Below the pieces are notes generated by a model. It saw only the letters and a program-made list of their open reading frames with translations. It made no database searches and was not told where the DNA came from. Shown here piece by piece: positions 1 to 43,126 of a stretch of DNA of 43,126 nt; position 1 is the stretch's first letter, and every line of letters begins with the position of its first letter. The stretch is from Eubacteriales bacterium (lineage in GTDB: Bacteria; Bacillota; Clostridia; Oscillospirales; Butyricicoccaceae), in the NCBI GenBank assembly GCA_030524285.1, contig JAUNGQ010000013.1:1-43126 (forward strand), written 5' to 3'. A program made the position numbers and the translations under genes.

Positions 1-7
1 GATTCCG

Positions 8-45
8 AAAAAGCCGCTCCTATGCTTGGGAGCGGCTTTTGTACT
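8..45 (-). terminator. Rho-independent terminator, possibly bidirectional
   Basis: A 12-bp perfect stem (AAAAGCCGCTCC pairing with GGAGCGGCTTTT) with an 8-nt loop. The A-tract on the left becomes a T-tract on the minus strand, so it can end the minus-strand ABC operon whose last gene stops at 156; the right arm also ends in four T for a gene entering from the left edge. Confidence 0.8.
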
Positions 46-50
46 GTTAA

Positions 51-106
51 AAAGGCTCCCTCCCCGAGGGAGCTGTCAGCGCTATAGGCGCGGACTAAGG
101 GAGTTT
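51..106. repeat. Interspersed palindromic repeat, longest copy
   Basis: The segment has a GCTCCCTC/GAGGGAGC hairpin followed by a second dyad around GCGC and a closing AAGGGAG. Shorter relatives of the first hairpin occur at about 12735-12754, 39058-39076 and 39125-39143, and degenerate ones at about 4928-4947 and 7152-7170, always between genes. It looks like a small noncoding repeat family and not part of a gene. Confidence 0.6.
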
Positions 107-155
107 TATATCAACATTTTCAATGGAGATTGATTGTATCAAGCTGATTGACAGC

Positions 156-1586
156 CTAACTCCCTTCGTCTTCGCCTGTGGTAAATGCATCCAGAATACT
201 GGTGAAGTCATCCTGCCGGATACCGTAGGCGAACGCGCCGCCATCCACACTGACGAGGTATTCCCGTGAGCCGCCTTTGGTGAAGGAAAGAGAACGGGTT
301 GAGCCATCGGTCATCGTGAGTGTGAGCACAGCTTCAGCATCTGCCTGTTCCGGTTCGTCTACCAGACGAACATAGTTGACGGTGGACACAGCCAGATACA
401 ACTGCTGTAAGGCATCATCGGTCATGTCACTGCCATCCAGTGTGGCGGTTTCCGTATCGGTATCCGCTTCCTCATTTTCATCCGCAGCTACATGCGTAAT
501 GGTTACTGTCTGCGTCACATCATCCTGTGTCAGCGCGATGGAATCCAGCTCATGCAATGCGCACGGCATAAGGTTGGTGGAACGCCAGTCATTCCAGTCT
601 TCATCGAGGAACTGAAAATCAGAAGCAGAAGACAGGAAGACCGTCGAGCCGCCCTCCATCATCAGGTAAATGCCGTCCTCGTCTTCATCGGTGTTGCCTA
701 CCAGAACAGTGGCATCCAGATTGTTGGTGGTAATATGCAGCTTGGTCCGCGGCGTATCCAAACCATATTTGCTCAGGTCAGTGGGATTATCTTCTACAAT
801 TTCCTGTGCGGTCATGGCGTCCTGTAAATCCGACAGGATACCGGTGCTCAGGGTGTTGTCATCCGCAGCATAAGAAGCTGGTGCGGTGAAGACATAGGTG
901 GAATAGGCATCTACCGTGTCTGCATCCAGATCGGACGTATCCCGCGCTGCAATGGTCACAGTGGTTCCGTCCGACATGGTATCAATGGTCAGGGATTTTA
1001 ATTCGGAGGACAGGCTGTAGTAGCTGCCAAGTACAGTCATATTGCGGTAATAGGTCTGCGGCTGTGATAACGCATGGGCGGTATCACTGTCCAGAAGATA
1101 GACCGTATTGCTGTCATCCAGCTTGCAGTACGTGCCGCTCAGGATATCGCTGGATAAGCCAAAGATGAGTACAAGGGTTTTCTCATCGCTGTCGGTCAGT
1201 TCAATGGAGCAGGTGCTGTCGGATTCCGACAGACCATATTCTGAAAGGTCATCACAATCCTCCTCCACCAGACGGGCGGAAACCGAGCAGGCAGTGTTCA
1301 TCAGCTCCTGCAACAGGCTTTCGCTGTAATCTGCATCGGCCTCGCCGCCGATCATGGTGTACGCTGTGCCGCTGTCATCATGCGCGAACTGCACCGTGTA
1401 ATCTGTACCACTGCTCGGTGTTACATGCACGCTGGCAAGGTCATCGGAGTCCATGGAAATCAGGCTGACGGACTGTGCGTCATCAAGGTCTTCCTGTTCC
1501 GGCATGAAGGTCAATCCGGCATAAATCGCACCGAGCACGATGACTGCAACGCCGCCGATGATCAGGCGCTTTGTATTTTTCCTCAT
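156..1586 (-). CDS. DUF4340 domain-containing membrane-anchored protein
   Basis: This is the last gene of a four-gene ABC operon. It starts with a short basic stretch and one membrane segment at about residues 8-28, followed by a roughly 445-residue acidic, Asp/Ser/Thr-rich domain that should lie outside the membrane. The fold and neighbourhood match DUF4340 proteins, which commonly follow GldG-like genes; their role is not established. I chose the ATG at 1586, eight bases after AGGAGG. A GTG one codon upstream would give a GTGA overlap with the preceding stop and cannot be excluded. No enzymatic motif is visible. It probably forms the outer part of the exporter complex, which is inference from context. 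Confidence 0.8.
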   Translation of the reverse strand: MRKNTKRLIIGGVAVIVLGAIYAGLTFMPEQEDLDDAQSVSLISMDSDDLASVHVTPSSGTDYTVQFAHDDSGTAYTMIGGEADADYSESLLQELMNTACSVSARLVEEDCDDLSEYGLSESDSTCSIELTDSDEKTLVLIFGLSSDILSGTYCKLDDSNTVYLLDSDTAHALSQPQTYYRNMTVLGSYYSLSSELKSLTIDTMSDGTTVTIAARDTSDLDADTVDAYSTYVFTAPASYAADDNTLSTGILSDLQDAMTAQEIVEDNPTDLSKYGLDTPRTKLHITTNNLDATVLVGNTDEDEDGIYLMMEGGSTVFLSSASDFQFLDEDWNDWRSTNLMPCALHELDSIALTQDDVTQTVTITHVAADENEEADTDTETATLDGSDMTDDALQQLYLAVSTVNYVRLVDEPEQADAEAVLTLTMTDGSTRSLSFTKGGSREYLVSVDGGAFAYGIRQDDFTSILDAFTTGEDEGS

Positions 1587-3046
1587 CACAGCTTCCTCCT
1601 GCGGAAGAAGACCAGAATACCGGTGAGGAACATGCCAATCGGAATCAGGGCCAGAATCGCAAACACAATAAACCGTGCGGTAGCGCCGACAATCAGCGGC
1701 TCTGCATCCAGACTCTTGGACGGGATGGAAACGATATCAATAGCAGGCTGGAGCTGGGAAAGCACATTGCTGAGGAAGCTTTTGTTCATCAGACTGGAAG
1801 CACCCATCAGGTCATCTGACATCATGATACCTGCTGTGCAGACAAATACCTGTCCGCCCTTGTCATTTCCGGTGTATGCTGCCAGTGCGGCCAGTGTGAA
1901 CGGTCCGTCTGTGTCGCCGTCCTCCTTATCATAGCTGTCATATTCCGTCTCATCGGTTAGCGCCTTCGCATAGGAGCTGTCACGGCTTTCCATGAGAGCT
2001 TCCACGGTGCGATCAGAAACCGAGCTGTCCAGACCGATCAGGGAGATGGATTTGGCATTTGGCGTTACCAGTGTCAAATCGGAATCCGCAAGGGCAGCAT
2101 TGGTATCAGAATCCGTCAGCTTCGCCAGAATGTCCGATGCTTCATCGATGTTGTAATCGGCATCGAGTACCATGTCTGCCTGTACCTCCATACCCCATTC
2201 GCTGAGATAGGAATATAAAACCGGCAATTCTGTCGGGGATGCCGTACCGTCAAATACCATCAGATCACCGCCGGACTTCACAAAGGCGTCGATCCGATCC
2301 ATTTCGTCTTCGGTGTAGTCCGCCTGCGGCAGACTGATGACCAGTACAGCGGCATCCTCCGGAATTTCGTCGGATTCTGTCAGGTTCAGTGTGTTGGCAG
2401 TAAAGCCCGCATTGGTAAACATAGCGGAAAGACTGGTGGAAATGCTCTCGTTGTGTCCTTGTAAAATATAAGCTGCCGGCGTTTCATCGTTGGTTACGGA
2501 TGTGATAGCAGAGGTCAACGCCTGCTCACCCTGAAAACCGGTCACGTCATAATAGCCGGTATACGATGCGCTCTGTTCAACGGCATAAAAATCGGTTTGG
2601 TTGAGCACACGGGTGTTATCATTGCACGAAACGATCACACTGCCCGATTGGATCGAGGACGCAAGATCGCTGTAGCGGTTGACGACATTCGGATTGGTGT
2701 ATGGGTCAATATAGCTGACCTCCAGTTTATCCCCTGCGAGGTTTTTATATTTTTGCAGCAGGGTATGCACCTTGCTGTAGTAGGTGTCATTTTCAAAATC
2801 ATCTTCTGCCGCCAGAATGGTGATGTCGACAGTATCCTCCATGCCGCGCAGCATTTCCCTGGTTTCATCCGTAATGGCATACAGCTGGTTGGATGTCAAA
2901 TCCAGTGTCAGGTCATAGCGGTCTGTCAGGCTGGTGGCAATCAGATTGATGAGGATGACTGCAACCAGAACGACAATAACACCGGCTGCGGATACGGATA
3001 CCCGGCGCAGCTTCCGATTATTTTGCTTTTTGCTTTTGTTATGCAT
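1586..3046 (-). CDS. GldG-like ABC transporter auxiliary protein
   Basis: A 486-residue protein with a basic N-terminus, a membrane segment at about residues 20-42, a large outer domain and a second membrane segment close to the C-terminus (about 455-478) followed by a short RRRK tail. This two-anchor architecture and the order ATPase-permease-this gene match the GldG/ABC-type uncharacterised transport family (ABC_transp_aux). In Bacteroidota GldG takes part in gliding, but in Clostridia the family is widespread without gliding, so I do not assign motility. The ATG at 3046 lies eight bases after AGGAGG; an upstream GTG at 3055 overlaps that ribosome site and is unlikely. The stop overlaps the start of the DUF4340 gene. 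Confidence 0.85.
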   Translation of the reverse strand: MHNKSKKQNNRKLRRVSVSAAGVIVVLVAVILINLIATSLTDRYDLTLDLTSNQLYAITDETREMLRGMEDTVDITILAAEDDFENDTYYSKVHTLLQKYKNLAGDKLEVSYIDPYTNPNVVNRYSDLASSIQSGSVIVSCNDNTRVLNQTDFYAVEQSASYTGYYDVTGFQGEQALTSAITSVTNDETPAAYILQGHNESISTSLSAMFTNAGFTANTLNLTESDEIPEDAAVLVISLPQADYTEDEMDRIDAFVKSGGDLMVFDGTASPTELPVLYSYLSEWGMEVQADMVLDADYNIDEASDILAKLTDSDTNAALADSDLTLVTPNAKSISLIGLDSSVSDRTVEALMESRDSSYAKALTDETEYDSYDKEDGDTDGPFTLAALAAYTGNDKGGQVFVCTAGIMMSDDLMGASSLMNKSFLSNVLSQLQPAIDIVSIPSKSLDAEPLIVGATARFIVFAILALIPIGMFLTGILVFFRRRKL

Positions 3047-3059
3047 ATTCCGCACCTCC

Positions 3060-3764
3060 TCACATTCGTCTGCGCTCGATCACGCGGGCAGTCAGATACA
3101 GGAACAAACCGGTGAGGGAGACGAAATAAATCAGATTGCCGAATGAGAATTGCCCGGACATAAAGGTGTCATAGCGGGTAAAAATGGACAGCCAGTTCAG
3201 GACACTGCCCACAACGCCGTCGGTACCCAGTGAATAGCTCAGCATATCAGCGATATATAAGCCGAGAAACAGCGCAAATGATAACACAGCTGCAATCAGC
3301 TGGCTTTCAGTCAGGCTGGACAGGAACATACCCATTGCGGCAAAGACAGCGGAGGCGCAGATGACGGCGATATAACAGCCGATGATGGTGGGCCATGCCG
3401 GTGTTCCGAATATCAGGATAATCACCAGCCATGGGATTGTGCACAGCAGCGCCCGCACCAGCACGCTCATTGCAGCCAGAAACTTGCCGCCGATGATTTC
3501 CCAGACACTGACTGGCGCTGTCAGCAGCAGACGATCCGTACCCTGCTTGTATTCCTCACTGAATAACCGCATGGTCAGAATCGGCATGAGAAACAGGAAG
3601 ACAATCAGCATATTGGAAAACACACTGCCTACATCGCTGGAGGAGGACAGCACACAGGTGGCAAAGAAATACAGGTTCATAATGGCAAGATAGGCACCGA
3701 GATAGACATAGCCCAGCGGGGAACGGAAAAAGCCCTGTGTATCTCGTTTTCTGATCGCGTTCAT
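3060..3764 (-). CDS. ABC-2 type transporter permease (GldF-like)
   Basis: A 234-residue integral membrane protein with about six hydrophobic segments (for example near residues 21-41, 50-66, 95-118, 128-150, 156-176 and 208-228), as expected for an ABC-2 permease. The phrase LFSEEYKQGTDRLLLTAP around residues 67-84 is the cytoplasmic coupling motif typical of this family. It overlaps the ATPase gene by four bases (ATGA), which implies translational coupling, and the GldG-like gene starts 13 bases downstream. It should form the membrane channel of the exporter with the ATPase encoded just upstream. The substrate is unknown. Confidence 0.88.
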   Translation of the reverse strand: MNAIRKRDTQGFFRSPLGYVYLGAYLAIMNLYFFATCVLSSSSDVGSVFSNMLIVFLFLMPILTMRLFSEEYKQGTDRLLLTAPVSVWEIIGGKFLAAMSVLVRALLCTIPWLVIILIFGTPAWPTIIGCYIAVICASAVFAAMGMFLSSLTESQLIAAVLSFALFLGLYIADMLSYSLGTDGVVGSVLNWLSIFTRYDTFMSGQFSFGNLIYFVSLTGLFLYLTARVIERRRM

Positions 3765-4777
3765 TTGTTGTCACCACGCTTTCTGCCGAACAGACGGCGT
3801 TTTGGTTTTGGGGCGTCCTGCGCATCGGATACGGTCTCCGGTTCGGTCGGATCAGCCTCTGTCAGCTCAAGGAAGATATCCTCCAGACTCAGCTCAACCT
3901 GCTGCATCGAAAGGATTGGCATACGGTTCTGGCTGAGTGCATCAAAGACGTCATGCCGGATGTCGCCATCCTTTTCCGCCGTGATACGGTAGACGGATTT
4001 TTTTCCGTCTGCATGCATGACAACGGCATCAGAAACGCCCGGAACAGCACGCAGGGTAGACAATACGGCTTCTGCATCGCCTTCAATGGTCATATCCAGC
4101 TGCTCAGCGCCTTCCAAACGGTTTGCAAGCTCGGCAGAGGTGCCGTCCGCGACGATTTTTCCGTGATGGATGACGATGATGCGGTCACATACGGCCTGCA
4201 CCTCCGGTAGGATATGGCTGGACAGGATAACGGTATGCTTCTGCCCGAGACTGCGTATCGTCTCCCGGATTTCAATGATCTGCTTCGGATCCAGACCAAC
4301 CGTCGGTTCATCCAGAATCAATACCTTTGGGTCACCGATGAGCGCCTGTGCCAGACCGACGCGCTGACGGTAGCCCTTGGAAAGGTTGCGGATAATGCGC
4401 CCGCGCACGTCAGACAGGCCGGACATCGTGCAGACCTGTTCCAAATGCTCCTCCTGTGGGAGCTTGCATTTTTTCAGCTGATAGACAAAGCCAAGATATT
4501 CGTCAACCGTCATATCCGGATACAATGGTGGGTTTTCCGGCAGATAGCCGATCATTTTCCGTGCCTGATCGGCATCGGTATCAATATCATACCCGCCAAG
4601 CCGGACGATACCTGCTGTCGGACGCAGGCATCCGGTAAGCATATTCATGGTTGTTGATTTTCCGGCGCCATTTGGGCCGAGAAAACCTACAATTTCCCCT
4701 TCCTTTACAGAAAAGGAGAGGTCAGATACTGCAAGCGCCGAACCATACCGGCGGGTCAGTCCTGTTACCTGTATCAT
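3761..4777 (-). CDS. ABC transporter ATP-binding protein (GldA-like)
   Basis: First gene of the operon, 338 residues. Walker A GPNGAGKST is at about 34-42, the signature LSKGYRQ at 132-138, Walker B LILDEP at 153-158 and the switch histidine at 188. The C-terminal 110 residues form an extra domain typical of ATPases paired with ABC-2 permeases, ending in a Lys/Arg-rich tail. The ATG at 4777 sits directly behind AGGAGG; an open frame extends 53 codons further upstream but lacks a ribosome site and conserved sequence. It would energise export by the permease at 3060-3764. Substrate not predictable from sequence. Confidence 0.92.
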   Translation of the reverse strand: MIQVTGLTRRYGSALAVSDLSFSVKEGEIVGFLGPNGAGKSTTMNMLTGCLRPTAGIVRLGGYDIDTDADQARKMIGYLPENPPLYPDMTVDEYLGFVYQLKKCKLPQEEHLEQVCTMSGLSDVRGRIIRNLSKGYRQRVGLAQALIGDPKVLILDEPTVGLDPKQIIEIRETIRSLGQKHTVILSSHILPEVQAVCDRIIVIHHGKIVADGTSAELANRLEGAEQLDMTIEGDAEAVLSTLRAVPGVSDAVVMHADGKKSVYRITAEKDGDIRHDVFDALSQNRMPILSMQQVELSLEDIFLELTEADPTEPETVSDAQDAPKPKRRLFGRKRGDNK

Positions 4778-4850
4778 GGTAAGCCTCCTGTTGGATAATA
4801 ATGTGGAAAGGCCCGTATCCCCAAAAAACGGGCGGTGTGCCATAGTCCTC

Positions 4851-4859
4851 ATTCTAGCA
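4851..4859 (-). promoter_or_regulatory. Extended -10 promoter of the ABC operon
   Basis: On the minus strand the sequence reads TGCTAGAAT, an extended -10 (TG-n-TAGAAT), about 75 bases before the ATPase start. No good -35 is visible. Confidence 0.45.
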
Positions 4860-4979
4860 CTGCTGTGTGTTTGTTGTGTGAACAAAACGGGAGGATTGTA
4901 CAGCAAACAGAAGCATCCTTGATCAGACGCCCTCATCCGGTGGAGGCAGAATGCTATAGGAATTTTTGCAAAAAAATAG

Positions 4980-4985
4980 TATAAT
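4980..4985 (+). promoter_or_regulatory. Possible -10 element for the AraC gene
   Basis: A TATAAT hexamer lies 45 bases before the AraC start in very A-rich DNA. The -35 region 17 bases upstream is poor (TATAGG), so expression may depend on an activator. Weak call. Confidence 0.35.
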
Positions 4986-5029
4986 AAAAAAGCGATACAC
5001 AGGAAAACGACAGAGTAAAGAGGTTATCT

Positions 5030-5896
5030 ATGTTAGAATTTATAGCACAGGGCAGTGGACGCAGCAGCTTTGAGGATAATATTCTGCCGGGACTGGTTTA
5101 TATCTGCCCGCTCCTGCTGGATCGGGACGGACAGGAACTGCATTCCCATACCGGACATGCAGAACTGTTGCTGGTGCAGGAGGGGGAAGGCATCGCACAG
5201 ATTGACGGCGGCCAGGAGGAGCTGCGGCCAGGAGATTTTGTCCTGTGCAGTGCCGGCAGTCCGCACCGTTACCGGGCAAAGGGGGACAACCCGATGACAG
5301 GCTTGTCCTGCGGCATTCATCATCTGAAATGCCGGGGGCTGGAGGAGAACTGTTTTGCCGGACATGAGGAACGTTCGGTGGTCCACGCCGGACAGGATAG
5401 CCGTACCTTGCAGGACATCCTGACCATACTGGAACATGCGGCGGCAGATCCTGATGCACACAAGAAAGAGCTGCTCAGCTATCTCACTGCATCAGCAGTG
5501 ACCGTTGCGCTGCAAATCCACAGAGCCGCGACAGAGCGTGTCGAGCAGACGCGTTATCAACTGGGTGTACGCACCCGGATGTATCTCGACAGGCATTATC
5601 TGGAGCCGCTGACACTGGACGGCATTGCACAGGCAATGGGCGTGAGCAAATACCATCTGGACCGTGTATTTTTGGAGTCGGCGGGCTGCACACCGGTGCA
5701 GTATATCACGCGCCGCCGTCTGGCACATGCACAAACGTTGCTTGCCTCAACAACGTATACTGTGCAGCATATTGCAGAGCTGTGCTGCTACAGCAATTAT
5801 AATTATTTTACTGCACTGTTTCGGAAAAATATTGGCTTGACACCCGGTAAATACCGCAGGATGGTGCAGGGAAATGCGGGAAGGCGGAACACCTAA
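5030..5896 (+). CDS. AraC family transcriptional regulator (cupin sensor)
   Basis: 288 residues. The N-terminal half (about 20-100) is a cupin-like sugar-sensing domain with HSHTGHAELLLV and a PGDF turn. The C-terminal 95 residues (about 183-276) carry the two helix-turn-helix units of AraC/XylS proteins, with the second recognisable as IAELCCYSNYNYFTALFRK and the family end motif TPGKYR. It lies upstream of and in the same direction as iolG, whose promoter region contains 10-bp spaced direct repeats that could be its site. It is probably an activator responding to inositol or a derivative; the effector is inference. Confidence 0.88.
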   Translation: MLEFIAQGSGRSSFEDNILPGLVYICPLLLDRDGQELHSHTGHAELLLVQEGEGIAQIDGGQEELRPGDFVLCSAGSPHRYRAKGDNPMTGLSCGIHHLKCRGLEENCFAGHEERSVVHAGQDSRTLQDILTILEHAAADPDAHKKELLSYLTASAVTVALQIHRAATERVEQTRYQLGVRTRMYLDRHYLEPLTLDGIAQAMGVSKYHLDRVFLESAGCTPVQYITRRRLAHAQTLLASTTYTVQHIAELCCYSNYNYFTALFRKNIGLTPGKYRRMVQGNAGRRNT

Positions 5897-5937
5897 CCGG
5901 AAGGTGAGCAAATTTGTGTAAAATGATGATGAAATTC

Positions 5938-5954
5938 ACGAATTGAAACGAATT
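5938..5954 (+). promoter_or_regulatory. Direct repeat upstream of iolG promoter
   Basis: ACGAATT occurs twice with a 10-bp period (5938-5944 and 5948-5954) and ends four bases before the -35 element. This placement suits an activator such as the adjacent AraC protein. Confidence 0.4.
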
Positions 5955-5958
5955 TATA

Positions 5959-5987
5959 TTGCAAATTGTTAAAGAAATCCGTATAAT
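5959..5987 (+). promoter_or_regulatory. Sigma-A type promoter of iolG
   Basis: TTGCAA at 5959-5964 and TATAAT at 5982-5987 are separated by 17 bases, about 85 bases before the iolG start. Confidence 0.7.
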
Positions 5988-6073
5988 CATAATTAATCAT
6001 AAGAAGTAGTTGTCGGCAGAGGGAAGAGAGACCGGCACAGGACATACAACAAATGAACCATGGAGGCGAAGAA

Positions 6074-7084
6074 ATGGATTTGTTAAGGATCGGCGTTGTA
6101 GGTTGCGGCGCGATTGGACGTGAACATATTGCCCGTATTACGAATAAGATTTCGGGCGGCAGAGTTGTTGCCGTATCGGATCTTTATATTGAAGGAGCAC
6201 ATAAGGTAGGCGATCCGCTTGGTGCAACTGTATACAGCAACAGTACAGATCTGGTCAATGACCCGGATGTAGATGCCATCATCTGTACCACACCGGGCTT
6301 TGCACATCAGGAAACCGTGATGCAGGCGCTGGAGGCCAAAAAGCCGATTTTCTGTGAAAAGCCGCTGACTACCTCTGCGGAAGAATCACTTGAGGTTGTG
6401 GAAGCGGAAATGGCAGGCGGCAAGCGTCTGATTCAGGTAGGCTTTATGCGTCGGTATGATAGGTCGTATATGCAGCTGAAGGAAATGATTGACTCCGGCG
6501 ATTTTGGCAAGCCGCTGTATCTGCGCTGTACCCACTGGAATCCGGAGGTAGACAACGGCTATACCACCGAGATGGCTGTACATGATACTGCAATCCACGA
6601 GATCGATATCATTCACTGGCTGGTTGGCGACGAATATGAATCCGCGCAGATTATGATGCCGCGTCAAACCAGCAATAAGAACCCGGAACTGATGGATCCG
6701 CAGCTGATGTATATTAAATGTAAGTCCGGCATTGTAGCAACGATCGAAGTCTTTGTCAACTGCCGCTTTGGCTATGATATCAATTGTCAGGTTGTCTGTG
6801 AGGAGGGCGTCATTGATTTGCCGAAGCCATCCATGCCGATTTACCGCAAGGCCGGCGGACAGACCACGCCGATTGAACAGAATTGGAAGAACCGTTTTGT
6901 ACATGCCTATGACAGAGAAATTCAGCAGTGGGTTAACTCGACGCGCAAGGGTGTCGTGGATGGCCCGAATGCATGGGATGGCTTGATTGCCAACGTCACA
7001 GCGGATGCACTGGTTCGTGCACAGACCAATGGCGGAGCGGTGGAGCCGGTTCAGGTTGGCCCGCGCCCGGATTTCTATAAGTAA
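6074..7084 (+). CDS. iolG: Inositol 2-dehydrogenase (Bacillus IolG type)
   Basis: A 336-residue Gfo/Idh/MocA oxidoreductase that oxidises myo-inositol to 2-keto-myo-inositol with NAD. The Rossmann motif GVVGCGAIG is at residues 7-15, the EKP motif at 95-97 carries the catalytic Lys96, and Asp171 and His175 match the catalytic pair of Bacillus subtilis IolG. Strings such as QVGFMRRYD, HEIDIIHWLV and VNCRFGYDI are shared with that enzyme from memory. Start at 6074 follows GGAGG; an in-frame ATG at 6053 lacks a ribosome site. The gene is monocistronic, with its own promoter and a strong terminator. A second, more distant inositol dehydrogenase is at 20901, so the two may differ in isomer preference. 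Confidence 0.92.
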   Translation: MDLLRIGVVGCGAIGREHIARITNKISGGRVVAVSDLYIEGAHKVGDPLGATVYSNSTDLVNDPDVDAIICTTPGFAHQETVMQALEAKKPIFCEKPLTTSAEESLEVVEAEMAGGKRLIQVGFMRRYDRSYMQLKEMIDSGDFGKPLYLRCTHWNPEVDNGYTTEMAVHDTAIHEIDIIHWLVGDEYESAQIMMPRQTSNKNPELMDPQLMYIKCKSGIVATIEVFVNCRFGYDINCQVVCEEGVIDLPKPSMPIYRKAGGQTTPIEQNWKNRFVHAYDREIQQWVNSTRKGVVDGPNAWDGLIANVTADALVRAQTNGGAVEPVQVGPRPDFYK

Positions 7085-7100
7085 TTTTGATATCAAATAG

Positions 7101-7137
7101 AAAAATACCGCAGGATGTTATGTCCTGCGGTATTTTT
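7101..7137 (+). terminator. Terminator after iolG
   Basis: Perfect 15-bp stem (AAAAATACCGCAGGA with its complement) and a 7-nt loop ending in a T-run. The symmetry allows use in both directions. Confidence 0.9.
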
Positions 7138-7195
7138 GTGGAACGGATGATAAGGCGCCCTCTTGGGGGGAGGCAATCCGCGCCAACAGCGCGGT

Positions 7196-8065
7196 TTATA
7201 TTGGATATTTCCGAAACAGCGTCGGTGAAATGCCGACATTTTTCTGGAAGCTGTGGATGAAGTTTTCCTCGCTGTTGTAGCCGGTATGGTAGGCGATTTC
7301 CTTTACTGTCATACGGGTAGAGGTGAGCATATGCTTTGCTTTGTCAATCCGGCGCAGCACGATATATTCATAGGGAGAATATCCGGTATGCGCCTTAAAT
7401 TCGCGCGAGAAATGTGATTGGCTCCAATTGACTGCTTCTGCGATATCTTTGACGGTAACCGATTCATAGAGATGTGCGTTCATATACCGGATGGACTGTG
7501 TAATGCGGTCATTTTCCGATGTTTGCGGCTGAGTCTCGGTCAGCAACAACATGCACAGCAGCCGGTGCAGCAGCTGGGAACAGGCAGCCTCGCTCATGCG
7601 TTCGCCGGAAGCGCAGCTGCTCAGCAGGGAATCAAGCAGCCGGAGTACCTGAGGGTAGGAGGTAGTCGAAAAAACATGCTTTCCGCCGCGGGAACGCAGA
7701 ATGCGCTGATAGAATGGTCTGGAATTTAAACCATTGAACAGCAGCCAGATGAATTCCATCCCGTCCGATGCACGGTACTGATACGGCTGCTGGCAGTCAA
7801 ACAGGACAAGCTGTCCACGGGTTGCCAGCATGTTGATATGATTGATATTCAGCTCCAGTGCGCCGTCCAGCACAAGAAACAGCATGATATGATTGTTATG
7901 ATCGCTTTGTAGTGCGATTTCCGATTGATGGCTGAAGGAATACGTGTGATCACAGAAATAATGTCCACAACGCGTGGGATAATAAAACAGCTCCCGCGCG
8001 AGCGAAGATGGCGTAAAAAAGTAGCGTTCGGAAATCTGATGGACACCGGCCTCAGGAATCAGCAT
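7196..8065 (-). CDS. AraC family transcriptional regulator
   Basis: 289 residues with an N-terminal cupin-like domain (residues about 15-140, including the HHIM-like barrel strand region) and a C-terminal double helix-turn-helix (about 190-288) containing the motifs IAEAVNWSQSHFSREFKAHTG and IAYHTGYNSEENFIHSFQK, each characteristic of AraC/XylS. It is transcribed divergently from the sugar isomerase gene at 8326 across 260 bases that hold promoters for both genes, which suggests that it controls that gene. It is not a close duplicate of the AraC protein at 5030. The effector is unknown; an inositol-related ligand is inferred from position. Confidence 0.87.
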   Translation of the reverse strand: MLIPEAGVHQISERYFFTPSSLARELFYYPTRCGHYFCDHTYSFSHQSEIALQSDHNNHIMLFLVLDGALELNINHINMLATRGQLVLFDCQQPYQYRASDGMEFIWLLFNGLNSRPFYQRILRSRGGKHVFSTTSYPQVLRLLDSLLSSCASGERMSEAACSQLLHRLLCMLLLTETQPQTSENDRITQSIRYMNAHLYESVTVKDIAEAVNWSQSHFSREFKAHTGYSPYEYIVLRRIDKAKHMLTSTRMTVKEIAYHTGYNSEENFIHSFQKNVGISPTLFRKYPI

Positions 8066-8159
8066 AGGGCTTCACATCCTTCCATTGGATTTGCGATACG
8101 AAGAAAGGGCTTCACAGTGGATGCCGTGCGATAGCGTCCACAGAAAATCCTTTGTCCTT

Positions 8160-8188
8160 ATGGTAGCAGGCGGAAAAAAGAAATGCAA
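8160..8188 (-). promoter_or_regulatory. Candidate promoter of the AraC gene at 7196-8065
   Basis: On the minus strand TTGCAT and an extended TGC-TACCAT are 17 bases apart, about 95 bases before the start codon. Confidence 0.4.
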
Positions 8189-8231
8189 GAGAAAATAGCA
8201 GGATTTATCAGTGAATGCGCAAATTGTATCA

Positions 8232-8260
8232 TTGGCAGATCGTGCATTGTACTGTATAAT
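8232..8260 (+). promoter_or_regulatory. Sigma-A type promoter of the isomerase gene
   Basis: TTGGCA at 8232-8237 and TATAAT at 8255-8260 with a 17-base spacer. The nonamer GCAAATTGT just upstream (8219-8227) also occurs at 5961-5969 in the iolG promoter. Confidence 0.75.
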
Positions 8261-8325
8261 AATTGTAACAACAGGGAACCGTCGGGAGAGACGGAAACCA
8301 GATTTGAATCAAGGAGGAACATATT

Positions 8326-9246
8326 ATGAAAATTGCATTTGACGTTGACGTTCTTGCGAAGCAGATGAGCATCAATGATATGGTGCACAAGGTAGCTGAC
8401 TGGGGCTACAAGTACATTGAGCAGTCCCCGCATCCGCGCATCAACCCGTTCTACAAGCATCCGCTGTTCTCCAAGGAAGCAGAGGCTGAGTACCGTCAGG
8501 CACTGAAGGAAACCGGCGTTGAAATTTCTTCTTTCATCGTTGTATACCGTTGGTCCGGCCCGACTGAGGAGCAGCGTCAGCACGCAGTTGCGAACTGGAA
8601 GAAGATCATCGAGATCGCTGTAAACATGGGCGTACCGGTAATCAATACCGAGTTCTCCGGCGATCCGAACCAGCAGGAAATCTGCAATGGCATGTGGTTC
8701 CGTTCCATGGAAGAGCTGCTGCCGATCATCGAGCGCGAAGGCCTGCGTGTTGAGGTTCAGTCCCATCCGTATGACTTCTGTGAGCTCAACGATGAGGCTT
8801 GCGATCTGGTTAAGTCCTTCCGTTCCAAGAATCTGGGTTATGTATACTCTGCATCTCATGGCTTCTTCTACGATCAGGGCAAGGGTGACGTTCGTCATAT
8901 GCTGAAGTATGCTGGCGATGAGCTGACCCACGTTCTGTTTGCAGATACCTACAACCAGACCAAGGACTGCCGTTACATCCTGAATCCGCCTTGGCTGAAC
9001 CAGCGCGGCGCTGCTGACGTTACCATTCATCAGCACACTGCTATGGGCGAAGGCGAAGTTGATTTCCCGGGCATCTTCGAGACCCTGCGTGAAATGGACT
9101 TTGCAAACAAGCAGCTGAAGCCGGACGCTCCGAAGGTAGGCGGCGACAACATTGCATGTGTATCTTACTTCGGCTTCCCGGAGAAGATGGACAAGCAGGC
9201 TCCGGAAGCTCGCGAGATCATTGAGCGCGAACTGCTGGGCAAGTAA
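8326..9246 (+). CDS. Sugar phosphate isomerase/epimerase family protein (IolE/IolI/IolH-like TIM barrel)
   Basis: 306 residues with the alternating strand/helix pattern of the xylose isomerase-like TIM barrel. Likely metal-site strands are INTEFSG (about 105-111), VEVQSHPYDF (about 143-152), and the HxAxGEGEVDF segment near residues 240-250, which is the usual end-of-barrel signature. The family includes inosose dehydratase IolE, inosose isomerase IolI and IolH. It is clearly different from the genuine IolE at 19885, so inosose isomerisation or epimerisation is a reasonable guess. The codon use (strong preference for CTG, AAG, GTT) resembles the highly expressed genes of the island. It has its own promoter and terminator. 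Confidence 0.8.
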   Translation: MKIAFDVDVLAKQMSINDMVHKVADWGYKYIEQSPHPRINPFYKHPLFSKEAEAEYRQALKETGVEISSFIVVYRWSGPTEEQRQHAVANWKKIIEIAVNMGVPVINTEFSGDPNQQEICNGMWFRSMEELLPIIEREGLRVEVQSHPYDFCELNDEACDLVKSFRSKNLGYVYSASHGFFYDQGKGDVRHMLKYAGDELTHVLFADTYNQTKDCRYILNPPWLNQRGAADVTIHQHTAMGEGEVDFPGIFETLREMDFANKQLKPDAPKVGGDNIACVSYFGFPEKMDKQAPEAREIIERELLGK

Positions 9247-9277
9247 TTGTACTAATTTTAGAATAATCGGAATGATT

Positions 9278-9313
9278 ATCCCTGCGGCATCCCGTGCCGC
9301 AGGGATTTTTTTG
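9278..9313 (+). terminator. Terminator after the isomerase gene
   Basis: Stem ATCCCTGCGGCA with its complement, 5-nt loop, followed by seven T. Confidence 0.92.
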
Positions 9314-9374
9314 TCGTCAAGATGTTGGGAAACGATACAAATTAGATGTATGTGTGGAATATTTTGAAATGCTG

Positions 9375-9403
9375 TTGCATTTGTACAAAAGGAATGGTAT
9401 AAT
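9375..9403 (+). promoter_or_regulatory. Promoter without an obvious gene
   Basis: TTGCAT and TATAAT separated by 17 bases. No coding sequence follows; two adjacent hairpins and a terminator-like hairpin do. Confidence 0.55.
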
Positions 9404-9409
9404 TTGTGA

Positions 9410-9588
9410 CGCAAGAAGTCCAGATGACGTTTATAACATCAAGAGGTCTAGACGAAATGATGTTATACAGCAGGAAACAGGAGCCTGCTGATGTCATTTT
9501 CCTTCCTTGTGAAAGTCAAACTTTCCCTTTTGTTGTTGTATGATGGAAAAACTGCCGTGTTTTCAGGAGAATACGGCAGTTTTTCTAC
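9410..9588 (+). ncRNA. Candidate small structured RNA
   Basis: Starting about seven bases after a good -10, the transcript would fold into ATAACATCA/TGATGTTAT (9433-9441 with 9458-9466), then CAGCAGG/CCTGCTG (9468-9474 with 9484-9490), and end at AAAAACTGCCGT/ACGGCAGTTTTT (about 9547-9584) with a T-tract. The total would be about 175 nt. I do not recognise a known RNA family. It may instead be a long leader, or a terminator belonging to an unseen peptide. Confidence 0.35.
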
Positions 9589-9794
9589 GTTTTGGATAAG
9601 TTTTAAAAAAAGGATGATGTCGTTCAGAGGGAGTGGTATATATAGATATACTGTTGATGAAATGTTGTTGAATTTTAGAATATTTAGGTGAAAAAATAAA
9701 AAAATACCCGTTAATTTACAAAATAGTGCGGTATTTGTGTGTATTTTTTGCTTATATCGTGGGTTTCGATGAAAAAACAAAAGGCGATTTTTTG

Positions 9795-9819
9795 TGTAAC
9801 ATGCATAAAAAATGTTACA
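9795..9819 (+). promoter_or_regulatory. Inverted repeat, candidate operator of the symporter gene
   Basis: TGTAACAT and ATGTTACA form a perfect 8-bp dyad with nine bases between, ending 31 bases before the -35 of the symporter promoter. The position suits an activator. Confidence 0.4.
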
Positions 9820-9850
9820 GAATTTTTAACGGAAACATGGTGTACCAATC

Positions 9851-9879
9851 TTGAGAAAGATACAGACGTCTGCTATAAT
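9851..9879 (+). promoter_or_regulatory. Promoter of the sodium/solute symporter gene
   Basis: TTGAGA and TATAAT with a 17-base spacer, which itself contains AGACGTCT. A leader of about 105 bases follows, with a hairpin at 9894-9916. Confidence 0.7.
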
Positions 9880-9990
9880 TATACATGGAGTTTAGCTGTC
9901 TCATTGGGAGGCAGCTGTATTTCGCGCCTTTCGGTGATCCGGGACACTTGAAAAGGTGTGGAGAGAGTTTAGAAAAGGAGATCAAAATCT

Positions 9991-11619
9991 ATGTTAACTG
10001 TAATTGAATTTGTAGTTTTTACAGTGTTTGTAGCGATTCTTTCCGCGTATAAGACACGTGGCGAGCAGCTGGACACTGAGGAAGGCTACTTCGTTGCAGG
10101 CCACAGCTTGCCGGGCATCGTTATTGCAGGTTCCCTGATGATGACGAACCTGTCGGCAGAGCAGCTGGTCGGCACCAACGGTCAGGCATTTTCCGGTTCG
10201 ATGGCTACCATGGCTTGGGAAGCCACGTCTGCATTTGCACTGGTCATTCTCGCGTTTGTATTACTGCCGAAGTTCCTGAAGGGTAATATTTCTACCATTC
10301 CGCAGTTCTATGAAATGCGCTATGATACCTTTACCATGCGCATGTTCTCTATTATGTTTCTGTTTGCATATGTCATCACCATGCTGCCAACCATCCTGTA
10401 TTCCGGTTCTGTAGCTCTGGAAAAGATCTTTGACATTCAGCAGATTTTTGGCATTAGCTACTTTATGGCAATTCTGGTCGTTTGCTTTGCAACCGGTCTG
10501 ATTGGTATGGCATATTCCGTATTCGGCGGCCTGAAGGCAGTTGCATATTCTGATACCATCAACGGCGTTGGCCTGCTGATCGGCGGCTTTATGGTTCCGG
10601 TTCTCGGCTTTATTGCACTGGGACAGCTGGACGGCGGCGGATTCCTGGCAGGCATCAAGCATTTTGCTGTTGCTACACCGGAAAAGATGAATGCATGGTC
10701 CGCACCGAACGCAATGGCACCGTATATCCCGTGGCCGCTGCTGTTTACCGGTATGTTTGTAAATAACATGTTTTACTGGGCTACCAACCAGTCCATCATT
10801 CAGCGTTCTCTGGGCGCCAAGAATCTGGCAGAAGCGCAGAAGGGCGCTATCTGGGCTGGCTTCTTCAAGTGCCTCGATGTATTTGTAATCGTTATCCCGG
10901 GCATCATCGCTTACCAGTTGATGGAAGCTGGTGCGCTGCAGTCCTCCGGCTCTGGCGCAGCATTCGACGGCGATGCTGCTTATCCGCTGCTGGTTCTGCA
11001 CGTTATGCCGAAGCCGCTGATGGGCTTCTTCGCAGCTGTTATGTTTGGTGCAATCCTGTCTTCCTTCAACTCTGTATTAAATTCTTCTTCCACGATCTTC
11101 TCCCTGAATATCTGGAAGCCGATGTTTGGCAAGGATGCAGATGCAAAGAAGGTTGTAAAGGTTGGTCAGATCTTCGGTCTAATCGTTGGTATTCTGGCTA
11201 TCATCATTTCTCCGTTTATTATGTATTTCGGTTCTGGCATCATGAACTTCATCAACGAGTGCTGGGGTCTGTTCTCCATGCCGATTCTGTGCGCTGTACT
11301 GTTCGGTATGCTGAATAAGAATGTTTCCTCCATCGCTCCGAAGATTGGTGTTCCGGTACATATCGTTCTGTATGCAATCGGCTACTTCTGTGTATTTGAT
11401 AAGATGCATTATCTGTACTGGGTATTCATTTGCTTCCTTGTTCAGTGTGTTATCTACTTTGCTTGTGCAAAGTTTGCACCGCGCAAGACTCCATTCGAGA
11501 TTCCAAACATACCGCAGATCGATCTGGTTCCGTGGAAGACCGGCAAGGTTTGGGCTACTGTTGGTATCCTGGTAGTTGTTGTCATGTACGTTGTTTTCTC
11601 CCCGCTGGTATTGGGATAA
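9991..11619 (+). CDS. Sodium/solute symporter (SSS family), probable inositol uptake
   Basis: 542 residues, very hydrophobic, with about 13 to 14 membrane helices. The features YFVAGHSLPGIVIAG and the signature region GLIGMAYSVFGGLKAVAYSDTING-like (about residues 168-192) match the SLC5/SSS family and its sugar-transporting members. It would bring a polyol or sugar into the cell with sodium. Position among the iol genes, a single strong promoter with an upstream dyad and a strong terminator all fit an inducible inositol transporter, but the substrate is inferred. The start follows AAAGGAG with normal spacing. A sodium gradient for uptake could be supplied by the Rnf complex encoded at 32700-37797 if that complex pumps sodium. 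Confidence 0.85.
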   Translation: MLTVIEFVVFTVFVAILSAYKTRGEQLDTEEGYFVAGHSLPGIVIAGSLMMTNLSAEQLVGTNGQAFSGSMATMAWEATSAFALVILAFVLLPKFLKGNISTIPQFYEMRYDTFTMRMFSIMFLFAYVITMLPTILYSGSVALEKIFDIQQIFGISYFMAILVVCFATGLIGMAYSVFGGLKAVAYSDTINGVGLLIGGFMVPVLGFIALGQLDGGGFLAGIKHFAVATPEKMNAWSAPNAMAPYIPWPLLFTGMFVNNMFYWATNQSIIQRSLGAKNLAEAQKGAIWAGFFKCLDVFVIVIPGIIAYQLMEAGALQSSGSGAAFDGDAAYPLLVLHVMPKPLMGFFAAVMFGAILSSFNSVLNSSSTIFSLNIWKPMFGKDADAKKVVKVGQIFGLIVGILAIIISPFIMYFGSGIMNFINECWGLFSMPILCAVLFGMLNKNVSSIAPKIGVPVHIVLYAIGYFCVFDKMHYLYWVFICFLVQCVIYFACAKFAPRKTPFEIPNIPQIDLVPWKTGKVWATVGILVVVVMYVVFSPLVLG

Positions 11620-11662
11620 AAGAAAATCCGTACAAATTGTTAATGTCCGGTCCCGGAAAATT

Positions 11663-11696
11663 AAGAGGCTTCTCATACGAGAGGCCTCTTTTTTTA
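11663..11696. terminator. Bidirectional terminator between symporter and deacetylase genes
   Basis: A 12-bp stem starting AAGAGGC with one G-T pair and a 4-nt loop, followed by seven T on the plus strand and an AATTTT stretch on the minus strand. The two convergent genes share it. Confidence 0.85.
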
Positions 11697-11697
11697 T

Positions 11698-12576
11698 TCA
11701 GCTAAAATTGGAGCCGGATTCCACAACGGTATCGTCCGGTGTAAAGCCAGTATATACCTTGCCCGGTTCCAGCGTTATGCCCTTGATTTTTGCAAGCTCA
11801 GAGACAGTAACAAATGCATAGCCCTGTGCTTGCAGCTCATCAATCGCCGCCAAAACACCTTCGAGTGTTGCTTCATATAAATCATGCTCCAGTACAATTG
11901 CGCCATCGCGTGCACGGTCTAAGATGCGCTGCTGAATGACCGCTGCATCATCGTGATATTTCCAATCCAGGGTATCGATATTCCATAGGATGATTGGCAT
12001 GCCCAGCTTCTTCATGGAAGCGATGACGTCATCGTTATAGGCGCCACCGACAGGACGCATGAGGGTTGGAGCCTGTCCGGTATAGGATGCAATCAGGTCA
12101 TTGTTGGAAGAGACCTGCGCATAGCCGCCGTCATTTGTCTGGGTATCCAGCCGAATGTGATCCATTGTGTGGTTTCCAACCTCATGCCCTTCGGCTAAAT
12201 ATCGATTCATCATGGAATTGAAATCCCGTACACGATAGCCGCACAGGAAGAAGGTTGCATGGACACCCCGTTCCTTTAGCCCATCCAACAAGCGTTCTGT
12301 ACGCCCATCTGTATTTCCGGTTGGCCCGTCATCAAACGTAAATGCGATATATTTATCACCCTGTGGGATTTCGATTGTTTCCGGTTTTTCTACTGTTTCC
12401 GCTTCTTCCGGTGTTCCCGATCCTTCGGATGTTTTCTGAGTTTTCGGTTTTTCGGCAGAACCGCCGGTGATTTTTCCACTGCCTTCTGTCTTTGTGTTCT
12501 GCTTTGCGTCGCAGCCGGCGATACCCAGCAGCAGTACGGAACACAGGCATAGGGACAGGATTCGCTTGAATTGCAT
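11698..12576 (-). CDS. Lipoprotein polysaccharide deacetylase (NodB domain)
   Basis: 292 residues. The N-terminus is a lipoprotein signal ending in the lipobox LGIAGC with Cys22. Residues about 24-72 form a Glu/Lys/Thr-rich linker. The NodB homology domain follows, with TFDDGPT (Asp82 and Asp83, catalytic base and metal ligand) and the metal ligands His136 and His140 in HEVGNHTMDH; RPVGGAYND is the third motif. Family members remove acetyl groups from peptidoglycan or other N-acetylated glycans at the cell surface. Start at 12576 is set by AAAGGAA and by the signal peptide; an upstream in-frame extension is AT-rich intergenic sequence. It has no evident link to inositol use. Confidence 0.9.
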   Translation of the reverse strand: MQFKRILSLCLCSVLLLGIAGCDAKQNTKTEGSGKITGGSAEKPKTQKTSEGSGTPEEAETVEKPETIEIPQGDKYIAFTFDDGPTGNTDGRTERLLDGLKERGVHATFFLCGYRVRDFNSMMNRYLAEGHEVGNHTMDHIRLDTQTNDGGYAQVSSNNDLIASYTGQAPTLMRPVGGAYNDDVIASMKKLGMPIILWNIDTLDWKYHDDAAVIQQRILDRARDGAIVLEHDLYEATLEGVLAAIDELQAQGYAFVTVSELAKIKGITLEPGKVYTGFTPDDTVVESGSNFS

Positions 12577-12734
12577 AAAAACATTCCTTTCTTTTAAAAT
12601 CCCTTTTATTATATCATAAAATGCGTGAAAAAGAAGGAATGTTGTCATATCGTAACGCAATTGTAAGAAATCTGAAAGAATCTATCATGATAACCATTGG
12701 ATAGAATCTGAAAAAATCCGTATCAACCAAAGCC

Positions 12735-12754
12735 TGCCTCTTCGAGGGAGCCTT
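12735..12754. repeat. Short palindromic repeat copy
   Basis: CCTGCCTC and GAGGGAGCC around TTC, an imperfect relative of the hairpin at 54-75. Confidence 0.45.
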
Positions 12755-12789
12755 AAAAAAACAGGAGCCTGCAAAAAGCAGGCCCCTGT
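12755..12789 (-). terminator. Terminator after iolD
   Basis: Stem ACAGGAGCCTGC with its near-complement around AAAAA; on the minus strand it is followed by seven T. It lies 35 bases past the iolD stop. Confidence 0.88.
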
Positions 12790-12823
12790 GAGCGATTTGG
12801 TTTTGCGTTGTAGGCGCTCGTAA

Positions 12824-14800
12824 TTAATAATGACGAGCCTCGTACAGGTGATCCTGCAACTTCTTGTAAGCTGCCTGAACCTCCGGCTTTTCGGATACAG
12901 AAGCAACGCCTACACGCCACCAAGCTTCCCACTCCTTGGACATGGACTTCGGCAGAACCTTCATGTCGATCAGGGTGGAAACCGTCTGCTTCTTGGAATC
13001 TTCCAGAGCAGCTGCCAGTTCTTCCATAGTCTTTACGCGGTAAACCTTGCAGCCGTAAGCTTCAGCAACACCAGCGTAGTCGATGTTCATTGCCGGACCG
13101 AGATCGCAGCCATCGTACGGAGTACCTGGGATATGCATGTTCTTCTCAGTGGTACGGGACTTGTTGCCCTGACCAACCTGCAGGTTGTTGATGCAGCCAT
13201 AAGCAGCGTTGTCGAACAGGCAAACGTTGATCTTGTAGCCATACTGGATGGAGGCGATCAGCTCGGAGTGCAGCATATCGAAGGAACCGTCACCGCACAT
13301 TGCATAAACTTCCTGATCCGGGCAAGCGATCTTGCAGCCGTAAGCGCCAGCAACTTCGTAACCCATGCAGGAGTAGCCGTACTCGCAGTGATAGGTGTTC
13401 GGGGTGCGAGCTCTCCACAGTGCCTGCAGGTCACCTGGCAGGGAACCGGCAGCGCCAACGCAGATTGCGTCCGGAGCGATGTTCAGGTTGATGTAACCCA
13501 GAGCAGCGGTCTGTGTCAGCTTGGAGCCGATGGACTCGATGTAATGCTCAACAGCGCGGCGGTTGCCGTCCTGAATTTCCGGAACATAGGACTCAGCGTC
13601 AATGTACTCGGTGTGATCCATACGGTCAACGTCAGCCCACCATGCATCCTGCAGTCTCTTGATTTCTGCGGCATACTCGTCGGAGGTATGATAGCCGCCC
13701 AGAGCGTCGATCTCAGCCTCGATAGCAGTCAGAGCCTCGTTTGCGTCAGCAACTACCGGATAAGCGTCCATCTTCAGGCACTGGAACTCGGACGGGTTGA
13801 TGTTGACAAACTTAGCATTTACGTCATACAGCCACTTGGAAGCAGTAGTGAAGTCAGTGTAACGGGTACCAACGCCGATCACAACGTCGCAGTCATGTGC
13901 AAATGTGTTTGCACACTCGGTACCGGTGATGCCCAGACCACCGAGGCTCAGCGGATGGGTCCATTCGATTGCGGACTTGCCGGCCTGAGTTTCGCCAAAT
14001 GCGATGCCATACTTTTCTGCAAATGAACGGAATACCTTGTGTGCTTCTGCATAGCGAACACCGCCGCCGCAGATCAGAAGCGGCTTCTTTGCGTTCTTGA
14101 TGATTTCAGCCGCTTTCTTCGCTGCCTTCTTGGTAGCCGGACGGCGCTCGATGGTCCATACGCGCTTCTTGAAGAAGTCTACCGGGTAATCATAAGCTTC
14201 ACCCTGTACATCCTGCGGGATGGATACAGCAACTGCGCCACAGTTGCCCGGATCGGTCATTACGCGGAATGCAGAGATCATATCGGTCATGATCTGCTCC
14301 GGACGGTTAACACGGCCCCAGTACTTTACAACAGCCTGGAAGGAGTCGTGTGCGGAAATGGTCAGATTCTGCGGCTGCTCCATCTGCTGGAGTACCGGAT
14401 CCGGCTGACGGGATGCATAAACATCGCCCGGCATCAGCAGAACCGGAATGTTGTTAGCGGTAGCGGTTGCAGCAGCGGTGATCATGTTGCAGGCGCCAGG
14501 ACCTACGGAAGAGGTGCATACAAATGCCTGCTTACGGCGCAGCTGGCGGGAAAATGCAACTGCTGCCAGAGCCATGCCCTGCTCGTTTTTACCCTGATAA
14601 ACTTCCAGATCCTTGATTTCCTGCTCAATACCATTGCAGTAGCCAACGCAGTTGCCGTGGCCCGGGATCATGAAGATACCGCGGATAAACTTCTGTTCTA
14701 CTTCGTTGCCGTCCATATCAATATAGTTAACATACTGATTCTCCAGGAAGCGGATGCAAGCCTGGCTGGTAGTCAGACGGACTGTCTCCATGTGTTTCAT
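12824..14800 (-). CDS. iolD: 3D-(3,5/4)-trihydroxycyclohexane-1,2-dione hydrolase
   Basis: A 658-residue thiamine diphosphate enzyme that hydrolyses the cyclic diketone from the IolE step to 5-deoxy-D-glucuronate. The catalytic Glu73 lies in GKNEQGMALAA, the central domain spans about 220-365, and the cofactor motif begins GDGSF at 503-507 and ends with Asp530-Asn531. Length fits the family (about 640). Start at 14800 follows AGGAGG by ten bases. It lies 85 bases downstream of iolB on the same strand, so iolB-iolD probably form one operon ending at the terminator at 12755-12789. Its use of favoured codons suggests high expression. Confidence 0.95.
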   Translation of the reverse strand: MKHMETVRLTTSQACIRFLENQYVNYIDMDGNEVEQKFIRGIFMIPGHGNCVGYCNGIEQEIKDLEVYQGKNEQGMALAAVAFSRQLRRKQAFVCTSSVGPGACNMITAAATATANNIPVLLMPGDVYASRQPDPVLQQMEQPQNLTISAHDSFQAVVKYWGRVNRPEQIMTDMISAFRVMTDPGNCGAVAVSIPQDVQGEAYDYPVDFFKKRVWTIERRPATKKAAKKAAEIIKNAKKPLLICGGGVRYAEAHKVFRSFAEKYGIAFGETQAGKSAIEWTHPLSLGGLGITGTECANTFAHDCDVVIGVGTRYTDFTTASKWLYDVNAKFVNINPSEFQCLKMDAYPVVADANEALTAIEAEIDALGGYHTSDEYAAEIKRLQDAWWADVDRMDHTEYIDAESYVPEIQDGNRRAVEHYIESIGSKLTQTAALGYINLNIAPDAICVGAAGSLPGDLQALWRARTPNTYHCEYGYSCMGYEVAGAYGCKIACPDQEVYAMCGDGSFDMLHSELIASIQYGYKINVCLFDNAAYGCINNLQVGQGNKSRTTEKNMHIPGTPYDGCDLGPAMNIDYAGVAEAYGCKVYRVKTMEELAAALEDSKKQTVSTLIDMKVLPKSMSKEWEAWWRVGVASVSEKPEVQAAYKKLQDHLYEARHY

Positions 14801-14885
14801 TGGAATTTTTCCTCCTCATGCAATTCTTACACAATTCTCACATTGTATCGGATTGTATTCTTATTGTTTAAAATAAGCTTTGGAA

Positions 14886-15701
14886 TTAATAACCGGTCGG
14901 GCACTTCCAGATGTGGTCGTTCGCATCGTCTGCCAGCAACCACAGATGCTCCTCGTCGTCAATACGGGTCTTGTCCCACGGATCGCCCGGCAGATGACGG
15001 ATGCCCCATGCATAGCAGCAGGAATAGCCCGGTGCAGTAACCTGGGAATGCATCTTATCGGTAATCAGGGCAGCGCCGTTGTGATGGGTTTCATACAGCT
15101 CGCCGTTGCCCCAGCCTGCGCCGAAGCCCATCGGCTTGTCGAAGCGGTAGAAATAAACCTCCGGCTGCGGGTGATGATGCGGCGGATAAGAGGTCCACTT
15201 GCCCGGCAGGTTAACAACCTCGCCCAGAACCATGTTGGAATACGGAGCGATATCCAGATCGAAGCAGGTGCGGACGTCACGCTTGCAGCAGCCCTGCAGT
15301 TCTCCGTTGGCGCTGCGTGCCCATGTGTCGGTATCTTCCGGACGGAACAGCTTGTTCGGGAACTCCGGAGCCACCTTGTCATTGAGGGTCTTCTGAATGT
15401 AAACATTCGAGGTACCCTTTGCGGTGATGACAATTTTGGTTCCCTTGTGAACCAGCAGGCACCACGGGTTGTAGTCGAACGGATTCGGGCGAACCATATC
15501 AACACTCTCATCGTCCCATGCCATGTTTACGTCGCCGTCAAACAGCAGGCATGCAACTTCTTTGTCAGCCTCTTCGATGGTGTAGGTGTCGCCAGCTTCC
15601 ATAACCAGCAGTGCAACATCCATCATACCGGCCTTGCCTTCTCCTTCATCAAGACGCAGATATTCATTATAACCGCGCTTGACATCCTTGTCCATGTACA
15701 T
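14886..15701 (-). CDS. iolB: 5-deoxy-glucuronate isomerase
   Basis: 271 residues, the usual IolB length. It converts 5-deoxy-D-glucuronate to 2-deoxy-5-keto-D-gluconate. The C-terminal cupin contains PPHHHPQPEVYFYRFDKP-like sequence (about residues 173-190), with the His cluster and Glu that bind the metal, and the GWGNGE loop. Start at 15701 follows AAAGGTG by about 11 bases; an earlier GTG overlaps that site. It is first in the iolB-iolD unit, expressed from a consensus-like promoter followed immediately by a 29-base palindrome that could be an operator. Confidence 0.95.
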   Translation of the reverse strand: MYMDKDVKRGYNEYLRLDEGEGKAGMMDVALLVMEAGDTYTIEEADKEVACLLFDGDVNMAWDDESVDMVRPNPFDYNPWCLLVHKGTKIVITAKGTSNVYIQKTLNDKVAPEFPNKLFRPEDTDTWARSANGELQGCCKRDVRTCFDLDIAPYSNMVLGEVVNLPGKWTSYPPHHHPQPEVYFYRFDKPMGFGAGWGNGELYETHHNGAALITDKMHSQVTAPGYSCCYAWGIRHLPGDPWDKTRIDDEEHLWLLADDANDHIWKCPTGY

Positions 15702-15761
15702 TGTAAAACACACCTTTCTCTATGCCCGGAAAATAGGGCAGATCCTTTGAAGTACAATGAC

Positions 15762-15790
15762 TGCAAAAAGGGCGTACAACCCCCTTTTTG
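15762..15790 (-). promoter_or_regulatory. Perfect palindrome just after the iolB transcription start
   Basis: GCAAAAAGGG and CCCTTTTTGC form a 10-bp perfect dyad around nine bases. It lies about 15 bases past the -10, a classic repressor position; the RNA could also form a leader hairpin. No T-run follows, so it is not an ordinary terminator. Confidence 0.55.
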
Positions 15791-15804
15791 CATAATTTAT
15801 AGTT

Positions 15805-15833
15805 ATTATATCATGACATGTTGGTCTTTTCAA
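15805..15833 (-). promoter_or_regulatory. Promoter of iolB-iolD
   Basis: On the minus strand TTGAAA and TATAAT with a 17-base spacer, about 105 bases before iolB. Confidence 0.78.
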
Positions 15834-15981
15834 GAAGTCATACAATAAAATACGAACATAAATTTGTGCAGGTCGACGGAAAAAACCGCCGATTTGCCCC
15901 CGAAATGCTGTCAATATGATAGATGGTGTAAAATGCAACCATACACGGAAATAATTTACAACAAAACCGGTCTGGAAAATC

Positions 15982-16010
15982 TTGTGAATCATCTGCTCCG
16001 GTGATATAAT
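15982..16010 (+). promoter_or_regulatory. Promoter of the HxlR gene
   Basis: TTGTGA and TATAAT with a 17-base spacer, about 105 bases before the start codon. The 414 bases between iolB and this gene hold only the two divergent promoters and the palindrome. Confidence 0.7.
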
Positions 16011-16115
16011 AATAACATAATCTGACGAAGAAACAAGACCGCACTTTTGGGTAAGCAACTATGTAAATGGATACGATCCGATTGGTAAGCGGGGGCGGCG
16101 GAAGGAGGAAGCCTG

Positions 16116-16454
16116 ATGAAGCGAGAATACCAGGAAATACCCTATGATTGTCCGATCGAGGCAACACTGGGGCTGATCGGCGGCAAGTGGAAGGCTCTGA
16201 TTCTGGATCATCTGACAGGCGGCGCGCTGCGCTTTGGTGAATTGCAAAAGTGTATGCCGAAGATTACACCTAAAATGCTCACGCAGCAGCTGCGGGAGCT
16301 GGAGGAGGATGGGCTGATCACGCGGCGCGTTTTTCCGGTTGTGCCACCAAAGGTGGAATATGAGCTGACGGACTTTGGCAAGACGGTCCTGCCGATTTTA
16401 ACAGCAATGTGCGATTGGGGGAGGCTTTATCTGGACAGGCTTGAGAAAATGTAG
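16116..16454 (+). CDS. HxlR family transcriptional regulator
   Basis: 112 residues, typical for the HxlR winged-helix family. It shows CPIEATLGLIGGKWKALIL near the N-terminus (Cys12 is the conserved family cysteine, redox- or aldehyde-responsive in some members), the recognition helix region ITPKMLTQQLRELEEDGLI (about 50-68) and the wing ending VEYELTDFGKTVLPI. Ribosome site AAGGAGGAA precedes the ATG. It lies divergent from iolB-iolD and is a candidate repressor of that operon, perhaps through the palindrome at 15762-15790. The inducer is unknown; reactive keto-aldehydes of this pathway are possible. Confidence 0.9.
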   Translation: MKREYQEIPYDCPIEATLGLIGGKWKALILDHLTGGALRFGELQKCMPKITPKMLTQQLRELEEDGLITRRVFPVVPPKVEYELTDFGKTVLPILTAMCDWGRLYLDRLEKM

Positions 16455-16471
16455 GACAGGCAAAAAATATG

Positions 16472-16506
16472 AAAAAAGCCCTTCGGATCATCCGATGGGC
16501 TTTTTA
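16472..16506. terminator. Terminator between HxlR and DeoR genes
   Basis: AAAAAGCCC-TTCGGA stem with a 3-nt loop and GGGCTTTTT on the right. The A-rich left flank makes it usable on the minus strand for the convergent DeoR gene. Confidence 0.88.
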
Positions 16507-16566
16507 TATGGAACAATCATACACATTATAATTATTACTGCAATACGGCTGCAATGGAAAATCATT

Positions 16567-17322
16567 TCATTCCCACATAATACGTACATTGTGCGCACGA
16601 CAAAACTCAATAAATTTCGGGGCGGGCTTCTGGTCTGTGATCAGGGTAGAAATATCCTGCAGACGGCAGAAGGTTACCGTTGCGTCGTGCCCCAGCTTGG
16701 AGCTGTCTGCAATGAGAATAACATGGGAGGAATGAGCAACGACACCACGCTTGATTTCTGCTTCCAGAAACGTGGTATTGCTCATGCCGGATTCCACGGT
16801 GACGCCGGTAGCGCTGAGGAATGCCTTGGAAATGCGCAGGTCTGAAAGAGCCTGCTGTGCGGCAATGCCTACGAAAGAGCTGGTAGACGGGTTAAACGCA
16901 CCGCCGAGGGAAATGAGATTCACACAGTCATATTTTGCTGCCTCTACCATAGCCGGCAGGGAATGGGTGACAACAGTCAGTTTCATACGCGGCGGCAGAT
17001 GGCGCAGGACATTGACAGCGGTAGAACCCGAATCAACGAAAATGGTATCACCTTCATGAATTTCACGCACAGCAAGCCGGCCGATATGGTCTTTGGCAGA
17101 CGGATTCAGGCTGGAGCGGACTGGCAGAGGCATGACATCCTCTGGAAGTACCGCAGTTACACCGCCGTATACCTTTGTAATATGACCACGGGCTTCCAGT
17201 TCATTCAGATCGCGTCGGATCGTATTTTTGGAAACGCCAAAGACCTCACATAGCTCGTCGATGGAAACAGTTTTCTTGGACAATACATATTCTTCTATTG
17301 CATTGAGTCTGCTGATTTTCAT
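16567..17322 (-). CDS. DeoR family transcriptional regulator (IolR-like candidate)
   Basis: 251 residues. The N-terminal DeoR helix-turn-helix spans about 5-58 with VSIDELCEVFGVSKNTIRRDL and RGHITKVYGG. The C-terminal sensor domain (about 75-230) includes IGRLAVREI, DTIFVDSGSTA and the LSATGV motif typical of the DeoR sugar-phosphate-binding domain. Bacillus IolR belongs to the same family, and its ligand is phosphorylated DKG. The gene diverges from the split transketolase genes and likely controls them and itself. Start at 17322 follows AGCAGG; an upstream frame of 26 codons lacks a ribosome site. Assignment as IolR is inference from context. Confidence 0.88.
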   Translation of the reverse strand: MKISRLNAIEEYVLSKKTVSIDELCEVFGVSKNTIRRDLNELEARGHITKVYGGVTAVLPEDVMPLPVRSSLNPSAKDHIGRLAVREIHEGDTIFVDSGSTAVNVLRHLPPRMKLTVVTHSLPAMVEAAKYDCVNLISLGGAFNPSTSSFVGIAAQQALSDLRISKAFLSATGVTVESGMSNTTFLEAEIKRGVVAHSSHVILIADSSKLGHDATVTFCRLQDISTLITDQKPAPKFIEFCRAHNVRIMWE

Positions 17323-17346
17323 AATGGAAACCTGCTTTCTTGGAAC

Positions 17347-17374
17347 AATAACTACAAAACACAAAGTTATTATA
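17347..17374 (-). promoter_or_regulatory. DeoR gene promoter and overlapping dyad
   Basis: The minus strand has an extended -10 TGGTATAAT (hexamer at 17369-17374). A dyad AATAACT/AGTTATT (17347-17353 and 17365-17371) overlaps it, as expected for autorepression. No strong -35. Confidence 0.5.
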
Positions 17375-17557
17375 CCAGAAAATAGAACAAAAGGAAACAA
17401 AAAAATCAGAATAATTGAGTAAATTTTGAGTGAATTTTTTCATGAGTTCCTGCAATCATTACGTGAAGTAAAGGTGACTTCTGCGAAGACTTCTGGAGAG
17501 ATGTTGGGAAGCTTTTTTTATGATATGAAAAAAACTATAAAAATAGGCGGCTGAGCA

Positions 17558-17586
17558 TTGCATTTTGTTGGTGGAAATGATAAAAT
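17558..17586 (+). promoter_or_regulatory. Promoter of the split transketolase operon
   Basis: TTGCAT and TAAAAT separated by 17 bases, about 95 bases before the first subunit gene. The rest of the 360-base gap holds the DeoR promoter and a weak hairpin with seven T at about 17498-17520. Confidence 0.6.
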
Positions 17587-17682
17587 CAAAGAAAGTGTGG
17601 CATGGTGCGCAGTTGGACAAAAAAGTTCTGCCTGCAGCTGTGCTGACAATTCTTTGAATTAAGGAATAGGTAGGTGTATTCA

Positions 17683-18537
17683 ATGCAGAAAGCAGAAAAG
17701 ATGCAGGCTCTCCGTGAATTCGCAGCTGAAATCCGAGTTGAGACCCTGAAGACCATCGGTTCGCTTGGCTTTGGACACGTCGGCGGCTCAATGTCTATTG
17801 TTGAGGCGATGGCTGTCCTGTATGGCGATGTAATGAAGGTTGATCCGAAGAACCCGCGTTGGGAAGGTCGTGACTGGTGTGTACTGTCCAAGGGACATGC
17901 AGGCCCGTGCGCATACGCAACCCTCGCTCTGAAGGGCTTCTATGATCTGGAGCAGACCCGCACGCTGAACAAGCCGAGCACAAATTTCCCGTCCCATACG
18001 GACCGTACCAAGACTCCGGGCGTTGACCTGACAACCGGTTCTCTGGGCCAGGGCATGTCCACCGCTACCGGCGCTGCTCTGGGTCACAAGCTCGACGGCA
18101 AGGATAACCGTGTTTTCGTATTCGTAGGCGATGGCGAGTGCGATGAAGGACAGGTTTGGGAAGCTGCTCAGTTCGCAGCACATTACAAGCTGGACAACCT
18201 GACCTGCTTTGTAGATGACAACAAGAATCAGCTCGACGGTGCAGTTGCAGACGTTATGTCCCATGGCAAGGGCCTCGGCGCGAAGTTCGATGCTTTTGGC
18301 TGGAATGTAATCAACGTTGAAAACGGCAACGATGTTGAGCAGGTTTATGATGCTGTTCAGGAAGCTCTGACTGTTAAGGGTGTTCCGACTGCAATCATCC
18401 TGAACACCACAAAGGGCAAGGGCGCTACATTCGCAGAGCCGTCTGCCGCTCACAGCTCTCAGCCGTCTCCGGAGCAGTGGGAAGAAGCAATTGCTGCAGC
18501 AGAGGCTGAGCTGGCTGCTGTTAAGGCTGCAAAGTAA
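17683..18537 (+). CDS. Transketolase N-terminal subunit (two-subunit type)
   Basis: 284 residues, corresponding to the thiamine diphosphate-binding half of transketolase. Motifs: GHVGGS at 31-36 (canonical GHPG), SKGHAGPCAYA at 69-79, GSLGQG at 119-124, and the cofactor motif from GDGE (149-152) to DDNKNQLDG (about 178-186). Start at 17683 follows AGGTAGG by eight bases; an upstream in-frame GTG is unlikely. It is paired with the C-terminal subunit 14 bases downstream and controlled from a region shared with a DeoR regulator. Two-subunit transketolases act in pentose phosphate exchange, and related pairs act on unusual ketoses such as sulfofructose. Here the setting among iol genes suggests a ketose from inositol, which is inference. 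Confidence 0.93.
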   Translation: MQKAEKMQALREFAAEIRVETLKTIGSLGFGHVGGSMSIVEAMAVLYGDVMKVDPKNPRWEGRDWCVLSKGHAGPCAYATLALKGFYDLEQTRTLNKPSTNFPSHTDRTKTPGVDLTTGSLGQGMSTATGAALGHKLDGKDNRVFVFVGDGECDEGQVWEAAQFAAHYKLDNLTCFVDDNKNQLDGAVADVMSHGKGLGAKFDAFGWNVINVENGNDVEQVYDAVQEALTVKGVPTAIILNTTKGKGATFAEPSAAHSSQPSPEQWEEAIAAAEAELAAVKAAK

Positions 18538-18551
18538 GGAGGGCATACGAA

Positions 18552-19520
18552 ATGAGTTTTACTTTAATTGGAAAGCATGAAAAGGATAGCCGTGCTTGCC
18601 GTGATGCTTATGTACAGGCTATGACCGAGCTGATGGAAGCAGATCCGTCTGTTGTACATGTTGACTGTGACCTGAAGGGCTGCATCAACACAAAGAAGCT
18701 GGATAAGTTTGGCCGCAGCATCAATGCAGGTATTGCAGAAGCAAATGCTATGGGTATCGCAGCTGGTCTGACCGCTACCGGCAAGAAGGCATGGATCCAT
18801 TCCTTCGGCTGCTTCTCTTCCCGCCGTGCATTTGACCAGGCTTTCATGTCTGCTGCATATGCAAAGCTCGGCGTTAAGGTTCTGGGTTCTGACCCTGGCG
18901 TATGCGCTGCATACAACGGTGGTACCCATATGCCGTTTGAGGACTGCGCTCTGTATATGTCCGTTCCGGATGCAATCGTGATTGATCCGGTTGACTATGC
19001 TCAGGTTTACTGCCTGACCAAGAAGCTGACTGCTGTAGAAGGCCGTCTGTCTTACATGCGTATGATCCGTAAGGGCTTCACCACCGTTTACGCTGACGGT
19101 TCCGATTTCGAGATCGGCAAGGGCGTTACCCTGAAGGAATCTGACAATGACGCAGCTACCATCATCGCTTCCGGCATCATGGTTGATGAGTCCCTGAAGG
19201 CTTATGAGATGCTGGCAGAAGAAGGCATTGCTGTTCGCGTCATCGACATGTTCACCTGGAAGCCGATCGATGAAGAGTTGATCGTGAAGGCTGCTAAGGA
19301 GACTGGCGCTATCGTAACTGCTGAGAACCATAACTGCACCTGTGGTCTGGGTTCTGCTGTTGCACGCGTTCTGTCTGCTCAGTGCCCGACTCCGGTTGAG
19401 ATGGTTGGCGTACATGACCAGTTTGGTCAGGTAGGCGCACAGAACTTCCTGCAGGAAGCTTACAAGCTGACCGCAGAAGAGGTTGTTGCAAACGTCAAGA
19501 AGGTTATTGCAAGAAAGTAA
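18552..19520 (+). CDS. Transketolase C-terminal subunit (two-subunit type)
   Basis: 322 residues, carrying the pyrimidine-binding and C-terminal domains. The catalytic Glu63 lies in GIAEANAMGIAAGLT, the FSSRRAFDQ segment is at 88-96, and the loop GGTHMPFED at 123-131 holds the conserved His126. At position 127, where ordinary transketolases have Gln in the GxTHQ loop, this protein has Met. The C-terminal domain begins near residue 195 (IIASGIMVDESLKA) and contains TAENHNCTCGLGSAVA. The ribosome site AAGGAGGG precedes the ATG. Together with the N-subunit it should form the active enzyme. The altered loop and genomic setting leave its acceptor and donor uncertain. Confidence 0.92.
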   Translation: MSFTLIGKHEKDSRACRDAYVQAMTELMEADPSVVHVDCDLKGCINTKKLDKFGRSINAGIAEANAMGIAAGLTATGKKAWIHSFGCFSSRRAFDQAFMSAAYAKLGVKVLGSDPGVCAAYNGGTHMPFEDCALYMSVPDAIVIDPVDYAQVYCLTKKLTAVEGRLSYMRMIRKGFTTVYADGSDFEIGKGVTLKESDNDAATIIASGIMVDESLKAYEMLAEEGIAVRVIDMFTWKPIDEELIVKAAKETGAIVTAENHNCTCGLGSAVARVLSAQCPTPVEMVGVHDQFGQVGAQNFLQEAYKLTAEEVVANVKKVIARK

Positions 19521-19537
19521 TTTCCTAATGGTACATC

Positions 19538-19573
19538 AGAAGCCGTCCCCTGTCTTGGGAGCGGCTTCTTTTT
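19538..19573 (+). terminator. Terminator after the transketolase genes
   Basis: AGAAGCCG-CCC stem with GGG-GCGGCTTCT and a T-run, 18 bases past the stop. Confidence 0.85.
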
Positions 19574-19666
19574 GCTGTTCTTTCACAGCGATATGGAACA
19601 CACAACCAGCTGCATGACTGCACCAAAAAGGCATATTTTCTGCTTTCCAAACCTGCGCAAAATCGA

Positions 19667-19720
19667 TCAATTATTTTATCAAAAGATAAAACACATGTAC
19701 TGAAATGAAAAAATAATTGA
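19667..19720 (+). promoter_or_regulatory. Nested inverted repeats upstream of iolE
   Basis: TCAATTATTTT (19667-19677) and AAAATAATTGA (19710-19720) form an 11-bp perfect inverted repeat across 32 bases; inside the left part is a second dyad TTTTATC/GATAAAA (19674-19680, 19685-19691). The set ends 18 bases before the iolE -35, so it is a likely binding region for one or more regulators. Confidence 0.5.
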
Positions 19721-19738
19721 CCAACTTGCACAAAACAT

Positions 19739-19767
19739 TTGACAAATACGTTCCTATCCTTTATGAT
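19739..19767 (+). promoter_or_regulatory. Promoter of iolE and possibly iolG2
   Basis: A perfect TTGACA -35 and TATGAT -10 with a 17-base spacer, giving a leader of about 110 bases. The rest of the 364-base gap before iolE holds the previous terminator and the dyads. Confidence 0.8.
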
Positions 19768-19884
19768 AAAAGATGTAGGAGAAACTGCCTATAATCTGCT
19801 CTGCGATATGAAAATTTAGGAGAGCTTTTCATATCATTTTCCTGAGCGGGGCAGGTGCAATTAAAACATGGAGGTGTTGTGATT

Positions 19885-20784
19885 ATGTTCACAAACAAGG
19901 ATATCAAGCTGGGTATCTGTCCGATCGGCTGGACCAATGACGATATGTGGGATCTGGGCGATGAAAATACGTTTCAGCAGTGCATTTCTGAAATGCGTCT
20001 GGCGGGCTTTACCGGCTGTGAGGTTGGCCACAAATACCCGTCCGATGTGAAAGAGCTGAAGGAAGCATTGGATCTGCGCGGTATGACGATCGCTTCCAAG
20101 TGGTTCTCTTCTTTCCTGGGCACGAAGCCGTATGAAGAGACCTTTGAAGAATTTAAGAAGGAAATCGAATACCTTTCTTATGCCGGCGCAACTGCAATCA
20201 ATATTTCCGAGCAGTCCTACTCAATTCAGGGTAATCAGGATCTGTCCATCTTTAAGAACAAGGCACTGTTTAACGATGCGGAATTTATGCAGATGTGCGA
20301 GGGCCTGAACAAGCTGGCTGAGTATGCAAAGAGCAATGGCATCCGTGCATGCTTCCATCATCATATGGGTACCTGTGTACAGACACTGGAGGAGACAGTT
20401 CGTATGCTGGAAAATACCTCTGATGATTTGCTGCTGTGCTATGATACCGGTCACTGGACCTTCTCTGAGGTAGACCCGCTGGCTATTCTGGAGAAGTTCC
20501 CGAACAGAATCGGTCATGTACATCTGAAGAACATGCGTAAGCCGGTTCGCGATCAGGCGATCGAGGAGAGCTGGTCCTTCCTGAAGTCCGTTCGTAACGG
20601 CTGCTTCACCGTACCAGGCGATCCGGAAGGCTGCGTAGATTTCCCGGCAGTTCTGAAGAAGCTCGACGAGATCGGCTACGAAGGCTGGATCATGGTTGAG
20701 GCTGAGCAGGACCCGGCTAAGGCTAACCCGTTCAAGTATGCGAAGATGGCTTACGAGTACATCACTGCAGAGATGGCAAAGTAA
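19885..20784 (+). CDS. iolE: Inosose dehydratase
   Basis: 299 residues, the usual length. It removes water from 2-keto-myo-inositol to give the diketone used by IolD. The N-terminal GICPIGWTNDDMWDLG pattern, AGFTGCEVGHKYP, the SKWFSS strand and the HHHMGTCVQTLEETVRML and CYDTGHWT segments are hallmark IolE sequence within a xylose isomerase-like TIM barrel; the late Glu in WIMVEAEQD is a likely metal ligand. The start at 19885 is set by GGAGGTG. A hairpin and 116 bases separate it from the second inositol dehydrogenase gene; the two probably share a transcript. Confidence 0.95.
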   Translation: MFTNKDIKLGICPIGWTNDDMWDLGDENTFQQCISEMRLAGFTGCEVGHKYPSDVKELKEALDLRGMTIASKWFSSFLGTKPYEETFEEFKKEIEYLSYAGATAINISEQSYSIQGNQDLSIFKNKALFNDAEFMQMCEGLNKLAEYAKSNGIRACFHHHMGTCVQTLEETVRMLENTSDDLLLCYDTGHWTFSEVDPLAILEKFPNRIGHVHLKNMRKPVRDQAIEESWSFLKSVRNGCFTVPGDPEGCVDFPAVLKKLDEIGYEGWIMVEAEQDPAKANPFKYAKMAYEYITAEMAK

Positions 20785-20819
20785 TCGCAGGAAAGTACAT
20801 AACAGTTTGTGAATGAAAA

Positions 20820-20856
20820 TTGGATACCTTGCGGAAGAAGAGCTGCGGGTATCCAA
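20820..20856 (+). other. Intercistronic stem-loop between iolE and iolG2
   Basis: TTGGATACC and GGTATCCAA form a perfect 9-bp stem with a 19-nt loop that can pair further (GCGG/CTGC). It is followed only by CTTTCT, a poor T-tract, so it may be a processing or partial termination site rather than a strong terminator. Confidence 0.5.
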
Positions 20857-20900
20857 CTTTCTAACCAATATAATAAGTATAGACAAGGAGAGAACAGGTC

Positions 20901-21926
20901 ATGGCAAATTTAAAGTTTGGCGTAGTAGGTTGCGGTCGTATCGGTAAGCTGCACATCAACAATCTGCTGAACAACATCGACGGCGCTGAGGTTGTAGCAG
21001 CCGCTGATCCGATGCTGGACAAGTCCGGCGCACGTGAGTGGCTGGCAGCAAGAGGCATCAACAATGCTTCTACTGATTATATGGATGTTATCAATAATCC
21101 TGATGTTGATGTCGTAATGGTTTGCTCTTCCACCGATACCCATTGTGAGGTTTCTATGGAAGCAGTCAAGGCAGGTAAGCACGTATTCTGCGAGAAGCCG
21201 ATTGATTATGATATCGACAAGATCAAGGCGCTGCTGGCTCTGGTGGAAGAGAAAGGTGTCAAGTTCCAGGTTGGCTTCAACCGTCGCTTTGACCACAACC
21301 ACAAGGCAGTTGCCGATGCAGTCAAGGCTGGCAAGATTGGCGATCCGCATTACATCAATGTATCCTCCCGTGATCCGGAGCCGCCACCGGCATCCTACGT
21401 TGCAGTTTCCGGCGGTATCTTCTATGATATGATGATTCATGACTTTGACATGGTTCGTTATCTGTCCGGTTCTGAGGCTGTTGAGGTTTCCGCTGTTGGT
21501 TCCTGCCTGGTTAATCCGAACCTGCAGGAAGAGTCTGGTATTCCGGATGTTGATACCGCAGTTGTTACCATGAAGATGGCAAACGGCGCAATCGCTACCA
21601 TCAACAACTCCCGTCAGGCAGTATACGGCTATGATCAGAGAGTAGAAGTATTCGGTTCCAAGGGCATGGCAGCAGATAACAATGATCTGAACTCCACCGC
21701 AGTCATCACCACGGTTGACGGCGCTGTTTCCGAAAAGCCGAAGTGGTTCTTCCTGGAGCGTTACAACGACGCATTCATCGAGCAGATCAAGTACTTCATC
21801 GATTCCATCGTAAACGACAAGCCGACTGTTGTTGGCGCATATGATGGTCTGCGTCCGGTACTGATGGCTGCTGCAGCAACTGAATCCTGCCGTAACGGCG
21901 GCGTTTGGGTAAAGGTTGCTGAATAA
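20901..21926 (+). CDS. iolG: Inositol 2-dehydrogenase, second subfamily
   Basis: 341-residue Gfo/Idh/MocA oxidoreductase. Rossmann motif GVVGCGRIG at 7-15, EKP at 98-100 with catalytic Lys99, and the pair Asp176/His180 in GGIFYDMMIHDFD. The segments SSRDPEPPPASYVAVSGG and VGFNRRFD are typical of the inositol 2-dehydrogenase subfamily found in many soil and gut bacteria, which is distinct from the Bacillus IolG type encoded at 6074. It may prefer scyllo- or D-chiro-inositol, or be the principal myo-inositol enzyme with the other paralogue doing something else; sequence alone does not decide. AAGGAG lies before the ATG. Codon bias indicates high expression. Confidence 0.88.
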   Translation: MANLKFGVVGCGRIGKLHINNLLNNIDGAEVVAAADPMLDKSGAREWLAARGINNASTDYMDVINNPDVDVVMVCSSTDTHCEVSMEAVKAGKHVFCEKPIDYDIDKIKALLALVEEKGVKFQVGFNRRFDHNHKAVADAVKAGKIGDPHYINVSSRDPEPPPASYVAVSGGIFYDMMIHDFDMVRYLSGSEAVEVSAVGSCLVNPNLQEESGIPDVDTAVVTMKMANGAIATINNSRQAVYGYDQRVEVFGSKGMAADNNDLNSTAVITTVDGAVSEKPKWFFLERYNDAFIEQIKYFIDSIVNDKPTVVGAYDGLRPVLMAAAATESCRNGGVWVKVAE

Positions 21927-21975
21927 GGCCCAATTTACCTTGCAAAAAGCATGAAAATATGAAAGCATCATAGAG

Positions 21976-22006
21976 AAGGCGTCCTGCGAGAGCAGGGCGC
22001 CTTTTT
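21976..22006. terminator. Terminator after iolG2
   Basis: AAGGCG-CCTGC stem with a GAGA loop and T-run, lying between convergent genes. Confidence 0.88.
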
Positions 22007-22035
22007 ATCTGCTATGGTATTGGGTAGGGTGGAGT

Positions 22036-22668
22036 TTAATGGATATCCTTCAACAACTCCAGCGATTCTTTTGCCCAGTTCAGGTCAATGGTCTGGAAAC
22101 CGCGGTTTGGCGTATACAGATATTCGCGTACATCATGTGCAAGCTTTTGATAGGTTTCCGGTGGCAGACGCAGATATTGCTCCGCACCGTCTGGGTGCAC
22201 CAATACAAAAACAAAGCGGCCTGCGGTATCGATGCTGTGGAATACCACGTCAACGACATCGACATTATCCCGTGTCAGCTGCATAATCAGAATGAGCTTG
22301 GTCATTTCCAGTGCGCGGTCATCCAAATGGCGTTCCAGTACATTGATTTTTTCCCGGAATTCATTTGGCGTATGTGTGGTACGCAGTGTATAATGATCCA
22401 ACTGGGAAAAATCCGTGGTATTGTCCTGAATTTCGCCATCCGGTGCAAACCAGACCATAAATTCATTTGCGACATCATGGTATAGACATGGATGCAATAC
22501 CAGTGAGGTTTTATTGCAATTCGGACAAGTCCATTCAAATACAGATAAATCCTCAACACGGCGGCGTGCGTCCGGGTCCTGTGCTACATTGATGCTGGTC
22601 CACATGGTCAGTGCGCCGTCTTCTCCGCACTGTGGGCAGGTAAATATGTTGTTCTGCGCTTCAGCCAT
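22036..22668 (-). CDS. CpXC domain protein
   Basis: 210 residues. Residues 10-60 form a zinc-ribbon-like CpXC domain with CPQC at about 11-14 and CPNC at about 48-51, separated by a strand-rich stretch. The remaining part is acidic and helix-rich without known motifs. CpXC proteins are frequent in Clostridia and of unknown function. It follows the HD-domain gene by 40 bases on the same strand, so they may be co-transcribed. AAAGGAAG lies before the ATG. Confidence 0.8.
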   Translation of the reverse strand: MAEAQNNIFTCPQCGEDGALTMWTSINVAQDPDARRRVEDLSVFEWTCPNCNKTSLVLHPCLYHDVANEFMVWFAPDGEIQDNTTDFSQLDHYTLRTTHTPNEFREKINVLERHLDDRALEMTKLILIMQLTRDNVDVVDVVFHSIDTAGRFVFVLVHPDGAEQYLRLPPETYQKLAHDVREYLYTPNRGFQTIDLNWAKESLELLKDIH

Positions 22669-22708
22669 AAAAAAAGCTTCCTTTCATTTGAACGATTGAT
22701 AGAAGAAA

Positions 22709-23221
22709 TCAATCCGTGATATCTGGTAAATAATGTAGCCTAAGCAGGGCTTTGCCGGTTTTTGTCGCTGCGATATGGTTATAAAAATGTTCAATCTGCT
22801 GGCGGGTATATGGCTCCTCAAAGGCATTGACGAGGAAGTCTGCTTCCAGCAGGATTAGATGATCTATGTTATCGATTGGCTTGTATACGTGATGATGTGC
22901 AATCAGCCAGCAGATACGGTTGATATCTGTTTGCGGCAGATCAAATGGCTTTAGGATTTCACGGGCAACGGATGGGCCTTCGAGCTGCTGGTATTCCCCA
23001 GAGCTGGAGCCATGGAAACGTTCCGCATTGTGAATGCCAATATCATGTAGTGCGGCAGCAGCTTCCAGAACAAAACAGGTATGTGTATCCAGCTGTTCTC
23101 CGGCGGCAATCATGCGGCTGTAATTATGTACTTTAAGAAGGTGGTGGTTTCTCGCCGGATCATCGCCGTTATAGGCACAGGCTGCAAAAAGTATTTTGGA
23201 TATCATGTTGTAGCCGTCCAT
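22709..23221 (-). CDS. HD domain phosphohydrolase-like protein
   Basis: 170 residues with the metal-binding HD pattern: HNYSR near residue 32, ALHDIGIH around 57-64 (the HD pair), a later HHHVYK region near 108-113 and an Asp near 127. Such proteins hydrolyse phosphate esters, often nucleotides, but the substrate cannot be read from sequence. I chose the ATG at 23221, ten bases after AAGGAG; upstream in-frame codons at 23230 or 23251 are possible. Probable operon with the CpXC gene. Confidence 0.82.
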   Translation of the reverse strand: MDGYNMISKILFAACAYNGDDPARNHHLLKVHNYSRMIAAGEQLDTHTCFVLEAAAALHDIGIHNAERFHGSSSGEYQQLEGPSVAREILKPFDLPQTDINRICWLIAHHHVYKPIDNIDHLILLEADFLVNAFEEPYTRQQIEHFYNHIAATKTGKALLRLHYLPDITD

Positions 23222-23373
23222 ATCATCCACACTCCTTATGAGACAATACAATCATTATATGGTAAGAGAGGAGAAAAGTCAATGAACGTGCAGTATGGAC
23301 AGCAAACAGCTTTCTATAACAGGGATATTTGGATATGTCCTATAAAATACTAGAATTCCCTGTATGGGTATGT

Positions 23374-23379
23374 TATAAT
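23374..23379 (+). promoter_or_regulatory. -10 element before the SLH protein gene
   Basis: TATAAT 65 bases before the start. The -35 position is poor. A small AGCCCT/AGGGCT hairpin follows in the leader at about 23397-23415. Confidence 0.45.
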
Positions 23380-23443
23380 TGATAAGGAAATGGAAAAGCC
23401 CTGCGAGCAAGGGCTGAAATTTGAAAAGAAGGAGACGAGAAAC

Positions 23444-25162
23444 GTGAAAAAAAGTATTCTGACCCGTATTACGAGTCTGGTATTGGCATTGGTACTGTGC
23501 TGTGCTGTTCTGCCGGTAACGCAGGCAATGGCAGTAGATAATGTGGATATTGACACAAAATATGCTGCTGTTGAAAAGGAAGTCGGTGCGGCTACCATTG
23601 ACAGCCTGCTCAATGCCCAGACCCTGCATCCGCAGAAGACCGGCTATGCAGCACTGGATAAGATGTTGGAGGATATCATTGGACCGGTGAAGGACAAGAG
23701 TGTAGCAGAACAGATCAAGCACTGCTATGACTGGACCATCCGGAATATTGATTATTCTTGGGCTGGCTATACCGGAACTGGTTCCGGCTATAATGGTTTT
23801 AACCTCAAGAAAAATGCATATCCGTACAATGACTACGAAGCTGGCCTGCAAAAGGCATTCCCGGAAGAGGTTATTGCACGCACGTATTACACCATGAAGA
23901 ACCATAAGGGTGTATGCTATGATTATGCCGCAGTTATGGCAGTTATGACCCGCTATGTTGGTCTGGATGCATATGTACATACCGGTCAGTACACCTTTGA
24001 GACAGCACTGGGCTTCAGCGGCAACTCCCGCGGACATCATGGCTGGACGGAGATTGTCCTGAGCGGTAAGAACTATATCTTTGACCCGCAGCGTGAATAC
24101 CGTTTCACAAACAATGGTAAGACCGCAATTGACCATTCCCGTGCACGCTTCTTTGGCGTTGCTTCCGGCGATAAGTATTACAGCCATTATACACAGGAAA
24201 CAAAAGCAAATACTGCACGCGATGCAGGCTTCCTGTCTGTCACTGCACATAGAGAGAAGCTGGTTGCAGTGAATGCAGTTGCATCCCGTTCCGGTTCTGT
24301 TTCCGGTGCAGGCCAGTATGATATCGGCACCAATGTAACCCTGACGGCAACACCGGCTGAAAACAAGAGCTTTGAAGGCTGGTATGATTACGATGGTAAC
24401 CTGCTCAGCAGCAGCACAACCTATACGTTTGAAGTTGCCAAGGCTACTACCGTATATGCGATGTTCTCCGGTGACCTGTTCTATGATCTGAAAAACGGTT
24501 CGTGGTATACAGACTATGCAACCCGTGCCGGTCAGGAAGGTATCATTCATGGTATGGCACCGCATCTGTTCAGTGGCAGCACGACAATGAGCCGTGCAAT
24601 GGTTGTCGAGATTCTGGCAAACATGGAAAAAGTAGATCTGAGCCAGTACACAGCTGCTACCAAGTTTACTGACGTTGCAACTGGCAAATGGTACTCCGCT
24701 GCAATCGCATGGGCTTATGAGAATCAGATTGTTGCAGGTATGTCGAACACTACCTTTGCACCGAACGCAGAGGTAACCCGTCAGCAATTCATTACCATGA
24801 TCAACAATTATCTGGAGTGGAAGAATGTTAAGCTGAGTGCAGCAGAGCTTACCTATACGGATGCTGCTTCGATCAGCAATTGGGCGCTGGAGGCTGTCAA
24901 GAATATCCAGGGCGCAGGCCTGCTTTCCGGCTATAAAGATGGTACAATCAGACCGAAGAACACCCTGACCCGTGCAGAAGGTGCTACCATTCTGGTACAG
25001 GTAGTGGACTTCCTGAAGACGGCGGAATTGAACCCGACAGAACCGGAACCATCAGTTGAACCAGAAACACCAGCTGAGACGCAGCCGACAGAAACTCCAT
25101 CTGAGGGAACACCATCCACGGAAACTCCGGCTCCGGAAGCTCCGGCAGAAGATGCTGCATAA
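23444..25162 (+). CDS. Surface transglutaminase-like protein with SLH domains
   Basis: 572 residues, starting at a GTG nine bases after AAGGAG. Residues 1-30 are a signal peptide ending QAMA. A transglutaminase-like domain (about 85-220) has the triad Cys158, His199 and Asp214. A bacterial repeat of the InlB B type follows (about 276-342), then three SLH-type repeats (about 346-400, 405-460, 468-525) for binding the cell-wall polymer, and a Pro/Thr/Glu-rich tail (530-572). The protein should be secreted and held non-covalently on the wall. It may cleave or crosslink protein or peptide; the true reaction is unknown. SLH repeats at the end rather than the start are common. Confidence 0.88.
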   Translation: MKKSILTRITSLVLALVLCCAVLPVTQAMAVDNVDIDTKYAAVEKEVGAATIDSLLNAQTLHPQKTGYAALDKMLEDIIGPVKDKSVAEQIKHCYDWTIRNIDYSWAGYTGTGSGYNGFNLKKNAYPYNDYEAGLQKAFPEEVIARTYYTMKNHKGVCYDYAAVMAVMTRYVGLDAYVHTGQYTFETALGFSGNSRGHHGWTEIVLSGKNYIFDPQREYRFTNNGKTAIDHSRARFFGVASGDKYYSHYTQETKANTARDAGFLSVTAHREKLVAVNAVASRSGSVSGAGQYDIGTNVTLTATPAENKSFEGWYDYDGNLLSSSTTYTFEVAKATTVYAMFSGDLFYDLKNGSWYTDYATRAGQEGIIHGMAPHLFSGSTTMSRAMVVEILANMEKVDLSQYTAATKFTDVATGKWYSAAIAWAYENQIVAGMSNTTFAPNAEVTRQQFITMINNYLEWKNVKLSAAELTYTDAASISNWALEAVKNIQGAGLLSGYKDGTIRPKNTLTRAEGATILVQVVDFLKTAELNPTEPEPSVEPETPAETQPTETPSEGTPSTETPAPEAPAEDAA

Positions 25163-25200
25163 GGCAGACAAAAGCAATAACCATGTATTGAATGAAACGC

Positions 25201-25234
25201 AGGCAGATGCGATATCTGCCTGTGTTCTTTCTTT
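25201..25234 (+). terminator. Possible terminator after the SLH gene
   Basis: AGGCAGAT/ATCTGCCT stem with a 5-nt loop followed by a T-rich but interrupted tract. Confidence 0.5.
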
Positions 25235-25241
25235 CTGTTAT

Positions 25242-25273
25242 GAAAAAGCCCGATTGTCGTCAACAATCGGGCT
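25242..25273 (-). terminator. Terminator after yebC
   Basis: AGCCCGATTGT with its complement, 5-nt loop, and five T on the minus strand. Confidence 0.88.
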
Positions 25274-25309
25274 GTATGTTTGCTTGTTGGATATGGTATC
25301 TGAGAAAAA

Positions 25310-26047
25310 TTATCCTTCGTAATCGTCCTCATTTTCCCAGTTGTGCCATACATGCTGCACGTCATCGTTGTCTTCAAGGTTGTCCAGCAGCTTGCGCAGA
25401 CGAGCCATATCTTCCTCGTTTTCCAGAGTGATGGTGTTGGACGGAACCATCTGGATTTCTGCCTGAGCAAATGTAAAGCCTGCTTCTTCGAGGGCATCGC
25501 GGACAGAGGAAAAATCTTCCGGGGAGGTGTAAATCTGGAAGCAGTCCTCATCAGCCTGAAAATCATCTGCACCGGCATCGAGTACAACCATCATGGTTTC
25601 GTCCTCATCCAGATCACCGCGTTCAATGACAATGACACCCTTCTGTTCAAACTGCCAGGATACGCAGCCGGCATTGCCCAGTCCTGCGCCGTACTTATCG
25701 AAATAATGGCGCACATCAGCAACGGTGCGGTTGCGGTTGTCAGTCAGGGTTTCGCAGATAACTGCAATACCGGACGGGCCATATCCCTCGTACGTATTCG
25801 CTTCGTAGCTGACATTGCTCTGATTGCCCTTGTCAAGCATACGCTTGATGTTGTCATTCGGGACGTTATTTGCCTTTGCTTCTGCAATACAGTCACGCAG
25901 CTTGGCGTTGGTATCCGGATTATTCGAGCCGCCTTCCTTGATTGCTACAGCCATTTTACGGCCAATTTTTGTAAAGATAGCAGCTTTTTTTGCGTCATTT
26001 GCGCCCTTTCGCTTGGCGATATTATTCCATTTAGAATGTCCAGACAT
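25310..26047 (-). CDS. yebC: YebC/PmpR family regulatory protein
   Basis: 245 residues, the family length. It starts MSGHSKWNNIAKRKG followed by DAKKAAIFTKIGRKM, the unmistakable YebC/TACO1 N-terminus, and keeps the acidic middle and C-terminal domains. Members have been described as DNA-binding regulators and, more recently, as ribosome-associated factors helping translation of difficult peptide stretches such as polyproline. The RBS is GGAGGTACTACCAA before the ATG. Monocistronic, with a strong terminator. The ribosome-related role is established family knowledge and not visible here. Confidence 0.95.
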   Translation of the reverse strand: MSGHSKWNNIAKRKGANDAKKAAIFTKIGRKMAVAIKEGGSNNPDTNAKLRDCIAEAKANNVPNDNIKRMLDKGNQSNVSYEANTYEGYGPSGIAVICETLTDNRNRTVADVRHYFDKYGAGLGNAGCVSWQFEQKGVIVIERGDLDEDETMMVVLDAGADDFQADEDCFQIYTSPEDFSSVRDALEEAGFTFAQAEIQMVPSNTITLENEEDMARLRKLLDNLEDNDDVQHVWHNWENEDDYEG

Positions 26048-26252
26048 TTGGTAGTACCTCCATATAATAGCAAAATCATCTTGATTTTATAAAATATACA
26101 TTGTATTCAACATCTAATTATATCAAATGAAGATGCACTTGACAACCTCTGATTTTCAGATGCATAACAGAAAGCGCCTGATTGCACGGAAAAACGCCGT
26201 ATATTTCCAATTGATTTGTTCATACTAAGAGCGAAAGGAAACGAGGTGATTG

Positions 26253-26588
26253 ATGATGTCTCAGAATCAGAACAAGAAGAATTCTCAGAATCGCAACAAC
26301 CAGAATTGTCAGAATCAAAACCAGCAGGATGCGCAGAACAGCTGGAACTTTGATAATTCCCAGAACAGCAATTATTCCCGCAGCAGCAAGTATTCTCAAA
26401 CCAACCAGAATAACCAGAGCTGTCAGAATCAGCAGGATGCACAGAACAGCTGGAATTTTGATAACTCCCAGAGCAACCAGTATTATCCGGATGGTCAGAA
26501 TCAGAATAATCAGAGCACTCAGAACTGCCATAAGCAGAACAAGAATCAGAAGAACAGCCGTAACAAGAACAATTCTTCTGCATTCTAA
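26253..26588 (+). CDS. Asn/Gln-rich low-complexity small protein
   Basis: 111 residues (or 110 from the next ATG), starting six bases after GAGG. More than half the residues are Asn, Gln or Ser; the rest are mostly Lys, Tyr, Asp and a few Cys and Trp. It contains two near-identical units with the core QDAQNSWNFDNSQ, encoded by 45-base copies at 26322-26366 and 26430-26474 that differ at four bases. There is no signal peptide, membrane segment or known domain. Good ribosome site and terminator support it as a real gene. Such proteins occur in Clostridia without known function; a spore, surface or phase-separating role would be speculation. Confidence 0.75.
   Translation: MMSQNQNKKNSQNRNNQNCQNQNQQDAQNSWNFDNSQNSNYSRSSKYSQTNQNNQSCQNQQDAQNSWNFDNSQSNQYYPDGQNQNNQSTQNCHKQNKNQKNSRNKNNSSAF
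26322..26474 (+). repeat. Tandem-type duplication inside the Asn/Gln-rich gene
   Basis: Two 45-base copies, 26322-26366 and 26430-26474, spaced 108 bases start to start and in frame. The four differences are mostly silent. Confidence 0.8.
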
Positions 26589-26600
26589 ACAGGTCAGGAA

Positions 26601-26646
26601 AAATGAGGAAGGCCACCCATACGGATGGCTTTCCTCATCCTTTTTC
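26601..26646. terminator. Terminator after the Asn/Gln-rich gene
   Basis: ATGAGGAA-GGCCA stem with TGGC-TTCCTCAT and a run of five T. It overlaps the stop of the convergent Mini-III gene. Confidence 0.8.
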
Positions 26647-27069
26647 ATGTTGCTCAGCCCATTCCTGCGCAGCGGGCAGAAGGACGGTAAACAATGCATT
26701 TAACCGGTCATATTCGCCTTTCATATATAACCAGCCAAACAAAGATTCCACGGCGGTTGCCAGTGCATATTCACCCGGTGTAGACGATTTTGGGATAGAT
26801 TTCGGCTTGGCATTTCGGCCATGGCGGAAAACGGTTTGTTCTTCCTCGGTCAGCAGTGGAAGGATCGCCTGCGCGCCGGCAGCCTGTGCACCGGCACATA
26901 CCAGATGGATGGTTTTTCGATGCAGATTGCGGCTGGTGACCAAGCCGGAACGGATTAAATGCCCGCGGGTCATCAACTCATACACACTGTCACCCATATG
27001 TGCAAGCGCAAGCGAGCTGCATTGCTTTAATGCGTGCGTATCCATAATTGGATGGAAAAAGTCAGTCAT
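26635..27069 (-). CDS. mrnC: Mini-ribonuclease III
   Basis: 144 residues, the size of MrnC, which is an RNase III catalytic domain without the double-stranded RNA-binding domain; it matures 23S rRNA in Bacillus. The signature LAHMGDSVYELMTR lies at about residues 22-35 with the catalytic Asp, and FRHGRNAKP and STPGEYALATAVESLFGWLY-like sequence (second acidic cluster) follow. It is not next to cysS here, where it often sits in Bacillus. The annotated start at 27069 has only a weak AAAGG at a long distance. Confidence 0.93.
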   Translation of the reverse strand: MTDFFHPIMDTHALKQCSSLALAHMGDSVYELMTRGHLIRSGLVTSRNLHRKTIHLVCAGAQAAGAQAILPLLTEEEQTVFRHGRNAKPKSIPKSSTPGEYALATAVESLFGWLYMKGEYDRLNALFTVLLPAAQEWAEQHEKG

Positions 27070-27156
27070 AATTAAAAAGAACCTTTCATTCCGGCAAATA
27101 TGCTATAGCATTCGATGAATCTGCCGGAAAAATTTTTCAATATTCACAAAAAGATA

Positions 27157-27185
27157 TTCCCTTTTCCTGAAAAACAGGGTATAAT
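27157..27185 (+). promoter_or_regulatory. Upstream promoter candidate for thioredoxin
   Basis: TTCCCT and TATAAT with a 17-base spacer, 165 bases before the gene. Confidence 0.4.
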
Positions 27186-27256
27186 AGAAAAACAATAGGT
27201 TTACCCCTTGCAAACAATTTTCTGTAACACAGCAAGGAAAATTCCACGATATATTT

Positions 27257-27297
27257 TTGCAGATGAATACATTTGCATCTATTATAACGCATCTGCA
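27257..27297 (+). promoter_or_regulatory. Proximal thioredoxin promoter with dyad
   Basis: TTGCAG (27257-27262) and TATTAT (27280-27285) are 17 bases apart. TGCAGATG (27258-27265) and CATCTGCA (27290-27297) form an 8-bp perfect inverted repeat whose arms cover the -35 and the start site. Confidence 0.5.
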
Positions 27298-27350
27298 CCG
27301 GATTGCAAGCACTATGGTGCAGGATGCCTGTAGGAAGGACGAAACGTACA

Positions 27351-27677
27351 ATGGCAATTCTACATATTACAGAGGAAACCTTTGAAGAGGAAGTATTGCA
27401 GGCAAATGTCCCGGTATTGATTGATTATTGGGCAGACTGGTGCGGCCCATGCCGGATGCTGGCACCAGTGATTGAAGAGCTGGAACAGGAGTTCCGTGGG
27501 AAAATCCATGTCTGCAAAATCGATATCGATCAACAGCCAACACTTGCGCTGGTGCATAAGGTTATGTCTATTCCAACGGTCAGCATTTATGTGCATGGTC
27601 AGGAAGTAAAGCGCCTGATTGGCCTGCGGGATAAGTATGAGCTGGAGGAAGCGGTTCAGGAAGCGCTCAAGGCCTGA
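27351..27677 (+). CDS. trxA: Thioredoxin
   Basis: 108 residues with the active site WCGPC (Cys31 and Cys34), the buried Asp in VLIDYWADW and the cis-Pro in SIPTVSIY. It reduces protein disulfides in the cytoplasm with electrons from thioredoxin reductase, which is not encoded nearby. Start at 27351 follows AGGAAGGAC; an upstream in-frame codon at 27303 adds non-conserved residues. Two promoter candidates precede it and a hairpin terminator (27760-27808) lies downstream, so it is probably monocistronic. Confidence 0.94.
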   Translation: MAILHITEETFEEEVLQANVPVLIDYWADWCGPCRMLAPVIEELEQEFRGKIHVCKIDIDQQPTLALVHKVMSIPTVSIYVHGQEVKRLIGLRDKYELEEAVQEALKA

Positions 27678-27759
27678 CTGGCATGTGCTGTCATGGTATC
27701 ATAAAAGTACAAAAGCAGTAACAGTATAACGACTGTCCTGCTGCGATATTGGTGATAAT

Positions 27760-27808
27760 GGAAGCAACCGCAGCTCTGTAGCAGAAGAGGCGGTTGCTTT
27801 CCGTTTTT
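27760..27808 (+). terminator. Terminator after trxA
   Basis: GGAAGCAACCGC pairs with GCGGTTGCTTTCC across a long loop and is followed by five T. Confidence 0.75.
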
Positions 27809-27881
27809 ACCTGAGCTTTGCTATGGCAGGCGAAATCTTGTCTATTCTGTAAAAATTTACAGCTTGTATACAGAGTATTTC

Positions 27882-27910
27882 TTGTCAATTTATCTTTTGT
27901 ATGCTTTAAT
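27882..27910 (+). promoter_or_regulatory. Promoter of the Gly-rich protein/PspA operon
   Basis: TTGTCA and an extended TGC-TTTAAT with a 17-base spacer, about 55 bases before the start. Confidence 0.6.
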
Positions 27911-27967
27911 AAAGATAGATAGAGAAGAATAAAAATAAAATGGACAATAGGGAGAGGAAGGATTGAT

Positions 27968-29044
27968 TTGGGCAGATCAGGAGGCGGCGGAGGCGGCAGC
28001 TTCGGCGGAGGCGGAGGTTTTAGCGGCGGCGGACATGGCGGCGGCTTTAGCGGTGGCGGACGCAGTGGCGGCGGCTTCGGCGGAAGTGGTTTCGGAAGCG
28101 GCGGACGTAGCGGAGGTGGCTTTGGCGGGCCACCGCCACCAAGACATCATCATGGCGGCAACGATTTTGGGCGTATGGTCTATGGCGGCATGATGTATGA
28201 CATGGGCAGACGCAGCGAGCGGGACCGCAGATCAGGCGGCGGAGGCGGAAGACCACCCAAAAAGAACGATCAGGGCGGAGGATGCCTCGCTGGTGTGCTG
28301 CTTGCAGTTGGTGTCATGGTTGTGGTAATCGCGATCTTTCTTATGGTAGCAGTACAAAGCGACGACGTCACCAAATCAACGGTACAGCGTGAGCCGCTGC
28401 CGGCAGGGGCTGTTGTTGAGACAGAATATTATACCGATGAACCGGGATGGATCACCAATTCCAGTGAATTGACACGTGGCATGAAGGAATTTTACCGTGA
28501 TACCGGCGTACAGCCATATCTATATATTATAACGGATTTGGATGGCGACACCTCGCCCAGCCCCAGTGAGCTGGGCGAATATGCCGAGCAATTGTACAGC
28601 CAGCTGTTCACGGATCAGGCACATTTCCTGTTGGTTTTCTGTGACGATGGACAGGGAAGCTATAACTGCGGTTATTGGATTGGCGCACAGGCATCGGCGA
28701 TCATGGACGATGAAGCAGTGGCGATTCTGGCAGATTATCTCAACACCTATTATTATGGTGATATGGATGATGAAGAATTTTTCTCCACTACCTTCAGCAA
28801 AACTGCAGACCGGATTATGACAGTGACCAAATCACCGTGGCCAACCGTTATCAAGATCATTGTTATCGTAGCAGGTATTGTAATTGTGCTGCTGCTGGGA
28901 TATACATGGTGGAGAAAGGCTAAGGAACAGAAGAACAAAGAGGCAGAACAGATGGAGGATATCCTCAATACACCGTTGGAGAAATTCGGTGAAGAGGATG
29001 AGGCTGAAAATCTGGCGAAAAAATATCAATCCAAAGATAAATGA
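27968..29044 (+). CDS. Gly-rich two-helix membrane protein
   Basis: 358 residues, starting at a TTG just after GAGAGGAAGG. Residues 1-55 are almost only Gly, Ser, Phe and Arg in GGGF-type repeats; a Pro/His cluster (PPPPRHHH) and an Arg/Gly-rich segment follow. Membrane helices are at about 106-129 and 294-315. The domain between them (140-285) is acidic, mixed alpha/beta and resembles TPM-like domains of membrane repair or PSII-assembly proteins, but I see no decisive motif. The C-terminal tail is charged and helical. It lies 17 bases before the PspA-family gene and presumably works with it at the membrane. Similar Gly-rich proteins exist in Clostridia, function unknown. Confidence 0.7.
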   Translation: MGRSGGGGGGSFGGGGGFSGGGHGGGFSGGGRSGGGFGGSGFGSGGRSGGGFGGPPPPRHHHGGNDFGRMVYGGMMYDMGRRSERDRRSGGGGGRPPKKNDQGGGCLAGVLLAVGVMVVVIAIFLMVAVQSDDVTKSTVQREPLPAGAVVETEYYTDEPGWITNSSELTRGMKEFYRDTGVQPYLYIITDLDGDTSPSPSELGEYAEQLYSQLFTDQAHFLLVFCDDGQGSYNCGYWIGAQASAIMDDEAVAILADYLNTYYYGDMDDEEFFSTTFSKTADRIMTVTKSPWPTVIKIIVIVAGIVIVLLLGYTWWRKAKEQKNKEAEQMEDILNTPLEKFGEEDEAENLAKKYQSKDK

Positions 29045-29061
29045 GAAATGGGAGGAACGAC

Positions 29062-29742
29062 ATGGGTATTCTTTCAAGATTCAGTGACATCATTCAGGCA
29101 AACGTCAATGCAGTCCTCGATAAGATGGAGGACCCGTCCAAGATGATTGACCAGTATCTGCGGGAGCTGAATGAAAATCTTGCACAGGTAAAGAAGGAAA
29201 CTGCCGGTGTTATGGCAGAAGAAGCACGTACCAAGCGTATGCTGGATGAAAATCAGGCGGAAATTGCCAGGTATGAAGGTCTTGCAAAGCAGGCGCTGAT
29301 GGCTGGCAATGAAGGCGATGCAAAGGTATTCCTTGCAAAGAAGCAGAAGCTGGAAAGTTCCGGTGCAGGCTTGCAGACTGCATATGCTGCAGCACACGAA
29401 AACGCAGTCAAGATGCGTCAGATGCATGATAAGCTGGTCAGTGATATTGAGACACTGAAGTCCCGCCGTGCGATGATCAAAGCAAAGGTTTCTGTAGCTA
29501 AGACACAGGAGCGTTTGAATAAAATCAGCTCTGCTTCCGATAAGGCAAACAGTGCAATAGGCGCATTTGACCGCATGGAGGATAAGGCAAACCGGATGCT
29601 GGACGAAGCAAATGCAATGGCTGAGCTGAATACCGAGCCGGTAGATGAAGCGAAGGCGCTGGAAGAAAAGTATCGTTCCGGCGCATCCGATGCATCGGTT
29701 GATGCAGAGCTTGAGGCGTTAAAAAAGTCCATGGGATTGTGA
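29062..29742 (+). CDS. PspA/IM30 family membrane-stress protein
   Basis: 226 residues, almost entirely alpha-helical. The N-terminal amphipathic helix GILSRFSDIIQANVNAVLDKMEDP matches the PspA/Vipp1 start, and long coiled-coil stretches span about residues 25-190. PspA proteins coat stressed membranes, forming ESCRT-III-like rods and helping keep the proton barrier. The start at 29062 follows GGGAGG. It shares a promoter and transcript with the Gly-rich membrane protein, which could be its membrane partner in place of the PspB/C or LiaI/F proteins known elsewhere. A strong terminator ends the unit. Confidence 0.92.
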   Translation: MGILSRFSDIIQANVNAVLDKMEDPSKMIDQYLRELNENLAQVKKETAGVMAEEARTKRMLDENQAEIARYEGLAKQALMAGNEGDAKVFLAKKQKLESSGAGLQTAYAAAHENAVKMRQMHDKLVSDIETLKSRRAMIKAKVSVAKTQERLNKISSASDKANSAIGAFDRMEDKANRMLDEANAMAELNTEPVDEAKALEEKYRSGASDASVDAELEALKKSMGL

Positions 29743-29766
29743 TACGGCTCTGATAGAAAAAACAGG

Positions 29767-29798
29767 CAGCGGAGGCAAAAAGCCCCCGCTGTTTTTTT
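29767..29798 (+). terminator. Terminator after the PspA gene
   Basis: CAGCGG-GGC stem with an AAAAA loop, followed by seven T. Confidence 0.9.
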
Positions 29799-29879
29799 GT
29801 CGTTTCAAATTTTTATCAATTACACCACGATCTGCATAGTATGGCGCAGGATGCCAGCATAGCATGCTATTTGATGGAG

Positions 29880-29917
29880 AAAATAAAAAAACGGGCTTTC
29901 CCAAAAGAGAAAGCCCG
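29880..29917 (-). terminator. Terminator after gapA
   Basis: CGGGCTTTC/GAAAGCCCG stem, 8-nt loop; seven T followed by ATTTT on the minus strand. Confidence 0.9.
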
Positions 29918-29942
29918 AAATAAAGTTCCAAATAAGGAAGGA

Positions 29943-30995
<1,053 letters not shown>

Positions 30996-31024
30996 TTATA
31001 ATTCTGTTTTACTGGAACGATTAC

Positions 31025-31053
31025 ATTATACATGGAAAGTGACATTTCTGCAA
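31025..31053 (-). promoter_or_regulatory. Promoter of gapA
   Basis: On the minus strand TTGCAG and TATAAT with a 17-base spacer, about 55 bases before gapA. Confidence 0.8.
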
Positions 31054-31125
31054 TGACATATTTGTATAAAATGCAGCTAAAATCAAAAAAAATTTCATAT
31101 CTCCTGTTCAGAATAATGCCATTTC

Positions 31126-31134
31126 TGGTATAAT
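31126..31134 (+). promoter_or_regulatory. Extended -10 promoter of the orphan kinase gene
   Basis: TGGTATAAT about 57 bases before the start codon. The -35 is weak. Confidence 0.55.
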
Positions 31135-31190
31135 GTAGGTAACTTTTTGTCGAATCCTGCCGATTCACACGAGCGAAAGGGGTGAAGGAA

Positions 31191-32318
31191 ATGAAATTGG
31201 AAGAAAGGAATTCCGACAACTTTGAAAGAGCATGGGGCCAACGGAATGGAACGAAGGCGTTTTTTGACGGGCTTTCGCGGGAGCTGCTGTACGCAGCCTG
31301 TAAAGGGCTCGAGGCCCCGCTGCACCCCATGGCATATGTGTCAGATCAGTTAATGGTTTTGCGCCAGACGGACACCTGCTGTAATCTGCTGGCAGATGCC
31401 GGGTTTTATTCCATAGAAGGGATACTGCCGGATGCCGTATGCGAGACCATCCGCCAGTGTATCGGGACGGATACGGAACAAATGATCCCGGTTGTATTAC
31501 TGGAAAAACAGTGGGAGATGCGGATTATTCCGGCGGAACAAGGCGCCCTGCTGGTATTTGCGGCGGCTGCTCAGCAGCAGATCGGCGTTACGCTTGCAGC
31601 ATCACACCTGCGGGACAGTGCACAGAGTTTGCTGTTGCAGGCAGATTTGCTGTCGATGCAGAACATGCCGGATGCTGCTGCCCAGCTGCGGCTGCAGGCG
31701 ATGCGGATTCTACGGCAGGTGAATCACATGCAGCTGCTTGCCGGTGCGCCGGAGATGCTGCACTGGGAGCAGTGCAGTGCACGCAAGCTTTTAAACAATG
31801 TGGCGGAGCAGCTCGCAGCGCATGACATTCATGTAATCCTATCTGCGCCGCAGCCCGACATCACGTTCCTGGCAGATAAAAACCTGCTGGCAGCAGCGCT
31901 GCTGACGCTGGTTTCCAATAGTCTGCGGCATGGCGGGCCGGAGGTGCATGTGGTGCTGTCTGCAGAAAAGTACGGCAGCAGTGTTTCTTTCGGCGTAGCA
32001 GATGACGGCGTGGGTATCAGCGCACAGGCGCTGGAGCGCATGAATGATACGTGGCGCAGGCCGGATGCCCTGCCCGGCAGATGGGGGCTTGGTATCCCGT
32101 ATGCAAGGAAAATTGCGGCAATGCACAGCGGACTTCTGCTGTTCCTACAGGGAAAAGAGGGTGGAACGTCGGCGCATCTGCGGATACCGCTGGAGGCCGC
32201 GTCAGCTGATGTGCTGGAAAGCGGTTCTGATTATCAGACGATGCTGGCATCCGGCGTGTGTGCAGCGGATATTGAGCTGTCTGATGTGCTGGAGGCTGCG
32301 GCATACCGCAGGGGATAA
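31191..32318 (+). CDS. Orphan soluble histidine-kinase-like protein
   Basis: 375 residues without membrane segments. The C-terminal part (about 225-345) is an HATPase domain: N-box VSNSLRHGG with Asn243, DDGVGIS at 271-277 and the glycine-rich WGLGIPYARKIA at 298-309. Ahead of it a helical region (about 135-185) could be the dimerisation domain, with His139 in SHLRDSAQSLL as the only phosphoacceptor candidate; it does not match the usual HELRTP box. The N-terminal 130 residues look like a degenerate PAS-type sensor. No response regulator is adjacent. It lies between gapA and the rnf operon in the same direction as rnf. Start at 31191 follows AAGGGGTG. Confidence 0.8.
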   Translation: MKLEERNSDNFERAWGQRNGTKAFFDGLSRELLYAACKGLEAPLHPMAYVSDQLMVLRQTDTCCNLLADAGFYSIEGILPDAVCETIRQCIGTDTEQMIPVVLLEKQWEMRIIPAEQGALLVFAAAAQQQIGVTLAASHLRDSAQSLLLQADLLSMQNMPDAAAQLRLQAMRILRQVNHMQLLAGAPEMLHWEQCSARKLLNNVAEQLAAHDIHVILSAPQPDITFLADKNLLAAALLTLVSNSLRHGGPEVHVVLSAEKYGSSVSFGVADDGVGISAQALERMNDTWRRPDALPGRWGLGIPYARKIAAMHSGLLLFLQGKEGGTSAHLRIPLEAASADVLESGSDYQTMLASGVCAADIELSDVLEAAAYRRG

Positions 32319-32524
32319 TCTCCTCTGCGGATATTTTGCCATACAGCGGTGGGATAAGCGCATACTTACAGTTTAGCCCAAAACTGCCTCATTATTCCCC
32401 GAATTTTCAGGGAAAAAGGGGTTGGAAACAGGAAAAAAACTGCGAAAGCACCAGAATAGGACAGTCCTGACAAGAAATGTGGGAAAATTTTTGTTGATTT
32501 CTGTTATTTTTTTTGCAAAATTCC

Positions 32525-32554
32525 TTGCGTTTCTGGTTGGATTGCCGGTATAAT
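32525..32554 (+). promoter_or_regulatory. Promoter of the rnf operon
   Basis: TTGCGT and TATAAT with an 18-base spacer. The transcript would begin near 32561, giving a leader of about 140 bases before rnfC. Confidence 0.6.
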
Positions 32555-32654
32555 CTAAAGTATAGAATTCCGCCTTTTGAGAGGTAGGATCTACGCGAGA
32601 TGGCCGTGCCTGATTTGCGGGGGGACGGCTGTTCCGCAGGTAAATTTGTCCGCG

Positions 32655-32673
32655 GTGCGGCGGCGGGCCGCAC
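32655..32673 (+). other. GC-rich leader hairpin before rnfC
   Basis: GTGCGGC pairs with GCCGCAC around a 5-nt loop, about 27 bases before the rnfC start. No T-run follows. It may affect translation initiation or mRNA stability. Confidence 0.45.
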
Positions 32674-32699
32674 AAAATGAACAGAGAGGTGAATCCATA

Positions 32700-34046
32700 A
32701 TGGCGTACACGTTTCGTGGCGGTATCCATCCTGGAACAAAAGATGATCCGGGATTTAAATCCGCAACAAACAAAAAGCCGATCGAAGTCCTGAAGGCACC
32801 TGATAAGGTCATCCTTCCTGTTTCGATGCACATTGGCGCACCGGCAAAGCCGCTGGTGAAGAAAGGTGACATCGTTGACATGGGCCAGATGATCGCGGAG
32901 GCCGGCGGTTTCGTCAGCGCTCCGGTTCACGCATCGGTATCCGGCAAGGTAGTTGACATTGTTCCGATGCTGCATCAGAATGGTTCCAAGGTTTTGTCCA
33001 TTGTGATTGAAAATGACCATGAGGACAGACTGCATGAGTCCGTGAAGCCAAAGAACTTTGAGGCAATGACCAACGATGAGCGCATCCAGGCGATCTGGGA
33101 TGCAGGTATCGTAGGTCACGGCGGCGCAACCTTCCCGACGCATGTTAAGATCAAGTCCGGTATTGGTAAGTGCGATACCATCCTGATCAACGGCGCGGAG
33201 TGCGAGCCGTACATTACATCAGACCACCGTCTGCTTCTGGAACGTCCGGAGGAGATCGTGGAGGGCGTCCGTTATCTGGTAAAGATTATGGGCGTCAAGC
33301 AGGCTTATATCGGCATCGAGCTGAATAAGCAGAATACATTCGCAAAAATTGAAGAGCTGCTGAACAATGACCCGGTCATCAAGCTGGCACCGCTGGAGTG
33401 CCGTTACCCGCAGGGTGCAGAAAAGCAGCTGATTAACGCTGTTACCGGCCGCGAGGTTCCGTCCGGCAAGCTGCCGGCTGACGCAGGCTGCGCAGTATTC
33501 AATGTAGACACCGCCGGTGCCGTATACCGCTGCTTTGCACAGGGTATGCCGGTCATCCGCCGCGTTGTTACCGTTTCCGGTTCTGCTGTTGTTGAGCCGA
33601 AGAACCTCGAGACACGTACCGGTACTCCGGTTACCGAACTGATTGACGCCTGCGGCGGTTTCAAGGAAGCCCCGAACAAGCTTCTGGCTGGCGGCCCGAT
33701 GATGGGCGTGCCGCAGTTTACCACTGACGTACCGGTTCTCAAGGGAACCAACGCGTTCCTTGCTTTCTGCGGAGACGAGGACAAGCGCGTCAAGGATCCA
33801 ACCTGTATCCGCTGTGGACGTTGTGTAGGCGTTTGCCCGATGCATCTGACCCCGGTTTACATGAACATGTACGCATCCAGAAACAACCTGGAAGGCTGTG
33901 AGGAATACGATGTACTGGATTGCATTGAATGCGGCTCGTGTGCATATGTATGTCCGGCACGCATTCCGCTGGTACAGCAGTTCCGCGTTGCCAAGATGCG
34001 CGTTCAGGACAAACGCAGAGCAGAAGCTGCTGCGGCGCAGAAGTAA
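32700..34046 (+). CDS. rnfC: Electron transport complex subunit RnfC
   Basis: 448 residues. This peripheral subunit binds NADH and FMN and passes electrons between NAD and the rest of the Rnf complex. GGIHPG near the start, the NADH-binding GHGGATFPTHVKI segment (about 139-151), the SLBB-like middle and two 4Fe-4S motifs near the end (CIRCGRCVGVCP at about 371-382 and CIECGSCAYVCP at about 410-421) identify it. Start at 32700 follows GAGAGGTG; the upstream in-frame stretch is leader. First gene of the six-gene operon. Confidence 0.96.
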   Translation: MAYTFRGGIHPGTKDDPGFKSATNKKPIEVLKAPDKVILPVSMHIGAPAKPLVKKGDIVDMGQMIAEAGGFVSAPVHASVSGKVVDIVPMLHQNGSKVLSIVIENDHEDRLHESVKPKNFEAMTNDERIQAIWDAGIVGHGGATFPTHVKIKSGIGKCDTILINGAECEPYITSDHRLLLERPEEIVEGVRYLVKIMGVKQAYIGIELNKQNTFAKIEELLNNDPVIKLAPLECRYPQGAEKQLINAVTGREVPSGKLPADAGCAVFNVDTAGAVYRCFAQGMPVIRRVVTVSGSAVVEPKNLETRTGTPVTELIDACGGFKEAPNKLLAGGPMMGVPQFTTDVPVLKGTNAFLAFCGDEDKRVKDPTCIRCGRCVGVCPMHLTPVYMNMYASRNNLEGCEEYDVLDCIECGSCAYVCPARIPLVQQFRVAKMRVQDKRRAEAAAAQK

Positions 34047-34058
34047 GGAGGGTTCGGT

Positions 34059-35066
34059 ATGTATGATTTTAGCAAAGTAGTAATTACATCCTCCCCTCAT
34101 ATTAAGAGCAAAGAGGATACCCAGTCGATTATGCTGGACGTGCTGATCGCACTGATCCCGTCTCTGGCCGTATCGACTTACGTATTTGGATTCCGCGCGA
34201 TTCTGATGACTGCGGTTTCCGTCATTGCATGCATGGTATTTGAGGCTGTTTACGACAAGATCGTGGGCAAGGAAAATACCATCATGGATCTGTCAGCCGC
34301 TGTTACCGGCGTGCTGCTGGCATTTGTCTGCCCGGTAACGCTTCCGTACTGGATGCTGATTATCGGTGACGGCATTGCAATTATTTTCGCTAAGTGCCTG
34401 TTTGGCGGCCTTGGCAAGAACTTTATGAACCCGGCGCTGGCCGGACGTGCATTCCTGCTGGCTTCCTGGCCGGTAGCGATGACCACATGGGCAGCAGCAC
34501 GCAGCCCGATCGGCATCATCTCCAACTCACAGGAGACGCTCGACGCGATCTCTCAGGCTACCCCGATGGCAATCATCAAGGGCAGCGCAGAAGGCGAGCT
34601 GCCGAGCATCGCAAGCATGTTCCTCGGCATGTGCGGCGGTTCTATGGGTGAAGTTTCCGCAATCGCTCTGCTGATCGGCGGCGCTTACCTGCTGTTCCGT
34701 AAGGTTATCACCATCCATATCCCAGCAGCTTACATTCTTACCGTTGCTGTGATTGCCCTGCTGTTCCCGATGGGCGGCATGAGCAGCCGTATCGATTCGC
34801 TGGCATACAGCGTACTGGGCGGCGGCCTGATGCTGGGCGCCATTTTTATGGCTACCGACTACAGCACCACCCCGGTTTCCAAGAAGGGTCAGATTGTCTT
34901 CGGCATTGGCTGCGGTCTGTTGACCACGATGATCCGTTATTTCGGCGGCTATCCGGAAGGCGTCTGCTATTCCATCCTGCTGATGAATACCACGGTATGG
35001 CTGATTGACAAGTACACCCGCCCGACCAAGTTCGGTGCACCGGCAAAGCAGAAGAAGGAGGGCTAA
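34059..35066 (+). CDS. rnfD: Electron transport complex subunit RnfD
   Basis: 335 residues with about nine to ten membrane helices. It carries a covalently bound FMN in other species; the attachment motif is visible as SQATP with Thr168. Related to NqrB. AAGGAGG precedes the ATG, 12 bases after rnfC. It is part of the ion-pumping membrane core. Confidence 0.95.
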   Translation: MYDFSKVVITSSPHIKSKEDTQSIMLDVLIALIPSLAVSTYVFGFRAILMTAVSVIACMVFEAVYDKIVGKENTIMDLSAAVTGVLLAFVCPVTLPYWMLIIGDGIAIIFAKCLFGGLGKNFMNPALAGRAFLLASWPVAMTTWAAARSPIGIISNSQETLDAISQATPMAIIKGSAEGELPSIASMFLGMCGGSMGEVSAIALLIGGAYLLFRKVITIHIPAAYILTVAVIALLFPMGGMSSRIDSLAYSVLGGGLMLGAIFMATDYSTTPVSKKGQIVFGIGCGLLTTMIRYFGGYPEGVCYSILLMNTTVWLIDKYTRPTKFGAPAKQKKEG

Positions 35067-35069
35067 TCC

Positions 35070-35657
35070 ATGGCTGGCAAGCAGAAAAATGAATTTGTAC
35101 AGCTCGGCGGCATCCTTTGTGCAATCACCCTGGTTGTTGCACTGGCTCTCGGCGCTGTAAATGCAGTCACTGTTGATAAGATTGCTGCAATCAACCAGCA
35201 GAAGATCACAGATTCTCTGGCACAGGTTATGCCGGGCGCAGATTCCGAGCAGATTGAGGTAGCAGAAGGCACCACAATTACTACCGAAACCAAGAATGCT
35301 ACATCGGTAGAAATCCTGTCCGCTTACAAGATGACCAAGGACGGCGCTGACGCAGGCTACTGCGTAGAGGTTGGCCCAACCGGCTTCGGCGGCGTAGTTG
35401 ATACCATGGTTGGTATCGATGCAGATGGCAATGTTACTGGTATTTCCGTTATCTCCGCTTCGCAGGAGACACCGGGTCTGGGCGCCAACTCCACAAGCCC
35501 TGAGTTCCAGGGCCAGTTTGCAGATCTGGCAGGCATGGACGTTGCCGTTGAAAAGGACGGCGGCTCCATCGTTGCTCTGACCGGCGCTACCATCACTTCC
35601 CGTTGCGTATCGGAAGGCGTCGTTGCGGCTGCAATGTTCGCTGCAGAACAGGGTTAA
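35070..35657 (+). CDS. rnfG: Electron transport complex subunit RnfG
   Basis: 195 residues with one N-terminal membrane anchor (about 12-34) and an outer FMN-binding domain. The covalent flavin motif is seen as TGATITS at 171-177, with Thr174 as the expected attachment residue. It starts three bases after rnfD, implying tight coupling; GAAGGAGGG overlaps the end of rnfD. Confidence 0.95.
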   Translation: MAGKQKNEFVQLGGILCAITLVVALALGAVNAVTVDKIAAINQQKITDSLAQVMPGADSEQIEVAEGTTITTETKNATSVEILSAYKMTKDGADAGYCVEVGPTGFGGVVDTMVGIDADGNVTGISVISASQETPGLGANSTSPEFQGQFADLAGMDVAVEKDGGSIVALTGATITSRCVSEGVVAAAMFAAEQG

Positions 35658-35672
35658 AGGAGGTCCCGTATA

Positions 35673-36263
35673 ATGAGTTTTGGAAAAAGTCTGAAAGAGG
35701 GTCTGTTTACCGATAACCCGACGCTGGTTCAGCTGATCGGTCTTTGCCCGACCCTTGCAACCACGACTTCGATTACAAATGGTATCGGCATGGGCCTTTC
35801 GGCTACCGCCGTACTGATTTGTTCTAACGTTGTAATTTCCCTGCTGCGTAAGATTATCCCGAATAAGGTTCGTATCGCAGCGTACATCACCGTAATTGCG
35901 GGCTTCGTAACCATGGTTGACCTGCTGCTGCAGGCGTTTATCCCGTCGCTGTCAGCATCCCTGGGTACCTTTATCCCGCTGATCGTAGTAAACTGCATCA
36001 TCCTCGGCCGTGCCGAGGCGTTTGCGTCCAAGAATTCTGTCGGCAAGTCTGCGGTTGACGGCATCTGCATGGGCCTTGGCTTTACCTTTGCTCTGGTTCT
36101 GATGTCGATTGTCCGTGAGCTGCTGGGCGCTGGTACCATCGGCGGCGGTGCAATCACGGTATTCTCCCAGCCGGCTACCATTATGATCCTGCCGGCAGGC
36201 GCATTCCTGACCCTTGGCTGCATCATCGCTGTTATGCAGAAGCTGCTGAAGAAAGGAGAGTAA
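35673..36263 (+). CDS. rnfE: Electron transport complex subunit RnfE
   Basis: 196 residues, six predicted membrane helices. It is homologous to RnfA and inserted in opposite orientation in known structures; the short Cys-containing loops (GLCPTLATT and VNCIILG) correspond to the residues that hold an intramembrane iron-sulfur centre between RnfA and RnfE. AAAGGAGG precedes the ATG. Confidence 0.95.
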   Translation: MSFGKSLKEGLFTDNPTLVQLIGLCPTLATTTSITNGIGMGLSATAVLICSNVVISLLRKIIPNKVRIAAYITVIAGFVTMVDLLLQAFIPSLSASLGTFIPLIVVNCIILGRAEAFASKNSVGKSAVDGICMGLGFTFALVLMSIVRELLGAGTIGGGAITVFSQPATIMILPAGAFLTLGCIIAVMQKLLKKGE

Positions 36264-36269
36264 TCAACA

Positions 36270-36857
36270 ATGCTGACATCTATTTTATCGATTTCTCTCG
36301 GCGCAATCCTGATCAATAACTTCATCATGTCCCAGTTCCTGGGCTGCTGCCCGTTCTTCGGCGTATCCAAGAAGATCGACACTGCAGTCGGCATGGGCAT
36401 GGCGGTAACCTTCGTTATGGGTCTTGCGTCCGCTGTTACATGGCTGATTAACACCTTCGTTCTGATGCCGCTGGGTCTGGGCTTCATGCAGACGGTAGCG
36501 TTCATCCTTGTCATCGCAACACTGGTACAGTTCGTTGAAATGTTCATGATGAAGTCCCTGCCGTCCCTGTATCAGGCACTCGGTGTATTCCTTCCGCTGA
36601 TTACCACCAACTGTGCAGTTCTGGGCGTATCCCTGCAGAACATCCAGAATGGCTACAATTTCATTGAGTCCATTGTATATGGCATCACCGGTGGTCTGGG
36701 CTTCACGCTGGCTATCGTGCTGTTTGCTTCCATCCGTGAGCGTCTGGATGCATCCGCAGAGTGCCCGAAGTGCTTTGAGGGCGTTCCGCTTGCACTGATT
36801 TCCGCTTCCCTGATGGCAATGGCATTCCTGGGCTTCAGCGGTATGAAGATCTGGTAA
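36270..36857 (+). CDS. rnfA: Electron transport complex subunit RnfA
   Basis: 195 residues, six membrane helices. The motifs NFIMSQFLGCCPFFGVSK near residues 16-33 and TNCAVLG near 113-119 are the RnfA counterparts of the RnfE cysteine loops. AAAGGAG overlaps the end of rnfE and the gap is six bases. Confidence 0.96.
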   Translation: MLTSILSISLGAILINNFIMSQFLGCCPFFGVSKKIDTAVGMGMAVTFVMGLASAVTWLINTFVLMPLGLGFMQTVAFILVIATLVQFVEMFMMKSLPSLYQALGVFLPLITTNCAVLGVSLQNIQNGYNFIESIVYGITGGLGFTLAIVLFASIRERLDASAECPKCFEGVPLALISASLMAMAFLGFSGMKIW

Positions 36858-36891
36858 TCCCGACTGTCAAAGAATAGGAGTGAATAACATA

Positions 36892-37797
36892 ATGATGACT
36901 ATTGTTTATGCAGTGCTGGTTCTGGGCGTTATGGGCTTGCTGTTCGGCCTGATCCTTGCATTCGCATCGAAGATCTTTGCGGTCGAGGTTGATGAGCGTA
37001 TTCCGGCAGTACAGGAGTGCCTGCCGGGCGCAAACTGCGGCGGCTGCGGCTACCCGGGCTGTAATGGTCTGGCTACTGCAATTGTCGAGGGCAAGGCGCC
37101 GGTTAACGGCTGCCCGGTCGGCGGCGCTGCTGCTGCTGCCAAGATCGCAGAAGTTCTCGGTGTAGAAGTTACCGAGAGCGAAAAGATGATTGCACATGTC
37201 CATTGCTCCGGCGACTGTGACACGGCAAAGAACCGCGCAACGTACGAAGGCATTGAGGACTGCCTCGGCGCTGTACGTGTTGCGAACGGCTATAAAGAAT
37301 GTGCGTTTGCCTGCCTCGGACTGGGTACCTGTGAAAAGGCATGCCCGTTTGGCGCAATCCATGTAGTGAATGGCGTGGCAACGGTTGATGCGGAAAAGTG
37401 TACCGCATGCTCCAAGTGTGTATCGGCATGCCCGAAGCATATCATCAGCCTTGTACCGGCTGCCAACCCGATCCGTATCGACTGCTCCTCCAAGGCGAAG
37501 GGCAAGGAGGTTATGGATGCATGTACTGCCGGCTGTATCGGCTGCAGTCTGTGTGAGAAGACCTGTAAGTTTGATGCCATCCATATGGAAGGCAACCTGC
37601 CGGTTATCGACTATAGCAAGTGTAAGAAGTGCCAGATGTGTGCAAAGGCATGCCCGCGCCACATCATTGAGCCGTGGAACACCCCGGAAAAGGTAAAGGA
37701 GTTACAGGAAATCAAGGCAAAGCAGGCTGCTGCAAAGAAAGCTGCCGCTGAAAAGGCCGCTGCTGCGAAGGCTGCTGCCGCTGCCGCAGAAAAGTAA
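36892..37797 (+). CDS. rnfB: Electron transport complex subunit RnfB
   Basis: 301 residues. One N-terminal membrane helix (about 1-24), the CLPGANCGGCGYPGC iron-sulfur domain (about 43-57), then four ferredoxin-type 4Fe-4S motifs (for example CTACSKCVSACP and CKKCQMCAKACP). It receives electrons from reduced ferredoxin. The last 35 residues or so are an Ala/Lys-rich helical tail, which is longer than I expect. I chose the ATG at 36892 after AGGAG; a GTG at 36880 overlaps that site. It is the last rnf gene, consistent with the clostridial order C-D-G-E-A-B. Confidence 0.95.
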   Translation: MMTIVYAVLVLGVMGLLFGLILAFASKIFAVEVDERIPAVQECLPGANCGGCGYPGCNGLATAIVEGKAPVNGCPVGGAAAAAKIAEVLGVEVTESEKMIAHVHCSGDCDTAKNRATYEGIEDCLGAVRVANGYKECAFACLGLGTCEKACPFGAIHVVNGVATVDAEKCTACSKCVSACPKHIISLVPAANPIRIDCSSKAKGKEVMDACTAGCIGCSLCEKTCKFDAIHMEGNLPVIDYSKCKKCQMCAKACPRHIIEPWNTPEKVKELQEIKAKQAAAKKAAAEKAAAAKAAAAAAEK

Positions 37798-37840
37798 TTC
37801 CCAACTTTCCAAAAAATCGAAACATAATGAGGAGACGCCC

Positions 37841-39046
37841 ATGAATAACAATCGCAAACACAATCATTCCCGCATCCATCGCACGGTGGCCGCAGTCTTG
37901 ATTGTGGCGGCTGTGGTTGTTATCGTGGGCGCCTTTCTGGTTTTCCAGTGCCTGTCCTTTGACGAGAATGGCGCACATGTGATAGACCGTTATGGCGTAC
38001 TTGCTATGGAAGCGGCGGGCAGTGGAGAGCCGGAAAAAGACGAGCATATGGAAACCACAACAGAGCCTGAAATACCGGACGAAGAGCAGGAAGACAATGC
38101 TCCGGCAGTCCGTGCTGCGATGCTTTCTGCCAATGCACTTTCCGATGCGGAAAGCGTGGAGAAACTGGAGCAGCTGGCAAAGGATGGCGTGCTGGATACC
38201 GTGATCGTCAATATCAAGGATGAAGACGGTTATCTGAATATTGGCGTGCGAACCAACCAGCTGGATGATGTGGATACTATTACAGAGGATACCGCGGATG
38301 AACTGGAGGATTCCATTCAGACGCTGCATGATGCCGGTGTGCATGTCGTCGGACGGATTTACTGTATGCATGACCAGCGTGCCACTTCGCAGAATACGGA
38401 CCTTGCCATGCAATATCAAGCAGGCGGGACATGGCTCGATTATGACAACACGCGTTGGCTGGATATCACCAATCGGGATGCAGTTGATTATATTGGGGAT
38501 ATTGCCAGGAGCGCAGTCAAGGCAGGCTGTGATGAAATCCTGCTGGATGCGTTTACCTTCCCGCTCCGGGGACATATGGATCGTATTGACTTTGCGAAGG
38601 AGCCGGAAGAACAGGCAGATATCCTGCTTGGAGCATTCGAGGATATCAAGGATGCAGTAGGCGAGGGTATTTCGGTCAGCTTGACCGCAGGGTCTGTGAA
38701 TGCGCTGACGGAGCTGTCGGCAATGGCAACAGATGACGGCATTCCGACAGGTAATGTTGAAGATTTGCTTACAGCGGCGGATCGCGTATTGGTTCCCGCA
38801 GATAGTGTGGAGGAAGCTGCTGAAGCTGTGGAGTCGGTACAGAAGCTTGCAAAGGATGCTGTGGTTATCCCCATACTGGATAATATCAGTGCGTGGATGG
38901 AGTATACCGGCGACGCAGTTTTGGAAGCTGTATATAATACGGAAGACGTACTGGCTGTGCTGAACGGCGAGAAAAGCGCGGATGCCATAGACGATGATGA
39001 CACATATGATGATGATAGTGATGAGGATTCTGACGACGAATGGTAA
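37841..39046 (+). CDS. Membrane-anchored putative glycoside hydrolase (DUF4015-like)
   Basis: 401 residues. A basic N-terminus and a membrane helix at about 15-38 anchor the protein; a Glu/Pro-rich linker (about 60-88) leads to a TIM-barrel-like domain. The stretch WLDITNRDAVDYIGDIARSAV followed by CDEILLDAFTFP is the typical DUF4015/GHL pattern in which acidic residues at strand ends would be catalytic. The tail (about 378-400) is nearly all Asp, Ser, Glu. It starts 43 bases after rnfB behind AGGAGA and may be co-transcribed with rnf, though a functional link is not evident. Substrate unknown. Confidence 0.72.
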   Translation: MNNNRKHNHSRIHRTVAAVLIVAAVVVIVGAFLVFQCLSFDENGAHVIDRYGVLAMEAAGSGEPEKDEHMETTTEPEIPDEEQEDNAPAVRAAMLSANALSDAESVEKLEQLAKDGVLDTVIVNIKDEDGYLNIGVRTNQLDDVDTITEDTADELEDSIQTLHDAGVHVVGRIYCMHDQRATSQNTDLAMQYQAGGTWLDYDNTRWLDITNRDAVDYIGDIARSAVKAGCDEILLDAFTFPLRGHMDRIDFAKEPEEQADILLGAFEDIKDAVGEGISVSLTAGSVNALTELSAMATDDGIPTGNVEDLLTAADRVLVPADSVEEAAEAVESVQKLAKDAVVIPILDNISAWMEYTGDAVLEAVYNTEDVLAVLNGEKSADAIDDDDTYDDDSDEDSDDEW

Positions 39047-39057
39047 TGATACGTTAA

Positions 39058-39080
39058 CCTCCCTCAAAGAGGGAGGCTTT
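39058..39080 (+). terminator. Terminator-like hairpin, also a palindromic repeat copy
   Basis: CCTCCCTC/GAGGGAGG around AAA, followed by CTTTT, 12 bases after the stop of the previous gene. It belongs to the same repeat family as 51-106. Confidence 0.65.
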
Positions 39081-39124
39081 TCAACAACCGTTGTACATAC
39101 AGATAGGTTTATCGACAGGCTGAA

Positions 39125-39152
39125 GCTCCCTCGGAGAGGGAGCCTTATTTTT
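39125..39152 (+). repeat. Palindromic repeat copy with T-tract
   Basis: GCTCCCTC/GAGGGAGC around GGA followed by CTTATTTTT. Together with 39058-39076 it flanks a unit of about 90 bases with no coding potential. Confidence 0.6.
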
Positions 39153-39315
39153 ATGTGAAAACAGCCTGGAACATACTGCCCTGTAAAATTTATGTATAAA
39201 ATGCTCTACGTTTACAGAAAAGTAATGAATTATGCAGCGAAATGCCGTATAATAAAAATAATTGGAATGACAAGAGGGTGCAAAACTCCCGAAAAACAGG
39301 AGGGACTTTAATATT

Positions 39316-39993
39316 ATGAGTAAGAAAATTCTGATTGTGGAGGATGACGGCAATATCCGCGAGCTTTTGCGTTTGTATCTGGAGCGAGAGGGCTATGAGA
39401 TTACGGAAGCTGCAAACGGTGAGGAAGGCGTTGCACAGTGGCGCAAGGTCAATCCGGATATGATCCTGCTGGATGTCATGATGCCGATTATGGACGGTTG
39501 GCAGGTCTGCAAGATTATCCGTGAGGAAAGCAAGGTGCCGATTATTATCCTGACTGCAAAGGGTGAAACCTTTGATAAGGTGAACGGCTTGGAAATGGGT
39601 GCCGATGATTATATTGTAAAACCGCTCGAAATGCGTGAGGTTGTGGCACGTGTACGCGCTGTGTTCCGCCGCTTTGCGCCGGAGGACAGCGGAAAGATCT
39701 CATTCGATAAGCTGACGGTAGATAAGCAGGCATATGACTTGATTGTCGATGGCAAACGTGTGGATGCGCCGCCGAAGGAAATTGAATTGCTGTATTTCCT
39801 TGCCTCCAGCCCAAACCGTGTCTTTACCCGCGCGCAGCTGCTGGACGATGTCTGGGGCTTTGATTATTTTGGCGATACCCGTACCGTTGATGTTCATGTC
39901 AAGCGCCTGCGTGAAAAGCTGGAGGGCGTGAGCGATAAGTGGGAACTCAAAACAGTGTGGGGCGTTGGCTATAAGTTTGAAACCAGAGACTGA
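39316..39993 (+). CDS. OmpR/PhoB-type response regulator
   Basis: 225 residues. Receiver domain 1-120 with the acidic pocket Glu9-Asp10-Asp11, phosphoacceptor Asp53 in LLDVMMP, Thr80 and Lys102 in VKPLE. The winged-helix DNA-binding domain (about 128-222) ends WGVGYKFE. A TATAAT lies at 39248-39253 with a weak -35. The gene overlaps the kinase gene by one base (TGATG), so the pair is translationally coupled. Likely targets include the HtrA-type protease downstream, where direct repeats suited to this family are seen. Confidence 0.95.
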   Translation: MSKKILIVEDDGNIRELLRLYLEREGYEITEAANGEEGVAQWRKVNPDMILLDVMMPIMDGWQVCKIIREESKVPIIILTAKGETFDKVNGLEMGADDYIVKPLEMREVVARVRAVFRRFAPEDSGKISFDKLTVDKQAYDLIVDGKRVDAPPKEIELLYFLASSPNRVFTRAQLLDDVWGFDYFGDTRTVDVHVKRLREKLEGVSDKWELKTVWGVGYKFETRD

Positions 39994-41459
39994 TGAGAAA
40001 TTTATTTGTCAAAAATTACATGGCATTTGCCATGCTGATTCTAGTCAGCTTTACATTTGCAGGCGGTGTGTTCATGGCGCAGGTCAGCCGGTATTCCGTA
40101 CAGGAAAAGAAAGAGCAGCTTGGCACAACGGTAAGCTATATTGATACCATCGTGGATAATAATCTGACTTTAGTACAAAGCCCGGATTACAGTGCATTTA
40201 TGCAGACGTATCTTGACCAGCAGGCAGCTGTCAGCGGATGTATTATCCTGCTCACGGATGCGGACGGAAACATCAATATTCTGTCAATGCCGCAGGAGAA
40301 TGAGAATCTGGAAAGTGAGATGCAGGGAGCTGTCAGCAGCAGCCTGGTAAAAACCATTACCGAGACAGGTTCCTATTTTGGTACAGGTAATATTAACGGC
40401 CTGTTTTCAGAAAATTATTTCATTGCCGGAAGCCGCTGTACCAATGCGGATGGCAGCACATCTGCGCTGGTCATTGCGGCAACACCATCGGAATCCACAA
40501 CGGGACTGATGAATGATATCATGCGCAGTTATTTGTTTATCGTCTGTATTACGCTGACGCTGACACTGATTATCAGCTGGTTCCTGTCCGATATGCTGAC
40601 ACGCCCATTGAAGGGGCTTGTTTCTGCTGCAAAGAAATTCGGACGCGGCGAATTTGATGTGCGTGTATCCGAAAACAATAACTGTGATGAAATCGATGAA
40701 CTGGCAGTCAGCTTTAATAATATGGCAACCTCCCTGCGGCAGCAGGAGGAACTGAGCCGTGGCTTTGTTGCGAATGTCTCCCATGAGCTGAAGACACCGA
40801 TGACCTCCATTCGTGGCTTTGTAGACGGTATGCTGGATGGCACGATTCCGCCGGAAAAGCACAATCAATATCTGAAAATCATTTCTGAGGAAGTCGGACG
40901 TCTGTCTCGGCTGGTCATTCGTATGCTGGATGCCGCTAAAATTCAGGCGGGTGAGCTGATTATTACACCGGCGCCGTTTGATTTGACAGAGATGGCGGCG
41001 CGTGTCCTGATCAGCTTTGAGAATCAGATCAATGACAAGCATCTGGAAATGGATGTCGAGCTGGAGGACAATCTGATTGTCAATGGTGACAGCGACCACA
41101 TTTACCGCGTGATTTACAACCTCGTGGATAATGCGGTAAAATTTGTCAACGATGGCGGAACGCTGACCATCCGCGCGGAGACAGAGGGCACGATGAGCCT
41201 GTTCCTGATTCGGAATACCGGCTCCGTGATTCCGCCGGAGGATCTGCCGCATGTCTTTGACCGCTTTTACAAGGTAGACCGCAGCCGCAGCCGTGACCGT
41301 ACCGGCGCAGGACTTGGTCTGTATATTGTGAAATCCATTGTCAATCTGCATGGCGGTGATATTTCTGTCCGCTCCTCTGCAGAAGGAACGGAATTTGCAT
41401 TTACCATGCCGCTTGTGCCAAAGCAGGATGGTCATGACAGGACTAAGAAAACAGAATAG
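39993..41459 (+). CDS. Sensor histidine kinase
   Basis: 488 residues. Membrane helices at about 11-30 and 179-198 enclose an outer sensor domain of about 150 residues; a HAMP linker (about 199-252) follows, then HisKA with His264 in SHELKTPM, and the HATPase domain with NLVDNAVKF (N-box), a DRFYKVDRSRSR region and GAGLGLYIVKSIV. The architecture matches PhoR/ResE/CssS-type kinases that sense envelope conditions. The gene overlaps its response regulator by one base, and the pair is followed by a terminator. Confidence 0.95.
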   Translation: MRNLFVKNYMAFAMLILVSFTFAGGVFMAQVSRYSVQEKKEQLGTTVSYIDTIVDNNLTLVQSPDYSAFMQTYLDQQAAVSGCIILLTDADGNINILSMPQENENLESEMQGAVSSSLVKTITETGSYFGTGNINGLFSENYFIAGSRCTNADGSTSALVIAATPSESTTGLMNDIMRSYLFIVCITLTLTLIISWFLSDMLTRPLKGLVSAAKKFGRGEFDVRVSENNNCDEIDELAVSFNNMATSLRQQEELSRGFVANVSHELKTPMTSIRGFVDGMLDGTIPPEKHNQYLKIISEEVGRLSRLVIRMLDAAKIQAGELIITPAPFDLTEMAARVLISFENQINDKHLEMDVELEDNLIVNGDSDHIYRVIYNLVDNAVKFVNDGGTLTIRAETEGTMSLFLIRNTGSVIPPEDLPHVFDRFYKVDRSRSRDRTGAGLGLYIVKSIVNLHGGDISVRSSAEGTEFAFTMPLVPKQDGHDRTKKTE

Positions 41460-41467
41460 TGACCCTG

Positions 41468-41504
41468 ATACCGGCGCAGGATGAAAAACTGTGCTGGTAT
41501 TTTT
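41468..41504 (+). terminator. Terminator after the two-component genes
   Basis: ATACCGGCGCAG pairs with CTGTGCTGGTAT (two G-T pairs), followed by TTTT. Confidence 0.8.
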
Positions 41505-41512
41505 GTTCGTGT

Positions 41513-41599
41513 GTCACATAAAAGACACAAAAAATGCGTGGAACCGGAGTGGAAAGGCTGCTCGTTTGCGGGAAAGCACAGGTTCACAAAAACTTAACA
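41513..41599 (+). promoter_or_regulatory. Direct repeats upstream of the HtrA gene
   Basis: GTCACA-N5-GACACA (41513-41529) and TTCACA-N5-TTAACA (41583-41599) both have the 11-base period used by OmpR/PhoB-family regulators. The second resembles a Bacillus PhoP box. No clear sigma-A promoter is seen, though AT-rich candidates lie at 41600-41640. Confidence 0.45.
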
Positions 41600-41664
41600 T
41601 TGATGACAACGAATAATCATATTATGAGTGTAAAATAGGCAGCATAACAAAGGAGGATACTCTT

Positions 41665-43126
41665 ATGGACGAGTTCAATCGAAACACAGAGAACAACGAC
41701 TCCCAGCATACAACACCGTTCCAAACGCCGGTACGCGGCGCAGATGAACAGCCGGGAAGCGGTTATACCAATACAAGAGGATATAGCAGCGATACACAGA
41801 GCGGTACCTATGGAAGCACAGGCAGTTATGGCGGAGGCAGTACGCCACCCCCAAACGGCGGAAATGGCTCCTGTTATGAGCAATGGAGCGGCGGTGGAAA
41901 AAAGCCGAAGAAGCCGAAGAAATCGAAAATGCCGTCCCGATTCCCATGGAAGCCGGTCATTGCAGTGGTGATTGTCGGAGCGATTGCCTTTGGCGGCGGT
42001 ATGCTGGCAGGAGGCAACGGCAAGCTGCCGACGCTGAACAGCTCCAGCTCGAATAACTATTCATATAAGCAGGATTCCGGCAGCGGGACAGCGGACAATT
42101 CCAATGCGGCAAAGGTTCCGATCCAGGATACCGCAGAGGATCTGGGCAGTTATTCCGAGGTCTATGAAAAGGTTTCTCCGTCCGTCGTAGCGATTGTTGT
42201 AGATGAAATTCAGGCGGGCAATGAATCCTCCGGCTCCGGTGTCATCATGAGTGAGGACGGATATGTCATCACCAACAATCATGTGGTAGAAGGCGGCGAC
42301 AAGTTTACCGTTATTCTGGCAGATTCCACCTCATACGGCGCGCAGCTGATCGGCAGGGATGAGCAGACTGACCTTGCGGTACTCAAAATTGATGCAAACA
42401 ATCTGACGGCTGCAGAGTTTGGCAGCTCAGATGATGTGAAGGTTGGCGACCGGGCATTTGCGATCGGTTCCCCCGGTGGGATTGAATATCAAAACAGCTT
42501 TACCGGCGGCTTTATTTCCGCAATCAACCGCGACGTCACCATCAATGACCGTGTCATGTCATTGATCCAGACTGATACCGCAATCAATCCGGGCAACTCG
42601 GGCGGCGCACTGATTAACTCCGCAGGTCAGGTGATCGGTATTACATCCTCGAAGCTCAGCGCGTCCTCCATGAGCGGCGCTTCCATTGAAGGCATGGGCT
42701 TTGCCATCCCAATGAATACGGCCAAGGAAATCGTAGATGAGCTCATTGCCTATGGTCATGTAACGGGACGCCCGGCAATCGGTATCAGCGGTTATGATCT
42801 GGATGAAGCCCGTGCAAGCTATTTCAACCTGCCGCAGGGCGTCTATGTATCCAGCGTGGACACTGCTTCGGATGCATATGCGAAGGGTGTCCAGAGCGGC
42901 GATATCATCACCGGTGTCAACGGCAAGGAGATCACCAGCATGTCGGATATCAATGATGTCAAGAATGAATTGTCCGCAGGCGATACGATCACTTTGACCA
43001 TTTACCGTGATGGCAAGACGCAGGATATTACCATTGCACTGATTGATGAGGCAGACTTGTCCGGCACGACGGTATCGTCGGATTCCAATTCCTCTTCAGG
43101 CAATGAAAACAGCAATCCATATAACG
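41665..43126 (+). CDS. htrA: HtrA/DegP-type serine protease, cut by the window edge
   Basis: At least 487 residues; no stop before the right end. Residues 1-95 are a hydrophilic Gly/Ser/Asn- and Lys-rich cytoplasmic part, then a membrane helix (about 97-117) and a Ser/Asn linker. The trypsin-like domain has the triad His206 (TNNHVVEGG), Asp236 (QTDLAVLKI) and Ser312 (NPGNSGGAL). A PDZ domain spans about 380-470, and a Ser/Asn-rich tail begins. It degrades or refolds damaged proteins outside the membrane. AAAGGAGG lies before the ATG. Direct repeats upstream suggest control by the two-component system at 39316-41459. Confidence 0.93.
   Translation, partial: MDEFNRNTENNDSQHTTPFQTPVRGADEQPGSGYTNTRGYSSDTQSGTYGSTGSYGGGSTPPPNGGNGSCYEQWSGGGKKPKKPKKSKMPSRFPWKPVIAVVIVGAIAFGGGMLAGGNGKLPTLNSSSSNNYSYKQDSGSGTADNSNAAKVPIQDTAEDLGSYSEVYEKVSPSVVAIVVDEIQAGNESSGSGVIMSEDGYVITNNHVVEGGDKFTVILADSTSYGAQLIGRDEQTDLAVLKIDANNLTAAEFGSSDDVKVGDRAFAIGSPGGIEYQNSFTGGFISAINRDVTINDRVMSLIQTDTAINPGNSGGALINSAGQVIGITSSKLSASSMSGASIEGMGFAIPMNTAKEIVDELIAYGHVTGRPAIGISGYDLDEARASYFNLPQGVYVSSVDTASDAYAKGVQSGDIITGVNGKEITSMSDINDVKNELSAGDTITLTIYRDGKTQDITIALIDEADLSGTTVSSDSNSSSGNENSNPYN

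Follow-up and report, generated by a model that had tools for sequence, protein, structure and literature searches.

The window, the whole 43,126-nucleotide stretch of DNA analysed here, is the entire contig C18 of its own genome (G000; 1.56 Mb, 73% complete) and carries an inositol island that includes a split transketolase. IolD, the trihydroxycyclohexanedione hydrolase (12824..14800, minus strand; TIGR04377 821.7 bits, cut-off 715), lies beside IolB, the 5-deoxyglucuronate isomerase giving 2-deoxy-5-keto-D-gluconate (DKG) (14886..15713, minus strand; PF04962 129.9 bits; TIGR04378 63.8 bits, cut-off 205). A DeoR/GlpR-type regulator (16567..17400, minus strand; PF00455, PF08220) is divergent from the adjacent genes for the TPP-binding N-terminal subunit (17674..18537, plus strand; PF00456 180 bits; 6YAK 233.5 bits) and the C-terminal subunit (18552..19520, plus strand; PF02779/PF02780; 6YAJ 234.6 bits) of the transketolase. 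These are followed by IolE, the inosose dehydratase (19855..20784, plus strand; TIGR04379 368.2 bits, cut-off 290), and IolG, the inositol 2-dehydrogenase (20901..21926, plus strand; TIGR04380 431.6 bits, cut-off 355). The profile matches confirm an earlier sequence-only reading, which had found all four iol genes here and the transketolase with its DeoR regulator between iolB and iolE. IolD, IolE and IolG each exceed their NCBIfam equivalog cut-offs, while IolB is supported by Pfam alone. The idea that the window IolB is an aberrant protein was rejected, as the IolBs of four same-order loci carrying IolC score equally low (66.5-102.4 bits to TIGR04378). A terminator-like stem was read in the sequence 3′ of the transketolase, and a simple mismatch scan of the window gave no clear operator common to the transketolase and iol promoters.

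On the other side of iolD lie an IolG-like inositol dehydrogenase of the Gfo/Idh/MocA type (6053..7084, plus strand; PF01408/PF02894; NF052679 453.4 bits, cut-off 540), an AraC-type regulator (7196..8065, minus strand; PF12833, PF00165), a TIM barrel resembling xylose isomerase that may be an inosose isomerase (8326..9246, plus strand; PF01261 132 bits), and a sodium:solute symporter, probably for inositol uptake (9991..11619, plus strand; NF007790 645 bits, cut-off 401; PF00474). Homologues of the AraC-type regulator adjoin a TIM barrel and an IolG-like gene in loci L056, L058 and L059, and the counterpart of the TIM barrel in L221 (87% identity) is found beside an iol cluster with IolC. A Pfam scan of 21 window proteins, one of them matchless, found no sugar kinase, class II aldolase or aldehyde dehydrogenase, in agreement with the earlier observation that the window holds no DKG kinase, DKG-phosphate aldolase or malonate semialdehyde dehydrogenase.

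The transketolase consists of separate N (TPP-binding) and C (pyrimidine plus C-terminal) subunits, and its closest solved relative by PDB match is the split transketolase 6YAK/6YAJ. Alignment of the pocket identified the substitutions H461 to D, D469 to N and S385 to C in the C-terminal subunit, in what we take to be E. coli transketolase numbering. The canonical phosphate-orienting RSFHR motif is thereby altered from His to Asp and from Ser to Cys, with both Arg retained. H461D and D469N occur in all 33 rows of types A, B, C, D and X, and these rows with two more form one clade with a UFBoot bipartition value of 100; a support of 22 for the clade was dismissed as a re-rooting effect. At the Ser position of the motif, Cys is found in the A, B and X types and in the divergent genome G355, Ser in the C and the other D types, and Ala only in L250 within the clade. 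The sulfofructose transketolase has RAFDR where others have RSFHR (PMC11659671); the His-to-Asp change is thus common to both enzymes, and the Ser-to-Ala change is absent from the window enzyme. H461D removes positive charge close to where the far end of the substrate lies, so how it would affect a carboxylate is not self-evident.

We then surveyed IolC, called by the TIGR04382 cut-off of 300 bits, in whole genomes and at loci; regions were mapped with codon-scored ORFs, or by tblastn for the low-GC regions L218-L234 and the 80 nearest transketolase loci. The four PfkB kinases of G000 reached at best 106.5 bits. A profile search of this 73% complete genome found no PF01116 aldolase, an absence that is weak by itself because the class II aldolase of 36 out of 36 relatives is likewise missing from it. 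The lack of iolC noted earlier extends beyond the island: across the family of the window (f1), IolC was below the cut-off anywhere in the genome in 41 of 46 iolD-positive genomes, the window's included. At the level of the order, 37 iolD-positive genomes, whose counts share descent and are hence not independent, comprised 23 without IolC, 11 with IolC and without this transketolase, and 3 with both. All 23 IolC-less genomes carried the transketolase within the 20 kb surrounding iolB/iolD, with at least 72% identity in 22 and 50% in G355, and in the three genomes with both the two lay at separate loci. Among 49 mapped regions, 29 held the transketolase only, 9 IolC only, none both, and 11 neither within reach. 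When 17 additional iolD loci were sampled across the phylum, 15 had IolC only, two the transketolase only, and none both or neither. IolJ, the class II aldolase, was found beside iol genes at none of 31 transketolase loci, and PF01116 aldolases were present elsewhere in the genome in 36 of the 37 genomes of the order. At these loci the transketolase takes the place of IolC and IolJ. Its pairing with iolB/iolD, seen earlier in the window, is kept from genus to genus and, in a divergent version, between families of the phylum. Of the 49 regions, 23 contain a member of the DeoR protein cluster, namely 22 transketolase loci and one IolC locus (L048).

To check for a divergent IolC elsewhere, we read 12 regions of transketolase genomes that hold PfkB kinases with IolC-model scores of 160-208 bits. 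Nine of the 12 kinases have GH32 and PTS neighbours, identified by Pfam in L263 and by similarity to L263 in the other eight regions, and look like fructokinases. The kinases were therefore rejected as IolC, with three falling outside this pattern: L267 and L268 lie in other contexts, and L273 could not be mapped.

We propose a pathway whose substrates, stereochemistry and fluxes are all predicted from these genes. IolG, IolE, IolD and IolB would convert myo-inositol to DKG, which, read from the opposite end, is 5-deoxy-D-fructuronate and has the same D-threo 3,4-diol as D-fructose and D-xylulose. From DKG, the split transketolase would then pass the C5-C6 ketol unit to glyceraldehyde 3-phosphate, yielding xylulose 5-phosphate; what is left would be a C4 acid, malate semialdehyde or (R)-3-hydroxy-4-oxobutanoate. 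A precedent is the sulfoquinovose enzyme SqwGH, a split transketolase whose donor is an acidic C6 ketose without a phosphate group and whose products are xylulose 5-phosphate and an acidic C4 aldose (PMC11659671). The proposed step would resemble the sulfo-transketolase pathway in its C2 ketol transfer to glyceraldehyde 3-phosphate as well as in the pocket Asp. However, the donor here would be the carboxylate DKG supplied by IolG/E/D/B, Cys (or Ser) stands where SqwGH has Ala, and the C4 product presumably could not be re-split by transketolase. The canonical inositol pathway (IolG/E/D/B/C/J/A) has the same upper half to DKG, but no DKG kinase or DKG-phosphate aldolase was found in or beside the cluster, and the predicted cleavage is C2 + C4 rather than C3 + C3. 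In the apiose pathway, a split transketolase has likewise been recruited into a dedicated sugar pathway and acts on apulose 4-phosphate; that donor is phosphorylated by a kinase, whereas the window proteins scanned include no sugar kinase.

If a C4 acid is released, genes for its use might be expected in the same clusters, and two kinds were identified in relatives. Four distant operons, each with a different gene order (the D type; L031, L196, L222 and L230), combine iol genes and the transketolase with a type II GAPDH, PGK, malic enzyme and a LarA homologue. Their LarA homologues scored 548.9, 601.2, 599.3 and 604.6 bits, all above the cut-off of 500 of the malate-racemase (LarAH6) equivalog model NF052593. 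In this branch the archaeal-type GAPDH and PGK homologues would turn malate semialdehyde into D-malate by an oxidation that yields ATP, after which the LarAH6-type racemase would give L-malate and malic enzyme pyruvate. These malate-handling genes offer independent, sequence-based support for the predicted C4 product. Malic enzyme was counted only in these four operons and dropped as a pathway marker in family f1, where it is general (present in 77 of 87 genomes, with p = 0.18 for a link to iolD). A missing PGK arginine was also dropped as a sign of a new substrate, since the archaeal PGK 2CUN has the same HQG segment. The malate racemase of this branch would be nickel-dependent.

The second kind (the B type) comprises an Fe-alcohol dehydrogenase (FeADH), a CoA-transferase (CoAT) and a 4-hydroxybutyryl-CoA-dehydratase homologue (HBD), which accompany iolD-iolB and the transketolase at 5 of 29 transketolase loci; further regions hold the FeADH-CoAT-HBD cluster whole or cut off. 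HBD aligned over its full length (residues 1-480, 746 bits) with PDB 1U8V, which we take to be AbfD (4-hydroxybutyryl-CoA dehydratase), and the C-x3-C and H...C segments, presumably those of the Fe-S ligands, are conserved in this alignment. In family f1, HBD homologues were present in 42 of 46 iolD-positive genomes versus 3 of 41 others, and within genus g2 in 2 of 2 versus 0 of 5. Through 3,4-dihydroxybutyryl-CoA, the three B-type enzymes would lead in the direction of acetoacetyl-CoA or crotonyl-CoA and of butyrate. The known route from 4-hydroxybutyrate to butyrate uses the same enzyme types (4-hydroxybutyrate dehydrogenase, CoA-transferase and AbfD), but the B-type genes are linked to iol genes and the transketolase, and their predicted substrate is 3,4-dihydroxybutyrate. 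The 4-hydroxybutyrate-type genes in these clusters likewise point to the predicted C4 product. In the window and in the A-type loci of its genus (L053-L060), no C4 gene was found linked to the transketolase; G000 has malic enzyme and 4-hydroxybutyryl-CoA-dehydratase genes, both unlinked.

Based on the replacement of IolC, the conserved pairing and the product genes, the kinase-free use of a transketolase suggested by the sequence-only reading appears well supported, short of proof, and we consider it likely that the island encodes a transketolase-based inositol pathway cutting DKG into C2 and C4 units. An ordinary pentose phosphate transketolase might instead have come to lie in the island by chance, with an unrecognised kinase and aldolase elsewhere processing DKG. 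In line with this, five g2 genomes that lack iolD still have the transketolase pair, and no iol gene was called in its surroundings; no second transketolase was detected in nine iolD-positive relatives that are 91-100% complete, and PF01116 aldolases are kept in nearly all genomes of the order. Moreover, of the 80 loci in named genomes with the nearest transketolases, iolD was seen at 40 and any of iolB/D/E/G at 56, and 24, several of them short contigs, had none. The iolD-less g2 copies and the sole transketolase of the nine relatives suggest that the enzyme may work in the pentose phosphate pathway as well, or even chiefly there. However, a chance placement leaves unexplained that no surveyed locus holds both IolC and the transketolase, that a transketolase operon occupies the usual place of IolC at 2 of the 17 phylum loci, that one genome carries extra iol-linked transketolase copies, and that malate and 4-hydroxybutyrate genes share operons with the transketolase. 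The 12 followed-up kinases at 160-208 bits, mostly fructokinase-like, also speak against a hidden IolC, and we regard this explanation as improbable.

We further considered whether the donor could be another C6 keto acid or sugar, fed by the iol genes via a non-DKG isomer, with the transketolases forming a broad clade for acidic ketoses. Same-clade transketolases do occur in iol-less clusters (L093, L156, L205, L206, L255 and L258). Such clade members were read from the sequence as accompanied by a glycyl radical enzyme, a TRAP transporter or PTS genes, and the window IolB is below its equivalog cut-off. Nevertheless, the IolBs of IolC-type loci score as low, and with IolD, IolE and IolG above their cut-offs DKG is the simplest assumption for what IolD and IolB produce, which makes another donor distinctly unlikely. 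Finally, it is hardly credible that the C4 genes represent plain malate or 4-hydroxybutyrate metabolism by chance, with the transketolase merely recycling pentose phosphates beside a normal inositol pathway: malic enzyme and an HBD paralogue do exist outside iol clusters, but the same gene set is kept in four differently ordered operons, HBD tracks iolD even within g2, and a normal pathway would require the IolC and IolJ that were not found there.

The broader reading joins the DKG-cleaving transketolase to two interchangeable lower branches (ATP/malate and butyrate) in many Bacillota, and equates it with the butyrate pathway of Intestinibacillus and with the role of LarAH6/Mar2; we favour this combination somewhat, with less assurance than the cleavage itself. 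The malate racemase activity of LarAH6/Mar2 was assayed by its discoverers, who left its in vivo role open (PMC7583248); the pathway, if true, would provide a physiological role. It would also carry the principle of the sulfo-transketolase pathway over to a common plant polyol, with a transketolase replacing the usual kinase and aldolase and releasing an unexpected four-carbon product. Among the literature matches listed, mostly non-subscription papers, none proposed a transketolase step in inositol catabolism, and the sole match listed for the exact term 3-hydroxy-4-oxobutanoate concerns carnitine. The inositol variant described in Anaerostipes consists of IolBCDEGJ and OxcT (Bui et al. 2021, PMC8355322). 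A large survey treats IolBCDE as core factors (PMC9430895), and organisms lacking iolC may therefore be missed. According to a 2025 review, some gut bacteria make butyrate from myo-inositol by a pathway not fully characterised, with Dysosmobacter welbionis and Intestinibacillus massiliensis (unpublished data) given as producers (PMC12482443), and the proposed pathway could explain this conversion in some of them. The I. massiliensis record L169, from the family of the window, carries the order iolB-DeoR-transketolase-malic enzyme-iolE, which makes the myo-inositol-to-butyrate question directly testable.

We scanned the island's ten principal proteins against NCBIfam and Pfam, and eleven further proteins of the window against Pfam, and the layout proposed by the sequence-only reading was borne out: a split transketolase (N subunit TKN at 17674-18537, C subunit TKC at 18552-19520) lies between iolB and iolE, with a divergent DeoR gene (16567-17400) beside it. 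IolD, IolE and one IolG exceeded the NCBIfam equivalog cut-offs, IolB passed the Pfam cut-off only, and a second Gfo/Idh protein was IolG-like but under the cut-off. The eleven further proteins, among which no sugar kinase, aldolase or aldehyde dehydrogenase was found, include Rnf-type proteins, histidine kinases, an S-layer-type protein and an AraC regulator. The Rnf-type electron transport genes lie some 11 kb downstream of it, at 32577-37797, when counted from the island.

The sequence-only reading also proposed that the transketolase could cut 2-deoxy-5-keto-D-gluconate (DKG) in place of the kinase IolC and the aldolase IolJ. None of the four PfkB kinases in the window's own metagenome-assembled genome (MAG, 73% complete, with the window as one entire contig) attained the IolC cut-off, and no PF01116 aldolase was found there. 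Because this MAG is incomplete, relatives were examined. The closest records to the window transketolase came from Eubacteriales MAGs (98-99% identity), and Candidatus Butyricicoccus stercorigallinarum, Butyricicoccus, Agathobaculum and Intestinibacillus were also near. Among 394 genomes of the order, 37 carried iolD over the cut-off, and 14 of these carried IolC over the cut-off, namely 11 genomes from a second family, f23, together with G221, G259 and G336 from the window's family (f1, read here as Butyricicoccaceae). A window-type transketolase (at least 72% identity) was present in all 25 iolD-positive Butyricicoccaceae and in no iolD-positive f23 genome, where the best matches reached at most 49% identity; in a third family, the iol locus of G355 holds a transketolase at 50% identity. 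Altogether, 23 of the 37 genomes had the transketolase without IolC, 11 had IolC without the transketolase, three had both and none had neither (Fisher p = 4e-7, kinship ignored). In the three genomes with both, the systems occupy separate loci, with IolC and IolJ at L017, L018 and L048 and the transketolase at L043, L035 and L049.

At the level of loci, 29 of 49 regions had the transketolase only, nine had IolC only, none had both and 11 had neither. Five of these 11 are f23 loci with IolC on another contig, and six (L026, L027, L028, L033, L039, L040) are Butyricicoccaceae loci in genomes carrying the transketolase elsewhere. Across the whole family sample (87 genomes), iolD was found in 46, the window-type transketolase in 52 and IolC in five, all of which also carry the transketolase. 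Two iolD-positive MAGs of the family, G397 and G403, gave no transketolase match; their iolD contigs measure only 4.6 and 5.8 kb. As sampling centred on the window is biased, we took 398 genomes across the phylum and read all 17 further loci with iolD over the cut-off. Fifteen carried an IolC homologue, called by similarity (36-68% identity, the weakest being L227 at 36%), and no transketolase, while two (L222, L230) carried the transketolase and no IolC. IolC was found in none of the nearest 80 of 303 transketolase loci in named genomes.

The C4 product proposed for the cleavage, 3-hydroxy-4-oxobutanoate, was predicted before the neighbours were read, and two linked gene sets fit it. From established enzyme chemistry the R form is predicted, which is analogous to D-glyceraldehyde 3-phosphate but bears a carboxylate and would oxidise to D-malate, and a racemase would be needed before a malic enzyme of the L-malate type. 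A matching malate set was found in four operons of different families: iolE-iolB-iolD-iolG-like-GAPDH-PGK-LarA-TKN-TKC-malic enzyme (L031, G355), iolB-iolD-iolE-iolG-malic enzyme-LarA-GAPDH-PGK-TKN-TKC (L196, a Clostridiaceae MAG), GAPDH-PGK-TKN-TKC-iolB-iolD-iolE-iolG-LarA-PfkA-malic enzyme (L222) and GAPDH-PGK-TKN-TKC-iolB-iolD-malic enzyme-LarA-PfkA (L230). In all four, GAPDH exceeded the cut-off for the type II phosphorylating enzyme, LarA that for the nickel-dependent malate racemase family, and PGK and malic enzyme passed their Pfam cut-offs. The nearest structures to the L031 GAPDH and PGK were the archaeal entries 2CZC and 2CUN. PfkA could aid recycling of fructose 6-phosphate made from xylulose 5-phosphate. 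Malic enzyme occurred in 11 of 29 transketolase loci; as it is general in the Butyricicoccaceae (77 of 87 genomes; association with iolD, p = 0.18), it was not counted as evidence there.

The second set has the order iolD-iolB-Fe-alcohol dehydrogenase-CoA-transferase-HBD-(iolG)-TKN-TKC (type B), where HBD is a homologue of 4-hydroxybutyryl-CoA dehydratase. It was complete in five of the 29 loci first read, and whole or truncated copies were found at L092, L095-L097, L099, L102, L105, L109-L111, L113 and L114. HBD aligned over its full length (746 bits) with 1U8V, the 4-hydroxybutyryl-CoA dehydratase of Clostridium aminobutyricum, titled a gamma-aminobutyrate metabolism dehydratase/isomerase. 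HBD homologues occurred in 42 of 46 iolD-positive versus three of 41 other Butyricicoccaceae genomes, and these three (G330, G398, G399) retain iol remnants or a cut iolD. Within one genus of the family (g2), HBD was present in both iolD-positive and none of five iolD-negative genomes (p = 0.048). Many of the family's HBDs represent a paralogue that lies in a general locus, such as L198 of the window's own genome, where Fe-alcohol dehydrogenase and HBD are followed by genes reading as CoA-transferase, thiolase, enoyl-CoA hydratase and 3-hydroxyacyl-CoA dehydrogenase. At L177 (9929-20846, a Lachnospiraceae MAG), transketolase, CoA-transferase and HBD share the contig with GAPDH2, PGK and a truncated LarA-like gene, which reads as both C4 branches at one place; no iol genes were found in its 20.8 kb.

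We then aligned 33 C subunits covering the window's genus (type A), types B and D (the malate operons) and further types C and X. All 33 carry GSDPG and NGGTHMP-like segments, in contrast to THAG and EDGxSH of ordinary split transketolases, and all have Asp in place of His461 and Asn in place of Asp469 in the pocket (E. coli numbering). The second pocket arginine is invariant among the 33; the first is kept in 29 subunits and replaced by K, C, C and G in the other four. Together with L246 and L250 they form one clade on a long branch (UFBoot 100), whose members are not all iol-linked. An identical His-to-Asp change is seen in sulfofructose transketolase, where RSFHR becomes RAFDR, a change that its authors connect with a different substrate (PMC11659671); the donor predicted here would likewise be a ketose with an acidic terminus and no phosphate group.

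Transketolase cleavage of an acidic ketose is already known from the sulfoquinovose system, and no proposal of such a step in inositol catabolism was found among the open-licence papers listed. Anaerostipes converts myo-inositol to propionate through IolBCDEGJ and a CoA-transferase (PMC8355322), and a 2025 review describes the route from inositol to butyrate in Dysosmobacter welbionis and Intestinibacillus massiliensis as not fully characterised (PMC12482443). As far as we have seen, the application of transketolase cleavage to inositol, followed by two C4 branches, is novel.

The transketolase was also found apart from iol genes. Eight of the 87 Butyricicoccaceae genomes carry it without iolD over the cut-off: five g2 genomes (L078, L083-L086) have the pair and no called iol gene, in L079 iolB, DeoR and malic enzyme remain with the transketolase, and iolD is truncated at a contig end in L081 and a fragment in L082. 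Among the nearest 80 of the 303 loci in named genomes, 40 had iolD, 56 had any of iolB/D/E/G and 24 had none, these including standalone g2 copies, contigs down to 3.2 kb, and Lachnospiraceae and others with different neighbours. The standalone g2 cases are the strongest evidence for a further role of this transketolase. In nine iolD-positive relatives whose genomes are 91-100% complete (G241, G389, G054, G084, G110, G124, G172, G193, G318), no other transketolase was found.

Several neighbouring arrangements were also observed. L205 (about 5953-14663), L206 and L258 (G035, G336, G070) hold a second cluster type with no called iol gene, comprising Fe-alcohol dehydrogenase, a split transketolase belonging to the clade described above (that of L258 was left out of the tree), zinc alcohol dehydrogenase, HBD, CoA-transferase and genes reading as a glycyl radical enzyme and its activase. 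In Erysipelotrichaceae MAGs (L183, L190-L194), the pair is followed by an IolB homologue with no iolD called within reach, and L190 also has genes reading as PTS and class II aldolase. A protein reading as RpiB/LacB-like at L175 (6337-6993), between iolD and transketolase in the usual place of iolB, may be an alternative 5-deoxyglucuronate isomerase. L053 (G354, 8059-13229) carries two tandem iolD genes, each 83% identical to that of the window, adjoining a single iolB. Finally, the window's TIM-barrel protein (8326-9246) is 98-100% identical in L056, L058 and L059 of the same genus and 87% in L221 of another family, its IolG-like neighbour being less conserved (74-79% and 52%, respectively); this may reflect either unusually strong conservation or recent transfer.
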